Below, one piece after another: positions 1 through 50,907 of a stretch of 50,907 nt of DNA (the stretch's first letter is position 1; each line of letters starts with the position of its first letter). Below the pieces are notes generated by a model. The model was not told the DNA's origin, made no database searches, and was given only the letters and a program-made list of their open reading frames with translations. The stretch comes from Nitrospirales bacterium (GTDB lineage Bacteria; Nitrospirota; Nitrospiria; Nitrospirales; UBA8639). Both the position numbers and the translations under genes were made by a program. Location: positions 1 to 50,907 of the forward strand of contig JAJDBQ010000061.1 in NCBI GenBank assembly GCA_029261255.1, written 5' to 3'.

Positions 1-82
1 CGGTCTGCTGATCGTGACGGCAAAAGGCATCCAAGTACCGTTTCGAGACATCAATCCCAATCGTGGTCGTGGTGTGTGTCAT
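1..82 (-). CDS. IS110-family transposase, 5' end only (cut by window edge)
   Basis: Reading the minus strand from ATG at 82-80 gives 27 codons beginning MTHTTTTIGIDVSKRYLDA. The IGIDVSK block is the start of the RuvC-like DEDD domain of IS110-family recombinases, and its Asp is the first catalytic acid. A very strong ribosome binding site, AAGGAGGAG, lies 6-7 bases upstream (about 89-97). The rest of the gene runs off the left edge, so intactness cannot be judged. Its leader has higher GC than the neighbouring lipid genes, as expected for a mobile element. Confidence 0.75.
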   Translation of the reverse strand, partial: MTHTTTTIGIDVSKRYLDAFCRHDQQT

Positions 83-300
83 TGTTTGCTCCTCCTTGTA
101 TGCGGGCGCCATGGCCCAACCAACCGTTCGAACACCAACGATGGCCGGCGGATCGTGCTGCGCGACGAAGAACATTCTGGGAACCTTCGCGATCGTACCC
201 AGCCCTTGTGACGAAGTGGCCACCTCGGCACAAGCCTTCCCACGCTACCAAGCGAGGAAGGAAAAACAAACATACAAGGAGCCCCGAAGGGCCACACCAC
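83..300 (-). ncRNA. Structured noncoding leader of IS110 element (candidate bridge RNA)
   Basis: There is no convincing gene here. Read on the minus strand, upstream of the transposase, the segment is GC-rich and folds into stem-loops visible by eye. At 205-234, CTTGTG pairs with CACAAG around an internal loop and an inner GAGG/CTTC stem. At 179-200, GGGAAC pairs with GTACCC with one mismatch. IS110-group elements are known to encode a bridge RNA of roughly 180 nt in the noncoding end upstream of the recombinase, so position and length fit. The RNA boundaries are not resolved. Confidence 0.35.
92..281 (-). promoter_or_regulatory. Long-range pair that would cover the transposase RBS
   Basis: CTCCTTGTATG at 92-102 and CATACAAGGAG at 271-281 (plus strand) are perfect 11-base reverse complements. 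On the minus-strand transcript the distal copy would pair with the stretch that contains the transposase Shine-Dalgarno (89-97). This is the layout of a translational lock against read-through transcription, known for other insertion sequences. The pairing is seen directly; the function is inferred. Confidence 0.35.
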
Positions 301-476
301 GGCCGACATGGTTTTGGCTACTTTTGCCGAAACAAAAGTGGCTCGTTCGCCGGGGCGAAACCCGGCAACATCAATTAACTGTTGAACGCCCTCGAAGAAT
401 CTGACGACTCTATAAGTCTTTACCCTCACCCCACGTTCGCTCCTCTTCGGAACAAACCCCTTAAAGGGCGAGGGAG
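300..476. repeat. REP-like extragenic palindromes beside the IS110 end
   Basis: A hairpin with arms GCTACTTTTG (317-326) and CAAAAGTGGC (333-342), one G:U pair and loop CCGAAA, is followed by GCCGGGGCGAAACCCGGC-like sequence. At about 422-473, CCCTCACCC faces GGGCGAGGG around a spacer. A degenerate relative of the first hairpin (TTTTGCCGAAA core) recurs at 45341-45380. Such extragenic palindromes are common targets of IS110/IS1111 insertion. Small open frames crossing this stretch look like translations of the repeat, not genes. Confidence 0.5.
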
Positions 477-496
477 TTATGAAATATTTTGCGTTG

Positions 497-1450
497 TTAC
501 CGGAACGCCCCTTGCCGATAAAGCCGCCAAAACGTAGTGATACCAGCCCAAATGGGATGCTTCCGCTGCGCAGACGTCAACTCAACCTTAACCCCAGAAT
601 GCCGTTCAATTTTCCAAATAAGATAGTCGGCTCCGCCTTGAAAGGTATAAGCCGCCTTCATCAGGCGTAAAATCGATAAACACTTCCCCTGAACGGTTCG
701 AACCACCCACCCAATTCGATTCTTCGCCCGCTCCCAACTCGAATATTCCACCTCATACATTTTGCTATCGGCGACCTGAATCACCGTGACGTTTGGGAAA
801 TACCCTGCAAGCACCGCACCGGCGGCTCGTTCATAATAATCTTGATTACTTTCCCACAATGTCGCAATTCGCCCTTTCGATTCAGCACGTAATTCCGCGC
901 CATAACTGAGGGCCAGCCCAATGCTCCATATATCTTTGGCCGTAAAATCTTCGGACATCTGCGGGAGAACATTTCCCAAAAAAGTGACCACCGCACTCCC
1001 CAAACCCGAAATAATTCGTTGACTCATCTCTTGGCTGGGACATGCCATGACAGCCGTGGGCTGTGCAAAGCGCCCCCAAAAATAGGAATGAAACCATTTG
1101 GGTGTCACACTTCGCTCAAAATCCTCTAACGACAAGACTGCATATTTCATCCGCACGGTATGGCCTTCGACATCAACCTCTCCATAAAACACATTGGGAG
1201 GAAGCCACCCGTTAAGACGCGCCATCCAAGCTGAGGGATACACCGCCGCATATTGATCGACGATGACATAACAATCCACTAAGCCATTTTGATCCGTACC
1301 AGCTCGCAAACACGAGCCATAGAGTAAAATACCTTGCACGGCCTGACCGTATTTATTGGCAAGAAAATTCCCTGCTGCCTGAATGGAATCAGGAATAAGC
1401 TGCGCACTCGGCCGGCCAACGATATCCAGAATTGTTGTAGAAGAAGCCAT
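497..1450 (-). CDS. Nucleotidyltransferase-fold protein in lipid head-group operon
   Basis: 317 aa. Residues about 35-65 carry a nucleotidyltransferase signature: LLYGSCLRAGTDQNG and then DCYVIVD, matching the hG[GS]...[DE]h[DE] pattern of the polymerase-beta superfamily. The rest is a mixed alpha/beta protein with no other recognised domain and no signal peptide. The start lies only 2 bases after the stop of the upstream lipid kinase, so the two are probably translationally coupled. Kinase, nucleotidyltransferase and CDP-alcohol phosphotransferase together resemble in content the Caulobacter cpgABC genes for charged sphingolipid head groups (from memory). The exact substrate is unknown. Confidence 0.6.
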   Translation of the reverse strand: MASSTTILDIVGRPSAQLIPDSIQAAGNFLANKYGQAVQGILLYGSCLRAGTDQNGLVDCYVIVDQYAAVYPSAWMARLNGWLPPNVFYGEVDVEGHTVRMKYAVLSLEDFERSVTPKWFHSYFWGRFAQPTAVMACPSQEMSQRIISGLGSAVVTFLGNVLPQMSEDFTAKDIWSIGLALSYGAELRAESKGRIATLWESNQDYYERAAGAVLAGYFPNVTVIQVADSKMYEVEYSSWERAKNRIGWVVRTVQGKCLSILRLMKAAYTFQGGADYLIWKIERHSGVKVELTSAQRKHPIWAGITTFWRLYRQGAFR

Positions 1451-1452
1451 AG

Positions 1453-2418
1453 CTACTCAGACTTCAATCGGACAAAAGAAAGCTCTCCAGGAGAATCCAG
1501 GATGAGTGGTTTCTGAGGATTGGAAGACGTATACACCTCACCATCTAAGACAAACCCACTGTCAAAACTCAAACGAATTTCAGAGAGGTTTTCGCTCATA
1601 TACCCGTGATTCACAGTCGCAAGAGCATGTGTTTTCCCACGAAGTAATTTTGGTAAGACTCGCCATAAATGCCGATAAGGCACACGGAGACTGGTAAATC
1701 GCAAGGTCCCTAAATTCTTGCCCCAAAAAGGTTTCATCCCTAAAAACAAGCGATCCAACGTGGTCACCAATAACACTAAGTACTCTTCCTCAGTAGATGG
1801 CTTTTCTCCAGCTGCAACGCGCGCACTGATGGGATTCAATCCTTTTCGTGAGCCAGTCGCCAACGCGAATAAAAATTTGAGAAGTATCAGGCCAGCACCC
1901 CATTCCCCCAGTCGCCCAATTGATTGCTTTGTTTGAAGGCCCAATTGAGTTCCATGGTAAATGGCTCCAGCTCCGAAAAACATGCCGTGTAGAGGTTCTC
2001 GTTCTTCTGGGAAACGAATCCGAAGAATCGGGCGTGTTTCAGTATATGTTTGGGGATGGGAGACCTGCGCTTCGGTAAGAAGTTCCTCCAGGGTCTTCGG
2101 TTCAAATTTCCCCAACCCCACATCACCCGCCATCAGATTGGCCGTCCCTGCTGGCAACAGCGCTAAACTCGGCATCGATGGGAATGGGTGATGATGAAAC
2201 AAAGCCCCCATGGTGGCTTGAATAGTTCCATCCCCTCCAATGACCACCACACAATCAACTTGCTCTTGGGCAAAGACTTTTAGGGCTTCGAGAATATCCG
2301 TTGGGGTATGGATTTCGGCCTTTGCGACCTCGGGATGTTGAGCAAACACGTCTAGAAACAGATTGGGCTTGCGTTTATTCCGACCACTTAGCGGATTATG
2401 AAGGATTCCCACTCGCAT
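1453..2418 (-). CDS. DAGK-domain lipid kinase, probable ceramide/sphingoid kinase
   Basis: 321 aa, normal length for the diacylglycerol/sphingosine kinase catalytic family. The N-terminus MRVGILHNPLSGRNKRK is the usual start of this fold. The nucleotide-binding GGDGT lies near residue 80 and LPAGTANLMAGDVGL near 105-120, as in YegS/DgkB-like kinases. Known reaction of the family: ATP-dependent phosphorylation of a lipid hydroxyl. Caulobacter uses a DAGK-type ceramide kinase encoded in its sphingolipid locus, and here the gene sits among sphingolipid genes, so ceramide or a sphingoid base is the likely substrate. Diacylglycerol remains possible. It ends 2 bases before the next gene. Confidence 0.72.
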   Translation of the reverse strand: MRVGILHNPLSGRNKRKPNLFLDVFAQHPEVAKAEIHTPTDILEALKVFAQEQVDCVVVIGGDGTIQATMGALFHHHPFPSMPSLALLPAGTANLMAGDVGLGKFEPKTLEELLTEAQVSHPQTYTETRPILRIRFPEEREPLHGMFFGAGAIYHGTQLGLQTKQSIGRLGEWGAGLILLKFLFALATGSRKGLNPISARVAAGEKPSTEEEYLVLLVTTLDRLFLGMKPFWGKNLGTLRFTSLRVPYRHLWRVLPKLLRGKTHALATVNHGYMSENLSEIRLSFDSGFVLDGEVYTSSNPQKPLILDSPGELSFVRLKSE

Positions 2419-2585
2419 CTTAGAAGAAGTAAGGAGTCAGAAGTGAGTAGTGAGTCGCAAAAGAAAAAGAAATGAAAATCCCCTCAAAAGAAGTGAGTAG
2501 CACCAGAGTCAGTAACGACAAATCCCGTCTTCTTTCTCTCTATGGACTTCTTACTTTTTACTTCTCACTTTGCACTTCTTACTTG
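2419..2585. repeat. Purine-rich microrepeat with inverted copies
   Basis: The gap between the lipid kinase and the CDP-alcohol phosphotransferase holds several copies of an AAGTGAGTAG-like motif at 2424-2500. Reverse-complement copies (ACTTCTTACTTTTTACTTCT and relatives) lie at 2545-2583, running into the 3' end of the upstream gene. Arms can pair imperfectly into a long hairpin in the polycistronic RNA. No gene is visible. The element may be a simple extragenic repeat or a processing/stability signal. Confidence 0.45.
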
Positions 2586-3796
2586 ATCGTGGCAGGAGGG
2601 TTCGTAAACACTCGGACGGCTAAGGCGTCTCGGCCATTCACCGGGTCAATTTCTGCGAGCCAGGAAGTGAGTGGTCCTTTCATGCTCTTCTCGAGCATCG
2701 CCATAGCTAATCTCCCTAAAAGAATCACCGTCGAAAGCACGGTCCAGATTGCGACAGCTTCTAAACCCAAATCTGGTCGTCCAATCAGGATACTGCCCGT
2801 CAAAAAAATCATATTGGGATTTCGTCGTGCGATGATGAGTCGAAAAAATGAATCAAAGGGCTTCCAACAAAAGATGACAAATCCTCCTAACCACCATTGA
2901 AAGATGCCTTCCACAATTCGCCCCAAAATATATCCAATCACGATGGCCCAGCAGGTGATCGCGAGAGTCAGGCTAGATAACAACGGTGCATACGAGACGA
3001 GTCCAATTCCCCAGGCTAGATACCAAAGAGGTGGATGGATTAAATCAATGCCATGGTCGAAAATATTGCCCAATTTCGTGGACGTGACCGTGACTCTCGC
3101 TAATTTTCCATCAACTGTATCCAGAAACGTCATCACCCATCCACAGGCAAGGCCAAGAGCAAAGTACCCGTAACTAAATAACACCCCTGCCACAATCACC
3201 AGGGCCAAACTTAAAGAGGTCACCTGATTGGGTGAAATTCCCGCCATCGCGCACAATCGGGTGGCCCATTGAGCAGGCACTGGCCACCAGAACTTTGTCA
3301 CGAAATCCGTCACACTTTTATAGGATCCAGAAAACAAATGTTGCTCCAAACGCGGTCGGTTGTCCTCGCGAATAGGAAAAACATAAGGTAAGTCAGTTTT
3401 TCGCAATTCATTAGAAAAGGACCCCGAAATATCGTTCAAGCTAACTCTTCTGACGTTAGGAATGTCGGCAAACTGCTCTGCCTGCATAGTCTCCGAAACA
3501 GAACGCGCCTCTGATGCTACAACATGAGCCACAACAGGCACAGCACGTCCGCCCAGCTCTATTTCGAGCATGACATTCTTGTCATTCGACAAACTACGAA
3601 ACACACGTTCGTCATAAATACAGTCTCCGCGAATGATGAGAACGGAACTCTCGGGAGGAATGTCCTCTAGATCAGACACAAACTGATAGTTGCCTATTCG
3701 ATCTAGCATTCGCCCCAATCGCTCTCGAGAGGTCAAATTCCACAAACGAATATCCGACTCATGACAGATGGACCAATAGATGCTCATCACACGCAT
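2579..3796 (-). CDS. CDP-alcohol phosphatidyltransferase with N-terminal nucleotidyltransferase-like domain
   Basis: 405 aa. The membrane half (about 165-400) holds the complete CDP-OH-P motif DxxDGxxARx8GxxxDxxxD: DTVDGKLAR, eight residues, then GNIFDHGID, followed by several hydrophobic segments. Enzymes with this motif move a phospho-alcohol from a CDP carrier to a hydroxyl, or a phosphatidyl group to an alcohol, at the inner membrane. The first 160 residues resemble a worn nucleotidyltransferase-like domain (VLIIRGDCIYDERV) without a visible GxGxR loop. That architecture recalls inositol-phosphate CDP-alcohol transferases. It lies 28 bases downstream of lptG. Likely job: joining a polar head group to ceramide or diacylglycerol; substrate not established. 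Confidence 0.75.
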   Translation of the reverse strand: MRVMSIYWSICHESDIRLWNLTSRERLGRMLDRIGNYQFVSDLEDIPPESSVLIIRGDCIYDERVFRSLSNDKNVMLEIELGGRAVPVVAHVVASEARSVSETMQAEQFADIPNVRRVSLNDISGSFSNELRKTDLPYVFPIREDNRPRLEQHLFSGSYKSVTDFVTKFWWPVPAQWATRLCAMAGISPNQVTSLSLALVIVAGVLFSYGYFALGLACGWVMTFLDTVDGKLARVTVTSTKLGNIFDHGIDLIHPPLWYLAWGIGLVSYAPLLSSLTLAITCWAIVIGYILGRIVEGIFQWWLGGFVIFCWKPFDSFFRLIIARRNPNMIFLTGSILIGRPDLGLEAVAIWTVLSTVILLGRLAMAMLEKSMKGPLTSWLAEIDPVNGRDALAVRVFTNPPATIK

Positions 3797-3824
3797 TGCC
3801 GTCCTTGAAGACTATCCACGAAAA

Positions 3825-4916
3825 TCACGCCTGTCCTCCATTACGAAAGTACACCCACCAAATGATGCCCGTCACCAACACGATCCCGAGAACTGGGAGA
3901 GCGGTCGTCAACAAGGCGGAAGCACCTAACAGTATTCCAACATTTTCCAATATTTCTGTGGTCAGATAATATCCAATACCCACCAATCCCCCGAGCATGA
4001 TCCGTTTGCCGGCCGTCGCACTGCGCAATGGTCCAAAAGCAAATGGCAACGCCACGAGTATCATGAGTCCCGTTTTCAAGGGCATGAAAATTTTGTCCCA
4101 GAGCGCGAGCTCATACCGCTGCACATTCTGTTGCTTACGTTCAAGGATTCCAATATAGCGGAAAAGATCAGACGGGGCGAGAGAAGACGCAGGGAGTGTT
4201 AATAATCGCATTTCTTCTCGATTAAACGGCGAATCCCACTCGAGGGTCGGGACGATTTCTTCTGTGATACGAGAACCTTCGATGGTTTTTTTCTGAATAT
4301 TTTTCAACACCCATTTTTGTGGATCCTGAACATCCGCTTCCTCGACAAAATAATAGGCCGTCATCTCGCCATTCTTATTGAATTCAAAAATATCGATATC
4401 GTGAGGAATTTCACCATACTGTAATGTCTTGATTCGAATATAACGCATGTCCTCTCGAAACCACAGGCCCTGTTTTCCTTGGTACACTTGTGAGTTGGAC
4501 AGCGCTAATGATCGAGAAATGTGGGCATATTGGTCTAATGTGGGCGTCACAAACTCTTCAAAGCAGGCGACAATTAACACAAAGACCATCCCCACTTGCA
4601 TGACCATCCCGGCTATTTGGAAATGAGAGATACCTCCAGCCTGCATCGCCAAGAGCTCCCGTCCATTTGCCAAGGCACCTAACGCCATAATGCTCCCTAA
4701 CAGTGCAATGAACGGTGAAAGCACCACAAAGCGCTCCGGCAGCGTCAGAAGGACGAATTCTCCAGCAGCTAAAAAGGTATAACGACCACTCCCCACTTCA
4801 TCTACTTCTTCAACAAAGACAAATAAACTAAACACCGCCATCAGAATCGCCAATACAGGTAAATATCCCCTGATGACACTGATCCAAAGGTAACGATGAA
4901 GAATAGGAATGTGCAT
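3825..4916 (-). CDS. lptG: LptG-type permease of the LPS/lipid export ABC transporter
   Basis: 363 aa, typical length of the YjgP/YjgQ family. Three transmembrane segments (about 10-30, 60-85, 100-125) precede a periplasmic beta-jellyroll region (about 130-265) and three C-terminal membrane segments. LptF and LptG pair with LptB to extract lipid from the inner membrane and pass it to LptC and LptA. It is the second permease gene after lptF, separated by 106 bases. The lptF-lptG order is normal, but continuing straight into a CDP-alcohol phosphotransferase and lipid kinase is not. Whether the cargo is LPS, anionic sphingolipid or both cannot be told from sequence. Confidence 0.8.
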   Translation of the reverse strand: MHIPILHRYLWISVIRGYLPVLAILMAVFSLFVFVEEVDEVGSGRYTFLAAGEFVLLTLPERFVVLSPFIALLGSIMALGALANGRELLAMQAGGISHFQIAGMVMQVGMVFVLIVACFEEFVTPTLDQYAHISRSLALSNSQVYQGKQGLWFREDMRYIRIKTLQYGEIPHDIDIFEFNKNGEMTAYYFVEEADVQDPQKWVLKNIQKKTIEGSRITEEIVPTLEWDSPFNREEMRLLTLPASSLAPSDLFRYIGILERKQQNVQRYELALWDKIFMPLKTGLMILVALPFAFGPLRSATAGKRIMLGGLVGIGYYLTTEILENVGILLGASALLTTALPVLGIVLVTGIIWWVYFRNGGQA

Positions 4917-5022
4917 GGTGAAAGGTTATAGAGGTCTTCGTTAATAACTCACTGTGAAGCCAATGGTGAGGCTAGATTCACGACTATCAATATGAGAGAT
5001 TCTGGGCTCTCACAGACTAGCG

Positions 5023-6084
5023 TTAGGAATGATGCCCCACGGAAAATCTAGGAAGACAAACAAACACACTCACCAGCGCCCCCAGCCCGATGACCATCCA
5101 CCACAGGCCGGGATAGATTGGAAGAGTGCCTTGCTCGACTAACGTCTTCACCATTAAACCCAAAAAATAGTACACAGCGAAAAGCACAGTGGCGGTGAAT
5201 ATTTTGGCATATTTACCTTTTCTCGGAGAGGACCGGCTCAGCGGTATGGCCATTAGTGCTAATAGAATCGTCGAAAATGGCGTTGAAAGCCGCCATTGAA
5301 GTTCGGCAACATCTTTTCGAGATTCAGACACAGACAACTGTTGGGTCGGTGCAGCCTTTCGTTTATATTCCGCAATTTTCTCTTGAGGCAAGATGGATAA
5401 CTGAGAGAACTTCGACATATGTGTCATGCCGCCATCACGTGTCAATTTGTATTCGAAACCATCATACAGCACAGGAATAGAGACTCCACTTTCAGCATGG
5501 TATTCTTCACTGGCCTTTTTTGCCGAAATAATCCGTAATTTATCGCCATGCTCACTTTGCACAAACACCTGATTCAATTGACGATGTTCTTGATCGATCC
5601 CCTCAGCAAATAAGACAAGCGAACCATCACGTCGTTCATAAAAATGGCCTGGCTCCAAATGACTGATGCCCAATCCAGCCTCGCCTTGCGCTTTTAATCG
5701 ATAGCTCTCTTCATAGGCTAACGGACGAAGATACAATGAAAAGACCCCCACAAGAATGGCCACACCGGCGGAAAGAAAAAAGATTACTCCCATCACACGG
5801 TAAGGACTGACTCCTGAAGCCAGGAGCGCTTTCATTTCCGAATCAGCATATAACCGGCCTAAGCCGACTATAATGCCAAAGTACAGCGCGACCGGCAGCA
5901 AGACTTCAAGCGCAATGCCCACCTTTAACACAATTAATTTTAAGAGCACGCTGGTTGAGAGAAGGGCATCGACGGCCTTGGCTAAAAAGATGACCCAACT
6001 ATAGCCAGCAAAGAGCACGATAAACAGCGCACACACCACCATGGAAGGCTTGAGAATTTCTCGAATGAGGTATCGATCCAACAT
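5023..6084 (-). CDS. lptF: LptF-type permease of the LPS/lipid export ABC transporter
   Basis: 353 aa. It begins MLDRYLIREILKPS, the usual LptF start, with paired membrane segments about 12-35, 45-75 and 95-120. A periplasmic domain (about 130-270) contains LEPGHFYERRDGSLVLFAE and ISAKKASEEY, and three more membrane helices close the protein. It heads a minus-strand run lptF-lptG-CDP-alcohol transferase-lipid kinase-nucleotidyltransferase. The 5' end faces a divergent nucleotidyltransferase only about 55 bases away, so both promoters must be compact or overlapping. Confidence 0.85.
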   Translation of the reverse strand: MLDRYLIREILKPSMVVCALFIVLFAGYSWVIFLAKAVDALLSTSVLLKLIVLKVGIALEVLLPVALYFGIIVGLGRLYADSEMKALLASGVSPYRVMGVIFFLSAGVAILVGVFSLYLRPLAYEESYRLKAQGEAGLGISHLEPGHFYERRDGSLVLFAEGIDQEHRQLNQVFVQSEHGDKLRIISAKKASEEYHAESGVSIPVLYDGFEYKLTRDGGMTHMSKFSQLSILPQEKIAEYKRKAAPTQQLSVSESRKDVAELQWRLSTPFSTILLALMAIPLSRSSPRKGKYAKIFTATVLFAVYYFLGLMVKTLVEQGTLPIYPGLWWMVIGLGALVSVFVCLPRFSVGHHS

Positions 6085-6141
6085 TTAATTCTTCCCAATT
6101 ACACCTTTACATTTGTCCTACCCGATGGTACTACTCTTTTG

Positions 6142-6870
6142 ATGAAAGCCGTCATTCTTAGTGCTGGCCAGGGCAAACGGTTGCTCCCACTTACACAAGA
6201 CCAGCCCAAATGCGCCATTCCTATCCATGGCCGTTCCATTTTGGAATGGCAAATCAATGAATTACTCAAGTTCGGCGTCAGCCCCATTCATGTGGTTGTG
6301 GGATTCGGGGCGTCCACCGTGGAAAAGATTATCGGCAATTATAACAGCAGCCATGCCATTCACACCTTGTACAATCCCTTTTATGCGCTGGCCGATAATC
6401 TTATGAGCTGTTGGACGGCTCGACATGAAATGATGGACGATTTCATCTTATTGAATGGGGATACCCTCTTTGAAACCGCTGTCCTTGAACATGTGTTACA
6501 GGCGCCGCCAGCCCCCATTACGTTAGTGACCGATCAAAAATCACAATATGATGCTGATGATATGAAAGTCGTCGTCCAGGGCACTCAGCTTGTACGAATT
6601 GGCAAAACCTTGCCGTTAGAACAGGTGAATGGCGAATCCATTGGCATGATAAGGTTTCAAGATGCAGGGCCACAGTTATTTCGCTCAACAATCGAAGACC
6701 GTGTGCGACAACCAGAATCGCTTAAGCAATGGTATCTTTCTCTCATTGATGAACTGGCACAAAAAAACCAAGTCTCTACGGTTTCGATTAAAGGATTCAC
6801 CTGGGCTGAAATCGATAACCCAGCCGACTTACAACAGGCCGAAACCCTACTGAAACCTTTTAGTATGTAA
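6142..6870 (+). CDS. LicC/HddC-like sugar or choline-type nucleotidyltransferase
   Basis: 242 aa. The N-terminus MKAVILSAGQGKRLLPLT matches the nucleotide-binding loop GxGxRxxPxT of sugar-phosphate nucleotidyltransferases. PKCAIPIHGRSILEWQI supplies the following substrate-side Lys, and FILLNGDTLF carries the metal-binding Asp; VDxxxD-like WAEIDNPADL is near the end. Small members of this type include LicC (CTP:phosphocholine cytidylyltransferase). ATG 6142 is preferred to the preceding TTG at 6139. It stands alone on the plus strand between two minus-strand lipid operons. A CDP-activated alcohol from this enzyme could feed the CDP-alcohol phosphotransferase nearby; that link is inference. 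Confidence 0.65.
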   Translation: MKAVILSAGQGKRLLPLTQDQPKCAIPIHGRSILEWQINELLKFGVSPIHVVVGFGASTVEKIIGNYNSSHAIHTLYNPFYALADNLMSCWTARHEMMDDFILLNGDTLFETAVLEHVLQAPPAPITLVTDQKSQYDADDMKVVVQGTQLVRIGKTLPLEQVNGESIGMIRFQDAGPQLFRSTIEDRVRQPESLKQWYLSLIDELAQKNQVSTVSIKGFTWAEIDNPADLQQAETLLKPFSM

Positions 6871-6948
6871 CGTCGACTCGCTTCTTTATCTGCTCGCGAT
6901 CGGCTGATTTTTTTCTTTCGAAAATCCCTCATTCAATTCGACGTTGCT

Positions 6949-7770
6949 TCAAGCACTAATGGGTCGTGTGCGTTCTCGCTTCGATAAAATTTGTTCAACG
7001 AGTGCGAGATCTTCAACAGTATCCACATCAACGGCCGCTTCAGGAAAGGGTAGAATCACTTCTTGAATGGAAAGCCCCATACGCTGACTGAGTTCAGCAA
7101 GCGCATCTGACAACGTTAATTTTCCCAGCACATATCGAAGCAGCATGCGCCATCCAAGCCGACGAATCAACCGAATAGGCCGTTTCCGCTCACGTTCAAC
7201 CTGCGTCCAAAATTCCACCAACCGCTCAGCTTTTGATGTACCAAGGAGGAACAAATTGCACCCACAATAGCCTCCCCCTTTGAATCGAATCACGGTTCGC
7301 TTCGATTCGGGATACGCTTTTGCGACCACAGCATAGGGCACTAATGCCACGGCTACATCAGCCTGAGCCTGACTCGCCTTTTGCAGGAAATATTCCACCA
7401 TCTCAACCGTCAATAACGCATGATCAGCGGTGGTGACAAGGAGAGGAAGATCCTGAGAAGATTGCTCTATAAAACTTTTTACACTCGCACTGGGACCTTG
7501 CTGAGGAGCGACCCAACGGATCATTTCTTTTTCAACGAGATCACGTAAAACAGGTTGTTCTTCCACGGCTTCCCAAGAAGGTCCACACAAGACTCGTTGC
7601 TTAACAAGGCTCGATAATTCAAGCGTATTCAGCACCCGCTCCACCATGGGCACTCCTCCCACGTTGGCCAATACCTTGATAGGCACTCCAGTGGCCTCTG
7701 CGACTGGGTCTCGACCACTACGAGCACCTGCTAAGATTAAGGCAGTCACAGGACCTGGATCAGACTTCAT
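6949..7770 (-). CDS. MobA-like NTP transferase
   Basis: 273 aa. ALILAGARSGRDPVAEATG is a variant of the LAGGxSxRxG nucleotide loop of MobA/IspD-like transferases. PIKVLANVGGVPMVERVL carries the next conserved Lys, TTADHALLT is the metal-binding Asp block, and VDVDTVEDL lies near the C-terminus. It is first in reading order after the GNAT gene on the same strand, 31 bases downstream, and converges with the plus-strand nucleotidyltransferase. A role in activating a head-group alcohol or sugar phosphate for the sphingolipid is plausible. Molybdopterin work is unlikely, given the neighbours and the altered loop. Confidence 0.6.
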   Translation of the reverse strand: MKSDPGPVTALILAGARSGRDPVAEATGVPIKVLANVGGVPMVERVLNTLELSSLVKQRVLCGPSWEAVEEQPVLRDLVEKEMIRWVAPQQGPSASVKSFIEQSSQDLPLLVTTADHALLTVEMVEYFLQKASQAQADVAVALVPYAVVAKAYPESKRTVIRFKGGGYCGCNLFLLGTSKAERLVEFWTQVERERKRPIRLIRRLGWRMLLRYVLGKLTLSDALAELSQRMGLSIQEVILPFPEAAVDVDTVEDLALVEQILSKRERTRPISA

Positions 7771-7801
7771 CTTGCTCTCATCTTATTCAATTGAGTAAAC
7801 G

Positions 7802-8926
7802 TCAATTGAGTAATTTCTCGTATATACGATACGTTTTATATGGTTCAGCTCCCAATGACTCAAGAACATGCCGCATACGTTTATTGTCTTCTAAAATCCA
7901 AGAGAGTTCGACCTGCTCAATCCCTTTTCGCAAGCCGGCTTGTCTGACAGCTTCAATCATTCCGTACGCCATCAACGCCCCCATCGGACTCGACTGAAAC
8001 CGCCGGCTGACCCCCATTAACAACACACGTCCTGTTTTAGGATAGGCCACCTTCAAGCGCCACAGAATCTTGAGCCAACCCAACGGCCACAATCGACCTT
8101 GAAGATCATGAATCACCTCATGCAGATTAGGAAACGCCACGAGCATGGCACATGGGACGCCATCAATTTCGGCTATTTGCACAAAATCATCTTCCAGCAA
8201 TAACTTCATTTGCTGGCCCAATTCAGCCAATTCGGCGTCAGTGATTGGCAAAAACCCCCAATTCTCTGACCACGCTTCCTCATAAATTTCCTTAATAATG
8301 GCTAACTCTTCCCGCAAATGTTTTCTCCGTAACGGACGGATCTGAACAGATTTTTTCGCTTTACTTAAAAATCTGGCTACCCCGGAAGGGAGAGGGAAAT
8401 GTATCCCAAGGCGATAGGCCAGCATATCCTGAGCTCGTTGATACCCATTGGCTTCGACCTGATGCGGATAATAAGGTCGTGCATGCCCCATCATCACCAT
8501 CGGAGGATTCTCATCCCCCGCAATTAATAACCCACATTCCTGGTTAATCGACAAATTGAAAGGCCCTTGTACCGTTGTCATCCCCTCCCCTCGAAGCCAT
8601 CCTTCTGCTGCCTCAAACAAAGCTTGAAAGACTTCAGGTGAATCTTCTGCTTCCAAGGAACCAAAAAACCCTGTACGAGAGTCATAACGTGAGAGATGTA
8701 ATTCATCGATTTGAGCACTGATCCGTCCCACGGGCGTGGAACCTCGATAGGCCAGCCAACATTGCCAACGAGCATGTTCAAAATAAGGGTTTTTTTTGGA
8801 AAAAAAATGAAGCCGCTCTATCGACAGCGGTGGGACCCATGCAGGATCTGATTGATACAGTCCAGCGGGAAAATGAACAAACTGTTTCAGACCGACCCGA
8901 TCCTTGACCGATTCAACCCGAATCAA
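7802..8926 (-). CDS. bcerS: GNAT-type bacterial ceramide synthase candidate
   Basis: 374 aa, twice the usual single GNAT domain. The start MIRVESVKDRVGLKQFVHFP and the blocks YQSDPAWVPPLSIERLHFFS, PFNLSINQECGLL and GHARPYYPHQVEANGYQ are typical of the large GNAT-related family to which Caulobacter bCerS belongs. That enzyme N-acylates the sphingoid product of Spt with a fatty acyl-CoA. The C-terminal half (about 185-370) is a second GNAT-like lobe. The gene is 101 bases downstream of the membrane hydroxylase and on the opposite strand from spt, acp and FAAL, within 6 kb. Assignment rests on remembered family features plus the unusually complete context. Confidence 0.68.
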   Translation of the reverse strand: MIRVESVKDRVGLKQFVHFPAGLYQSDPAWVPPLSIERLHFFSKKNPYFEHARWQCWLAYRGSTPVGRISAQIDELHLSRYDSRTGFFGSLEAEDSPEVFQALFEAAEGWLRGEGMTTVQGPFNLSINQECGLLIAGDENPPMVMMGHARPYYPHQVEANGYQRAQDMLAYRLGIHFPLPSGVARFLSKAKKSVQIRPLRRKHLREELAIIKEIYEEAWSENWGFLPITDAELAELGQQMKLLLEDDFVQIAEIDGVPCAMLVAFPNLHEVIHDLQGRLWPLGWLKILWRLKVAYPKTGRVLLMGVSRRFQSSPMGALMAYGMIEAVRQAGLRKGIEQVELSWILEDNKRMRHVLESLGAEPYKTYRIYEKLLN

Positions 8927-9027
8927 AATGACTGGCTCCAGCCCGCACGTGACTGTCGTACATTCAACACGGACTGCTTATAGGATTTGAAAGAATAATA
9001 CGTGAGAAAACCAAGCACCATCGAGGC

Positions 9028-9762
9028 CTACGGCTTCTGATCAGATAATTCGGCGACCCAGGGATATTGCAATCGCTCTTCATTCTGGTAACCCAAGTTC
9101 GACACAGTTTCACTGGCCAGGACCTTCTCGCCACTTGAATACAAACTACCGAATATACGATCACAGATAAGGCTCGTGATACCAAAGTTCCCTCGTTCAT
9201 TGTGGAAATGATGCAACACGTGATGATGTTTAATCCTTCTTAAAAACTTACTCTTAGGGTTTACACGAAGATGCTGCATGCAATGGCACAGTTCATACAC
9301 CATGAAACACGCCAAACCAGCCGCAAAAGACAGGGGGACACCCGCCACGCCAGCAAGACTCAACCCAATCGGAAAGGTGGCCACGACAATAGTGGGAAGA
9401 GTTGTTGTCGCTGACCCAAAGAGCACGCTCAAATCATTAGGATCCTGATGGTGATCATAGTGAATTCGCTTCCACAAAGCCGCAGTCCAAGGCGATCGGT
9501 ACAGATAGCGTCCATGCAAAATAAATCGATGAACGGTATATTCGACGAATGGATAGGCCAACAAGGTCACCACCACACTTCCAATCAAACGAAATTCAGA
9601 AACTGGGGCATATGGATAAATTACAAATGCCAAACCAATACTGCACACTAATAAGGCAAAATATATCTGGATACTTGGGTATGTCACGTACGCCCACATC
9701 AGATCGCGAAAGACCATGCGATCCAGATGATATTTTTCTTGATACCACTGCTTCGTTACCAC
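9028..9762 (-). CDS. Fatty acid hydroxylase / sterol desaturase superfamily membrane enzyme
   Basis: 244 aa. Histidine boxes for a di-iron centre are visible: HRFILH, HYDHH, HCMQH and HHHVLHHFHNERGNFG. They lie between membrane segments (about 30-75 and 115-145). The family hydroxylates or desaturates membrane lipids, including sphinganine C4 and ceramide 2-hydroxylation in eukaryotes. Here it is first gene of a minus-strand run with the GNAT ceramide synthase and an NTP transferase, so a hydroxylated sphingoid base or N-acyl chain is the simplest prediction. A carotenoid or hopanoid substrate is less likely from context. Confidence 0.72.
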   Translation of the reverse strand: MVTKQWYQEKYHLDRMVFRDLMWAYVTYPSIQIYFALLVCSIGLAFVIYPYAPVSEFRLIGSVVVTLLAYPFVEYTVHRFILHGRYLYRSPWTAALWKRIHYDHHQDPNDLSVLFGSATTTLPTIVVATFPIGLSLAGVAGVPLSFAAGLACFMVYELCHCMQHLRVNPKSKFLRRIKHHHVLHHFHNERGNFGITSLICDRIFGSLYSSGEKVLASETVSNLGYQNEERLQYPWVAELSDQKP

Positions 9763-10100
9763 GCTAGAGCCACCATCCTTTTACCACTTGATTGCACGCC
9801 TCACCTTGTGCCGAACCCGATCAACAACCTATTCGCCGCTTAGAGAGATTATAGAAATCTCTTCAAGAAGCCACAAGAAGAGATGAAGAAAGACCGAGAT
9901 GTCTCACCCATTGCCTATGACACATGTTTTCACAATGACAAGAGCTCATCAAATGGTCATGTTGAGACAAGATTTTGGCATACAAGAGAACGTATAATTT
10001 GAACACATTTCAGAATTAATCGCACATGTTTTGAATGGACAAACAAGCTTCAGATTTTCTCATAGACACTTCAATGACGGTTTGGGTATAAACCATTCTG
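9763..10100. other. Divergent intergenic region with small dyads
   Basis: No gene is visible in 338 bases. At 9844-9862, AGAGATT and AATCTCT form a 19-base dyad with a 5-base centre, a possible operator or stem. A perfect -10 box TATAAT sits at 9993-9998, facing the HIT gene about 100 bases downstream, but no good -35 box is found at normal spacing. The region drives the hydroxylase run leftwards and the HIT gene rightwards. Confidence 0.4.
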
Positions 10101-10535
10101 ATGAATACGACAATGAAAAAGTTTGAGTATCCAGAATCCTGCGTCAAAGAATTTCAACAGTGGGTTGTGCTGTTGCGACCTCAGCAGGTCACACTTGGTG
10201 CACTAATTTTGATTTGTCGAGAGGAGGCCACGGCATTTTCCAAGATTAGTCCTGCAGCTTTTGGGGAACTGCCCATGATTATTCGTGAAATTGAGACGAA
10301 TGTATCACGTATTTTTACTTACAGCAAGATCAATTATCTCATGTTAATGATGGTCGACCCAGAGGTGCACTTTCATGTCATTCCCCGATATGAGGCCCCA
10401 CAAACATATTATCAGCAGCAATTTCTTGACCAAGGATGGCCCGGTCCCCCAGATCTCAAAAATTCTAATGCCATATCACGAGAAGTCCATCATGAAATCT
10501 TGAGCCATCTCAAAAAGACTTGGGTCCCACTCTGA
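10101..10535 (+). CDS. HIT-family nucleotide hydrolase/transferase-like protein
   Basis: 144 aa, normal for HIT proteins. The signature near residue 95 is VHFHVIPRYE: the first two histidines of the HxHxHxx triad are present and the third position is changed, as in some FHIT/Ap4A-phosphorylase relatives. WPGPPDL further on resembles the tail of that group. HIT proteins split dinucleoside polyphosphates or nucleotide-alkyl phosphodiesters. Cleaning up adenylate by-products of the fatty acyl-AMP ligase next door would be fitting, but this is only inference. It is followed by a 198-base gap with its own sigma-54 promoter, so it is probably not cotranscribed with the ligase. Confidence 0.65.
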   Translation: MNTTMKKFEYPESCVKEFQQWVVLLRPQQVTLGALILICREEATAFSKISPAAFGELPMIIREIETNVSRIFTYSKINYLMLMMVDPEVHFHVIPRYEAPQTYYQQQFLDQGWPGPPDLKNSNAISREVHHEILSHLKKTWVPL

Positions 10536-10685
10536 GTGACAATAACCGAAAATGACATAATTCTATAGATTTCTTGTTGCCAAATAGACTCATTCAGTGA
10601 TTATTTTGCGACACAGTTCAAAAGAATATCAGCGATTTTATTTCTAGAAGTCCTTTGTTTATGTTGATTATTCAAAGAATTTCAG

Positions 10686-10701
10686 TGGCACGACATTTGC
10701 T
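10686..10701 (+). promoter_or_regulatory. Sigma-54 (RpoN) -24/-12 promoter for the ceramide operon
   Basis: TGGCACG (10686-10692), four bases, then TTGCT (10697-10701) matches the sigma-54 consensus TGGCACG-N4-TTGCW at every fixed base, with correct GG to GC spacing. The predicted start is about 12 bases downstream, near 10712, leaving a leader of about 22-34 bases before the FAAL start. I saw no other comparably good match upstream of genes in the window. Sigma-54 transcription needs an enhancer-binding activator, so this operon would be conditionally switched on. Confidence 0.72.
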
Positions 10702-10733
10702 TATTCATTATTGACCTTTACTGTCATACGTAT

Positions 10734-12536
10734 GTGAGTATCAATATGCCTAGCACAAACACTCAAAAAACAAATATCACGGCAACGCCAACACAACCTG
10801 CGATTAACCTTCGCCCAGGCAATTTTTCTACGCTTTCTGAAGCATTAGATTATGCTGCATGTGGTAATACTGGAAGTAACTTCTATTCAGGCCGAGGGCA
10901 CTTAACACACGTCCTTCCTTATGCGGAATTGCAATCTCAATCAAAAAACCTAGCAAAAAGACTTAATGGGTTAGGCTTGCAGCGTGGATCTCGGATCGCA
11001 TTGGTTGCGGATACCACACCTGACTTTCTTCGGTTCTTTTTTGCATGTCAGTATGCTGGGCTTATTCCTGTACCCCTCCCAATATCTATTCATTTAGGCG
11101 GGCATGAGGTTTACGTCAAACAGCTGGCTCGATTGCTTGAGAGTTGCCAAGCCTCGATCGCGATGGCCCCAGAAGGGTTTGTCCCGTTTTTAGAGGAAGC
11201 TGCAACTGAATTGAATCTTCAACTCATTGGTGGCCCTGAGACCTTTGCGTCGCTAGAAGAAAGTCAAATACCTCTTCAGCCTCTCGAGTCCCATGAACTG
11301 GCCTATATCCAGTACACTTCTGGCAGTACTCGATGGCCAAGAGGCGTTGAAGTCACCCAATCTGCGGTGATGACAAATCTAGCGGGAATCATTCAGCATG
11401 GCCTGAAAGTTCAAACCGGAGATCGTTGCGTCTCGTGGTTACCCTTTTATCATGACATGGGCTTGGTTGGTTTTGTCCTTGGGCCTATGGCGTCACAACT
11501 CTCGGTTGATTATCTCAGCACGAGAGATTTTGCGATGCGGCCACGGCAATGGCTCAAACTGATGACCAACAGCAAAGCGACGATTTCTTTTAGCCCGTCC
11601 TTTGGCTATGAATTGTGCGTCCGACGCTTGCGTGAAGATTCTTCAAGTGAGTCATATGATCTCAGTGCATGGCGTATTGCAGGAGTAGGCGCTGAAACAA
11701 TTCGAGCCGATAGTTTGGGGAGATTTGCCAAGGCACTAGAGCCCTCAGGATTTAATCAACAAGCATTCCTCGCTTGTTACGGAATGGCAGAATGTTCTTT
11801 GGCTATTAGCTTTGCTCCACTACATTCTGGCATTAGCGTAGATCTCGTGGATGCTGATGAATTATCCAATAATCGACTAGCCTCACCGATTTCTTCCAGC
11901 GTGATTGGCGACGAAGAGGCTCGTGTGAGCAAATTCGTGAACTGTGGAGTGCCTCTTCCAGGCTATGAAGTAGAAATACGTGATGATATGGGCATCGCCT
12001 TATCTGATAGGGAAAGTGGGACGATATATGTCCGCGGAGCTAGCACTATGACAGGGTATTTCAACGACCCGGTCTTAACGCAAGAGGCTCTGTCTGAAGA
12101 TGGATGGCTCAACACCGGAGATATTGGCTATTGGATTGATGGGAGCCTCGTGATCATTGGCCGCTCAAAAGATATGATTATCATCAATGGTCGGAATATT
12201 TGGCCTCAGGATCTGGAATACGTCGCAGAGCAGCAACCAGAGGTGCGGCCTGGCGACTCTTCCGCTTTTTCTGTATCTGGACCAGATGGGGATGAAGTTG
12301 CCATCATGGTTGTACAATGTCGGGAAACAAATTCTGAAAAACGAGACGACCTGATTCATCGCTTAGGCTCACGAATCCAAAAAGAACTTTCAATTCCTAG
12401 CTATATTGAGCTTATCCCACCGAGGACTCTACCTCGAACCTCTTCGGGTAAATTATCACGATCACGCGCGAAGTCTGACTTCCTCAAGCGCGTGGAGTGG
12501 GAAACCCTAGCACCAGCACTGTCTCTTTCAGCATAA
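10734..12536 (+). CDS. Fatty acyl-AMP ligase (FAAL), acyl-ACP loading enzyme for sphingolipid synthesis
   Basis: 600 aa ANL-superfamily enzyme. The phosphate-binding loop TSGSTRWPRGVEVT is near residue 195, and SWLPFYHDMGLVG is the block typical of FAALs and long-chain acyl-ACP ligases. YGMAEC, the hinge and GRSKDMIIINGRNIWPQDLE follow, with C-terminal RTSSGKLSR carrying the catalytic Lys. It would make acyl-AMP and pass the chain to the ACP encoded 1 kb downstream; Caulobacter has the same pairing in its ceramide locus. GTG 10734 or ATG 10746 are both possible starts; neither has a clear RBS. It is the first gene of the run FAAL-reductase-ACP-Spt. Confidence 0.85.
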   Translation: MSINMPSTNTQKTNITATPTQPAINLRPGNFSTLSEALDYAACGNTGSNFYSGRGHLTHVLPYAELQSQSKNLAKRLNGLGLQRGSRIALVADTTPDFLRFFFACQYAGLIPVPLPISIHLGGHEVYVKQLARLLESCQASIAMAPEGFVPFLEEAATELNLQLIGGPETFASLEESQIPLQPLESHELAYIQYTSGSTRWPRGVEVTQSAVMTNLAGIIQHGLKVQTGDRCVSWLPFYHDMGLVGFVLGPMASQLSVDYLSTRDFAMRPRQWLKLMTNSKATISFSPSFGYELCVRRLREDSSSESYDLSAWRIAGVGAETIRADSLGRFAKALEPSGFNQQAFLACYGMAECSLAISFAPLHSGISVDLVDADELSNNRLASPISSSVIGDEEARVSKFVNCGVPLPGYEVEIRDDMGIALSDRESGTIYVRGASTMTGYFNDPVLTQEALSEDGWLNTGDIGYWIDGSLVIIGRSKDMIIINGRNIWPQDLEYVAEQQPEVRPGDSSAFSVSGPDGDEVAIMVVQCRETNSEKRDDLIHRLGSRIQKELSIPSYIELIPPRTLPRTSSGKLSRSRAKSDFLKRVEWETLAPALSLSA

Positions 12537-12588
12537 CTTGCCAGGATAGATCTGCCGAAACTGGCTCCGTCCTTGTTGCCTGTTTCTT

Positions 12589-13530
12589 ATGCCAACTATT
12601 GCCCTTACTGGAGCGTCAGGCTTTATCGGTCAAGCGATTGCCAACCGGTTTTGCAAAGCAGGGCTCAAGGTACGAGGGTTGGTTCGGACTTCGAGAAAAA
12701 TTCCTCCATTCGAACATCCTAATTTTACGCGGATTGAAGGTAGTCTCGATAAAATCGAGAGTCTTCATCAACTTCTCGAAGGTTGCACTGGCCTTGTCCA
12801 TAGCGCAGGGACGATTCGTGGATTAAAGAAAAACGATTTTTGGCCCACTAACGTTCAAGGCATCGACAATCTTCTTCACGTGTGCCTCGCTCAATCGCAC
12901 CCTCCTCGAATTGTCCATCTCTCCTCCCTTGCCGCAAGAGAACCTTCCCTCTCTCCCTACGCCTGGAGCAAGCGCGAAGGCGAACTCCTGATTGAACGAA
13001 ATGCAGGCCCACTCCATTGGACCATTATTCGTCCACCTGCTGTATATGGGCCAAATGATAAGGCACTCCTTCCTCTTTTTAAATTGGGAAAAAAAGGCAT
13101 TGGCTTGCGACTGGGATCTCCAGCCAGTAAATTTTCACTGATCCATGTGCATGACTTAACTGATGTCATTTTGCGTAGTCTCGAAGTAGACGGAATTCAT
13201 TCAGCTACATTTGAGGTTGATGATGGCTTTCTGAATGGGTATTCCTGGGAATCGGTCTTTCGGGTCATCAACCCTCATATGAAAATACACCTAGCTGTTC
13301 CAGGAAAATTTTTATGGTTCATGGGGAAGAGCAATGAAATACTCTCGCGCGTATTCCGCTATTCTCCTCTTTTTACGACCGGCAAAGTCGCTGAACTCAC
13401 TCATACCAATTGGGTCTGCAACTCTTCGGATGTTCGCCAGAAACTCGGGTGGACTCCGCAAATTCCCTTAGAAGAAGGCTTGCGCCATCTCTTTGCATCG
13501 GATAGTCTCATGGTAGCCAAGAAGAACTAG
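12589..13530 (+). CDS. cerR: NAD-dependent epimerase/dehydratase-type ceramide reductase candidate
   Basis: 313 aa extended short-chain dehydrogenase. GASGFIG at residues 8-14 is the dinucleotide-binding loop, HLSSLAARE leads to the catalytic pair Y124-A-W-S-K128, and PPAVYGPND follows. In Caulobacter a protein of this family lies between spt/acp and the acyl-ACP ligase and reduces the 3-keto group of the oxidised ceramide. The gene order here (FAAL, reductase, ACP, Spt) is the same set. It starts 52 bases after FAAL. An epimerase for a sugar cannot be excluded, but the position makes the lipid role more likely. Confidence 0.75.
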   Translation: MPTIALTGASGFIGQAIANRFCKAGLKVRGLVRTSRKIPPFEHPNFTRIEGSLDKIESLHQLLEGCTGLVHSAGTIRGLKKNDFWPTNVQGIDNLLHVCLAQSHPPRIVHLSSLAAREPSLSPYAWSKREGELLIERNAGPLHWTIIRPPAVYGPNDKALLPLFKLGKKGIGLRLGSPASKFSLIHVHDLTDVILRSLEVDGIHSATFEVDDGFLNGYSWESVFRVINPHMKIHLAVPGKFLWFMGKSNEILSRVFRYSPLFTTGKVAELTHTNWVCNSSDVRQKLGWTPQIPLEEGLRHLFASDSLMVAKKN

Positions 13531-13579
13531 GTTCTACCCGGTTGGATTCCATCTCAACACCTGTACAGTTGCAACAATC

Positions 13580-13825
13580 ATGATGACCTATGCTGAAATA
13601 TTGCCACAGCTTGTCGAAACATTGAAGCCCTATGCCAAAAAAGTTGGGCACCCAAAAGAAACCACTGATCTCGTATCGGAACTTGGACTCGATTCACTTC
13701 AAGTCATGCAGGTACTGCTCAAAATCGAAGACCAGTTTGATATCTCCATTCCTTTGAATAACTTGCCCAATATCCGCACCGTCAAAGATTTAGGGCAGGA
13801 AATTGAGCAGTTACTGAAAGCCTAA
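13580..13825 (+). CDS. Dedicated acyl carrier protein of the sphingolipid operon
   Basis: 81 aa acidic four-helix ACP. The phosphopantetheine site is Ser39 in ELGLDSLQVM, with helix III sequence IPLNNLPNIRTVKDL. It ends 2 bases before spt, the tightest spacing in the operon, indicating matched production of both proteins. The expected role is to hold the acyl chain made by the FAAL and present it to serine palmitoyltransferase. Fatty-acid-synthase AcpP usually has a longer DSLDTVELVM-like helix II start, so this looks specialised. Confidence 0.85.
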   Translation: MMTYAEILPQLVETLKPYAKKVGHPKETTDLVSELGLDSLQVMQVLLKIEDQFDISIPLNNLPNIRTVKDLGQEIEQLLKA

Positions 13826-13827
13826 CG

Positions 13828-15036
13828 ATGTCTTTATTTGAAAAATTTCATTCGATTCAACAGGCCCGTGAAGAAATATTGAAAAGTGGCATCAATCCCT
13901 TTCATCTCACCATTGAAAAAATCAATTCTGCCACTGAAGGCGTCATTAACGGACGCGCGACTATTCTCGTTGGCACCAATAACTATTTGGGCTTGACGTT
14001 TCATCCAGACTGCATCCAAGCCGGGCAAGAAGCTTTGGCACATGAAGGCACTGGCACGACTGGTTCGAGAATGGCAAATGGTTCATTTTCGAGTCACAGT
14101 GACCTTGAGCGCGCGATCGAAGACTTTTACGGCATGCCCCATGCCATCGTCTTTTCAACCGGCTATCAAGCCAATCTCGGCGTACTCTCCGCCTTAGCAG
14201 GACCGGGTGATACGCTTTTAATTGATGGAGATTCACATGCCAGCATTTATGATGGGTGCCGGCTAGGAGGCGCTGAGGTTCTTCGATTTAAACACAACGA
14301 TGTCACTGATTTGGATAAAAAGCTCCGACGATTAGGAGATCGAAGTCGTCGAACGCTCATCATCGTTGAAGGTATCTATAGTATGTTAGGCGATCGAGCC
14401 CCTCTGAAAGAAATTGTTGCTGTCAAGCAACAATACGGAGCCACACTCGTTGTTGACGAAGCCCATTCTCTAGGAGTTCTTGGGAAACAAGGGCGAGGCC
14501 TCGCTGAGGAAGCCGACGTCGAAGACGGTGTCGATTGCATCGTTGGCACGTTTAGCAAAAGTTTAGGATCGACCGGAGGATTCGGTGTCAGCATTCATCC
14601 TGAATTTGAATTAATTCGCTATACAAGCCGCCCCTATATTTTCACAGCATCTCCTTGTCCATCAGTCGTCGCCTCAACCAAGGTGGCGCTACGAATTATG
14701 CGCGAAACGCCTCAACTCCGCCAACAATTATGGGAGAACGCCCAAACACTCTATGATGGATTAGAAAAAATTGGCTATACGTTGGGAGCCGAGGTGGGAC
14801 CGGTAATTGCGGCCATGATTCCAACGAAAGAACAGGCATTGGCCATGTGGCAAGGATTGCTAGAACAAGGGATATATGTGAACCTGATGATTCCACCTGC
14901 TACGCCGAATGGCGAAAGCCTCTTACGATGCAGCGTGAGTGCCGCCCATACTCCGAAACAACTCGAAACCATTATCCAAAGCTTTTCCAACGTCCATTCC
15001 TCGTTAAAGGAGCATGCTCCATCTCTCCAAACGTAG
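13828..15036 (+). CDS. spt: Serine palmitoyltransferase (alpha-oxoamine synthase)
   Basis: 402 aa, PLP-dependent alpha-oxoamine synthase. Visible blocks: GTNNYLGLTFHP, GTGTTGSRMANGS, FSTGYQANLGVL, VVDEAHSLGVLG (cofactor Asp and His) and GTFSKSLGSTGG, whose Lys at residue 244 binds PLP. The FSKSLGSTGG form and the missing biotin genes favour Spt over KBL or BioF. It condenses serine with an acyl thioester to give 3-ketosphinganine, the first committed step to ceramide. It directly follows its ACP. A BioF-type activity is the main alternative. Confidence 0.85.
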   Translation: MSLFEKFHSIQQAREEILKSGINPFHLTIEKINSATEGVINGRATILVGTNNYLGLTFHPDCIQAGQEALAHEGTGTTGSRMANGSFSSHSDLERAIEDFYGMPHAIVFSTGYQANLGVLSALAGPGDTLLIDGDSHASIYDGCRLGGAEVLRFKHNDVTDLDKKLRRLGDRSRRTLIIVEGIYSMLGDRAPLKEIVAVKQQYGATLVVDEAHSLGVLGKQGRGLAEEADVEDGVDCIVGTFSKSLGSTGGFGVSIHPEFELIRYTSRPYIFTASPCPSVVASTKVALRIMRETPQLRQQLWENAQTLYDGLEKIGYTLGAEVGPVIAAMIPTKEQALAMWQGLLEQGIYVNLMIPPATPNGESLLRCSVSAAHTPKQLETIIQSFSNVHSSLKEHAPSLQT

Positions 15037-15064
15037 AAGATGCCAGAACCATGCGAACATGGTA

Positions 15065-15081
15065 ATCAAGGCAACCTTGAT
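15065..15081. other. Small hairpin between spt and the GT-ELM1 gene
   Basis: ATCAAGG and CCTTGAT pair around CAA. No T-run follows on either strand, so it is not a convincing terminator, and transcription from the sigma-54 promoter may continue into the next gene, which has its own RBS AGGAGG near 15107-15114. Confidence 0.3.
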
Positions 15082-15122
15082 CCTCTAAGATTCGAGCGTC
15101 TTCTTCAGGAGGGCGGCTTTTT

Positions 15123-17579
15123 ATGAAGACCTCCCATTCTCGCCCACCAGGCTTTCGCCTCCAACCAGAAAAAATTGTCTTAGGGCCAAATCACGGTACA
15201 TCCAGCAGCCACCAAAACCCAGTTCGCATATTCGTGGGGACAGAAGCCGCGCAAGCCCGAGCTGAAAGAATTTTTGTCTGGTCTATTGATTTAGTACGAG
15301 ATCCATCCCGAACGTATGAAATCTATCTCATGAAAGAATTGACTGGCTTTGATCGACGCCGGTGGCTAACAGGCTTCACAAACTACCGATTCGCCATCCC
15401 TGATTTTGCCAGTGGTGCAGGCACCGCCATCTATAACGATGTGGATCAGATATACCTGACCGACCCCGGAGAATTATTTGATTTACCATTAGAAGAACAT
15501 GGGTTTTTGAGCATTGCTGAAAATGATTCTTCCGTTATGGTCATGAATTGTGAAAAGATGCGCTCGATCTGGACGCTCGAACGAGCCCAGCATGAACGTA
15601 AAACTGCATTGTTGAAAAATGCCCTGAGCATCAATAACCTGTGGGGGCAATTGGCCCCTGAATGGAATGCACGTGATGAAGAGTATCGTGCAGGAAAGTC
15701 AAAAGTCCTTCATTTTACGGCCCTCCATACACAGCCATGGCACCCTTTTCCTCAAGAATTTGTGTACCAAGAAAGTCCAGTGGGGAAAGTCTGGGAAGAC
15801 TTAGAGCATAGTGCTAATGCCGCAGGGTTCCAAACATTCAGTCGAACCCAACCCAGCTCTCAATTTGCTCTACTAGTACAAATGGCTTCAGAGGAAACCT
15901 TAGCGATGATTTCTCATGCTGGCCTTCCTCAAATAGAACCAGATATCTTGGGCCTTCATCCATTCATGTCTTCCTTGGACAATCCTAGTCTCCTGCATTA
16001 CCAATTTAAGCCTGGCCAAGACCTTACGCCTGAAGCCCGTACTTTATTTCCCTCAACAGACTCATTAGCTCTCACTCCCTTTCATTGGTGCACGTTGAGT
16101 ACCCCACCACCACATACGCCCTGTCATATCGTTATTGGTTCAAATGAACTCACGTTTCTCCCCGATGAAGATGTTCCATGGGTCCTTGAGGAAATGTTCT
16201 CTCTTGCCTCTAAACTTATCGTTCTCACAATCAAGGATGTAAAGTTACTACCCACCCTGCCCTCCTATCTTCATGGTCATTCAAGGAACTTTGATTGGTG
16301 GACAAGCCAACTTCAAGCCATTAGTACTCGTTATCCAACTCTCCACTGGACACTGCTTTTTGATACAACCAATCGACAGGGAAAACCATCAACTCTCGTT
16401 CGTCATGGTGGTCAATGGCTTCATTCTCCACCTCAAATTTGGATACTGTCCGATGGCAAGATGGGTCATTCTACGCAATCAGAAGGCCTCGCAAAATCTT
16501 TAGGTTGGCCGTATGAATTTAAACAGCTGCACTTTCAATCCTGGAACAATTCTCAAAAACTAGTGTGGAGCCTCCTACCACCTCACACGGCAGGACTGAA
16601 AAAAACTGAATCATCTTCTCTAGAGCCACCCTGGCCTGATATCGTGATTTCAACAGGCTGGCGCCCTGCCCCCGTCGCCAGATGGATTCGCGAACAAAGT
16701 GGGGGCAAGACACGAATCATTCAAGTTGGTCGAAAAGGAGGGGGGGGCGCTGATTTATTTGATGTCGTGATCACTCCCACATACTACGGTTTTACGCCTC
16801 ACCCTCATCGCGTCGAGACACTCGTACCATTAAATGAACTCAATAAGGAGGACTTAGACCAAGTCAGCCAACGATGGCCTCACCTTTTTGATAATGCCCC
16901 ACATCCTCGAATCGTGTTGGTCATCGGAGGGGCAACAGCACGCTTCACATTCACTTCGGATTTCGCCCATGAGATCGCGGGGCAATTAAAAGATTTGGCC
17001 CACAAATGTGGTGGGAAAATCTTTGCGGTGACCTCCCCGCGAACAGGCCAGAATGTGAGCCAGGCCTTAAAAACGGCCTTAACTCCAGAACACCATGTTC
17101 ATCAATGGCAACCCAACCAATCCGACAATCCTTATCTCGCCTATTTAGCAGGAGCTGACGTGATTATTGTCACCGGAGAAAGTGAGTCGATGCTGGCGGA
17201 AGCTGCGTCGTTAGGCAAACCCATCTATATTATTCCACTCCCAGAAAATTCACCTACTTGGAAGATTCGACTCAGTGAAGCCATTGTGCGACGGGCTCAA
17301 TCCCGCCCTTTAAATAAACGTGGCACTGTTCGACCACAACAAGGCTTGGAACGCGTATGCGCTCAGCTCATTCGGTGTGGGTTGATTCAACCTCGAAGAA
17401 ATCTTTCATTGCTCCACGATTTACTCATCAAACAAGGTATCGCTCGTCCATTTGGCGAACCAATTGAAAACGGAAAACGTCCGGCTCTACGAGAAATCGA
17501 CAGAGTAGCAAGAAAAACAAAAGAAGTTCTCGGAATCTTTGATGACACAACCGACGCGTCATCTATTTCCTCAACATAA
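15123..17579 (+). CDS. GT-A glycosyltransferase fused to ELM1 (DUF1022) glycosyltransferase-like domain
   Basis: 818 aa in three parts. Residues about 35-250 look like a GT8-style nucleotide-sugar transferase: FVGTEAAQARAERIF, then IYNDVDQIYLTDP with a DxD metal site. Residues about 330-430 (LPDEDVPWVLEEMFSLA ... WWTSQL) recall the worn end of a methyltransferase domain often found ahead of bacterial ELM1, but no SAM loop is seen. Residues about 440-790 are ELM1-like: ILSDGKMGHSTQSEGLA, GGATARF and VTGESESMLAEAASLGKPI. Bacterial ELM1 proteins are predicted GT-B transferases near lipid A genes. A good RBS (AGGAGG) fixes the start. It could glycosylate the sphingolipid made by the operon just upstream, or start the glycan locus. 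Confidence 0.6.
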   Translation: MKTSHSRPPGFRLQPEKIVLGPNHGTSSSHQNPVRIFVGTEAAQARAERIFVWSIDLVRDPSRTYEIYLMKELTGFDRRRWLTGFTNYRFAIPDFASGAGTAIYNDVDQIYLTDPGELFDLPLEEHGFLSIAENDSSVMVMNCEKMRSIWTLERAQHERKTALLKNALSINNLWGQLAPEWNARDEEYRAGKSKVLHFTALHTQPWHPFPQEFVYQESPVGKVWEDLEHSANAAGFQTFSRTQPSSQFALLVQMASEETLAMISHAGLPQIEPDILGLHPFMSSLDNPSLLHYQFKPGQDLTPEARTLFPSTDSLALTPFHWCTLSTPPPHTPCHIVIGSNELTFLPDEDVPWVLEEMFSLASKLIVLTIKDVKLLPTLPSYLHGHSRNFDWWTSQLQAISTRYPTLHWTLLFDTTNRQGKPSTLVRHGGQWLHSPPQIWILSDGKMGHSTQSEGLAKSLGWPYEFKQLHFQSWNNSQKLVWSLLPPHTAGLKKTESSSLEPPWPDIVISTGWRPAPVARWIREQSGGKTRIIQVGRKGGGGADLFDVVITPTYYGFTPHPHRVETLVPLNELNKEDLDQVSQRWPHLFDNAPHPRIVLVIGGATARFTFTSDFAHEIAGQLKDLAHKCGGKIFAVTSPRTGQNVSQALKTALTPEHHVHQWQPNQSDNPYLAYLAGADVIIVTGESESMLAEAASLGKPIYIIPLPENSPTWKIRLSEAIVRRAQSRPLNKRGTVRPQQGLERVCAQLIRCGLIQPRRNLSLLHDLLIKQGIARPFGEPIENGKRPALREIDRVARKTKEVLGIFDDTTDASSISST

Positions 17580-17617
17580 ACATTCCACAGTGCCTTCGCT
17601 CAGGTAGTGCCTAACAG

Positions 17618-19009
17618 ATGACAAAACCACGCCGTCGACTAATCCTTCCAGTTGAAATTTTCAATAGGGAATTTGACGCCAAAGTGTTACTTGCCTGCTT
17701 TGCCGCTGAGCGAGGATTCTCCGTCATCATCGGGGCAAAACGAGAAATCAATCTGAATTTAGCTTCATTTCCATCATCAATTTATCTCCCTATTAACCTA
17801 CACAATCGAAATCAAGTCACCAATCATCTTCTTAAGAATTTAGGACATACCTTGGCAGGAGTGGATGAAGAGGCCATCGTCTATTGTTCCCAGGAAGTCT
17901 ATGTCAAAGAAAAATTAGGCACCATCGTATTTCCTCAGCCCAATTTGTATTTGGCCTGGGGTTCTGAAAATGCCAGAATTTGGAAATCTCAAAAAAATTA
18001 CAATGGCATGCCTGTCCATATTACCGGAAATCCTCGTACCGACTTATTGCGCCAAGAGCTTCAGCCGTATTGGGCCCTTAGCGTGGAGAATATTCGCAAA
18101 CAATTTGGCAAAATAATTTTAATCAACACGAATTTCGGCAAACTGAATAATTTTCGCCCAAACAAGGGAGATGAAAAAAAAGCCCTTGATACAGCGACAA
18201 AGTCTCCTGAAACCGTTAACGAACAAGAATTAGGGATGGCCAAACATCGCTGGGCCCTTTTTGAACATTTCCAGGAAATGGTTGGGCAAGTGGGAAGAGC
18301 CTTTCCCACGCATACCATCCTCATTCGCCCGCATCCTTCTGAAAACCATGAAATATGGAAACAAGCAGGCAAAGGCTGTTCAAATGTTCAAGTCCACTTT
18401 GAGGGCCATGTGACGCCTTGGCTCTTGGCCTCCGATGCCATCATTCATAATAGTTGCACAACAGGGCTAGAGGGCTACTTGTTAAAGCGTCCTGTTTTTT
18501 CATTCCAACCAATCACGTCAGAACGTTTTGATAAAAAACTCCCGAACTCATTAAGTCAACAAGCGACATCCTCTCAAGAATTAATTGATCTTCTAGGAAT
18601 AGCGCTTTCATCTCAAACGGGCACTCTCGAGAACGATTCTCTTCACAAAAATCAACTAGTTGAGCAATACCTCTTTTCCCTGAGCGGTCCATTTGCTTCA
18701 GAAAACATTGTCACGACCTTAGAAAACTTTGATGACACGTTCTCTCAAATAACACCAAGCCTGATGACTGTGTCTGTAGCAAAACTCTATGTCATGGCCA
18801 GAAAACTTAAAAGACAATTCAATGCGCAATTTCGCATGTCCAATCTTAACCGTTCGCAGCGCTATGAGTATCTACAACATATCTTTCCGGAAATTGAATA
18901 TTCTGTGATACAAGATCGCATTGAGCGCCTTCAACATATATTACACCGATTTTCCAAGATTAAAGTTCGAACACTCGACAAATCGATATTTGAAATCTCT
19001 CCGAACTAG
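17618..19009 (+). CDS. Surface carbohydrate biosynthesis protein (GT-B/CDP-glycerol transferase-like)
   Basis: 463 aa. Start RRRLILPVEIFNREFDAKVLLACFAAERGFSVIIGAK, a central ITGNPRTDLLR block, LIRPHPSENHEIW and DAIIHNSCTTGLEGYLL are typical of a family annotated as surface carbohydrate biosynthesis proteins, often beside NeuA/NeuB. RPHP and the NSxxxLE segment form a GT-B donor site like that of CDP-glycerol or CMP-sugar transferases. No signal peptide. It lies 38 bases after the ELM1 fusion and just before the nonulosonate genes, so transfer of the CMP-ulosonate is a reasonable guess. Confidence 0.6.
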   Translation: MTKPRRRLILPVEIFNREFDAKVLLACFAAERGFSVIIGAKREINLNLASFPSSIYLPINLHNRNQVTNHLLKNLGHTLAGVDEEAIVYCSQEVYVKEKLGTIVFPQPNLYLAWGSENARIWKSQKNYNGMPVHITGNPRTDLLRQELQPYWALSVENIRKQFGKIILINTNFGKLNNFRPNKGDEKKALDTATKSPETVNEQELGMAKHRWALFEHFQEMVGQVGRAFPTHTILIRPHPSENHEIWKQAGKGCSNVQVHFEGHVTPWLLASDAIIHNSCTTGLEGYLLKRPVFSFQPITSERFDKKLPNSLSQQATSSQELIDLLGIALSSQTGTLENDSLHKNQLVEQYLFSLSGPFASENIVTTLENFDDTFSQITPSLMTVSVAKLYVMARKLKRQFNAQFRMSNLNRSQRYEYLQHIFPEIEYSVIQDRIERLQHILHRFSKIKVRTLDKSIFEISPN

Positions 19010-19103
19010 AACATGCCTTCAAAGCATCAACAAACCGTATTTTTTATCCCATACCTTCATGAGATGATGAAATGATAACCTTCAAGGAAAATGAGGAACA
19101 TAC

Positions 19104-20195
19104 ATGTATAATGTGAAAATCATTGGAGCTGGATCAATTGGGAACCATCTTACCCACGCCTCTCGTTCCTTGGGTTGGAAGGTCACATTGTGTGATGTTG
19201 ATCAAGCGGCTTTAGATCGGACCAAAACTCAAATTTATCCAACACGGTATGGAGCCTGGGATGAGGCCATTTCACTCACATTGGTCGATAAAGCTCCACG
19301 CGGAATATTTGACCTCATTATAGTAGGGACTCCGCCTGACTCTCATCTTCCGATAGCCATTGAGGCCCTTAAGGAAAACCCTAAAGCCCTGCTCATAGAA
19401 AAACCTCTGTGCCCACCATCGTTAGAAGGAGCTGAAACCCTACGAACACAAATCGAGCAATCCAAGACCACAGCGTTCGTTGGATATGATCACGTAGTTG
19501 GAAAAGCTGCACAAGAAACGGTACTTGCCAGTCAAAAGTTAGTATCAATAGAAACCCTTGACGTAGAATTCCGTGAGCACTGGGGTGGAATTTTTGCCGC
19601 CCACCCGTGGCTCCAAGGGCCTCAGGACAGCTACTTAGGTTTTTGGAAGCGAGGCGGAGGAGCGAGTGGAGAGCATTCGCATGCGATTAATCTGTGGCAA
19701 TTTTTCTCTGCCCAATTAGGAAAAGGCCGGATCATTGAGGTCTCGGCGGCTCTAGATTATTTCAAAACAGAGACGGTTGATTATGACAAGCTCTGCCTCC
19801 TTCATTTTAAAACTGAATCAGGGCTTATTGGACGAGTGGTCCAGGACGTCATCACGTCACCCTCAAGAAAATGGGCCCGCGTGCAGGGGAATAATGGTTA
19901 TGTCGAGTTAACCATCGGCCACGAACCTGGCGTAGATCGAGTCAATTGGCGAATCAATGAAGACCCGGTCCAGGAACGAACCATTAAAAAAACACGGCCT
20001 GATGACTTCATTTGGGAATTACAGAACATTGACTCCGTCTTACAAGGTAAGGAAAATACATCTGCTATTTCTCTTGAGCGAGGGCTAGAAACCATGATGG
20101 TTGTCGCCGCGGCCCATCTTTCTGAAGAACATAAACGCACCGTTCGAATAAATTATGAAAAAGGGTTTATCCCTCAAGCTTTAGAATTGCTTTAA
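19104..20195 (+). CDS. Gfo/Idh/MocA-family NAD(P)-dependent oxidoreductase
   Basis: 363 aa. VKIIGAGSIGNHL is the Rossmann loop, IIVGTPPDSHLPIAIEAL and LLIEKPLC (catalytic Lys of the EKP motif) follow, and the C-terminal half is the usual open-faced beta sheet domain with GGGASGEHSHAINLW. An RBS (GAGGA) precedes ATG 19104. It ends 18 bases before the NeuB-like gene and probably oxidises, reduces or epimerises a sugar used by it. Sugar identity cannot be read from sequence. Confidence 0.8.
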   Translation: MYNVKIIGAGSIGNHLTHASRSLGWKVTLCDVDQAALDRTKTQIYPTRYGAWDEAISLTLVDKAPRGIFDLIIVGTPPDSHLPIAIEALKENPKALLIEKPLCPPSLEGAETLRTQIEQSKTTAFVGYDHVVGKAAQETVLASQKLVSIETLDVEFREHWGGIFAAHPWLQGPQDSYLGFWKRGGGASGEHSHAINLWQFFSAQLGKGRIIEVSAALDYFKTETVDYDKLCLLHFKTESGLIGRVVQDVITSPSRKWARVQGNNGYVELTIGHEPGVDRVNWRINEDPVQERTIKKTRPDDFIWELQNIDSVLQGKENTSAISLERGLETMMVVAAAHLSEEHKRTVRINYEKGFIPQALELL

Positions 20196-20213
20196 ACTGC
20201 CTGGAGAAAGGTC

Positions 20214-21803
20214 ATGAACATGATGGACCAAGATTTCGACTTTCGCGATATGTTTATTTTGGATCTGGCCAATAACCACCAAGGAAGCGTAGAACATGGC
20301 CTGGAAATTATCCGGTCCAACGCCCAGGTGATTAAGAAGCATTCCGCCCGTGCGGCCATTAAATTTCAATTTCGCCAACTCGATTCGTTTATTCACCCTA
20401 GTCATCAAACAGGAAGCGAACTCAAGTACATTCAGCGGTTTCAATCGACTCGTTTAGACCATACCCAATTTCAGACCTTGCTCAATGAAGTGTGGGCAAA
20501 CGGACTGTTGGCCATGTGCACCCCTTTTGATGAAGAATCCGTACATGTCGCAGTAGACATGGGATTTAATATCTTAAAGGTGGCCAGTTGCTCAGCTAAG
20601 GATTGGCCTCTCTTGGAAGAGATCGCAAGTGCAGGGCCACCTGTTGTGTGCTCGACGGGAGGATTGACGGTTGAGGATATCGATAATGTCGTCAGCTTCT
20701 TTCAACATCGCGCCGTTCAGTTTGCTCTCATGCATTGTGTCTCGGTATATCCGACTCCAGATGAGATGCTAGCCCTCAACCAAATACGAATGCTCCGAAA
20801 TAGATATCCTCAAGTTTCAATAGGCTGGTCCACTCACGAAAATCCACCCGATACCATTCCTGTTCAAATGGCCGTTGCGCTTGGAGCTCAACTTTTTGAA
20901 CGGCACATTGGCGTGGAAACCGACGAAATTAAACTCAATGCCTATTCATCCACTCCTGAACAGGTCGACAAATGGTTGGAAGCACATGGGCGAGCGACGG
21001 TCTTATGCGGCCCAAATAGTCGCCCTCCAGTTTCCGAAGTTGAACAAGCCTCACTCGACGGCTTGCGTCGGGGAGTGTTTGCCAAACGTCCCATAAAAAA
21101 AGGACATGTGTTTTCCAGAGATTCCGTATACTTTGCCATGCCGTATATTGAAGGACAATTAGAAAGCGGTCATTGGAAGGAGGGCTATGAAGCCCTTCAG
21201 GATGTTCTACCAGACCAGCCGATTATGAAAGAATCTGTAGAAATTGAAGTGAATCAGGGCATTGTGACGCTCAAGCAAGTGATTCACGAGAACAAGGCCC
21301 TTCTCAACGAAGCTAAAATCCAGTTAGGCAGTGAATTTAAAGTTGAATATTCTCATCATTATGGTCTGGAAAATTTTCGAAAGACTGGTGCGGTCATCAT
21401 TGAATGCATTAATCGGGAATATTGCAAAAAGCTGGTGGTCCAACTACCTGGACAACGGCACCCTTCTCATTACCATGAGCGCAAAGAGGAAACCTTTCAA
21501 ATTCTCTATGGGATCTTACATGTCAACACCGACGGCTCCCCTCGCATTCTTCATCCTGGGGAAACTATTCTTATTCTTCCAGGAGTGTGGCATTCTTTTT
21601 GGACAGACACTGGTGTAATTTTCGAGGAAGTTTCGACCACACATTACAACAATGACTCATTTTATGCGGATAAACGAATTAATAAACTTGCTCGATCAGA
21701 ACGAAAAACAATGGTTGACCATTGGGGGCGATTCCAAATCACTCCCGAGCAACATTCACAGAAACCGGATGAGATAGCTGTAGCTGATCCACAGGTGCCA
21801 TGA
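20214..21803 (+). CDS. neuB: NeuB-type ulosonic acid synthase fused to a cupin domain
   Basis: 529 aa, versus about 340-350 for ordinary NeuB. Residues 1-255 form the TIM barrel: MFILDLANNHQGSVEHG, IKFQFRQLDSF, CTPFDEESV, YPTPDEML, GWSTHE and ERHIGV. Histidines in the last two blocks match the Mn ligands of NeuB. Residues about 285-345 are an antifreeze/SAF-like domain (RRGVFAKRPIKKGHVFSRDS). Residues about 400-500 are a cupin with HPSHYHERKEETFQILYG and PGVWHSFW. NeuB enzymes join PEP to an aldose or aldose phosphate. The start has RBS GGAGAAAGG. The stop overlaps the HAD start by four bases (ATGA), so coupling is likely. Confidence 0.8.
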   Translation: MNMMDQDFDFRDMFILDLANNHQGSVEHGLEIIRSNAQVIKKHSARAAIKFQFRQLDSFIHPSHQTGSELKYIQRFQSTRLDHTQFQTLLNEVWANGLLAMCTPFDEESVHVAVDMGFNILKVASCSAKDWPLLEEIASAGPPVVCSTGGLTVEDIDNVVSFFQHRAVQFALMHCVSVYPTPDEMLALNQIRMLRNRYPQVSIGWSTHENPPDTIPVQMAVALGAQLFERHIGVETDEIKLNAYSSTPEQVDKWLEAHGRATVLCGPNSRPPVSEVEQASLDGLRRGVFAKRPIKKGHVFSRDSVYFAMPYIEGQLESGHWKEGYEALQDVLPDQPIMKESVEIEVNQGIVTLKQVIHENKALLNEAKIQLGSEFKVEYSHHYGLENFRKTGAVIIECINREYCKKLVVQLPGQRHPSHYHERKEETFQILYGILHVNTDGSPRILHPGETILILPGVWHSFWTDTGVIFEEVSTTHYNNDSFYADKRINKLARSERKTMVDHWGRFQITPEQHSQKPDEIAVADPQVP

Positions 21804-22465
21804 TACGAGGGATCGTCTTTGATTTCGATGGTACCTTGGTTGACTCAAATGACATAAAAGTTCAGACCTTTTACGACGTTACCAAGTGCCATGATCCAAA
21901 GGGTTCGACCGTTACCGGGGTTCTCAAGAAATTCCCCAATAAAGACCGGCATGGTCTTTTTCATGCCATTATTGGAGAGCTCTTTGCCAAAAACCAGATT
22001 GAAGACACTAAAGATTTAGAAACCTTGGCGACTCAATTGACTGAGGATTATACGGTCAAATGTGAAAAAGCTATTGAAAACTGTGAGGAAGTACCAGGAA
22101 CATCTGAAGCCTTGCGGTGGATCTCTGGGCAACGCCTCCCAATATTTATAAATTCTCGGACGCCAACAACGACCCTCAAGCGATTGATAACCTCACGGTC
22201 TCTTGATTCCTACGTTTCTGATATTTACGGAGCCCCGGCAACCAAGCTCGAAAATTTCCGACGTATTCAAAATCAGCTCCACGCGCAACCGAGGGAAATA
22301 CTTTTTGTGGGAGACAGCGATGATGATCAAGAGACTGCTCAGGAGGCCGGCTGCCACTTTATTGGAGTCGTCTTACGGGATACACCTCGTTTTTCTGACC
22401 CTCAACCAGAACAGAGGATAACCAATCTCTCTCAACTGCAACATATCCTGGAAGCCATGCACTGA
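21800..22465 (+). CDS. HAD-superfamily sugar phosphatase
   Basis: 221 aa. FDFDGTLVDS carries the nucleophile Asp and the acid Asp; FINSRTPTTTLKRL holds the motif II Ser; FVGDSDDDQETAQEAG is motif IV. A four-helix cap lies between motifs I and II. Overlap with the NeuB-cupin gene suggests that it removes the phosphate from an ulosonate-9-phosphate, as in Kdn or mammalian-type sialic acid pathways. A general phosphoglycolate-type phosphatase is the alternative. Confidence 0.75.
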   Translation: MIRGIVFDFDGTLVDSNDIKVQTFYDVTKCHDPKGSTVTGVLKKFPNKDRHGLFHAIIGELFAKNQIEDTKDLETLATQLTEDYTVKCEKAIENCEEVPGTSEALRWISGQRLPIFINSRTPTTTLKRLITSRSLDSYVSDIYGAPATKLENFRRIQNQLHAQPREILFVGDSDDDQETAQEAGCHFIGVVLRDTPRFSDPQPEQRITNLSQLQHILEAMH

Positions 22466-22610
22466 TACGTTTTCCAAAGAAATACTACTGATCAAGATTT
22501 TTTGGCCATCGAGACGATATTTCGAAATCATTTTTGATTCCTAACGTGCAGAGATAATTCAATAGCAAATTTTTCTAATAAATGGTCTATCGAACGAATG
22601 AGGATTCCTC

Positions 22611-23327
22611 TTGATACAGAATAAAAAAATTCTGGCAGTGTGCCCTGCACGAGGCGGCAGTAAGGGAATACCCCTCAAGAACCTGGTGCCTTTCCTTGGA
22701 GTCCCGTTAGTAGCCCGAGTTGGTCATATGGTTTCTGAAATTTCAATGATTGACAGAGCCGTCGTTTCGACTGATCACCCAGAAATTGCTGAAGTTGCTC
22801 GTCAATCGGGGTTAGATACGCCTTTCTTGCGACCCGAAGACCTTTCGGGAGACCAAATTTCTGACTCACAAGTGCTTACTCATGCCCTCAAAGAAATGGA
22901 ACATCGTGATAAGGTCCAGTATGACCTCGTGGTCATGCTGCAACCGACCTCACCACTACGTCGAAAAGAACACATTGTTCAAGCCATCGAAATGTTCATT
23001 CAAGGAGATTGGGATGCCGTGTGGACCGTATCTGAAACGGACTCAAAGCATCATCCCCGCAAACAACTGAACGTTGAGGCCGGCCAACTAAGTTACCATG
23101 ATCCATCTGGACATCAGATAATCGCCAGACAACAGCTGACGCCTCTCTATCATCGCAATGGCGTGGCGTATGTGATTTCACGAGACTGCTTACTCTCTCA
23201 TAACAATATTACTGGAGAGAAGACAGGGGCACTGATTCTCCCAGACTATTACGTCAGCATTGATACCATGTGGGATTTAAAATTATCGGAATTCATCTAC
23301 CACTCATATTCAAAACTCAATACATAA
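22611..23327 (+). CDS. neuA: NeuA-type CMP-ulosonate cytidylyltransferase
   Basis: 238 aa. CPARGGSKGIPLKNL is the CTP-binding RxGSKxxxxKN loop, LQPTSPLRR is the conserved base-binding block, and WTVSETDSKHHP follows. The start is TTG at 22611: GAGG at 22600-22603 has correct spacing, and the nearby ATG at 22598 is out of frame. A 145-base gap separates it from the HAD gene, without a clear terminator. It activates the NeuB product to the CMP-sugar for transfer to a glycan. Confidence 0.82.
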   Translation: MIQNKKILAVCPARGGSKGIPLKNLVPFLGVPLVARVGHMVSEISMIDRAVVSTDHPEIAEVARQSGLDTPFLRPEDLSGDQISDSQVLTHALKEMEHRDKVQYDLVVMLQPTSPLRRKEHIVQAIEMFIQGDWDAVWTVSETDSKHHPRKQLNVEAGQLSYHDPSGHQIIARQQLTPLYHRNGVAYVISRDCLLSHNNITGEKTGALILPDYYVSIDTMWDLKLSEFIYHSYSKLNT

Positions 23328-23361
23328 AGCAACCGCTCAATACTCTACCGTAAAAAAGTGC

Positions 23362-24378
23362 ATGCCAAGCCACTCCCCAATAGAGCATTCTTCTCCATCA
23401 ATTCTTGGAGCAAACTCAGCTGGATGCGACCTATGCCATTCCTCAGAATTTTCAGTGGTCATGGATACACCGGAAGGAAACAGTTCTATTCTCATATGTG
23501 AAAACTGTGGATTGATGCGGGCATCCCCTCCCTTATCGCCAGAAGCTCTCGACAGCTTTTATGACGATACCTTTGTCAATGACCCTGGGTGCCAATTACG
23601 GGCCGGGTCAAATTTCCCCTCAGATAAGGATAGGAAAAAAGAAGAAATACTCGCTGAAACCTGGGGGATACAAATCATCAAACGATTTGTTGAACCACGC
23701 GGCAAGCATATTCTTGATTTGAGGTGTCGAACTGGCGCGCTAACGTCTATTCTTACAGAAGAGGGAGCCGAAGTTATTGGAGTTGAGCCATTTGGAGGAA
23801 ATGCCAATTACGCCAGAGAGATACGTCGATTATCAAATATTGTTGATTTGCCATTTTCCAGACTCCATCAATTCCCTTTGCCTTCAAATGAATACTACGA
23901 TTTGGTGAACATTCTCCCACATCATGTCCTTGCTCATGTCCTTTCTCCACGTAGATTATTAGAACAAATATTTATAGCACTTAAACCAGGAGGATATATT
24001 TTTCTTGACGAAAAAGATGTGCTCTATCCCGTTCGGCACAAGAAACAATCGGCGCTTGATTCAGGTCCCGCCCACCAGTTCCATCTCACCTTACATACAA
24101 CAGCACAGTACTTTCGTGCCATGGGATTCAATCTTCTGGAATACGAGATCGATAAAACCCGCAGTAGCGATTTTTGTCACATTAGAATAGTCGCCCAAAA
24201 ACCTAAAGCAAACGAGAAAAATTCAACTATTCTTAGAAAAATTACCCTAGAAACAGGCCCAAGTACAGAGGCTATTCGCCGGCGATTATGGTGGCTTGAA
24301 CGAGGCTGGAATTTACGACTCACTAGATTAGCAGTCAAGAAAAAGTCCCTGCGCATGTTGCAAAAACTCGGATTCTAG
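23362..24378 (+). CDS. Zinc-ribbon plus class I SAM methyltransferase-like protein with altered motif I
   Basis: 338 aa. The N-terminus has a zinc-ribbon pair CDLCHSSE ... CENCGLMRASPPLSP, normal for the C-methyltransferase-like family found in sugar loci. The Rossmann domain follows at about 110-270. Motif I reads HILDLRCRTGALTSILTEEG, where most relatives have DxGCGTG: two of the glycines are replaced by Arg. ALKPGGYIFLDEKD is normal. SAM binding may be weakened, or this may be a non-catalytic or divergent member. A basic C-terminal tail of about 60 aa is extra. It ends the plus-strand nonulosonate run. Confidence 0.65.
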   Translation: MPSHSPIEHSSPSILGANSAGCDLCHSSEFSVVMDTPEGNSSILICENCGLMRASPPLSPEALDSFYDDTFVNDPGCQLRAGSNFPSDKDRKKEEILAETWGIQIIKRFVEPRGKHILDLRCRTGALTSILTEEGAEVIGVEPFGGNANYAREIRRLSNIVDLPFSRLHQFPLPSNEYYDLVNILPHHVLAHVLSPRRLLEQIFIALKPGGYIFLDEKDVLYPVRHKKQSALDSGPAHQFHLTLHTTAQYFRAMGFNLLEYEIDKTRSSDFCHIRIVAQKPKANEKNSTILRKITLETGPSTEAIRRRLWWLERGWNLRLTRLAVKKKSLRMLQKLGF

Positions 24379-24721
24379 AAATTACGCATTTTTCATCCTT
24401 TTATCCCCTAAAGTTTGCTTCAAGCGTTCGCTTAGCCATCACTCCCAGCAAAGGGCATTGGCTCTTTTTCTTAGAGTCCCTTCTGATTCAGAATTTGGAA
24501 GTATTGGAAACGAGAACCATAATTAGAAGGCCAATAGATTCATCAATACAAAAGAAAAGCAATAAATTGAAAGACACGATTCCTAAACATTTTTTAACCG
24601 TGGCTTCCAGCCCTGGACGGAGAAAATGAAATTACTCCAGATACCTTTTAAGAGTATCTATCCCTATCCTAGCGTAGAATAATTAGGATTGCTCTTCTTA
24701 GCTTGCTGTTCCATGGTTAAG
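24379..24721. other. Convergent intergenic gap with candidate terminator
   Basis: No gene is seen in 343 bases. The only clear structure is the stem at 24434-24470 listed separately. The rest is AT-rich and falls between two convergent genes. Confidence 0.4.
24434..24470 (+). terminator. Candidate rho-independent terminator after the methyltransferase gene
   Basis: AGCCA (24434-24438) faces TGGCT (24459-24463) with an inner CCC/GGG pair, followed directly by CTTTTTCTT. The stem has bulges, so strength is moderate. It would end transcripts of the nonulosonate run. Confidence 0.4.
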
Positions 24722-25912
24722 CTATTTCGATCTAGGGACTTTGGCTAAATGAAAAGTGCGAACCAGGTCTTCAGGCATTAGTGAATAATCACCAACCCTC
24801 GAAAGGCTTTCGTTTTCATTATTGCTAGATACAAAATAATAATTCAGGTCTAATGCCCGAGAAAGACGATAGTTGTAATCAAAATTAAATGTTAGATCCA
24901 GAGCATTCAAAGCATGAGAAATATTTGGGAAAATTTCAATGACAGTTGCTCCTTTTGAACTAAAAACCAAATTGGCAAGACCGCTACCATTTGGAGCAAC
25001 GATTACCTCTACGTTGCTAAAGAGTCCGACCTGCTCTCCGAAGGTCAATTCTTCTAGTCGGACGACATGAAACCCATAGTCACGAAGTATGGGGAGAAGC
25101 TTACTTTCATTGGAGATTCGCCGGTGGCTCGCACCCGCTCGTGAGATATACACTCGCCCGGTGGCACTCCCCTTGTTTGGCATCGAAAAAGGAAGGCATT
25201 TTTTTCGAAGCCCCCCAATGACCCATTCAGGGAATTCTCGTCCTTCCATGATTTGATGGCATGGGACAAGAAGAGTCGAGGCCGAAATCATGGGATATTT
25301 GCTGCAATCTATGAATTTCATTTTGGATAGAATTCCCATGTTTCTAAGCATTTCATGTTGAAAAGGAAGTTTTGCTTGGACATACAAATATTGCGGCTGC
25401 TTCCCCATCTCTTCCAACATGATTAAACGAGGCATGACATCTAGAAGCCAATGCCAATAAATATCTTGGTTAGAAGCTGTCACAACAGCCACATCTCCCG
25501 ATAAATTTTCTACACGCGGATATACCCGATGAGGGCTCGGAATATATGCCCGTTTTACCTTGTATCGATATTTGTGTGTTGCACCAGAAATAAGTTTTCC
25601 CGTCGAAGGGTCAAAGACATTCCCTAAACAATCGGCAATGCCACCTTTTATGGCTAAAACATGACTCATCACCAGATCACTTGGTGGAGTGACGGTCCAA
25701 ATTTGGTTGTCTCGAATTGATCGTGGCTTTTGGGCATCCATTGCACCTTGCGCCTCAGAACGAAAAGGGATGGGGGAAAGGTCTTTATAGGAAATCGTGC
25801 GATAAACTAAAATCCCCGTCCACCTAAAAATTTTTAAGGGTTGCACTACAAAGCTGACCCACCAAGCCATACGTTTATAGGCCTTTTTTAAGAAATCAGC
25901 TGAACCCAACAA
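24722..25912 (-). CDS. Family GT61 glycosyltransferase
   Basis: 396 aa. The central NQDIYWHWLLDVMPRLIMLEE, then VYISRAGASHRRISNE and VIVAPNGSGLANLVFSSKGA are the recognisable blocks of GT61 (PF04577). The start is TTG at 25912 with a GGGGGAG ribosome binding site 8 bases upstream; ATG at 25870 is an alternative giving 382 aa. It is one of only two minus-strand genes in the 15-42.8 kb glycan region and must have its own promoter in the 327-base gap to its right. Confidence 0.8.
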   Translation of the reverse strand: MLGSADFLKKAYKRMAWWVSFVVQPLKIFRWTGILVYRTISYKDLSPIPFRSEAQGAMDAQKPRSIRDNQIWTVTPPSDLVMSHVLAIKGGIADCLGNVFDPSTGKLISGATHKYRYKVKRAYIPSPHRVYPRVENLSGDVAVVTASNQDIYWHWLLDVMPRLIMLEEMGKQPQYLYVQAKLPFQHEMLRNMGILSKMKFIDCSKYPMISASTLLVPCHQIMEGREFPEWVIGGLRKKCLPFSMPNKGSATGRVYISRAGASHRRISNESKLLPILRDYGFHVVRLEELTFGEQVGLFSNVEVIVAPNGSGLANLVFSSKGATVIEIFPNISHALNALDLTFNFDYNYRLSRALDLNYYFVSSNNENESLSRVGDYSLMPEDLVRTFHLAKVPRSK

Positions 25913-26239
25913 TATAGAAACTCCCCCCCATGGTACTGGCCCCTGGGAAAATCATGAATGAGCCTTCTCAACATAGAAAACGCAGAGGACTGCATGCATT
26001 CCCTCAACCCATTTCATTGTCGGAGACTAATAAAAATGGTAACTTAAGCGATTCTCTTTAATCTAATTATTACGAGTCAATCGTCTTGAAAAATCTAATA
26101 GTGAACGAAACTCTATAAGCCTACATCCTTTATGAAAAGTCTAGAATTGGTCGTTCTCATCTTGGCCACGCTCGTTTAATAAATAAACCACCGACTATTT
26201 TCGACAAAATTTCATCTGGATATTTTAAACCAATCATTA
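25913..26239. other. Divergent promoter region between GT61 and phosphoglycerate mutase genes
   Basis: 327 AT-rich bases with no gene. A GGGGGG run at 25922-25930 (minus strand) supplies the GT61 ribosome binding site. I see no convincing -35/-10 pair or operator. Confidence 0.4.
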
Positions 26240-26995
26240 ATGGCCACTCTCACAATCCTCCGACACGGAAAAAGTATTTGGAATAAAGAAAAACGCTTTA
26301 CCGGGTGGACAGACATCGCCTTAAACTCACGGGGCATCGTGGAGGCCAAACAGGCTGGGGAACTACTCAAAGCTCATGGTGTGACGTTTGACCTTTGTTT
26401 TACGTCTTACCTAAGTCGCGCGAGCGAAACGTTACGGATTGTGCTAGATACGATGCACCTATCCAATCTTCCTATTCAGAAAGATTGGCGCTTAAATGAA
26501 CGCCATTACGGAGTCCTCCAAGGGTTAAATTGGTGGGAAGCCAGAAAAAAGTACGGAACGAAACAGGTACTAGCCTGGCAAAGACAATTTGACGCCACTC
26601 CACCACCGCTCGAGGTGATCGATAGCCGTTTTCCAGGGAATGATCCCCTTTACTCTCATCTCTCTCAAGACAATCTTCCTCAAAGTGAAAGCCTCAAAGA
26701 CACGCTTGCACGCCTTCTCCCCTTCTGGCACGATATGGCAGCGCCACAGCTTCGTGATGGCAAAAACCTTCTTATTGTTGCACACCATAATAGCTTACGA
26801 GGATTACTGAAACACGTCGAAAATATCAGTGATTCTGACATTGAAAATATCACAATTCGGACAGCTGATCCTATGATCTATGAACTGAACGAGCACTTGG
26901 CTCCTCTTAGCCGAGAAAATCTTCGACCACGTTCACTTTTCGGTCAATTTACCAGAAAATTTTTAGGCCATTGCATTGAACGCTTCTCTCGATAA
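26240..26995 (+). CDS. GpmA-like 2,3-BPG-dependent phosphoglycerate mutase paralogue
   Basis: 251 aa. LRHGKSIWNKEKRFTGWTD, LNERHYGVLQGLN and FPGNDPLY show that it belongs to the dPGM branch of the histidine phosphatase family. Catalytic Arg-His, Glu (NERHYG) and the second His are kept. Several normally invariant residues differ from GpmA: RHGES is RHGKS, AHGNSLRAL is AHHNSLRGL, and IPTGVP is IRTADP. A basic C-terminal tail of about 20 aa (RPRSLFGQFTRKFLGH) is added. It is paired (9-base gap) with an oxygenase in a glycan locus. A specialised phosphosugar mutase or phosphatase seems more likely than the glycolytic enzyme. Confidence 0.72.
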   Translation: MATLTILRHGKSIWNKEKRFTGWTDIALNSRGIVEAKQAGELLKAHGVTFDLCFTSYLSRASETLRIVLDTMHLSNLPIQKDWRLNERHYGVLQGLNWWEARKKYGTKQVLAWQRQFDATPPPLEVIDSRFPGNDPLYSHLSQDNLPQSESLKDTLARLLPFWHDMAAPQLRDGKNLLIVAHHNSLRGLLKHVENISDSDIENITIRTADPMIYELNEHLAPLSRENLRPRSLFGQFTRKFLGHCIERFSR

Positions 26996-27004
26996 GGTGC
27001 AGGA

Positions 27005-27718
27005 ATGACTTATATAGATTTCCAGCGTTTGGCAACGATTGATCCACGATCATTCCAAAAGGAAAAACCATATCCATGGATTAATCCTGAAGGGTTACTC
27101 ACGGCCGATGGGCATCAACAACTCCTTGCCACCTTACCTGACGTTTCAATATTTCAACGACGTTTTGGAATTTCACGAGCTCATGGCCAACAGAGTCACG
27201 ATCGTTATACTCTTGAATACCGGGACGATCTTCCCCTATCACCTGCCTGGAAAGCCTTTGTTGCCGAACTGTATGGGCAGAACTATCAGACTTGGCTTCG
27301 ACGTTTATTCAATGTCAACTCTTTGGAATTGACACTTCATTGGCACTACACACCCAATGGCTGTTCCGTATCACCACATTGCGATGCCAAGCACAAACTT
27401 GGATCCCACATTTTTTATCTCAATACCGAGCAGGACTGGGAAGAACATTGGGGAGGAGAAACGGTCATTCTTGATGATGAAGGTCAGTTTGATCGTCAAT
27501 CCGCACCAGCCTTCGAAGATTTCAAAAATTCCACTGTTTCCAATGCCAGAGGAAACTACAGTTTATTATTTTGCCGAAAAGGCAATTCCTGGCATGGAGT
27601 GAAAGAAATTCAATGTCCGAAAGACCATATGCGCAAAGTATTTATCGTCGTCATCAATCGAATGACCTTGCTTGATCGTGCACGGAGGATTTTCGGAAAA
27701 TCCGCTAAAGAATATTAG
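27005..27718 (+). CDS. 2-oxoglutarate/Fe(II)-dependent oxygenase
   Basis: 237 aa. The iron ligands are visible as H-x-D in VSPHCDAKHK and the distal His in CRKGNSWHGVKEI. The 2-oxoglutarate-binding basic residue would be in RKVFIVVIN. IFYLNTEQDWEEHWGGETVI is the strand typical of prolyl-4-hydroxylase-like members. It follows the mutase paralogue after 9 bases and has RBS CAGGA. Hydroxylation of a sugar, lipid or amino acid decoration is possible; the target is unknown. Confidence 0.75.
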   Translation: MTYIDFQRLATIDPRSFQKEKPYPWINPEGLLTADGHQQLLATLPDVSIFQRRFGISRAHGQQSHDRYTLEYRDDLPLSPAWKAFVAELYGQNYQTWLRRLFNVNSLELTLHWHYTPNGCSVSPHCDAKHKLGSHIFYLNTEQDWEEHWGGETVILDDEGQFDRQSAPAFEDFKNSTVSNARGNYSLLFCRKGNSWHGVKEIQCPKDHMRKVFIVVINRMTLLDRARRIFGKSAKEY

Positions 27719-27781
27719 GCCATGACGTTCCACGCCCCCTTGCCACACAGACAGATAGCGACCACTCCGCAGTTCTAAAAA

Positions 27782-28993
27782 ATGAACAGTACCGAAAAAC
27801 GTGCTCGCCTATTCCTGATTGTCGCTTCAATCTTCTTGACAGCTCTTGTGGGTGAAATTGTTTTACGTGTTCTTTCCCATACAGACAGTGATGGCAGTGT
27901 GTACGTTGCCGATCGAAGAATTCGACCGTTTCAATTCCCCATCACTAGCCTGAAAGAAAAACTTGAGCATTACAAAACACAGAAAACGAGTTATACCCAT
28001 TATGACCCTGATCTTGGTTGGGCCGTGCGGCCAAACAGCCAATCTGCTAATGGGTTGTACTATTCAAACAGTGCCGGAGTACGAACCTCCTCCTCTCGTC
28101 AAGAAACCACCCCTAACCCAATCCCCGGCATCTTACGAATTGCAATTTTTGGAGACTCTTTTACGCATGGAGATGATGTGCCATATGAAGAGAGTTGGGG
28201 AGCTATTCTTGAAAAATCCATGAATGAAAAAGGTCGGCAGGTCGAAGTCATCAATTTGGGGGGACAGGGCTACGCGATTGATCAAGCCTTCCTACGTTGG
28301 AGAAAACACGGAAAACCTTTACAGCCACACCTGGTGATTTTTGGTTTCCAAAATTCCAACGTCAAACGATCCATGAATCTCATACGAATGCTGTACAGTC
28401 CAGGAACAGGCATCATCTTCTCCAAGCCTCGGTTTATTTTAAAAAATGATGAATTACATCTCACTAATGTCCCAACGGCTCCCCCTGAAAAGCTCGTGTC
28501 CATTTTCGAAAATTTCCAGAATTGGGAATTTAAAGACCACGAATTTTTTTACCAAAAGGCCAACTATGAAGATAGCCCCCTCTATTTGAGCCGATTAGCT
28601 TCATTTAGTATTACAGGGGTTTCAGTGAAATTCTCTCCCAGGAGAAAAGGTTACGATTTCTTTGCCAGAGGCTCAATGTCCAGAAAGGTTGTTTCGCGAA
28701 TCATTCAAGAATTCAAGCAGGAGGTTGAGGAAAAAGGGGGACGTTTCATTATTGTCCATCTCCCAACAAAAAAACCCATTACACGTTTACTAAATGAACG
28801 CGATTTAAAATATCAGGATCTCTTGAAAGAATTACAAGCGACCTTTGAACTTATCGACCCGTCTCAAGAATTTATTCGTCAGGCTGAAGTATCTTCACTT
28901 GATGATCTATTTTCAGATCGTAGTAGTCACTACTCTAAAGTTGGCAATAAAATTGTGGGAGAAACAATAGCCAAGGCCTTACTCATTCGCTAA
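27782..28993 (+). CDS. Membrane-anchored SGNH/GDSL hydrolase
   Basis: 403 aa. One N-terminal membrane segment (ARLFLIVASIFLTALVGEIV) puts the catalytic domain outside the cytoplasm. IAIFGDSFTHGDDVPYEESW contains the nucleophile Ser (block I), INLGGQGYAIDQ the Gly block, FGFQNSNVKRS the Asn block and DLFSDRSSHYSKVGN the Asp-x-x-His pair. Extracytoplasmic members add or remove O-acetyl groups on glycans. It is probably involved in acetylation of the polymer made here. Confidence 0.72.
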   Translation: MNSTEKRARLFLIVASIFLTALVGEIVLRVLSHTDSDGSVYVADRRIRPFQFPITSLKEKLEHYKTQKTSYTHYDPDLGWAVRPNSQSANGLYYSNSAGVRTSSSRQETTPNPIPGILRIAIFGDSFTHGDDVPYEESWGAILEKSMNEKGRQVEVINLGGQGYAIDQAFLRWRKHGKPLQPHLVIFGFQNSNVKRSMNLIRMLYSPGTGIIFSKPRFILKNDELHLTNVPTAPPEKLVSIFENFQNWEFKDHEFFYQKANYEDSPLYLSRLASFSITGVSVKFSPRRKGYDFFARGSMSRKVVSRIIQEFKQEVEEKGGRFIIVHLPTKKPITRLLNERDLKYQDLLKELQATFELIDPSQEFIRQAEVSSLDDLFSDRSSHYSKVGNKIVGETIAKALLIR

Positions 28994-29054
28994 ATGACCA
29001 AATTCCAACAACTTCTTTTTATCTTCTGCAAACAATGTTGGCTAATACTTCCTT

Positions 29055-29080
29055 ATTGAACATTCCTAGCATTGTTCAAT
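29055..29080. promoter_or_regulatory. Inverted repeat upstream of asnB (operator or stem)
   Basis: ATTGAACA and TGTTCAAT are perfect 8-base arms around a 10-base spacer, ending 25 bases before the ATG. No T-run follows, so an operator fits better than a terminator. Confidence 0.35.
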
Positions 29081-29105
29081 AATCACCTCACAGATCAAAA
29101 AATTT

Positions 29106-31034
29106 ATGTGTGGCATAGCTGGTTTTTTAGATCATTCTTCGAAAGCGATTCCATACAATTTGTCAGAAGTTGCGTCTCATATGGCTGAGACCATGTATTC
29201 TAGAGGCCCTGACCATGGAGGCGTTTGGGCGGATGAACGAAATGGCCTTGCCCTCTGCCACCGTCGCCTAGCCGTCATTGACCTTTCTCCAAGTGGCCAC
29301 CAACCGATGTTTTCTGCCGATGGGCGATACGTCATTACGTACAATGGAGAAATCTACAATTTTCTTGAGTTAAAGAAAACATTGGAGAAAATGGGCCATT
29401 CTTTTTCCGGAACGAGTGATACCGAGGTCTTATTACAGGCATGCGTCACCTGGGGTGTAAAGAAGGCTATAGAGCATTGCATCGGGATGTTTGCCTTTGG
29501 ACTGTGGGATCGCCTGGAAAACACACTTACCTTAGGACGCGATCGCCTGGGGATAAAACCGCTCTTCTGGGCGAATTTCAAAAATGTCTTGATCTTTGGT
29601 TCTGAGCTAAAAGCCTTGCGAGCACATCCTAAATTCAATCCATCACTTAATCTCAGCGCCATGTCGACTTATCTACGATTTGGATACATTCCTTCTCCTT
29701 CCAGTATTTATGAACAGGTGCATAAGCTCGAACCAGGGAGTCTTCTGACTTTTAGACCACAACATGCACCACAAATTGAGCGTTATTGGGACCTTCGCAA
29801 GATCACGATTCAAAACACCAGAACACCCTGGGCTTTCGATGAACAAGAAACTCTCGTCCAACTTGAAAGTGTACTAGGTGAGGCCGTAAGACAACGACTG
29901 ATTTCTGATGTGCCACTTGGAGCATTTCTCTCAGGCGGAATTGATTCTTCAACTATTGTCGCCTTAATGCAGAAACATAGTGACCACCCTGTTCGAACAT
30001 TTACCATTGGCTTTCAGGAAACAGGCAGCGATGAATCAGTCCATGCCAAAAAAATAGCCGCTTACCTAGGGACCAATCACCAAGAGTTCATCATCGAACC
30101 TCATGATATTTTTGATGTCTTGCCCCGCCTCACTGATTGGTACGATGAACCATTTTCAGATATCTCTCAGATTCCTACCTTCTTGGTCTCGAAAATGACA
30201 AAGCAGGAAGTCACGGTAGCCCTCTCAGGTGACGGCGGAGACGAACTCTTTACTGGCTATAGCCGTTACGATAAATTGTCCCAGCGTTTGCACCGACTTG
30301 AGAAAATTCCTCAAATCATGCACCCCATTCTTTCAAGCATCACGGGGCTTCCTCCCTTGCTTCTGAATTCCTCCCTTGCCTCTCTCCCCCCAAGGCTCCT
30401 AAAACTGACAAAAAAGTTGCAAACCCTCTCACAAATCTTTGGACATACCAGTCCAGAGGATCAATATCAGCAACTCATTAGTCGATGGGAAAATCCCTTA
30501 GACTTGGTTCCTGGTGCGCAAGAAGAATTTTCCACTATACATTCTGACCAAACACTAGCCAACGACTTCCCTGACCCAATCACTCGAATGCAATATTGCG
30601 ATATGATGACTCATCTTCCCGACGACATCCTTGCTAAAGTTGATCGAGCAAGTATGGCGGTGAGTCTTGAGGTCAGAGTTCCCATCCTCGATCATCGAGT
30701 TGTTGAACTGGCCTGGTCCATTCCAAGTCATATGAAGGTTCGAAATGGCCAAAGCAAGTGGTTACTCCGACAACTTCTCAACAAATACGTCCCGGCTGAG
30801 CTAGTTGATAGACCCAAAATGGGGTTTGGAATACCCATTGGGCAATGGCTTCGTGCCCCTTTACGAGAATGGGCAGAAGATCTTCTTTCCGAACAGGCAT
30901 TAAAAAAAAGCGGATTGTTTAATCCTTCCCCGATCAGAAAAAGATGGCAAGAACACCTATCTCAGACCCATGACAGGACCCGTTCACTTTGGACAATCCT
31001 GATGTTTCAGTCCTGGCATGCTCGTTGGATGTAA
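29106..31034 (+). CDS. asnB: AsnB-type glutamine-dependent amidotransferase (copy 1)
   Basis: 642 aa. MCGIAGF gives the N-terminal nucleophile Cys2 of the class II glutaminase domain (to about 210); GPDHGGVW and YNGEIYNF are substrate loops. LSGGIDSS near residue 277 is the PP-loop for ATP, and GDGGDELFTGYSRY, DVPxD-like DDILAKVDRASMA and PKMGFGIPIGQWL complete the synthetase domain. In glycan loci such enzymes often amidate carboxylated sugars instead of aspartate. No RBS is obvious. It shares the region with a second copy at 34812. Confidence 0.82.
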   Translation: MCGIAGFLDHSSKAIPYNLSEVASHMAETMYSRGPDHGGVWADERNGLALCHRRLAVIDLSPSGHQPMFSADGRYVITYNGEIYNFLELKKTLEKMGHSFSGTSDTEVLLQACVTWGVKKAIEHCIGMFAFGLWDRLENTLTLGRDRLGIKPLFWANFKNVLIFGSELKALRAHPKFNPSLNLSAMSTYLRFGYIPSPSSIYEQVHKLEPGSLLTFRPQHAPQIERYWDLRKITIQNTRTPWAFDEQETLVQLESVLGEAVRQRLISDVPLGAFLSGGIDSSTIVALMQKHSDHPVRTFTIGFQETGSDESVHAKKIAAYLGTNHQEFIIEPHDIFDVLPRLTDWYDEPFSDISQIPTFLVSKMTKQEVTVALSGDGGDELFTGYSRYDKLSQRLHRLEKIPQIMHPILSSITGLPPLLLNSSLASLPPRLLKLTKKLQTLSQIFGHTSPEDQYQQLISRWENPLDLVPGAQEEFSTIHSDQTLANDFPDPITRMQYCDMMTHLPDDILAKVDRASMAVSLEVRVPILDHRVVELAWSIPSHMKVRNGQSKWLLRQLLNKYVPAELVDRPKMGFGIPIGQWLRAPLREWAEDLLSEQALKKSGLFNPSPIRKRWQEHLSQTHDRTRSLWTILMFQSWHARWM

Positions 31035-31111
31035 ACGTTTTTTCTCAAGACATTCACACCTTGAATTAGACAAGAATTCCCAGACTTATCATGAGACAAA
31101 AAATGAAGCCG

Positions 31112-31120
31112 CCCCCCCCC
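31112..31120. other. C9 homopolymer in noncoding DNA
   Basis: A run of nine C lies between asnB copy 1 and the palindromic repeat at 31203-31337. It is a candidate site for slipped-strand length change, with no obvious promoter around it. Confidence 0.3.
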
Positions 31121-31202
31121 ACACAAACGTAAGGATCAAAACCTACTACGGGATTGTTGAATAATGAAAATATCGAGGGGCGCAAATTCCCAGAATGAGG
31201 GT

Positions 31203-31337
31203 ACCTACTAGAGGCCTCAGGGTAGGTTCATAAAAGTCCGTCCAGCAAGGCCACAGCCAATTTTGAGCGCGGAGCATACTGGTTTACGCGAGCACTTAAA
31301 ATTGGCGAGAACGCCGCTGGCGGCTTTTTTCAACAGA
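31203..31337. repeat. Nitrospira-type palindromic repeat with terminator-like end
   Basis: ACCTAC (31203-31208) pairs with GTAGGT (31222-31227). Then GTCCGTCCAGCAAGGCC faces CGCCGCTGGCGGC, with an inner perfect pair GCCAATTTT (31256-31264) / AAAATTGGC (31298-31306) and a CGCG/CGCG core. The end reads GCCGCTGGCGGCTTTTTT. From memory, very similar elements are repeated many times in Nitrospira genomes between convergent genes. It separates asnB copy 1 from the convergent kinase-like gene and can serve both as terminator. Confidence 0.6.
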
Positions 31338-31341
31338 CTCA

Positions 31342-32163
31342 CTAAGGATGACGGAACCGCTCAAACAGAGCCGAGTCAATCACTTTCCAATCGTGCTCTA
31401 AAAAAGCTCGTTTCATCCATTTGGCGAGAAAATACAATTCCACAAAGCTGAAATACTTTTGAATATCCGGTGCGCCTTGCTGAGCCAGTGAAGAAAAAAA
31501 CAATGATTGATAAGGACCAAGCCACCGAACGCAAGCTTTGGCAACCCCAATTCCTAAGAGCTCGTTTCCAGCCAATCCATCTACATCCACGACACAAATC
31601 CGCCCAGTATCTGCCCGCAAGATAAAGTTTTTCAGGACGGGATCAGTATATTCAAAGCCCACCCATACTTGGTCGGGAACCAGATCGGGGACCGCCGCTT
31701 GCAGATCCTGATAAGCCGCCTGAGGTAAAATATCGATTTGGTGTAAAAAACGAAGATTCTGCAGAAGTTGGCCAGGAAATAACGATTCTTTCGTATTGAG
31801 CAATTGGGGACTTTTTCCGTACAGCGTAGAATAGAACTCTGCTAAGTTACGAACAAATGGCTCATCAGCGGATCGAACTGGGTCCCCTTCCACGTACTCG
31901 AGCCATAACTCATGCTCATACCGTGCAATGAGAGGTGGGAAGTAGTCACTGTCAACGAAGCTGCTGAGGTGCTGTTCGATTTCCGACGACAGAAAGGAGT
32001 CGCACAATATCAGGCGCTTGAACTGACATCCATTCACGGTGACAAAATGAATGCCTTTGGCTTTTTGCAGCCTAGCACCAAACAGCCGAGAGATGAAATA
32101 CTTGACCCGCTTCAGCAAGAACGGAGATGACTGCTGAATGGATTGCTTGCAATTCGTCGTCAT
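31342..32163 (-). CDS. Protein-kinase-fold (LPS-kinase/phosphotransferase-like) protein
   Basis: 273 aa. Residues 180-205, TDPVLKNFILRADTGRICVVDVDGL, resemble the catalytic loop and metal-binding segment (D-x4-N ... DxD) of the aminoglycoside/LPS-kinase fold. VNGCQFKRLIL and WLEYVEGDPV would be the N-lobe and hinge. The usual HxD motif is altered to TDP. Such proteins (WaaP-like) phosphorylate sugars in LPS cores. It stands alone on the minus strand inside the plus-strand glycan region. Catalytic ability is uncertain. Confidence 0.5.
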   Translation of the reverse strand: MTTNCKQSIQQSSPFLLKRVKYFISRLFGARLQKAKGIHFVTVNGCQFKRLILCDSFLSSEIEQHLSSFVDSDYFPPLIARYEHELWLEYVEGDPVRSADEPFVRNLAEFYSTLYGKSPQLLNTKESLFPGQLLQNLRFLHQIDILPQAAYQDLQAAVPDLVPDQVWVGFEYTDPVLKNFILRADTGRICVVDVDGLAGNELLGIGVAKACVRWLGPYQSLFFSSLAQQGAPDIQKYFSFVELYFLAKWMKRAFLEHDWKVIDSALFERFRHP

Positions 32164-32463
32164 GAATTTTTCAAAATTTCACAATGAAAAAACAAGAATA
32201 TGGCAATTCCTCGTTGGGTTCTATAAGATCTGCATGGTACCAAAACAGGCCTATGAAGACGAAAAAATCCGATGAAAATAAGAACCATCCCTACAACACG
32301 CAATTGTAGCAAACACCCAGCATCTGACAAAACAGCTGGGCATGACAGGCTATGCATGGAAAAAGAGACATCAAAAGAATTGCAAATACAACCGCATGAC
32401 ATTCAGGTACTCAGCTCCGTCTAGGTCGTTATCCACCAATTCGATAATTCAGACTTCTTCAAG
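32164..32463. other. Divergent gap between kinase-like gene and GT2
   Basis: 300 bases with no gene. One hairpin, CCCAGC (32316-32321) / GCTGGG (32335-32340), is seen without a T-run. Promoters for both flanking genes must be here but none stands out. Confidence 0.35.
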
Positions 32464-33474
32464 ATGGCCAATTCCGAGAATCCCAGAGTCACCGTATTCA
32501 TTCCGGTTTACAATCGAGAACTTTACGTTGGAGAAGCTATTGAAAGCATTTTGGCTCAAACCTTTTCTGATTTCGAAATCCTTTTGATCGATGATGGGTC
32601 GACTGACCACAGCGTAGAAAAGATTCGTTCCTTTTCTGACTCACGCATTCGATTAATCTGCAATGAAGAAAATCTTGGGATTCCCAAAACACGAAATAGA
32701 GGTGTCGAGCTTGCCCGTGGACAATATATGGCCATGCTCGATAGTGACGACCGTGCGTACCCTGCGCGCCTTGAAAAACAGGTCGCCTTTCTTGAGGCTC
32801 ATCCTGAGTATGCCCAAGTAGGTAGTTGGTGCCGCATGATGGATGCCCAAGGCCATGTGCTCAACAAAGTCAAACGACAGCCGGCTTTTCCAGACGACAT
32901 TCACGCACAATTTCTATTTCGGTGTGCCATGAGTAATCGTTCCATTATGGCCAGAACCGCTATCTTGAAAGAATATCGATATCGCAATGATTTCCCTCGC
33001 TGCCAAGATTATGAACTCCACGTCAGACTCGCGAAACAGTATAAGTTAGGCAATATTCCGGAATGCCTGGTCTATGGCCGAATTCACCCAGAACAGATTA
33101 CCGGACAAACCCCAGGCCTGGGCGATGCCAAAAAGCAAGAAATCATTAGCGGACAACTCCATGAACTGGGAGTCACCTTTTCACAGAAGGACCTTGATCC
33201 TCATTTGACCCTCTCACGAATGCGAAAATCCCAATTCATTCCTGACGCAGCCTATCTCGAATGGGCTCAGGAATGGTTCATTCGCTTAAAACAGGCAAAC
33301 ACACAATCGCACCGGTATGCCGAACCTGCATTCTCACATGCACTGAGTGACAAATGGCTACAAATCTGCTGGATGGCTCGAAGCAAGATTGGGTGGACTA
33401 TTTGGAAACTTTTCTTCAGCTCTTCTTTAAGCAAAAACATGCTCTCAACCCTACGCCGTCGGATACTTCATTAA
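32464..33474 (+). CDS. Family GT2 glycosyltransferase
   Basis: 336 aa. VTVFIPVYNRELYVGEAIES, LLIDDGSTDHS and MAMLDSDDRAYP (DxD for the metal and nucleotide sugar) are the standard N-terminal GT2 blocks; CQDYELHVRLAK supplies the ED-like acceptor-side motif. The C-terminal 100 residues have no recognised domain or membrane helix, so a soluble or peripheral transferase is expected. It is followed by a GT4 gene 39 bases later. Confidence 0.85.
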   Translation: MANSENPRVTVFIPVYNRELYVGEAIESILAQTFSDFEILLIDDGSTDHSVEKIRSFSDSRIRLICNEENLGIPKTRNRGVELARGQYMAMLDSDDRAYPARLEKQVAFLEAHPEYAQVGSWCRMMDAQGHVLNKVKRQPAFPDDIHAQFLFRCAMSNRSIMARTAILKEYRYRNDFPRCQDYELHVRLAKQYKLGNIPECLVYGRIHPEQITGQTPGLGDAKKQEIISGQLHELGVTFSQKDLDPHLTLSRMRKSQFIPDAAYLEWAQEWFIRLKQANTQSHRYAEPAFSHALSDKWLQICWMARSKIGWTIWKLFFSSSLSKNMLSTLRRRILH

Positions 33475-33513
33475 AAGCATGAGAGCGATTCATCGATATG
33501 TTCATCTCTTGAA

Positions 33514-34776
33514 ATGATACGGATCGAACAGGCTCACGGCCTCGAAACGAAAGAGATGCCAATCACAGACTCCTCCCCGTCGGCTCAAAAACATTTGGCG
33601 ATATTTATTCCGTCATTGGAGGGCGGTGGGGTAGCACGAGTCATGCTTCATTTAGCGAAGGCTTTTGTGGCATCTGGGCACAAGGTTGATCTTCTTCTCT
33701 GTGAGACAAAGGGAGCTTTTCTCAATACCGTTCCTCCAACAATCAAGGTCATTGACCTCAAGCCTTCTCCAAGCTGGATGAGTCGACTGCTGATCTTAAC
33801 GAAAAATCCGAGCCTACTCCTGACCCTTCTTCTCCCAATTCTCTTAGCTAAAAAACCTCCGAAAACGATTCGGTATCTTTCTGATTTGACAGCGTATCTC
33901 GTTCGAGAAAAACCTGATGCACTTCTTTCAGCAAAAACACATGCCAATCTCGTTGCGATATGGGCAAGAAGCCATGCTGCCAGTCAAACGCGAATGGTTG
34001 TCAGTGAACGATCCACGATGTCCACGGTGATCCAGAATTCTCGAAAATGGCGTTGGCGTTTTTCGCAGCCATTGATACAAAAAGTTTACCTGAAAGCCGA
34101 TCTCGTCACTGCGGTATCAGATGGAGTTGCTGACGATGTCTCATCCTGTGCAGGGCTTCCACAAGCATCTGTGACTACCATTTACAATCCGATTCTTACC
34201 GACCACATCAAGACTCAAGCAAGTCTTCCCATTTCCCATCCGTGGTTTGAGACTGACACAATTCCTATCATCTTGGGCGTGGGCCGACTGGTTCCAGCCA
34301 AAGATTTCTCAACACTGGTGAAGGCCTTCGCACGCATTCATGCCACACGCCCTGCACGGCTGATCATTCTTGGTGAGGGCCGCGAAAGACAGAAACTCGA
34401 AAATTTAGCCGCTCAACTAGGCATCGCATCAGATTTTTTGCTTCCAGGCTTTGAAACCAATCCCTATGCGTATATGTCGCGAGCAACGGTCTTCGTCTTA
34501 TCATCCCTATTGGAAGGACTACCCAATGCGCTGATTGAAGCTCTCGCATGTGGCTGCCCAGTCGTCAGTACGAATTGTCGTAGTGGTCCACAAGAAATAT
34601 TGGCCAATGGCGATTTTGGGGCACTAGTTCCTGTTGGAGATGATCACGCCATGGCCGATGCTATCCTTTCTACCTTGGAGCATCCCCCCAAGAGAGAACG
34701 ACTTCGGTCACGTGCCGCAGAATTTGATATCGACGCGATCGCAGAACAATATTTACAAGCCTTACTGCCCTCATAA
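33514..34776 (+). CDS. Family GT4 glycosyltransferase
   Basis: 420 aa GT-B enzyme. HLAIFIPSLEGGGVARVMLHL is the N-terminal Gly-rich acceptor loop, ILGVGRLVPAKDFSTLVKAF starts the donor domain, and LLEGLPNALIEALACGCPVVST is the E-x7-E nucleotide-sugar motif. ATG 33514 is taken; ATG 33556 would also leave the fold whole. It lies 35 bases before the second AsnB-type gene, so the two probably act on the same polymer. Confidence 0.85.
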   Translation: MIRIEQAHGLETKEMPITDSSPSAQKHLAIFIPSLEGGGVARVMLHLAKAFVASGHKVDLLLCETKGAFLNTVPPTIKVIDLKPSPSWMSRLLILTKNPSLLLTLLLPILLAKKPPKTIRYLSDLTAYLVREKPDALLSAKTHANLVAIWARSHAASQTRMVVSERSTMSTVIQNSRKWRWRFSQPLIQKVYLKADLVTAVSDGVADDVSSCAGLPQASVTTIYNPILTDHIKTQASLPISHPWFETDTIPIILGVGRLVPAKDFSTLVKAFARIHATRPARLIILGEGRERQKLENLAAQLGIASDFLLPGFETNPYAYMSRATVFVLSSLLEGLPNALIEALACGCPVVSTNCRSGPQEILANGDFGALVPVGDDHAMADAILSTLEHPPKRERLRSRAAEFDIDAIAEQYLQALLPS

Positions 34777-34811
34777 ACCCTCTATCGTTTGGATTAAAAG
34801 GAACACCTCCT

Positions 34812-36770
34812 GTGTGTGGTATTTGCGGTTTTTTCAACCCACATCGACTGTCGTCAAAGACATGGATGCAATCCGCTTCAGACCGAATGACTGATGCCCT
34901 CGTGCATCGTGGGCCCGATGACGTCGGAGTCTGGACTGATCCCAAAATTGGAGTGGCGTTCGGACACCGACGGCTCTCAATCCAAGATCTCTCGAGCGAA
35001 GGGCATCAACCCATGACCTCTGCCTGTGATCGCTTTGTGATGAGCTATAATGGCGAGATCTATAATTTCAAAGAAATGCGAAAAGATCTTGAACAGAACG
35101 GGTTTCAATTCCGAGGGCATTCAGACACGGAAGTACTCCTAGGAGCCATAACAGAATGGGGTCTTGAGAAAACCCTGAAACAACTGATTGGAATGTTTGC
35201 GATTGCCTTATGGGACAAAAAACAAGAGTCCCTCACATTAGTTCGAGATCCCGTGGGGAAAAAGCCACTCTTCTATGGATGGTGTCGTGAGACATTTCTC
35301 TTTGGCTCCGAACTGAAAGCACTGCGTACGCACCCTGATTTCGATGCACCGATTGATCCAAATGCACTGGGGCTCTTTATCAAATACTCCTGGGTCCCTT
35401 CCCCATTTTGTATTTATCAAGGCCTTCGCAAGCTCCCTCCGGGTCATCTGATCACGATCGACGCAAAAAGTCGGTTAGAAGATGTGATCCCTCGTCCGTT
35501 TTGGTCAGCACGGGAAGTTGCCGAACAAGGCGAACACACCCCATTCACGGGTTCATTGGAGGAGGCAACTGACGAATTAGAAAAGCTGTTGCAAACAACC
35601 GTACGCTCGCGAATGATCGCTGATGTCAGCCTTGGCGCCTTGTTATCTGGTGGCTTTGATTCCTCTATGGTGGTGGCCATGATGCAATCAATGAGTCCTC
35701 GTCCCATCAAAACATTCTCCATTGGATTCTGGGAGTCGCAATATAATGAAGCCCAACATGCAAAGGATATCGCCCGCCACCTGGGCACCGATCACACGGA
35801 GCTCTATATCTCGCCAAAGGATGCTCAAGGCATTATTCCAGAAATCCCAAAAATTTACGACGAACCTTTCGCTGACTCATCTCAAATACCAACAGTGCTG
35901 CTTTCCAAATTAGCTCGACAGGACGTGCAAGTCGCACTTAGTGGAGATGGAGGCGATGAACTCTTTGCTGGATATACCAAATATCCGGAATGTCTAAAAC
36001 GATGGGAAACCTGGGGAAACAGACCTCTCTGGGCTCGCAAACGAATGGCAGATCTGATGACCTCAATCGGGCAAACCAGTTGGAGACTTTTGGGAGCATC
36101 TCGAAAATCACCAACTGGGGAAATTCCAAAATGGCAGAAATCTTTCGGCAGGATGGAAAAAAAATCTAGGTGGCTTTCTGCCACCAGCGCAGTCGATCTC
36201 GTCGCTCTGAGACATGCACGATGTCGACACATCCAGGATTATGTTCTCCATGCAGAAGAGACGAACAGCTTGTTGACCAATCCCAACGATTGGGCAGCGG
36301 TGTCTCATCCTATACAAGGCATGATGTACGTAGACTTCGTCACGTTTCTCACCGATGACATTCTGGTTAAAGTCGATCGCGCGAGCATGTCAGTCAGTCT
36401 CGAGGTCCGTTGTCCTCTGCTGGATACCCGTCTTATCGAATTTGCCTGGAGCCTCCCTCTTTCTATGAGACTTCACGATCACAAAGGAAAGATTGTCCTT
36501 CGAAAAGTCCTTGAACGATATGTGCCTCCTGAACTGACCGAACGCCCGAAAAAAGGTTTCGCTGTGCCAGTATCAGAATGGGTAAAAGGTCCATTACGAG
36601 ATTGGGCAGAACATTTACTCGATAAAACACGTATACGGCAACAGGGCTTACTCCAACCCGAAGCAGTGCATCGCGTATGGCAGCAACATCTCTCGGGTTG
36701 GCAAGACCATGATACTCTTCTATGGAGTATCCTCATGTTCCAGGCCTGGCATGAAGAAGTCCTTCAGTAA
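34812..36770 (+). CDS. asnB: AsnB-type glutamine-dependent amidotransferase (copy 2)
   Basis: 652 aa. The start is GTG at 34812, because Cys2 must follow the initiator (M-C-G-I-C-G-F); AAAGGA at 34797-34802 is the RBS. VHRGPDDVGVW, SYNGEIYNF, LLSGGFDSS (Ile to Phe in the usual SGGIDSS), GDGGDELFAGYTKY and DDILVKVDRASMS show both domains intact. Identity to copy 1 is only partial by eye, so this is an old paralogue, not a recent duplication. Two different carboxyl acceptors may be amidated. Confidence 0.82.
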   Translation: MCGICGFFNPHRLSSKTWMQSASDRMTDALVHRGPDDVGVWTDPKIGVAFGHRRLSIQDLSSEGHQPMTSACDRFVMSYNGEIYNFKEMRKDLEQNGFQFRGHSDTEVLLGAITEWGLEKTLKQLIGMFAIALWDKKQESLTLVRDPVGKKPLFYGWCRETFLFGSELKALRTHPDFDAPIDPNALGLFIKYSWVPSPFCIYQGLRKLPPGHLITIDAKSRLEDVIPRPFWSAREVAEQGEHTPFTGSLEEATDELEKLLQTTVRSRMIADVSLGALLSGGFDSSMVVAMMQSMSPRPIKTFSIGFWESQYNEAQHAKDIARHLGTDHTELYISPKDAQGIIPEIPKIYDEPFADSSQIPTVLLSKLARQDVQVALSGDGGDELFAGYTKYPECLKRWETWGNRPLWARKRMADLMTSIGQTSWRLLGASRKSPTGEIPKWQKSFGRMEKKSRWLSATSAVDLVALRHARCRHIQDYVLHAEETNSLLTNPNDWAAVSHPIQGMMYVDFVTFLTDDILVKVDRASMSVSLEVRCPLLDTRLIEFAWSLPLSMRLHDHKGKIVLRKVLERYVPPELTERPKKGFAVPVSEWVKGPLRDWAEHLLDKTRIRQQGLLQPEAVHRVWQQHLSGWQDHDTLLWSILMFQAWHEEVLQ

Positions 36771-37082
36771 TCACTCGACTCATTCACGAAATATAGCCCC
36801 TTTCTCAAATGCCTCAACGCTGAAAATCCTTTCAGCCTGAATAAAAGACTAACTTCTCCTTCGAACCAAAAATATCTGGATTTTATTATAATATTACGGT
36901 AATATTGAGAATTATTCCTGCCCTATTTTTATAAAATATTCATACCAAATGCTCCTATAAAAGTCTTCAAAGCTTAACCCATCATCAAGCTTTCTTTTCT
37001 TTGGAGAACCATCATCAAGCATGATGAGTCAATCTTCACAATTTGATAACTTGAGTATGCATCAAAGACTGTGTGAGGGTTT
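36771..37082. promoter_or_regulatory. AT-rich regulatory region before the radical SAM gene
   Basis: No gene. A hairpin GCTGAAA/TTTCAGC with loop ATCC lies at 36819-36836 just after asnB copy 2 (no T-run). A perfect dyad AATATTAC-G-GTAATATT lies at 36890-36906. CCATCATCAAGC is repeated directly at 36979-36990 and 37009-37020, start-to-start 30 bases or about three helix turns. The composition is far more AT-rich than around it. This reads as promoter/operator DNA for the radical SAM gene. Confidence 0.4.
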
Positions 37083-37304
37083 ATGCACGGGCGCGAAGAA
37101 CTGTCGAGCGGGATAGCAACAAAAGACCTTGCTTTCGACTTGGATACCGCAACTTTCTGTTATCGCCAAGAACATAGTTCCGTGCAATCTGAATACGTGT
37201 CAAACCTCGAATCCAGAGCATCGGTTTTGGAGAGAACAAGAATGTTGATATTCCAAGGTCATCCCAAAGAATTAAACCAACACTCAGGAGTCAATTTACA
37301 ATGA
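37083..37304 (+). CDS. Small open frame overlapping the radical SAM start (uncertain)
   Basis: 73 aa, hydrophilic, no recognised motif. GAGGG precedes the ATG at short spacing, and its TGA overlaps the next ATG (ATGA), a pattern seen in coupled genes. Codon use looks acceptable. It could be a small regulatory or leader peptide, or only the leader of the next gene. Confidence 0.3.
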   Translation: MHGREELSSGIATKDLAFDLDTATFCYRQEHSSVQSEYVSNLESRASVLERTRMLIFQGHPKELNQHSGVNLQ

Positions 37305-38806
37305 TTTCACATATCTGCCTCATCACTCCACCATCAATTTTTCTTTTAGACGAACGAGTCTTTATGACCCTGGGGATTCTGAAGATCGCTGCAGTCTTAG
37401 AAAAATCTGGAGTCACTGTTGATATGCTGGATCTTTCAGGCGTGGAGAATTTTGAACAAGTCGTTCATGACTATGCTCAAAGCCACAGCGCCACGTGCTT
37501 TGGGCTAACCGCCACCACTCCCCAAATGCCAGCAACATCGAAAATCCATAGGATGATTCGTGAGGTTCAACCTGACGCCCGAATAATTTTAGGCGGACCA
37601 CATGTCACCTTAATTCACGCGGCGCAATTATATGAACAGAAAAATAAACATGCTAGCCGTGGCACCACAGGCCTCAATCAATTATATGACATGTTCGATG
37701 TGCTCGTGACTGGCGATGGGGAATATGCCATTTTTCGAGCCCTCACTGACCACCCACCGAAATTGGTAGACGGGGATGATCCTAAATCCGAGTTATTTTT
37801 AACCAATAAACGACTCACAGAGCTTCCATTTCCCGCTAGACACCTTTTAGACGTAGACAGTTATCAGTATGAAATCGACGGAGTTCGGGCACTTTCCTTA
37901 ATCGCTCAATTAGGCTGTCCATTCGGATGTGGATTCTGTGGAGGACGAATGAGTCCGTTCTTGCGACGTATTCGTATGCGAACCTCAGAAAGTATTGTTG
38001 AGGAAGTTGTCCATTTACACGAAACCTATGGCACCAAAGGGTTTATGTTCTATGACGATGAATTGAATGTGAATCCCAAGTTCGTTGAACTCATGAACCT
38101 TATTGCCAAAGCACAAGAAAATCTTGGCACGGAATTTCGCCTCCGTGGCTTCATTAAAGCCGAGCTTTTTACTGACGAACAAGCTGAAGTGATGTATCGA
38201 GCAGGGTTTCGCTGGATTCTCGTCGGATTTGAATCTGGGCATGAACGTATCCTGACGAATATTCAAAAAAAGGCTTCTCGGGCTGATAACACTCGATGCA
38301 TGGAAATCGCCAAACGTCATAATTTAAAAATCAAAGCACTCATGTCTGTCGGTCACCCAGGAGAATCCGAAGAAACAATTCGAGCCACACGAGATTGGCT
38401 GATTGAGGTCAAGCCAGATGACTTTGATTCCACGGTGATTACAACCTATCCCGGGACACCTTACTTCGATGAAGCCGTCGAAACAAAACCTGGCATTTGG
38501 ACATACACGTATAAAAAAACTGGCGACAGACTACACAGCGTCGCCGTCGATTACCGAGAAACGGCTGAATATTACAAGGGCATACCAGGTGAATATACAT
38601 CGTATGTCTACACAGACCACCTGAGCTCTCCAGAACTCGTGCGTTTACGCGACTGGCTAGAAGCCGATGTCCGACAACATCTAGGGATTCCCTATAATAC
38701 GGGGGCCCCGGCGGTTCGATATGAACACTCCATGGGGCAAGGGGGCATTCCTTCTTCGATTCTAAAAACATCCTCACTACAAGTGCAGGAAACCTCGACT
38801 CAATGA
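37301..38806 (+). CDS. B12-binding-domain radical SAM protein
   Basis: 501 aa. The N-terminal 150 residues form a cobalamin-binding-like fold (FMTLGILKIAAVLEKSG ... RIILGGPHVTLIHA), but the DxHxxG cobalamin ligand motif is not seen. Near residue 206, GCPFGCGFCGG gives the CxxxCxxC cluster for the 4Fe-4S centre, with GFMFYDDELNVNP, GFESGHERILTNIQKKA and MSVGHPGESEETI typical of this class. Possible roles are C-methylation or rearrangement of a lipid or glycan. The residues after 400 (TYTYKKTGDRLHSVA) are family-specific. Promoter region lies at 36771-37082. Confidence 0.8.
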   Translation: MISHICLITPPSIFLLDERVFMTLGILKIAAVLEKSGVTVDMLDLSGVENFEQVVHDYAQSHSATCFGLTATTPQMPATSKIHRMIREVQPDARIILGGPHVTLIHAAQLYEQKNKHASRGTTGLNQLYDMFDVLVTGDGEYAIFRALTDHPPKLVDGDDPKSELFLTNKRLTELPFPARHLLDVDSYQYEIDGVRALSLIAQLGCPFGCGFCGGRMSPFLRRIRMRTSESIVEEVVHLHETYGTKGFMFYDDELNVNPKFVELMNLIAKAQENLGTEFRLRGFIKAELFTDEQAEVMYRAGFRWILVGFESGHERILTNIQKKASRADNTRCMEIAKRHNLKIKALMSVGHPGESEETIRATRDWLIEVKPDDFDSTVITTYPGTPYFDEAVETKPGIWTYTYKKTGDRLHSVAVDYRETAEYYKGIPGEYTSYVYTDHLSSPELVRLRDWLEADVRQHLGIPYNTGAPAVRYEHSMGQGGIPSSILKTSSLQVQETSTQ

Positions 38807-39014
38807 TTCAATAAAGTCTGAGCAAACTATGGAGTAAGGTCTCACAGAACTACAGTGAGAATAAGAGACTTAGAATCGTGGTGCATTTTGAAACATTCTT
38901 CTGGATAGAAGTGTTCATTCAATTCCCTCGCCTCCCTTACGCAAACTTCCCACTCAAAAAGTCAGAAACTCCTAGCTCAGTTACGATTCAATTAACCTTT
39001 TTTCCTAGAACACA

Positions 39015-39920
39015 ATGAAAAAAAATCTTATTTTAGCCATGGGTAGTGGATATTCCGAAAAAGATTTGGCTCCGTTCTTTAATTCCCTTAACCAAAGCGG
39101 CTACACGGATGACATTTGTTTCATTACCCAGGAACAAGATGCCCACGCCCTCTCGAATTTCTCAATGGCTGGGAATGTAAAAATCCATCTCTTTCGAGAT
39201 CAAAAACCTATGAAAAAAAACCGGGTACGGAAAATAGGGAAATACATTGATTCAACATGCACTCGCTATCCGATCCTTCGAAAGTTATCAGCAAGTTTCA
39301 GAGAAAAATATGCATTTAAAAATTCCTGTGCACACCTCAGACGTCATTTTCTCTTTCGAGACATTCTCGGCTCCTTCGCACAAGACTATCAAAACGTCAT
39401 GATGACTGATGTTCGTGACGTGATATTTCAAAAAGATCCTTTTGATTTTGACATTCGACCTGATTCAATTTATTACTTTCTCGAAGCCGAACATACCAGA
39501 ATTCAAGATTGTGAAAAAAATTCCTGGTGGATCACCGAAATGCTAGGAAAGGAAGCCCTAGAAAGACTCGGACCAAATCATATTTCTTGCGGTGGGACTA
39601 TCATTGGTTGTCCCAAAACCATGCATATGCATTTCAAAATCACTACAGAATCAATCATGCAAAATCTGAGATGCTGCAATCGAGCAGGCATTGACCAGGC
39701 TCCCCACCATCTCATCGTCTGGGACAAACTCGTCCCTAATATTCATGTCATCCCAAATAGAGCAGGAATTATCCTCACCATGCAAACCACGAAGAGAGAG
39801 CATTGGAGCATCTCCGACGAGGGATTAATTGTGGTGGACGGAGACAAAATCCCCAATACAGTTCACCAATACGATCGATTCCCAGACGCCACCGAGGCGA
39901 TTCTCGCCCGCTACTCTTAA
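39015..39920 (+). CDS. GT-A-like glycosyltransferase
   Basis: 301 aa. NVMMTDVRDVIFQKDPFDF contains a DxxD/DxD-like metal site after a Rossmann-type N-terminus (MKKNLILAMGSGYSEKDL). SCGGTIIGCPKTMHMHF and the C-terminal VHQYDRFPD complete a pattern seen in putative sugar transferases of capsule loci. No membrane helix or signal peptide. It lies between a radical SAM gene and an FkbM methyltransferase, each separated by gaps of over 100 bases. Confidence 0.6.
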   Translation: MKKNLILAMGSGYSEKDLAPFFNSLNQSGYTDDICFITQEQDAHALSNFSMAGNVKIHLFRDQKPMKKNRVRKIGKYIDSTCTRYPILRKLSASFREKYAFKNSCAHLRRHFLFRDILGSFAQDYQNVMMTDVRDVIFQKDPFDFDIRPDSIYYFLEAEHTRIQDCEKNSWWITEMLGKEALERLGPNHISCGGTIIGCPKTMHMHFKITTESIMQNLRCCNRAGIDQAPHHLIVWDKLVPNIHVIPNRAGIILTMQTTKREHWSISDEGLIVVDGDKIPNTVHQYDRFPDATEAILARYS

Positions 39921-40034
39921 CATTAAGACTTTAGCCATCTTGGCTTAGGATTCTCAGCCAATATCGATGCTCTCTCATCAAAGATGCTTCCCTACCACCC
40001 AGCCCTTCCCTATTGAGAAAATGAAGAACACCCC

Positions 40035-40859
40035 ATGATAAAGAAATTGGCACATACGATCCTGCCCTTCATGTCAAAGCGTATGAGAAAGTTAATTTAC
40101 AAAGTTGGACTCATTATGCACCAACAGACTACCTATCCTGATATGGAATCAACGCTTTCTAATCTGAAACAAAAGGGGTTCAACCCGTCTGTCACTCTGG
40201 ATGTGGGAGCCTATCATGGCGAATGGACTAAAATGTTCAAAAAAATATTCCCAGGAACCAAGGTGCTCATGATTGAAGCACAGGAAAGTAAAATTCACGC
40301 TCTTAGAGAAATATGCAAGGAGTTTTCTGGAGAGGTTTTTTGTGAAACAGCATTATTGGGCGCGAAGGCTGGCCAAGAAGTGGAATTTATTCAAATGGAA
40401 ACGGGCAGTTCAGTTTTTGAAGAATCTAGCCCCTATACGAGGAACCGTTTAACAAAAACGCTGGCGACCTTAGACAATACACTGAATGCCTATTCAGATT
40501 TCCAAAAAATTGACTTTCTCAAACTCGACGTTCAAGGCTATGAATTAGAAGTTCTCAAAGGTGCATCGACTATTTTGAAACGCACAGAGTTCATCTTGAT
40601 GGAAACATCGTTAATTCCTATTAACAAAGGATGCCCATTAATCTTTGAGGTGCTAACCTTTATGGATCGTATGGGCTTCAGAACGTTTGATTTCTGCTCA
40701 CAGATACGGAGGAAAGACGGAACTCTCTGGGCGACGGATCTGTTGTTTATCAACAATCACTCACCATTGCTTCCGGATGCTCAATTAGATGAATCCAACT
40801 GGGAGATAACGAAGCGCGCCCGCGAACGCCTCCAGGAGGAACCGAAGAAACACTCATGA
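40035..40859 (+). CDS. FkbM-family SAM methyltransferase
   Basis: 274 aa. TLDVGAYHGEWTKMFKKIFP is motif I of the SAM fold, VLMIEAQESKIHAL motif II, and IDFLKLDVQGYELEVLKGA the FkbM signature. Family members O-methylate sugar or polyketide hydroxyls. It probably decorates the glycan. The C-terminal basic tail (KRARERLQEEPKKHS) is unremarkable. Confidence 0.85.
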   Translation: MIKKLAHTILPFMSKRMRKLIYKVGLIMHQQTTYPDMESTLSNLKQKGFNPSVTLDVGAYHGEWTKMFKKIFPGTKVLMIEAQESKIHALREICKEFSGEVFCETALLGAKAGQEVEFIQMETGSSVFEESSPYTRNRLTKTLATLDNTLNAYSDFQKIDFLKLDVQGYELEVLKGASTILKRTEFILMETSLIPINKGCPLIFEVLTFMDRMGFRTFDFCSQIRRKDGTLWATDLLFINNHSPLLPDAQLDESNWEITKRARERLQEEPKKHS

Positions 40860-41436
40860 ATTAGCACGTCTCACCTGAGCAAGCATACAACTCTTGCGAA
40901 AACAAACAGGGAATAGATCATATAGCTGACCATGAAAAAATCCTATTTCTTTAAAAATCAGACGCCACATATCAGGATCACACCTGCAATCATGAAGCTC
41001 ACTCACAACGAACCGCACATTGTGACTAACAGTATCGCTCTTGCGTAGCTCCAATACCCACAATTGGCGAGACATCTTTTTGGAGCATTTCCTTCAAGGC
41101 CACTTCCATAGCAACACAGCCTTTTCCATCAACAAAAATATCACTATAGATGAGCTATTCTCATTGACCTTCAACCTACACAGATAGTCCAGGCGACAGG
41201 GTCCACTCTTCGTTAAGCCTTCGTCGATACTGTATGCGCATTCTCGTTCTTCGGATCTTCTCTATGATTTTTCCACATACCCATGACAATTTCCAAGTTG
41301 GTAAAGTATTGTAAGCAAATTATCTTCTGCCATATCTAGAGAGGAAAGCCCTTGATCAAAGACAAGATCCCAAAATTACCTAAAACAAAACAAAGATCTC
41401 ACTTGATTAATAGGAATACATGGTACGATTAAGTAT
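40860..41436 (-). pseudogene. Gene-poor gap with a possible degraded minus-strand reading frame
   Basis: 577 bases without an intact gene. On the minus strand an open stretch of 73 codons (41075-40854) contains SRQLWVLELRKSD and WRLIFKEIGFF. A neighbouring frame upstream (around 41160-41075) reads DIFVDGKGCVAMEVALKEM before a stop. The two would join only after a frameshift, so a decayed enzyme gene is possible. No family is recognised. The right part (41180-41436) holds the start region for the GT4 gene. Confidence 0.3.
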
Positions 41437-42849
41437 GTGAACGAGTTATGCTCAAGTCGTCCTTCTTTTCTCAGAATGATTAAGTTCCCAGGCACAGGCA
41501 TTCGCCCCATAAGGGTACTATTCATCGTCGATTCCCTATATTGGGTCATAGGAAATTTTGCCCATCAAATCACGAAAAACAATCCTGAAATACACGCTGT
41601 TACATGCTCTCAGTTTGCCATCAGAAAGACCATTAAACGCTTCGGCCAATTTCCAACCTGCTTTGATGTTGTTCATTTCCTTCGGACAAAAACCATTCCA
41701 GAATTGTGGGGAAGTTTTCCTATCGTTAACACATTACATCATTTTGACGACGCAACAAATCTCGCACCGTTTTATCGCAGTGATGCCGTGATGACCGTAT
41801 CCACTCAGTGGCAACAATATCTTACACAACTTGGAATTACAGAAACCCACCAAGCCCTCGTACCCTTTGGAGTTGACACGAATACATTCTGCCCCCCTCA
41901 AGACGAAGCTCGATTGAAAATGCGAAAAACATTCAGCTTCCCCAAAGATGCCTTTGTCCTAGGATTTTCTTCTCGACGGATCAGCAATATGAACGACCGA
42001 AAAGGCGTCATCTGCTTCCTCCAGGCGTTAAAAAATCTCCATCAACAGCTCCCAAACTTAGCCACGCTCATTATCGGACCGGGCTGGCAAGCACTTGCCA
42101 AGAATATCCGTCAACAAGGAATTCTATGCACGCAGGCTCCCTATGAAATGACCCATGAACACGTAGCCAAATTTTATAGCGCAATGGATATATTTTGGGT
42201 CACATCGCGTATTGAAGGAGGCCCTGTTCCATTGCTAGAGGCCATGGCCTGTGGCATCCCATCTATTTCAACGCCAGTAGGAGCAGCTCTTGACCTGATC
42301 CACGATAGCAAGAACGGATTTATCGTTTCGTTTGACTCTCCGGAGCTATTCGTCAATCGCTCACTTCAACTTTCACAAAATGCAGTATTGCGAAGCGCTA
42401 TCGGAAATGAGGCACGGAAGACGATTGTACAAAAAAGACAATGGAGTCATGTAGGGAGGGAGTTGCAGGAATTGTATCGCCTCGCGATTAACAATTTTCA
42501 CTCGCGCTCAAATAATCGCTACACGCAAAACGAGAACTGCATAAAAATCGAAAGCAAAAGTCAGAAGGGTTCCAAGCAAGAGCCAATGACAGAAGACGTA
42601 TTTTTTTCAAGAAAAGTCCAAAACTGGATACATGCCTGCGAGCAAATCAATGAGTTACGACAGATGACAGAAATGAGAGAATGGAAAGCCGCGTATCAAT
42701 TTGGGCTAAGAGCACTGCGCGCAACCTCACTCGATCCCTCTCTATTGAAAGAATTTATCTCAGCTCTCGTCAAAAGGAACAAAACATGTGCTCCGCAAAC
42801 CAAGCAGGATGAGGCCCCAATGCTGCTTACTCCTGAACAACGGCTTTGA
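41437..42849 (+). CDS. Family GT4 glycosyltransferase with extra C-terminal region
   Basis: 470 aa. RVLFIVDSLYWVIGNFAHQI begins the fold, VPFGVDTNTFCPP ends the N-domain, and SRIEGGPVPLLEAMACGIPSI is the E-x7-E donor motif. After residue 350 the protein continues for 120 aa with a Lys/Gln/Asn-rich linker and a helical segment (WIHACEQINELRQM ... FGLRALRATSLDPSLLKEF) that looks TPR-like. Start GTG 41437 is possible; ATG 41476 is an equally good start and gives 457 aa. Last gene of the glycan region. Confidence 0.8.
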   Translation: MNELCSSRPSFLRMIKFPGTGIRPIRVLFIVDSLYWVIGNFAHQITKNNPEIHAVTCSQFAIRKTIKRFGQFPTCFDVVHFLRTKTIPELWGSFPIVNTLHHFDDATNLAPFYRSDAVMTVSTQWQQYLTQLGITETHQALVPFGVDTNTFCPPQDEARLKMRKTFSFPKDAFVLGFSSRRISNMNDRKGVICFLQALKNLHQQLPNLATLIIGPGWQALAKNIRQQGILCTQAPYEMTHEHVAKFYSAMDIFWVTSRIEGGPVPLLEAMACGIPSISTPVGAALDLIHDSKNGFIVSFDSPELFVNRSLQLSQNAVLRSAIGNEARKTIVQKRQWSHVGRELQELYRLAINNFHSRSNNRYTQNENCIKIESKSQKGSKQEPMTEDVFFSRKVQNWIHACEQINELRQMTEMREWKAAYQFGLRALRATSLDPSLLKEFISALVKRNKTCAPQTKQDEAPMLLTPEQRL

Positions 42850-42862
42850 TGACTCAAGCAGC

Positions 42863-43318
42863 TCAATACTTAACATCTACTTCAACATGGGTCAGATCCC
42901 CATTCACCTCAAACGCGGCCTCTTCAAAGCTTGGCGGAGCTAAAAATAATGTAGGATTCCGAGAAACCCCGAAACCTTCTATTGGCAACCCTATCCAATT
43001 ACGGTCAAATTTGTGATTGTCATTTTCATCGTGATAGACGACCACGGCATAAGGCCCACGTTCTCTCGCCGCCACGCAAAGCGTCATTGAACCCTTTTCA
43101 GCCCGTTCCCGCTCTTTATCCGCTTTCTTCCCCTTCACCAGAAATGTTTCCGGACCAGGACCATACAACACCGCTTTCATTGTGCCGTTGGCATTGCGAA
43201 TGCCCTGGATATGCACATGAACGGGAGTGCCCCAAGACGGACATCTATTGACCGGGTCCTGATAGTCGGCTCCAAAACTCACGCCCGCACTCACTAACAG
43301 TATGAAAAAATGGATCAT
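42863..43318 (-). CDS. DUF2141 secreted protein
   Basis: 151 aa with a signal peptide (MIHFFILLVSAGVSFGA). VHVHIQGIRNANGTMKAVLYG and YAVVVYHDENDNHKFDRNWIGLPIEGFGVS are the DUF2141 (PF09912) hallmarks. It probably folds as an extracytoplasmic beta-sandwich with a calcium-loop-like DENDNHKFD. Function unknown. It converges with the GT4 gene, 13 bases apart, and marks the end of the glycan locus. Confidence 0.85.
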   Translation of the reverse strand: MIHFFILLVSAGVSFGADYQDPVNRCPSWGTPVHVHIQGIRNANGTMKAVLYGPGPETFLVKGKKADKERERAEKGSMTLCVAARERGPYAVVVYHDENDNHKFDRNWIGLPIEGFGVSRNPTLFLAPPSFEEAAFEVNGDLTHVEVDVKY

Positions 43319-43955
43319 TCCAAATTCCTATGATTACTCATATCAAGTCAATTTTATTAATGAATGATATGCACATCACTCAATGAATGCCCAAAAGACA
43401 AATAGCAGAATAGCACAGGTCAGATATGTGCTCGAAAGCCAAAAAGGTAAGCTCTGGGTGAAGTATTCTCATACACATCATGAATCTTCAAGACACCAAT
43501 TCCCTTGCAGCTAACATGAGAAAAATTGGAGACCTGGCTACGCATGATCAAGCTTCTCCTAAAAATGAATAGCTATTTGGCGGCACTAAGAAAAATAGAG
43601 CTTGTGAAAAAGCCCAAAGTCGCTCCAAATTGCTTCCTCTTATGGTCACGATGGCATTAAGAGGACCAGCAGATTAATGAATGACGCTCCCCAATCCACT
43701 CTCGCAAGACGGCACCAGCTCCGGCTTAGACAAAAATCCATAGTCTGGCTTTTCCCAAATACGGGGGGCAAGCCAAAGGCAAGTTGGCGATCAGCACGCT
43801 AAAGTCTTTTAAACTCAAGATCTTAGCTGTATGACCGAAAATTATGGTACGTCCAGGCCGTCTGGGCTTTGAGCATGTGCCTTATATCAAGTCTATGCAT
43901 GAGCAAGCTCTCGGCAGACTCTTATCAACCTCACTCGGATTTGAGGACTTATCAT
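43319..43955. other. Gene-poor gap
   Basis: 637 bases with no gene supported on either strand. An A-rich string AAATACGGGGGGCAAG (43757-43772) resembles the short repeats that flank the AT-rich gene at 45726. The last 90 bases hold an in-frame extension of the DHH gene that is not used. Confidence 0.4.
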
Positions 43956-44909
43956 ATGGCTGATGAAAAATTTCGATTAGTAACTCGCAGTGATTTTGAC
44001 GGACTTGTCTGCGCTGTTCTGCTTAAAAAAGTGGGGATTATTGAAGACATCAAATTTGTCCACCCCAAAGATATGCAAGATGGAAAAATTGCGATAACCG
44101 CCAACGACATCACGACGAATCTTCCCTTTGTTGAGGGGGTTCACCTTGCATTTGATCATCACCTGAGTGAGACCATTCGGAATAAGGGTGAGAGAAGTGA
44201 TCATATCATCGACCCAGAAGCCCCTTCGGCGGCACGCGTTGTCTATCGGTATTACGGAGGCGAAAAGACCTTTCCGGCTGAGTGGAATGAGATGATGGAC
44301 GCGGTCGATAAAGGCGATTCGGCCCAATATAATATCAACGAAATTCTCAAGCCTCGCGGCTGGTCCTTGATGAATTTTATCATGGATGCACGTACCGGAC
44401 TGGGACGCTTTCGTGAATTTCGTATTTCCAACTACGATCTCATGATGGAACTCATCGAAAAATGCAAAACTCTCAGCATCAATGAAATTATTGACCTGCC
44501 AGACGTTCAAGAACGAGTGAAACTCTTCCAGGAACATGCCAACTTAGCCAAACAACAAATTCAGCGATGCTCGAATGTCTACGATAACTTGGTGGTATTG
44601 GATCTGCGCGAAGAAGAAACTATCTATGCAGTCAACCGTTTTATGCTCTATGCCTTGTATCCAGACGCCAACATTTCCATCCATGTGATGTGGGGATTGA
44701 AACAACAAAATACTGTATTCGCGATCGGCAAATCGATTCTCAATCGTAGTTCAACGATCAATATCGGTGAGCTCTGCCTCAGTTATGGCGGTGGAGGCCA
44801 TGAAAAAGCCGGAACCTGTCAGGTAGAGAATGAGGTAGCTGGCGAAAAACTTAATGAAGTGATTGAGAAAATTCGGGTACCCGAGCTAGCAACCGTCTCA
44901 GCAAGATAA
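43956..44909 (+). CDS. DHH-family phosphoesterase (nanoRNase/exopolyphosphatase-like)
   Basis: 317 aa from ATG 43956, chosen because GAGGA lies 9 bases upstream and MADEKFRLVTRSDFDG starts at the conserved block; an upstream in-frame ATG at 43869 adds 29 unlikely residues. SDFDGLVCAVLL (Asp13, Asp15), AFDHHLSETIR (DHH) and the C-terminal GGGGHEKAGTCQ (DHHA1) are all present. Such enzymes hydrolyse short RNA oligomers, pAp, cyclic dinucleotides or polyphosphate with Mn. It is a single gene ended by a perfect hairpin. Confidence 0.85.
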   Translation: MADEKFRLVTRSDFDGLVCAVLLKKVGIIEDIKFVHPKDMQDGKIAITANDITTNLPFVEGVHLAFDHHLSETIRNKGERSDHIIDPEAPSAARVVYRYYGGEKTFPAEWNEMMDAVDKGDSAQYNINEILKPRGWSLMNFIMDARTGLGRFREFRISNYDLMMELIEKCKTLSINEIIDLPDVQERVKLFQEHANLAKQQIQRCSNVYDNLVVLDLREEETIYAVNRFMLYALYPDANISIHVMWGLKQQNTVFAIGKSILNRSSTINIGELCLSYGGGGHEKAGTCQVENEVAGEKLNEVIEKIRVPELATVSAR

Positions 44910-44948
44910 ACCTTTTTCCTGCTACTCGTATTGCAGGGAAAATAGGAA

Positions 44949-44990
44949 AAACTACTCTCATGTGCGGGATCCCGCACATGAGAGTAGTTT
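44949..44990. terminator. Perfect 42-base palindrome after the DHH gene
   Basis: Twenty-one-base arms run from AAACTACTC at 44949 through the centre GGA|TCC (44969/44970) to GAGTAGTTT at 44990 with no mismatch. It begins 39 bases after the stop and is followed by CATTT, so a bidirectional intrinsic terminator is the simple reading. Perfect arms with no spacer are unusual for a terminator. Confidence 0.6.
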
Positions 44991-45184
44991 CATTTCGCCC
45001 CAGAATCGAAATCCCTCGCTCCCAGTAATTCCTTGATACAGGGTATAGTGAACAGGATGCCGCTTCTATCCGACCATCAACCCCTAACTTCAGAATCCCT
45101 CAAACTCACAACAACAAACGTGCCCTGGACTCTAACGCAATAACACAAGCCTGCACCCATGCTTTGATAGACATAAAAATGGTG

Positions 45185-45420
45185 GACCGGCTTGAGGCAC
45201 CTTCTTCATTGTATTCGACGCCTGCTGGCTTGTGGGGCGGACGCTCTTATTATTTTTCGGGACTTGTTTGAGCGTAGCGAGTTGGTCCGCTTTCCTCAGA
45301 TTGACGTCCGACCCATCCTAATCTGGCCAGCCTGGGCGTCAATGGCTTTGGGTCATTTTTTTTGCCGAAATAAAACGAGCTCAGCTGACGGTGCCTAATC
45401 GAGGCCATTCCAAGCGCAGG
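45185..45420. repeat. GC-rich extragenic repeat-like segment
   Basis: GGACTTGTTTGAGCGTAGCG and the TTTTTGCCGAAATAAAA-containing core (45341-45380) resemble widespread bacterial extragenic repeats. The core is a degenerate relative of the hairpin at 317-342. Overlapping small open frames on both strands are repeat translations. The remaining parts of 44991-45677 show no gene. Confidence 0.4.
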
Positions 45421-45680
45421 ATCAAGCCACCGCAAAGTGTGGAAGATGAAAGGGTCACGCGGAGCAAGGACTTCGTTAGGTAAAGCTTGAGAATTTTTTG
45501 TCACAACGGACACACCATCCAGATCTTCAAAACTTCAAACATGTCGTATTTCTAGACCTGCCTCTCTGTACCTTTATTTATTCAGCATCATTTTCTGTCC
45601 CAAAATCTCAAAATCACTTCCCTTGACTTCTTTCCTAAATTAACCAAGAATTCTTGCACGATTTTTCCCGCCCCTAAATG

Positions 45681-45700
45681 GGAATAGGGGGGTCAAGTAT
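45681..45700 (+). repeat. Short direct repeat, left copy
   Basis: GGAATAGGGGGGTCAAGTAT lies just upstream of the AT-rich gene. A related string (AAATAGGGGGCAAGTCTATG) lies at about 46380-46400. The GGGGTCAAGTCTA-like core resembles sequences known near REP-associated transposase genes; that is from memory. Confidence 0.4.
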
Positions 45701-45725
45701 ATTTACTTACTTTAACTTGAGAAAT

Positions 45726-46325
45726 ATGACCACTAATAAACTTTTCACAGACACAAATGATTACTACAAACTTGGTCATATTGGCTGGGGGGATACGAGC
45801 CTCCAATTTTCTGGATACATAGAAGGTTATAAGACAGGAGCAGATACGCTTGTCGAAAAAGCAATTACATCTGGAAATATTTCAATTCTCGATACGTTGG
45901 TTTATCCTGCATTATTTCTTTATCGCCAGTTCATAGAGCTTCAACTCAAACAAATAATTCTTTTGCATTCAAAGAAATCCTATGCTGAAAAAAAGGACGT
46001 ATTTAAAAGAGTTGGTCATAACTTACAGCTAGCTTGGAATGAAATCCAGCCACTAATTGAAACACTTCTTGAAGCTGATAATTCAATTGATGAGATTAAG
46101 GAATTAATTTTAGAATTCCATCGATTTGATGAATCTTCATTTAATTTCAGGTATCCGATAAAGAAGAAAGATCTAAACGTGGTCATCAATGTAAGTGAAA
46201 GAATTGATCTCCAAGTAATAAAAAATCAAATGGATAAAATTGACGGATTTTTCTGTGGCGTTACAGCAATGCTTGATCAAGTTCAAGCATCTGAGAGTGA
46301 AATGGAAAACTATTATGGGATTTGA
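45726..46325 (+). CDS. AT-rich orphan protein, unknown function
   Basis: 199 aa from ATG 45726; an upstream in-frame ATG at 45678 would translate the repeat and is less likely. Mostly alpha-helical: PALFLYRQFIELQLKQIILL and KRVGHNLQLAWNEIQP are the most distinctive stretches, giving a HEPN-like impression without an Rx4-6H motif I can confirm. Base composition is clearly more AT-rich than neighbours, it stands alone, and short repeats flank it, all signs of recent acquisition. I do not recognise the family. Confidence 0.65.
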   Translation: MTTNKLFTDTNDYYKLGHIGWGDTSLQFSGYIEGYKTGADTLVEKAITSGNISILDTLVYPALFLYRQFIELQLKQIILLHSKKSYAEKKDVFKRVGHNLQLAWNEIQPLIETLLEADNSIDEIKELILEFHRFDESSFNFRYPIKKKDLNVVINVSERIDLQVIKNQMDKIDGFFCGVTAMLDQVQASESEMENYYGI

Positions 46326-46334
46326 ATTATACTA

Positions 46335-46355
46335 AGGTGTTCCCTGCAAACACCT
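46335..46355 (+). terminator. Weak hairpin after the orphan gene
   Basis: AGGTGTT pairs with AACACCT around a 7-base loop, 10 bases after the stop. No T-run follows, so termination strength is doubtful. Confidence 0.35.
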
Positions 46356-46379
46356 CAATGGAGGATTGTTCTGAATCAG

Positions 46380-46400
46380 GAAATAGGGGGCAAGTCTATG
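46380..46400 (+). repeat. Short direct repeat, right copy
   Basis: AAATAGGGGGCAAGTCTATG matches the left copy at 45681-45700 in 14-16 positions, allowing one indel. Together they bracket the orphan gene. Confidence 0.4.
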
Positions 46401-46468
46401 ATTGAAGAATCAGTTTTTCAATCAAATTTCATTAGAGGTCAAACTCGTATTCACTAAACTGCATCTAC

Positions 46469-46981
46469 TTATAAATGTGAGTCTTCTTGAGGGGTGAGGT
46501 CTGGTTTACGTTTTTCGAAGGCAAAGAGGATGAGGAGAGACACGACACCGACACTGATGGCCGAATCAGCCACATTGAAGGCCGGCCAATGATAGCCATT
46601 AATATAGACGTCTAAGAAATCTATGACTTCGCCATATTGTAGACGATCAATAAAATTTCCGATTGCCCCACCGAAGATCGAGGCAATGGTGAGTTGCCCC
46701 CACCAATCCCCTGATTCTAGTCGCAAAAAAATAGTGATGAGCAGCCCCATGGCCAGAACGGACGTGAGGAAAAAGAACACGAGTCGAAACCCACTACTCA
46801 TGGTGCCCATAATCCCAAACGCCGCGCCAGGGTTTCGAATATAGGTGAGACTGAAATACCCAGGGATAACTGTGATCGATTGGTGTAACTGCATCGAACC
46901 ATCAATATAGATTTTCGTGATTTGATCGACCACGACAATCGCCAGAACCACAAACGCTAGCACTGCATATCGACCAGTCAT
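46469..46981 (-). CDS. lspA: Lipoprotein signal peptidase (signal peptidase II)
   Basis: 170 aa from ATG 46981. Four membrane helices; catalytic aspartates lie in GNFIDRLQYGEVIDFLD and FNVADSAISVG, with IRNPGAAFGI before them. It cleaves the signal peptide of diacylglyceryl-modified prolipoproteins at the periplasmic face. An in-frame extension to 47068 would overlap ileS and has no family support. It lies 5 bases after the ileS stop; ileS-lspA is a common operon. Confidence 0.93.
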   Translation of the reverse strand: MTGRYAVLAFVVLAIVVVDQITKIYIDGSMQLHQSITVIPGYFSLTYIRNPGAAFGIMGTMSSGFRLVFFFLTSVLAMGLLITIFLRLESGDWWGQLTIASIFGGAIGNFIDRLQYGEVIDFLDVYINGYHWPAFNVADSAISVGVVSLLILFAFEKRKPDLTPQEDSHL

Positions 46982-46986
46982 AGAAT

Positions 46987-49854
46987 TCACACCACCGCTT
47001 CCACGCAACGTCCACAAAGACTGGGATGCTCCATCTGCGACCCCACGTCGCTTCGGATATTCCAACACCGATCACATTTCGCTCCTTCAGCCTTCACAAT
47101 ATTAATACTCAAACCAAGACTTATGTCTACCAATGCCTCGTCATTCTCTACAATTTTGGCAATTGGCTCAACGGCCACGCTTGAGACAATAAAGAGTGCA
47201 GGAAGTTCTTCTAGATATCGTGTGAGTAAGCCACGGTGTGGCTCAATTGCCTGCAACACGACTTTCCCCTCTAACGACGAACCAATGACTTTATCGCGTC
47301 GCGTTTTCTCCAATGCTCCCTGAACAACTTTTCGTACCTGAAATAAATACTCCCACGTAGTATGCAATTCAGGGTTGGCAAACACGGTCGGTGCGACTGG
47401 GAATTCTGCCAGATGGACACTCGGTAGCTTTGCCCCCTTCTCCTTCGAATCTGGCAACACCTGCCAAATTTCTTCGGCTGTAAAACTGAGGATCGGGGCC
47501 ATAAGCTTCGCGAGAGCTGTGACAATCTCAAGCAAAACGGTCTGAGAACCACGCCGCAGGCGCGAGTCTGTGGGAAAGGTATAGAGACGATCTTTGAGGA
47601 TATCCAAATAGGTCGAACTCATATCTGTCGAACAGAAATAATCGATCTCATGCACCACTTGTCGGAATTGGAATTCGGCATACCCCTTTTTCACATTGTC
47701 GATCAGTTGGGCTAACCGCCACAGCGCCCATTGGTCCAACTCAGGCAATTCGGCATGAGGCACAGAATGAGCTGCTGCATCGAAATCAAACAAATTACTC
47801 AGGAGAAATCGACTGGTATTACGCACTTTGCGATAGGCATCCATTAACTGCTTCACAATGTCTTTGGAGATACGAAGATCTTCCTGGTAGTCCTGCGAAG
47901 CGACCCATAAGCGCAAAATGTCCGCACCAGATTCTTTGATAATTTCTTGTGGCGAAATCACATTCCCAGCCGTCTTCGACATCTTCTTGCCTTCGCCATC
48001 CAACACAAACCCATGCGTCAGCACGGCTCGATAGGGCGCCTGTTCATCCGTGGTCACTGAGGTTAAGAGTGAACTGTGAAACCATCCCCGATGTTGATCG
48101 GAACCCTCGAGATAGAGGTCTGCCGGATACCACTCTTTACCTTGAGGCCTCAACACCGCCGCATGACTCACGCCTGATTCAAACCACACATCTAAAATGT
48201 CATGTTCTTTCTTAAACGATCCGTGTCCACATTGCGGACAGGTGGTTCCAGCTGGGAGCAATTCTTTCTCAGAACGACTAAACCAAATATCAGCGCCCCC
48301 ACCTTTCTCCATGAGCACCCCAATGTGCTCGATGACTTTGGCATCGGCAAGAGGAGCAGAACAGCCTTCGCATGAAAACGCCGGTATAGGCGTGCCCCAC
48401 ATGCGTTGGCGTGACAAACACCAATCAGGACGATTCAATATCATGCCATGAATACGATCGCGACCCCGCTCTGGGAACCATTTCACTTGGTCTATTTCCT
48501 TGAGGGCTTTCTCACGGAGATTGGCTTCCTCCATAGAGACAAACCATTGGTGGGTCGCCCGAAAAATGACCGGCTTTTTGCAGCGCCAGCAATGCGGGTA
48601 GGAATGCTCAAGTTTCTTTTCGCCAACTAATAGCGTCTTGGCTTTCAAGAGATCAACTATCCCAGCATTGGCTTCCAAAACGGGTTGGCCTACACATTCA
48701 GGAAATTCATCCGTGAACCGTCCCGCATTATTGACCGGCACCAGAATATCTAACGGTTGTTGATTGGGTAGTCGGTCCAGCAAAGGCTGCTTGTTGTATT
48801 TCAACACTAACAAATAGTCATCCATGCCATGGCCAGGAGCAATGTGGACACAGCCAGTCCCCTGCTCCAACGTGACAAAGTCTCCATTAAGGATGGGAAC
48901 CTCTTTCTTGGCAAATGGAGGATGACAGGTCCACCCTTCCAACTCTTTTCCCTTTTTCTTGCCGAGCACTTCAAATTTCTCAATATTGCAGGCCTTAGCA
49001 AACGCCTCTTCTAGCCCAACAGCAATAATAAAGGCCTCGTCGTCGACTTGAAGCACCGCATAGTCAAAATCTGGATGCAGACAAATGGCTTGATTCGCTG
49101 GAAGCGTCCATGGAGTCGTCGTCCAGATCACAGCTGAAACCGCTCGCAATCCCTTTACCGCTGGAAGATCCAGGCGTTGCTCTGAACTCATTTCATCTGG
49201 CGATACCGCAAACGGAAATTTCACATATACCGACGGGGAGAGATGATCCTCATATTCCACTTCGGCTTCCGCTAGCGCTGTTTGATCCACGGTGCACCAC
49301 AGCACGGGCTTCAATCCTTTATACACGCGCCCTTTTCCCACAAACTTGCCAAACTCACGAACAATGGCCGCCTCATAGGCATGATCCATGGTCAGGTATG
49401 GATGATCCCAATCGCCAAAAATAGCCAAACGACGAAACTCGTCTCTTTGAATCCCGACAAACTTCTGTGCATATTCTCGACAAATCTTTCGCAGTTCGAC
49501 CGCACTCAAATCTTTTTTCTTGGACCCAAGCTGCTTGGACACTTGGTGCTCAATCGGAAGCCCATGGCAATCCCATCCTGGGATGTAGGGCACACGAAAA
49601 CCTTCCATCGTTTTCGATTTAATAATGATGTCCTTTAAAATTTTATTCAGCCCATGCCCAATATGAATGTGCCCATTGGCATAGGGAGGACCATCATGAA
49701 GGATATACAACGGACGATCTTTGCGAGACTCTTGGATACGCTCGTACATCCGCTCTTGCTCCCACCACGCTAAACGCGCTGGTTCCTTTTGAGGCAAATT
49801 GGCCTTCATAGGAAACTCGGTCTTGGGAAGATTCAATGTTGATTTATAGTCCAT
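46987..49854 (-). CDS. ileS: Isoleucyl-tRNA synthetase
   Basis: 955 aa class I synthetase, normal for the bacterial type with zinc tail. HIGH is in GHIHIGHGLNKILKD, KMSKS in GEGKKMSKTAGNV. The editing domain block WTTTPWTLPANQAI is present, and the C-terminal zinc knuckle is CDRCWNIRSD ... CGRC. The N-terminus MDYKSTLNLPKTEFPMKANL is typical. It charges tRNA-Ile in the cytoplasm. It heads the ileS-lspA pair. Confidence 0.96.
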   Translation of the reverse strand: MDYKSTLNLPKTEFPMKANLPQKEPARLAWWEQERMYERIQESRKDRPLYILHDGPPYANGHIHIGHGLNKILKDIIIKSKTMEGFRVPYIPGWDCHGLPIEHQVSKQLGSKKKDLSAVELRKICREYAQKFVGIQRDEFRRLAIFGDWDHPYLTMDHAYEAAIVREFGKFVGKGRVYKGLKPVLWCTVDQTALAEAEVEYEDHLSPSVYVKFPFAVSPDEMSSEQRLDLPAVKGLRAVSAVIWTTTPWTLPANQAICLHPDFDYAVLQVDDEAFIIAVGLEEAFAKACNIEKFEVLGKKKGKELEGWTCHPPFAKKEVPILNGDFVTLEQGTGCVHIAPGHGMDDYLLVLKYNKQPLLDRLPNQQPLDILVPVNNAGRFTDEFPECVGQPVLEANAGIVDLLKAKTLLVGEKKLEHSYPHCWRCKKPVIFRATHQWFVSMEEANLREKALKEIDQVKWFPERGRDRIHGMILNRPDWCLSRQRMWGTPIPAFSCEGCSAPLADAKVIEHIGVLMEKGGGADIWFSRSEKELLPAGTTCPQCGHGSFKKEHDILDVWFESGVSHAAVLRPQGKEWYPADLYLEGSDQHRGWFHSSLLTSVTTDEQAPYRAVLTHGFVLDGEGKKMSKTAGNVISPQEIIKESGADILRLWVASQDYQEDLRISKDIVKQLMDAYRKVRNTSRFLLSNLFDFDAAAHSVPHAELPELDQWALWRLAQLIDNVKKGYAEFQFRQVVHEIDYFCSTDMSSTYLDILKDRLYTFPTDSRLRRGSQTVLLEIVTALAKLMAPILSFTAEEIWQVLPDSKEKGAKLPSVHLAEFPVAPTVFANPELHTTWEYLFQVRKVVQGALEKTRRDKVIGSSLEGKVVLQAIEPHRGLLTRYLEELPALFIVSSVAVEPIAKIVENDEALVDISLGLSINIVKAEGAKCDRCWNIRSDVGSQMEHPSLCGRCVEAVV

Positions 49855-50028
49855 AGCGAAACACTCGAAAAAACGTGAAAAAAAGCAAAGGCATTCTAGC
49901 CGTGGCCTAGAAACCCGTCAAACAATCGTGTTGGCAAACCCACATCATCACAGAGAGCGGAAATCAACAGAAGTCTCTAGATGAATGTCCAAATTATGAG
50001 GAAAGGGAAACGAATAAAAGGAAGGCGT

Positions 50029-50907
50029 TTAACTTTGAGCCATCATCCGCTCCAAGGCAATCTTGGCCAGAATTTTTTCATCATCTGGAACCGAAATCTG
50101 ATTCACCACATGGCCCTTGACTAGATTTTCCATAGCCCAACACATATGGGGGCCATCAATCCGATACATCGTGGAGCATCGACAGACCATGGGCGACAGA
50201 AAAAAGACCTTTTTATCGGTCTGTTCCGCCTTGAGCCGATTCACCAAATTCAATTCGGTCCCGACCACCCAAGCCGTCCCAGCTGGTGCTTTGGAAACGG
50301 TTTGAATAATGAATTCCGTAGACCCCACGTGGTCAGCTTTATTCACCACATTCTCATGACATTCTGGATGCACGATGACCTGGATTTCTGAATACTGTTT
50401 CCTGAAATAGTCGACATGTGCAGGCTGAAACATTTGGTGGACACTACAATGGCCCTTCCAAAGAATAAGTTTCGCCTGACGAATAGCCGCATCCGTGTTT
50501 CCCCCATTGTCCTTAAAGGGATCCCAGACAATCATGTCTTCTTGAGGAAAGCCCATTTTATTCGCGACGTTTCGCCCGAGATGTTCATCTGGGAAAAAGA
50601 GAATTTTCTCTCTTCGCGACCAAGCCCAGTTCATGACGGCTTTGGCATTAGAGGAGGTGCACGTAATCCCGCCGTGCTCCCCACAGAACGCTTTCAAATC
50701 CGCAGCCGAATTCACATACACCACAGGAGTCACGACGTCTTCAACTGAGACAATTCGGGACAAGGCATCCCAACATTCATCAACCTGTTCAATCGCGGCC
50801 ATATCGGCCATCGAGCACCCAGCGGCTAAGTCCGGCAAAATGACCGTCTGATTCGACCGACTGAGAATATCCGCCGTCTCTGCCATAAAATGCACACCGC
50901 AGAACAC
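50029..50907 (-). CDS. nadA: Quinolinate synthase, 5' part cut by window edge
   Basis: The 292 residues present match NadA from about one fifth in: VFCGVHFMAETADILS opens the fragment, then PDLAAGCSMAD, HCSVHQMF, VHPECHENVV, GSTEFIIQTV and MCRCSTMYRID. Cysteines in AGCSMAD, HPECHE and the CRC region are the 4Fe-4S ligands. It condenses iminoaspartate with dihydroxyacetone phosphate for NAD synthesis. The first codon at the edge (GTG) is internal, so the gene continues past 50907. Confidence 0.92.
   Translation of the reverse strand: MFCGVHFMAETADILSRSNQTVILPDLAAGCSMADMAAIEQVDECWDALSRIVSVEDVVTPVVYVNSAADLKAFCGEHGGITCTSSNAKAVMNWAWSRREKILFFPDEHLGRNVANKMGFPQEDMIVWDPFKDNGGNTDAAIRQAKLILWKGHCSVHQMFQPAHVDYFRKQYSEIQVIVHPECHENVVNKADHVGSTEFIIQTVSKAPAGTAWVVGTELNLVNRLKAEQTDKKVFFLSPMVCRCSTMYRIDGPHMCWAMENLVKGHVVNQISVPDDEKILAKIALERMMAQS

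Follow-up and report, generated by a model that had tools for sequence, protein, structure and literature searches.

A probably complete proteobacterial-type locus for a putative ceramide phosphoglycerate in a member of the Nitrospirales

Does a bacterium of the Nitrospira group have the genomic potential for phosphosphingolipid synthesis? The route that makes a ceramide, furnishes it with a phosphate-bearing head group, and transfers it to the outer membrane is known chiefly from Caulobacter and related bacteria. An earlier note on this DNA held that sphingolipids are not characterised in Nitrospirota, and we found no published one among open-licence PMC papers. The window examined here, i.e. 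the whole stretch of 50,907 nucleotides (contig JAJDBQ010000061.1), harbours a locus of 14 genes at positions 497–15036, which is larger than that note described. This is probably a complete phosphosphingolipid locus of the proteobacterial type, responsible for a putative ceramide phosphoglycerate, probably hydroxylated, and equipped with its own export permeases.

Five of the genes form a ceramide set: FAAL, CerR, ACP, Spt, and, in divergent orientation, a ceramide synthase of the tandem-GNAT type. Five more form a head-group set, namely a kinase of the DAGK type, a nucleotidyltransferase with the Tam41 fold, a CDP-alcohol phosphotransferase, and two further nucleotidyltransferases. The remaining four encode a second LptF/LptG pair, a hydroxylase resembling Scs7, and a HIT protein. 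The genes named earlier are open frames of plausible full length in the positions assigned to them, and Pfam and NCBIfam bore out their families: AMP-binding/FAAL, epimerase-type reductase, ACP, Spt, DAGK_cat, CDP-OH_P_transf, and two NTP transferases. The LptF/LptG pair (3825–6084), the hydroxylase, the HIT protein, and a 317-aa protein had not been listed. The genes aasR, cerR, acpR, and spt occupy 10734–15036 of the plus strand, and cerS is divergent from them. This fits the published rule for the rhodobacterial-type, ACP-dependent ceramide pathway, in which these four genes are kept together and cerS forms a separate unit.

The gene at 13828–15036 (plus strand) encodes the predicted serine palmitoyltransferase, Spt. 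It scored 631.7 bits with the NCBIfam SPT model NF047599 (cut-off 500); in the PDB, it matched SPT with 451 bits and the best Kbl with 235 bits. It also shares 56% identity with Spt of E. coli BL21 (ECD_02854), which was assayed. In the tree, the protein was placed in the SPT clade, separated by a 100/99 branch from the outgroup of E. coli BioF, E. coli Kbl, and the host's own BioF. The model score together with this split rules out BioF or Kbl; by model and tree, the enzyme is a true SPT. Use of another amino acid, yielding a 1-deoxysphingolipid, sulfonolipid, or other amino-lipid, is conceivable in that cysteate acyltransferases belong to the same oxoamine synthase family and deoxysphingolipids have been reported from Black Sea waters. 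We consider it very unlikely, given that model, PDB, and the assayed BL21 enzyme all place the protein nearest to SPTs, that the tree puts it in the SPT clade, and that the encoded kinase step would, on chemical grounds, need a C1-hydroxyl.

The SPT model resembling this protein best is the betaproteobacterial one ("BetaP"). The resulting hint at direct transfer from ammonia-oxidising Nitrosomonas is unsupported by the Spt tree because Nitrosomonadaceae Spts form a clade of their own (100/100), away from those of Nitrospirota. That clade consists of nine rows, one being a betaproteobacterium of no stated family, and the outgroup comprised the host's BioF and five Spt-like sequences from the three-gene ("triad") loci of other Nitrospirota considered below. 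Two of the 17 Spts from Nitrospirota clusters were located outside the rest in the best tree; the AU test did not reject a single origin for all 17 (p 0.265).

The betaproteobacterial resemblance could also be taken as a sign of a proteobacterial contig binned into a Nitrospirota genome, as the source genome is a MAG (88% complete, 4% contaminated). Such a binning artefact is strongly disfavoured and highly improbable: the nine best named records are all from Nitrospirota, the same locus with the same gene order is present in other Nitrospirota, including the single-contig assemblies G320 and G252, and an ELM1 gene follows spt in five relatives. The suggestion that the host is a likely Nitrospira holds at the order level, judged by the nearest named records; the genome falls into family-level group f1, while most sampled genomes of the order belong to f2. 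A 277-aa fragment at a contig end matches NxrA, the nitrite oxidoreductase of Kuenenia (E 2.9e-115), and the TIGR03479 profile for this enzyme found only sub-cut-off pieces in the genome. The host is probably a nitrite oxidiser of the Nitrospira group.

All five ceramide proteins have matches in the E. coli BL21 set. The fatty acyl-AMP ligase, a predicted acyl-AcpR synthetase (AasR, CC_1165-like; 10734–12536, plus strand, start codon provisional), scored 789.5 bits with NF006624 (cut-off 600) and is 47% identical to AasR ECD_02851. The epimerase-family reductase CerR (12589–13530, plus strand; PF01370, CC_1164-like) shares 36% identity with ECD_02852. The dedicated acyl carrier protein AcpR (13580–13825, plus strand; PF00550, E 1.4e-10) carries a DSL motif at residue 38 and is 52% identical to ECD_02853 over 42 aa. 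The candidate ceramide synthase CerS (7802–8926, minus strand) had no match in Pfam, NCBIfam, or a PDB sequence search. Its AlphaFold model (pLDDT 89) matched tandem GNAT folds from E 4.5e-16, and the protein is 47% identical to E. coli YghO (ECD_02850), given in a published list as the counterpart of CC_1154. In a tree built without any unrelated GNAT as outgroup, it grouped with spt-linked CerS of proteobacteria, including an E. coli YghO, apart from 14 triad GNATs; CerS from 11 sampled Nitrospirota clusters formed one clade (97/95). Identity with YghO and the modelled fold, rather than alignment to CC_1154, thus point to a bacterial ceramide synthase (bCerS), as had been proposed.

The head-group genes begin with the 317-aa protein (497–1450, minus strand), for which Pfam gave no match and a PDB sequence search was empty. 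The four best Foldseek matches to its model (built from 10 sequences; pLDDT 84) were Tam41 structures (6ig4/6ig2; E 7e-10 to 9e-9, TMq 0.50–0.53), followed by aminoglycoside nucleotidyltransferases from E 4e-4. It is 35% identical to a Roseomonas gene adjoining spt and DAGK. The modelled Tam41 fold is consistent with a CDP-DAG-synthase-like domain such as that reported for CC_1161 (CpgC), and suggests a CDP-ceramide synthase. The adjacent DAGK-type lipid kinase (1453–2418, minus strand; PF00781, E 1.3e-16) has GGDG at residue 61 and lacks CxxxCxxC, as published for CpgB; family and motifs make it a putative CpgB/CC_1160-like ceramide kinase. The CDP-alcohol phosphotransferase (2579–3796, minus strand; PF01066), CpgA/CC_1159-like and with an additional N-terminal domain, contains the complete motif DTVDGKLARVTVTSTKLGNIFDHGID; its nearest solved structure is CEPT1, a choline/ethanolaminephosphotransferase (E 7.6e-9). 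The MobA-like nucleotidyltransferase at 6949–7770 (minus strand; PF12804, E 1.1e-14), comparable to CC_1153, shares 46% identity with a Roseomonas cluster gene.

The gene at 6139–6870 (plus strand; PF12804/PF00483) encodes a CpgD/CC_1152-like cytidylyltransferase, a proposed CDP-glycerate synthase; seven PDB sequences matched it, none named CpgD. The published CpgD residues R16, K26, N90, T93, N110, D112, M147, K161, S170, and W201 have counterparts in R14, K24, N87, S90, N106, D108, M142, K156, S167, and W198, a pairing based on motifs and on within-block spacing, not on alignment to CpgD. Thr93 is replaced by Ser. K161 and S170 are 9 residues apart and K156 and S167 are 11 apart; this pairing therefore rests on the S170–W201 spacing. 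The counterparts, read by eye, occurred in all 22 aligned sequences (Ser or Thr at position 90).

These genes support the charged head group proposed earlier and would narrow it to the phosphoglycerate type. Ceramide could also receive another anionic head group, e.g. phosphoglycerol or one from a different CDP-activated alcohol, as nucleotidyltransferases and enzymes acting on CDP-alcohols easily switch substrate. Family membership does not predict the substrates of the phosphotransferase or of the MobA-like enzyme, the nearest solved relatives of the former are choline/ethanolamine and inositol-phosphate enzymes, and the CpgD comparison is one of motif and spacing. Set against this, published CpgD residues in contact with CTP and glycerate have counterparts in the 6139–6870 protein and, by eye, in all 22 sequences, and the gene set resembles CPG-linked clusters, so that we regard another head group as unlikely. 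The phosphoglycerate type is preferred.

The head-group and Lpt genes have parallels in Caulobacter and in a plasmid cluster of Roseomonas. By description, the window shares with C. crescentus CC_1168–CC_1152, a cluster from a different phylum, aasR, cerR, acpR, spt, cerS, ceramide kinase, CC_1161 (CDP-DAG-synthase-like), CC_1159 (CDP-alcohol-type), CC_1152, CC_1153, LptF2, and LptG2; the CC_ assignments were made via published descriptions, BL21, and Roseomonas, not by alignment to Caulobacter proteins. The CPG2 core (CC_1152–1156 and CC_1159–1165), which published clusters of gamma- and betaproteobacteria retain, has 12 of 12 counterparts by family or fold. CC_1157 is described as probably unrelated. 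No metallophosphoesterase, flippase, or LptC family was detected by Pfam among the 19 window genes at 497–22465, i.e. no counterpart of CC_1158, CC_1166, or CC_1168 (LptC2). These three are not defining since the clusters published for N. eutropha, A. vinelandii, and P. luteola do without them; CC_1158 is reported to be non-essential. For CC_1161, CC_1159, and CC_1153, proof of the reaction is lacking even in Caulobacter. A plasmid cluster of Roseomonas marmotae has 11 of the 14 window genes by tblastn within approximately 14 kb and, by annotation, an LptF/LptG pair, but differs in gene order, in possessing a metallophosphoesterase, and in showing no hydroxylase match. In E. coli BL21(DE3), ECD_02850–02854 display yghO divergently upstream of aasR-cerR-acpR-spt, together with lptG/lptF, as in the window. 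A BL21-like E. coli cluster (25 kb) lacks matches to the kinase, Tam41-like, CDP-alcohol, nucleotidyltransferase, hydroxylase, and HIT genes.

The permeases LptG2 (3825–4916; PF03739, E 1.1e-58) and LptF2 (5023–6084; PF03739, E 1.9e-61), both on the minus strand, form a second pair in a genome with four LptF/G genes and LpxC. LptG2 is closest to lptG of the BL21 spt cluster (31%, versus 22–23% to the genome's other pair); LptF2 is 32% identical to the BL21 cluster lptF and 24% to one gene of the other pair. The FA2H/Scs7-type protein (9028–9762, minus strand; PF04116, E 1.5e-21) is a proposed ceramide hydroxylase, and yeast Scs7 gave its sole PDB sequence matches at E 0.01 (E 3.8e-11). All 8 of the 8 named loci from Nitrospirota have a hydroxylase gene near cerS, against 1 of 33 other loci, some of them truncated at a contig edge. 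In Caulobacter, by contrast, the sphingolipid hydroxylase is reported to be the distant DesA-type CC_0202, and the window locus encloses both the Scs7-type enzyme and the HIT-domain protein (10101–10535, plus strand; PF01230). The latter gene also occurs in clusters of Roseomonas, Pelagibius, and Pseudomonas asuensis.

From gene identity, the two folds, synteny, and phylogeny, we infer the following reactions in the host. AasR would load a fatty acid onto AcpR, and Spt would condense acyl-AcpR with serine to 3-oxo-sphinganine. CerS would attach the second acyl chain and CerR would reduce the ketone, giving dihydroceramide; the order of these two steps is disputed in the literature. The Scs7-like enzyme may hydroxylate dihydroceramide, and the kinase would form ceramide-1-phosphate, which the Tam41-like enzyme probably converts to CDP-ceramide. 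Supply of CDP-glycerate would fall to the CpgD-like enzyme; the CDP-alcohol phosphotransferase, together with the second nucleotidyltransferase, may complete a head group of phosphoglycerate or diphosphoglycerate. Transport of this anionic lipid to the outer membrane, alongside LPS, may be assisted by LptF2/LptG2.

At window-like similarity, Spt and CerS were each detected in 14 of the 395 Nitrospirota genomes sampled; the two sets of genomes are identical and fall within one order. All 14 genes are kept together in 7 of 13 relatives examined, counting G133 (two adjoining stretches of one contig), G206 (the 317-aa gene cut by the end of the examined stretch), and G252 (same genus as the host), whose spt is frame-broken. 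G216 has 13 of the genes, G137 has 12 as far as the contig end, and contig ends truncate the loci of G380, G352, and G356. In G310, only FAAL-CerR-ACP-Spt were present in the 40 kb examined, with no head-group genes linked to Spt in that interval, and CerS was located about 530 kb away.

A more distant CerS-like gene was detected in 148 other genomes of the 395; each of the 14 cluster genomes gave one CerS-like match only. Among 14 picked triad loci, the CerR-like gene adjoins the Spt-like gene in all and a CerS-like gene is adjacent in 13. Their Spts are 38–44% identical to that of the window, and each of three put to the test came nearest to the SPT model for Bacteroidota, with scores below its cut-off. 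No ACP, kinase, or head-group match was found in these loci; one (L151) has a weak FAAL-like match (65 bits). With about even chances, Nitrospirota possess two ceramide pathways of different origin, non-overlapping in the 395 genomes: a self-contained 14-gene unit, with its own eukaryote-like hydroxylase, that synthesises and exports a hydroxylated anionic phosphosphingolipid coating the outer membrane of Nitrospirales nitrite oxidisers, and a Bacteroidota-like three-gene route to ceramide in many others.

The compact contiguous set of genes for synthesis, head group, hydroxylation, and a second Lpt pair is suited for testing those steps in the assembly and transport of phosphosphingolipids that still lack proof, among them the possible formation of CDP-ceramide by a Tam41-type enzyme. 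For the Nitrospira group of nitrite-oxidising bacteria, the locus predicts a membrane lipid class, which is a candidate lipid marker for wastewater and marine samples.

Contig C209, the window, belongs to a genome of 4.36 Mb in 251 contigs (completeness 88.3%, contamination 4.2%). Fourteen genes lie between positions 497 and 15036, and the families of their products were assigned using Pfam and NCBIfam. The plus strand carries genes for a HIT protein, a fatty acyl-AMP ligase (FAAL), an epimerase-type reductase (CerR), an ACP, and Spt. The minus strand encodes, reading outward, a fatty-acid hydroxylase, a GNAT protein, a MobA-like nucleotidyltransferase, LptF-like and LptG-like proteins, a CDP-alcohol phosphotransferase, a DAGK-type kinase, and a 317-aa protein. 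The gene for a second nucleotidyltransferase (6139-6870, plus strand) sits among these minus-strand genes. The ceramide/sphingolipid locus described in the earlier note was confirmed as an observation, and its interpretation is supported.

The order FAAL-CerR-ACP-Spt is that of aasR-cerR-acpR-spt in E. coli BL21. The gene of the GNAT protein, the candidate CerS, is located upstream on the opposite strand, like yghO in BL21; in the window, it is separated from FAAL-CerR-ACP-Spt by the genes for the hydroxylase and the HIT protein. Identities to the BL21 proteins are 47% (CerS/YghO), 47% (AasR), 36% (CerR), 52% over 42 aa (ACP), and 56% (Spt, ECD_02854). At least 80% of an aasR-cerR-acpR-spt operon query (compare locus L058) was covered at one place in 4023 of 5426 complete E. 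coli genomes.

Searched with the NCBIfam model for betaproteobacterial SPT, which has a cut-off of 500, the Spt protein reached 631.7 bits. Among sequences of solved structures in the PDB, SPTs were the best matches (up to 451 bits), the best Kbl reaching 235 bits. Identity to E. coli Kbl and BioF is 35% and 30%, respectively. In a 42-row tree, Spt fell within the SPT clade, and a branch with 100/99 support separated it from the BioF and Kbl of E. coli and from the BioF of the organism itself. The proposed identity of Spt, as opposed to BioF or Kbl, is borne out by both the tree and the model score.

No match to the GNAT protein was found in Pfam or NCBIfam. Its AlphaFold model (38 sequences, pLDDT 89) resembles tandem GNATs in a fold search. 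In a 50-row tree, rooted with 14 GNATs from the CerR-Spt-CerS triads of other Nitrospirota and constructed from rows other than unrelated GNATs, it clustered with spt-linked CerS of proteobacteria, in agreement with its earlier designation as bCerS-like; the 11 CerS from Nitrospirota clusters formed a single clade (97/95). The paper in which BL21 Spt was assayed lists yghO (ECD_02850) together with Caulobacter CC_1154 (PMC9386255). The order of acylation and reduction in ceramide synthesis is reported as disputed (PMC11324152; PMC11087976).

The CDP-alcohol phosphotransferase contains a complete CDP-alcohol motif, and its top PDB match is CEPT1. In its known reaction, CEPT1 takes a CDP-linked alcohol and transfers the small phospho-alcohol part to a lipid. 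The DAGK-type kinase possesses GGDG and lacks CxxxCxxC; it agrees in both features with CpgB (PMC10331486), the product of CC_1160, reported as the ceramide kinase of Caulobacter (PMC11324152). In the same organism, ceramide phosphoglycerate is reported to require CC_1161 (CpgC), and ceramide diphosphoglycerate CC_1159, CC_1153, CC_1152 and, in part, CC_1158 (PMC11324152). In a fold search, the model of the 317-aa protein (10 sequences, pLDDT 84) displayed the fold of Tam41, the mitochondrial CDP-DAG synthase; the top four matches were Tam41 (E 7e-10 to 9e-9), followed by aminoglycoside nucleotidyltransferases from E 4e-4. This modelled fold would be consistent with the CDP-DAG-synthase domain reported for CC_1161 (PMC11324152). 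CDP-glycerate is reported to be made by CpgD (CC_1152/CCNA_01210; PMC12275187; preprint PMC13228409). Residues R14, K24, N87, S90, N106, D108, M142, K156, S167, and W198 of the 6139-6870 protein are candidate counterparts of CpgD R16, K26, N90, T93, N110, D112, M147, K161, S170, and W201 by motif and within-block spacing, as judged from the published residues rather than the CpgD sequence. The distance between K161 and S170 is 9 in CpgD, and the corresponding distance in the window is 11. By eye, these candidate counterparts were retained in all 22 aligned sequences, position 90 being occupied by either Ser or Thr.

Four LptF/G genes were identified in the window genome, namely one pair on contig C54 and one pair in the locus. 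The latter shares 31-32% identity with the pair of the BL21 spt cluster, versus 22-24% with the C54 pair. LpxC was also found, and LPS is therefore expected as well. The only PDB sequence matches of the hydroxylase at E 0.01 were to Scs7, a ceramide hydroxylase from yeast. Linked CerS was present in 41 named loci, and of these the hydroxylase occurred in all eight from Nitrospirota versus 1 of the 33 others, some of which end at contig ends. This putative hydroxylase, which may act on the fatty acyl chain or on the base, is encoded inside the locus, whereas the sphingolipid hydroxylase reported for Caulobacter is a distant DesA-type gene (PMC11324152).

Immediately after spt, an 818-aa ELM1-family protein (PF06258) is encoded at 15123-17579. 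Of the 71 spt loci from outside Nitrospirota, 12 contain a homolog, which in two cases is near full length with 38% identity. This gene may be a functional partner. Further downstream (20214-23327), genes for a NeuB-cupin protein, a HAD phosphatase, and a cytidylyltransferase (PF02348) look like a nonulosonic-acid synthesis set. Asparagine synthase-like genes at 29106-31034 and 34812-36770, with two glycosyltransferase genes in between, form an arrangement (29106-36770) resembling surface polysaccharide loci.

Across Nitrospirota, Spt (at least 61% identity) and CerS (at least 52%) were present in the same 14 of 395 genomes, all from the order of the window. These comprise 10 of 28 genomes of its family-level group f1, including all five of its genus (window genome counted), all three of f4, and one of f2; named relatives include the Nitrospirales MAG NPIRA06 and 'Nitrospira sp. 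HKST-UBA08'. The complete 14-gene set was found in 7 of 13 fetched relatives (G368, G320, G191, G252, G302, G206, and G133). G216 has 13 genes, missing only the hydroxylase, and G137 has 12 as far as the contig end; the loci of G380, G352, and G356 are interrupted by contig ends. In G310, only the FAAL-CerR-ACP-Spt operon occurs within 40 kb, CerS being about 530 kb distant. The spt gene of G252, a single-contig genome, contains a frame change and gave two tblastn pieces (14254-15445 of its locus, L051); this break in an otherwise complete locus represents either assembly error or decay. A contig-end fragment in the window genome matches Kuenenia NxrA (E 2.9e-115), which would be consistent with a nitrite oxidiser, barring binning error.

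In total, 162 of the 395 genomes gave a CerS match at E 1e-30; apart from the 14, this leaves 148 with a more distant CerS-like gene, none of them carrying the window-type locus. All 14 triad loci hand-picked from the listings (L147-L160) contain CerR-like and Spt-like neighbours; the CerS-like gene adjoins CerR-Spt in 13 (for example, L152, 7159-10431) and is about 16 kb off in G047. Three triad Spts that were searched with the SPT model for Bacteroidota reached 558-573 bits, under its cut-off of 640. The triads would thereby represent a second, Bacteroidota-like ceramide route in Nitrospirota. No ACP, kinase, or head-group genes were found by similarity in these 14 loci, and a single weak FAAL-like match (65 bits) occurred in L151.

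The origin of Spt was addressed with a 69-row tree, for which 41 of the 71 named loci from outside Nitrospirota were used. Its backbone was resolved only in part; on it, Nitrospirota Spts were placed among those of Pseudomonadota, Thermodesulfobacteriota, and other phyla. Nitrosomonadaceae Spts formed a clade of their own. Fifteen of the 17 Spts from Nitrospirota clusters grouped in one clade (92/91), and a single clade for all 17 was not rejected (p 0.265). On these sequences, the Spt trees would fit an old acquisition retained by part of the Nitrospirales.

Our literature search, at the level of titles and abstract openings, revealed no work on the sphingolipids of Nitrospirota, in line with the earlier note. 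Spt-like genes are reported from 38 phyla by a study of the Black Sea, whose main text contains no word starting with 'nitrospir' (PMC11334938). Nitrospirota may possibly have been listed in its supplements or in a 2022 paper on convergent evolution. In a phylum for which we found no characterised sphingolipid, the locus is an unusually complete addition to an already known cluster type.
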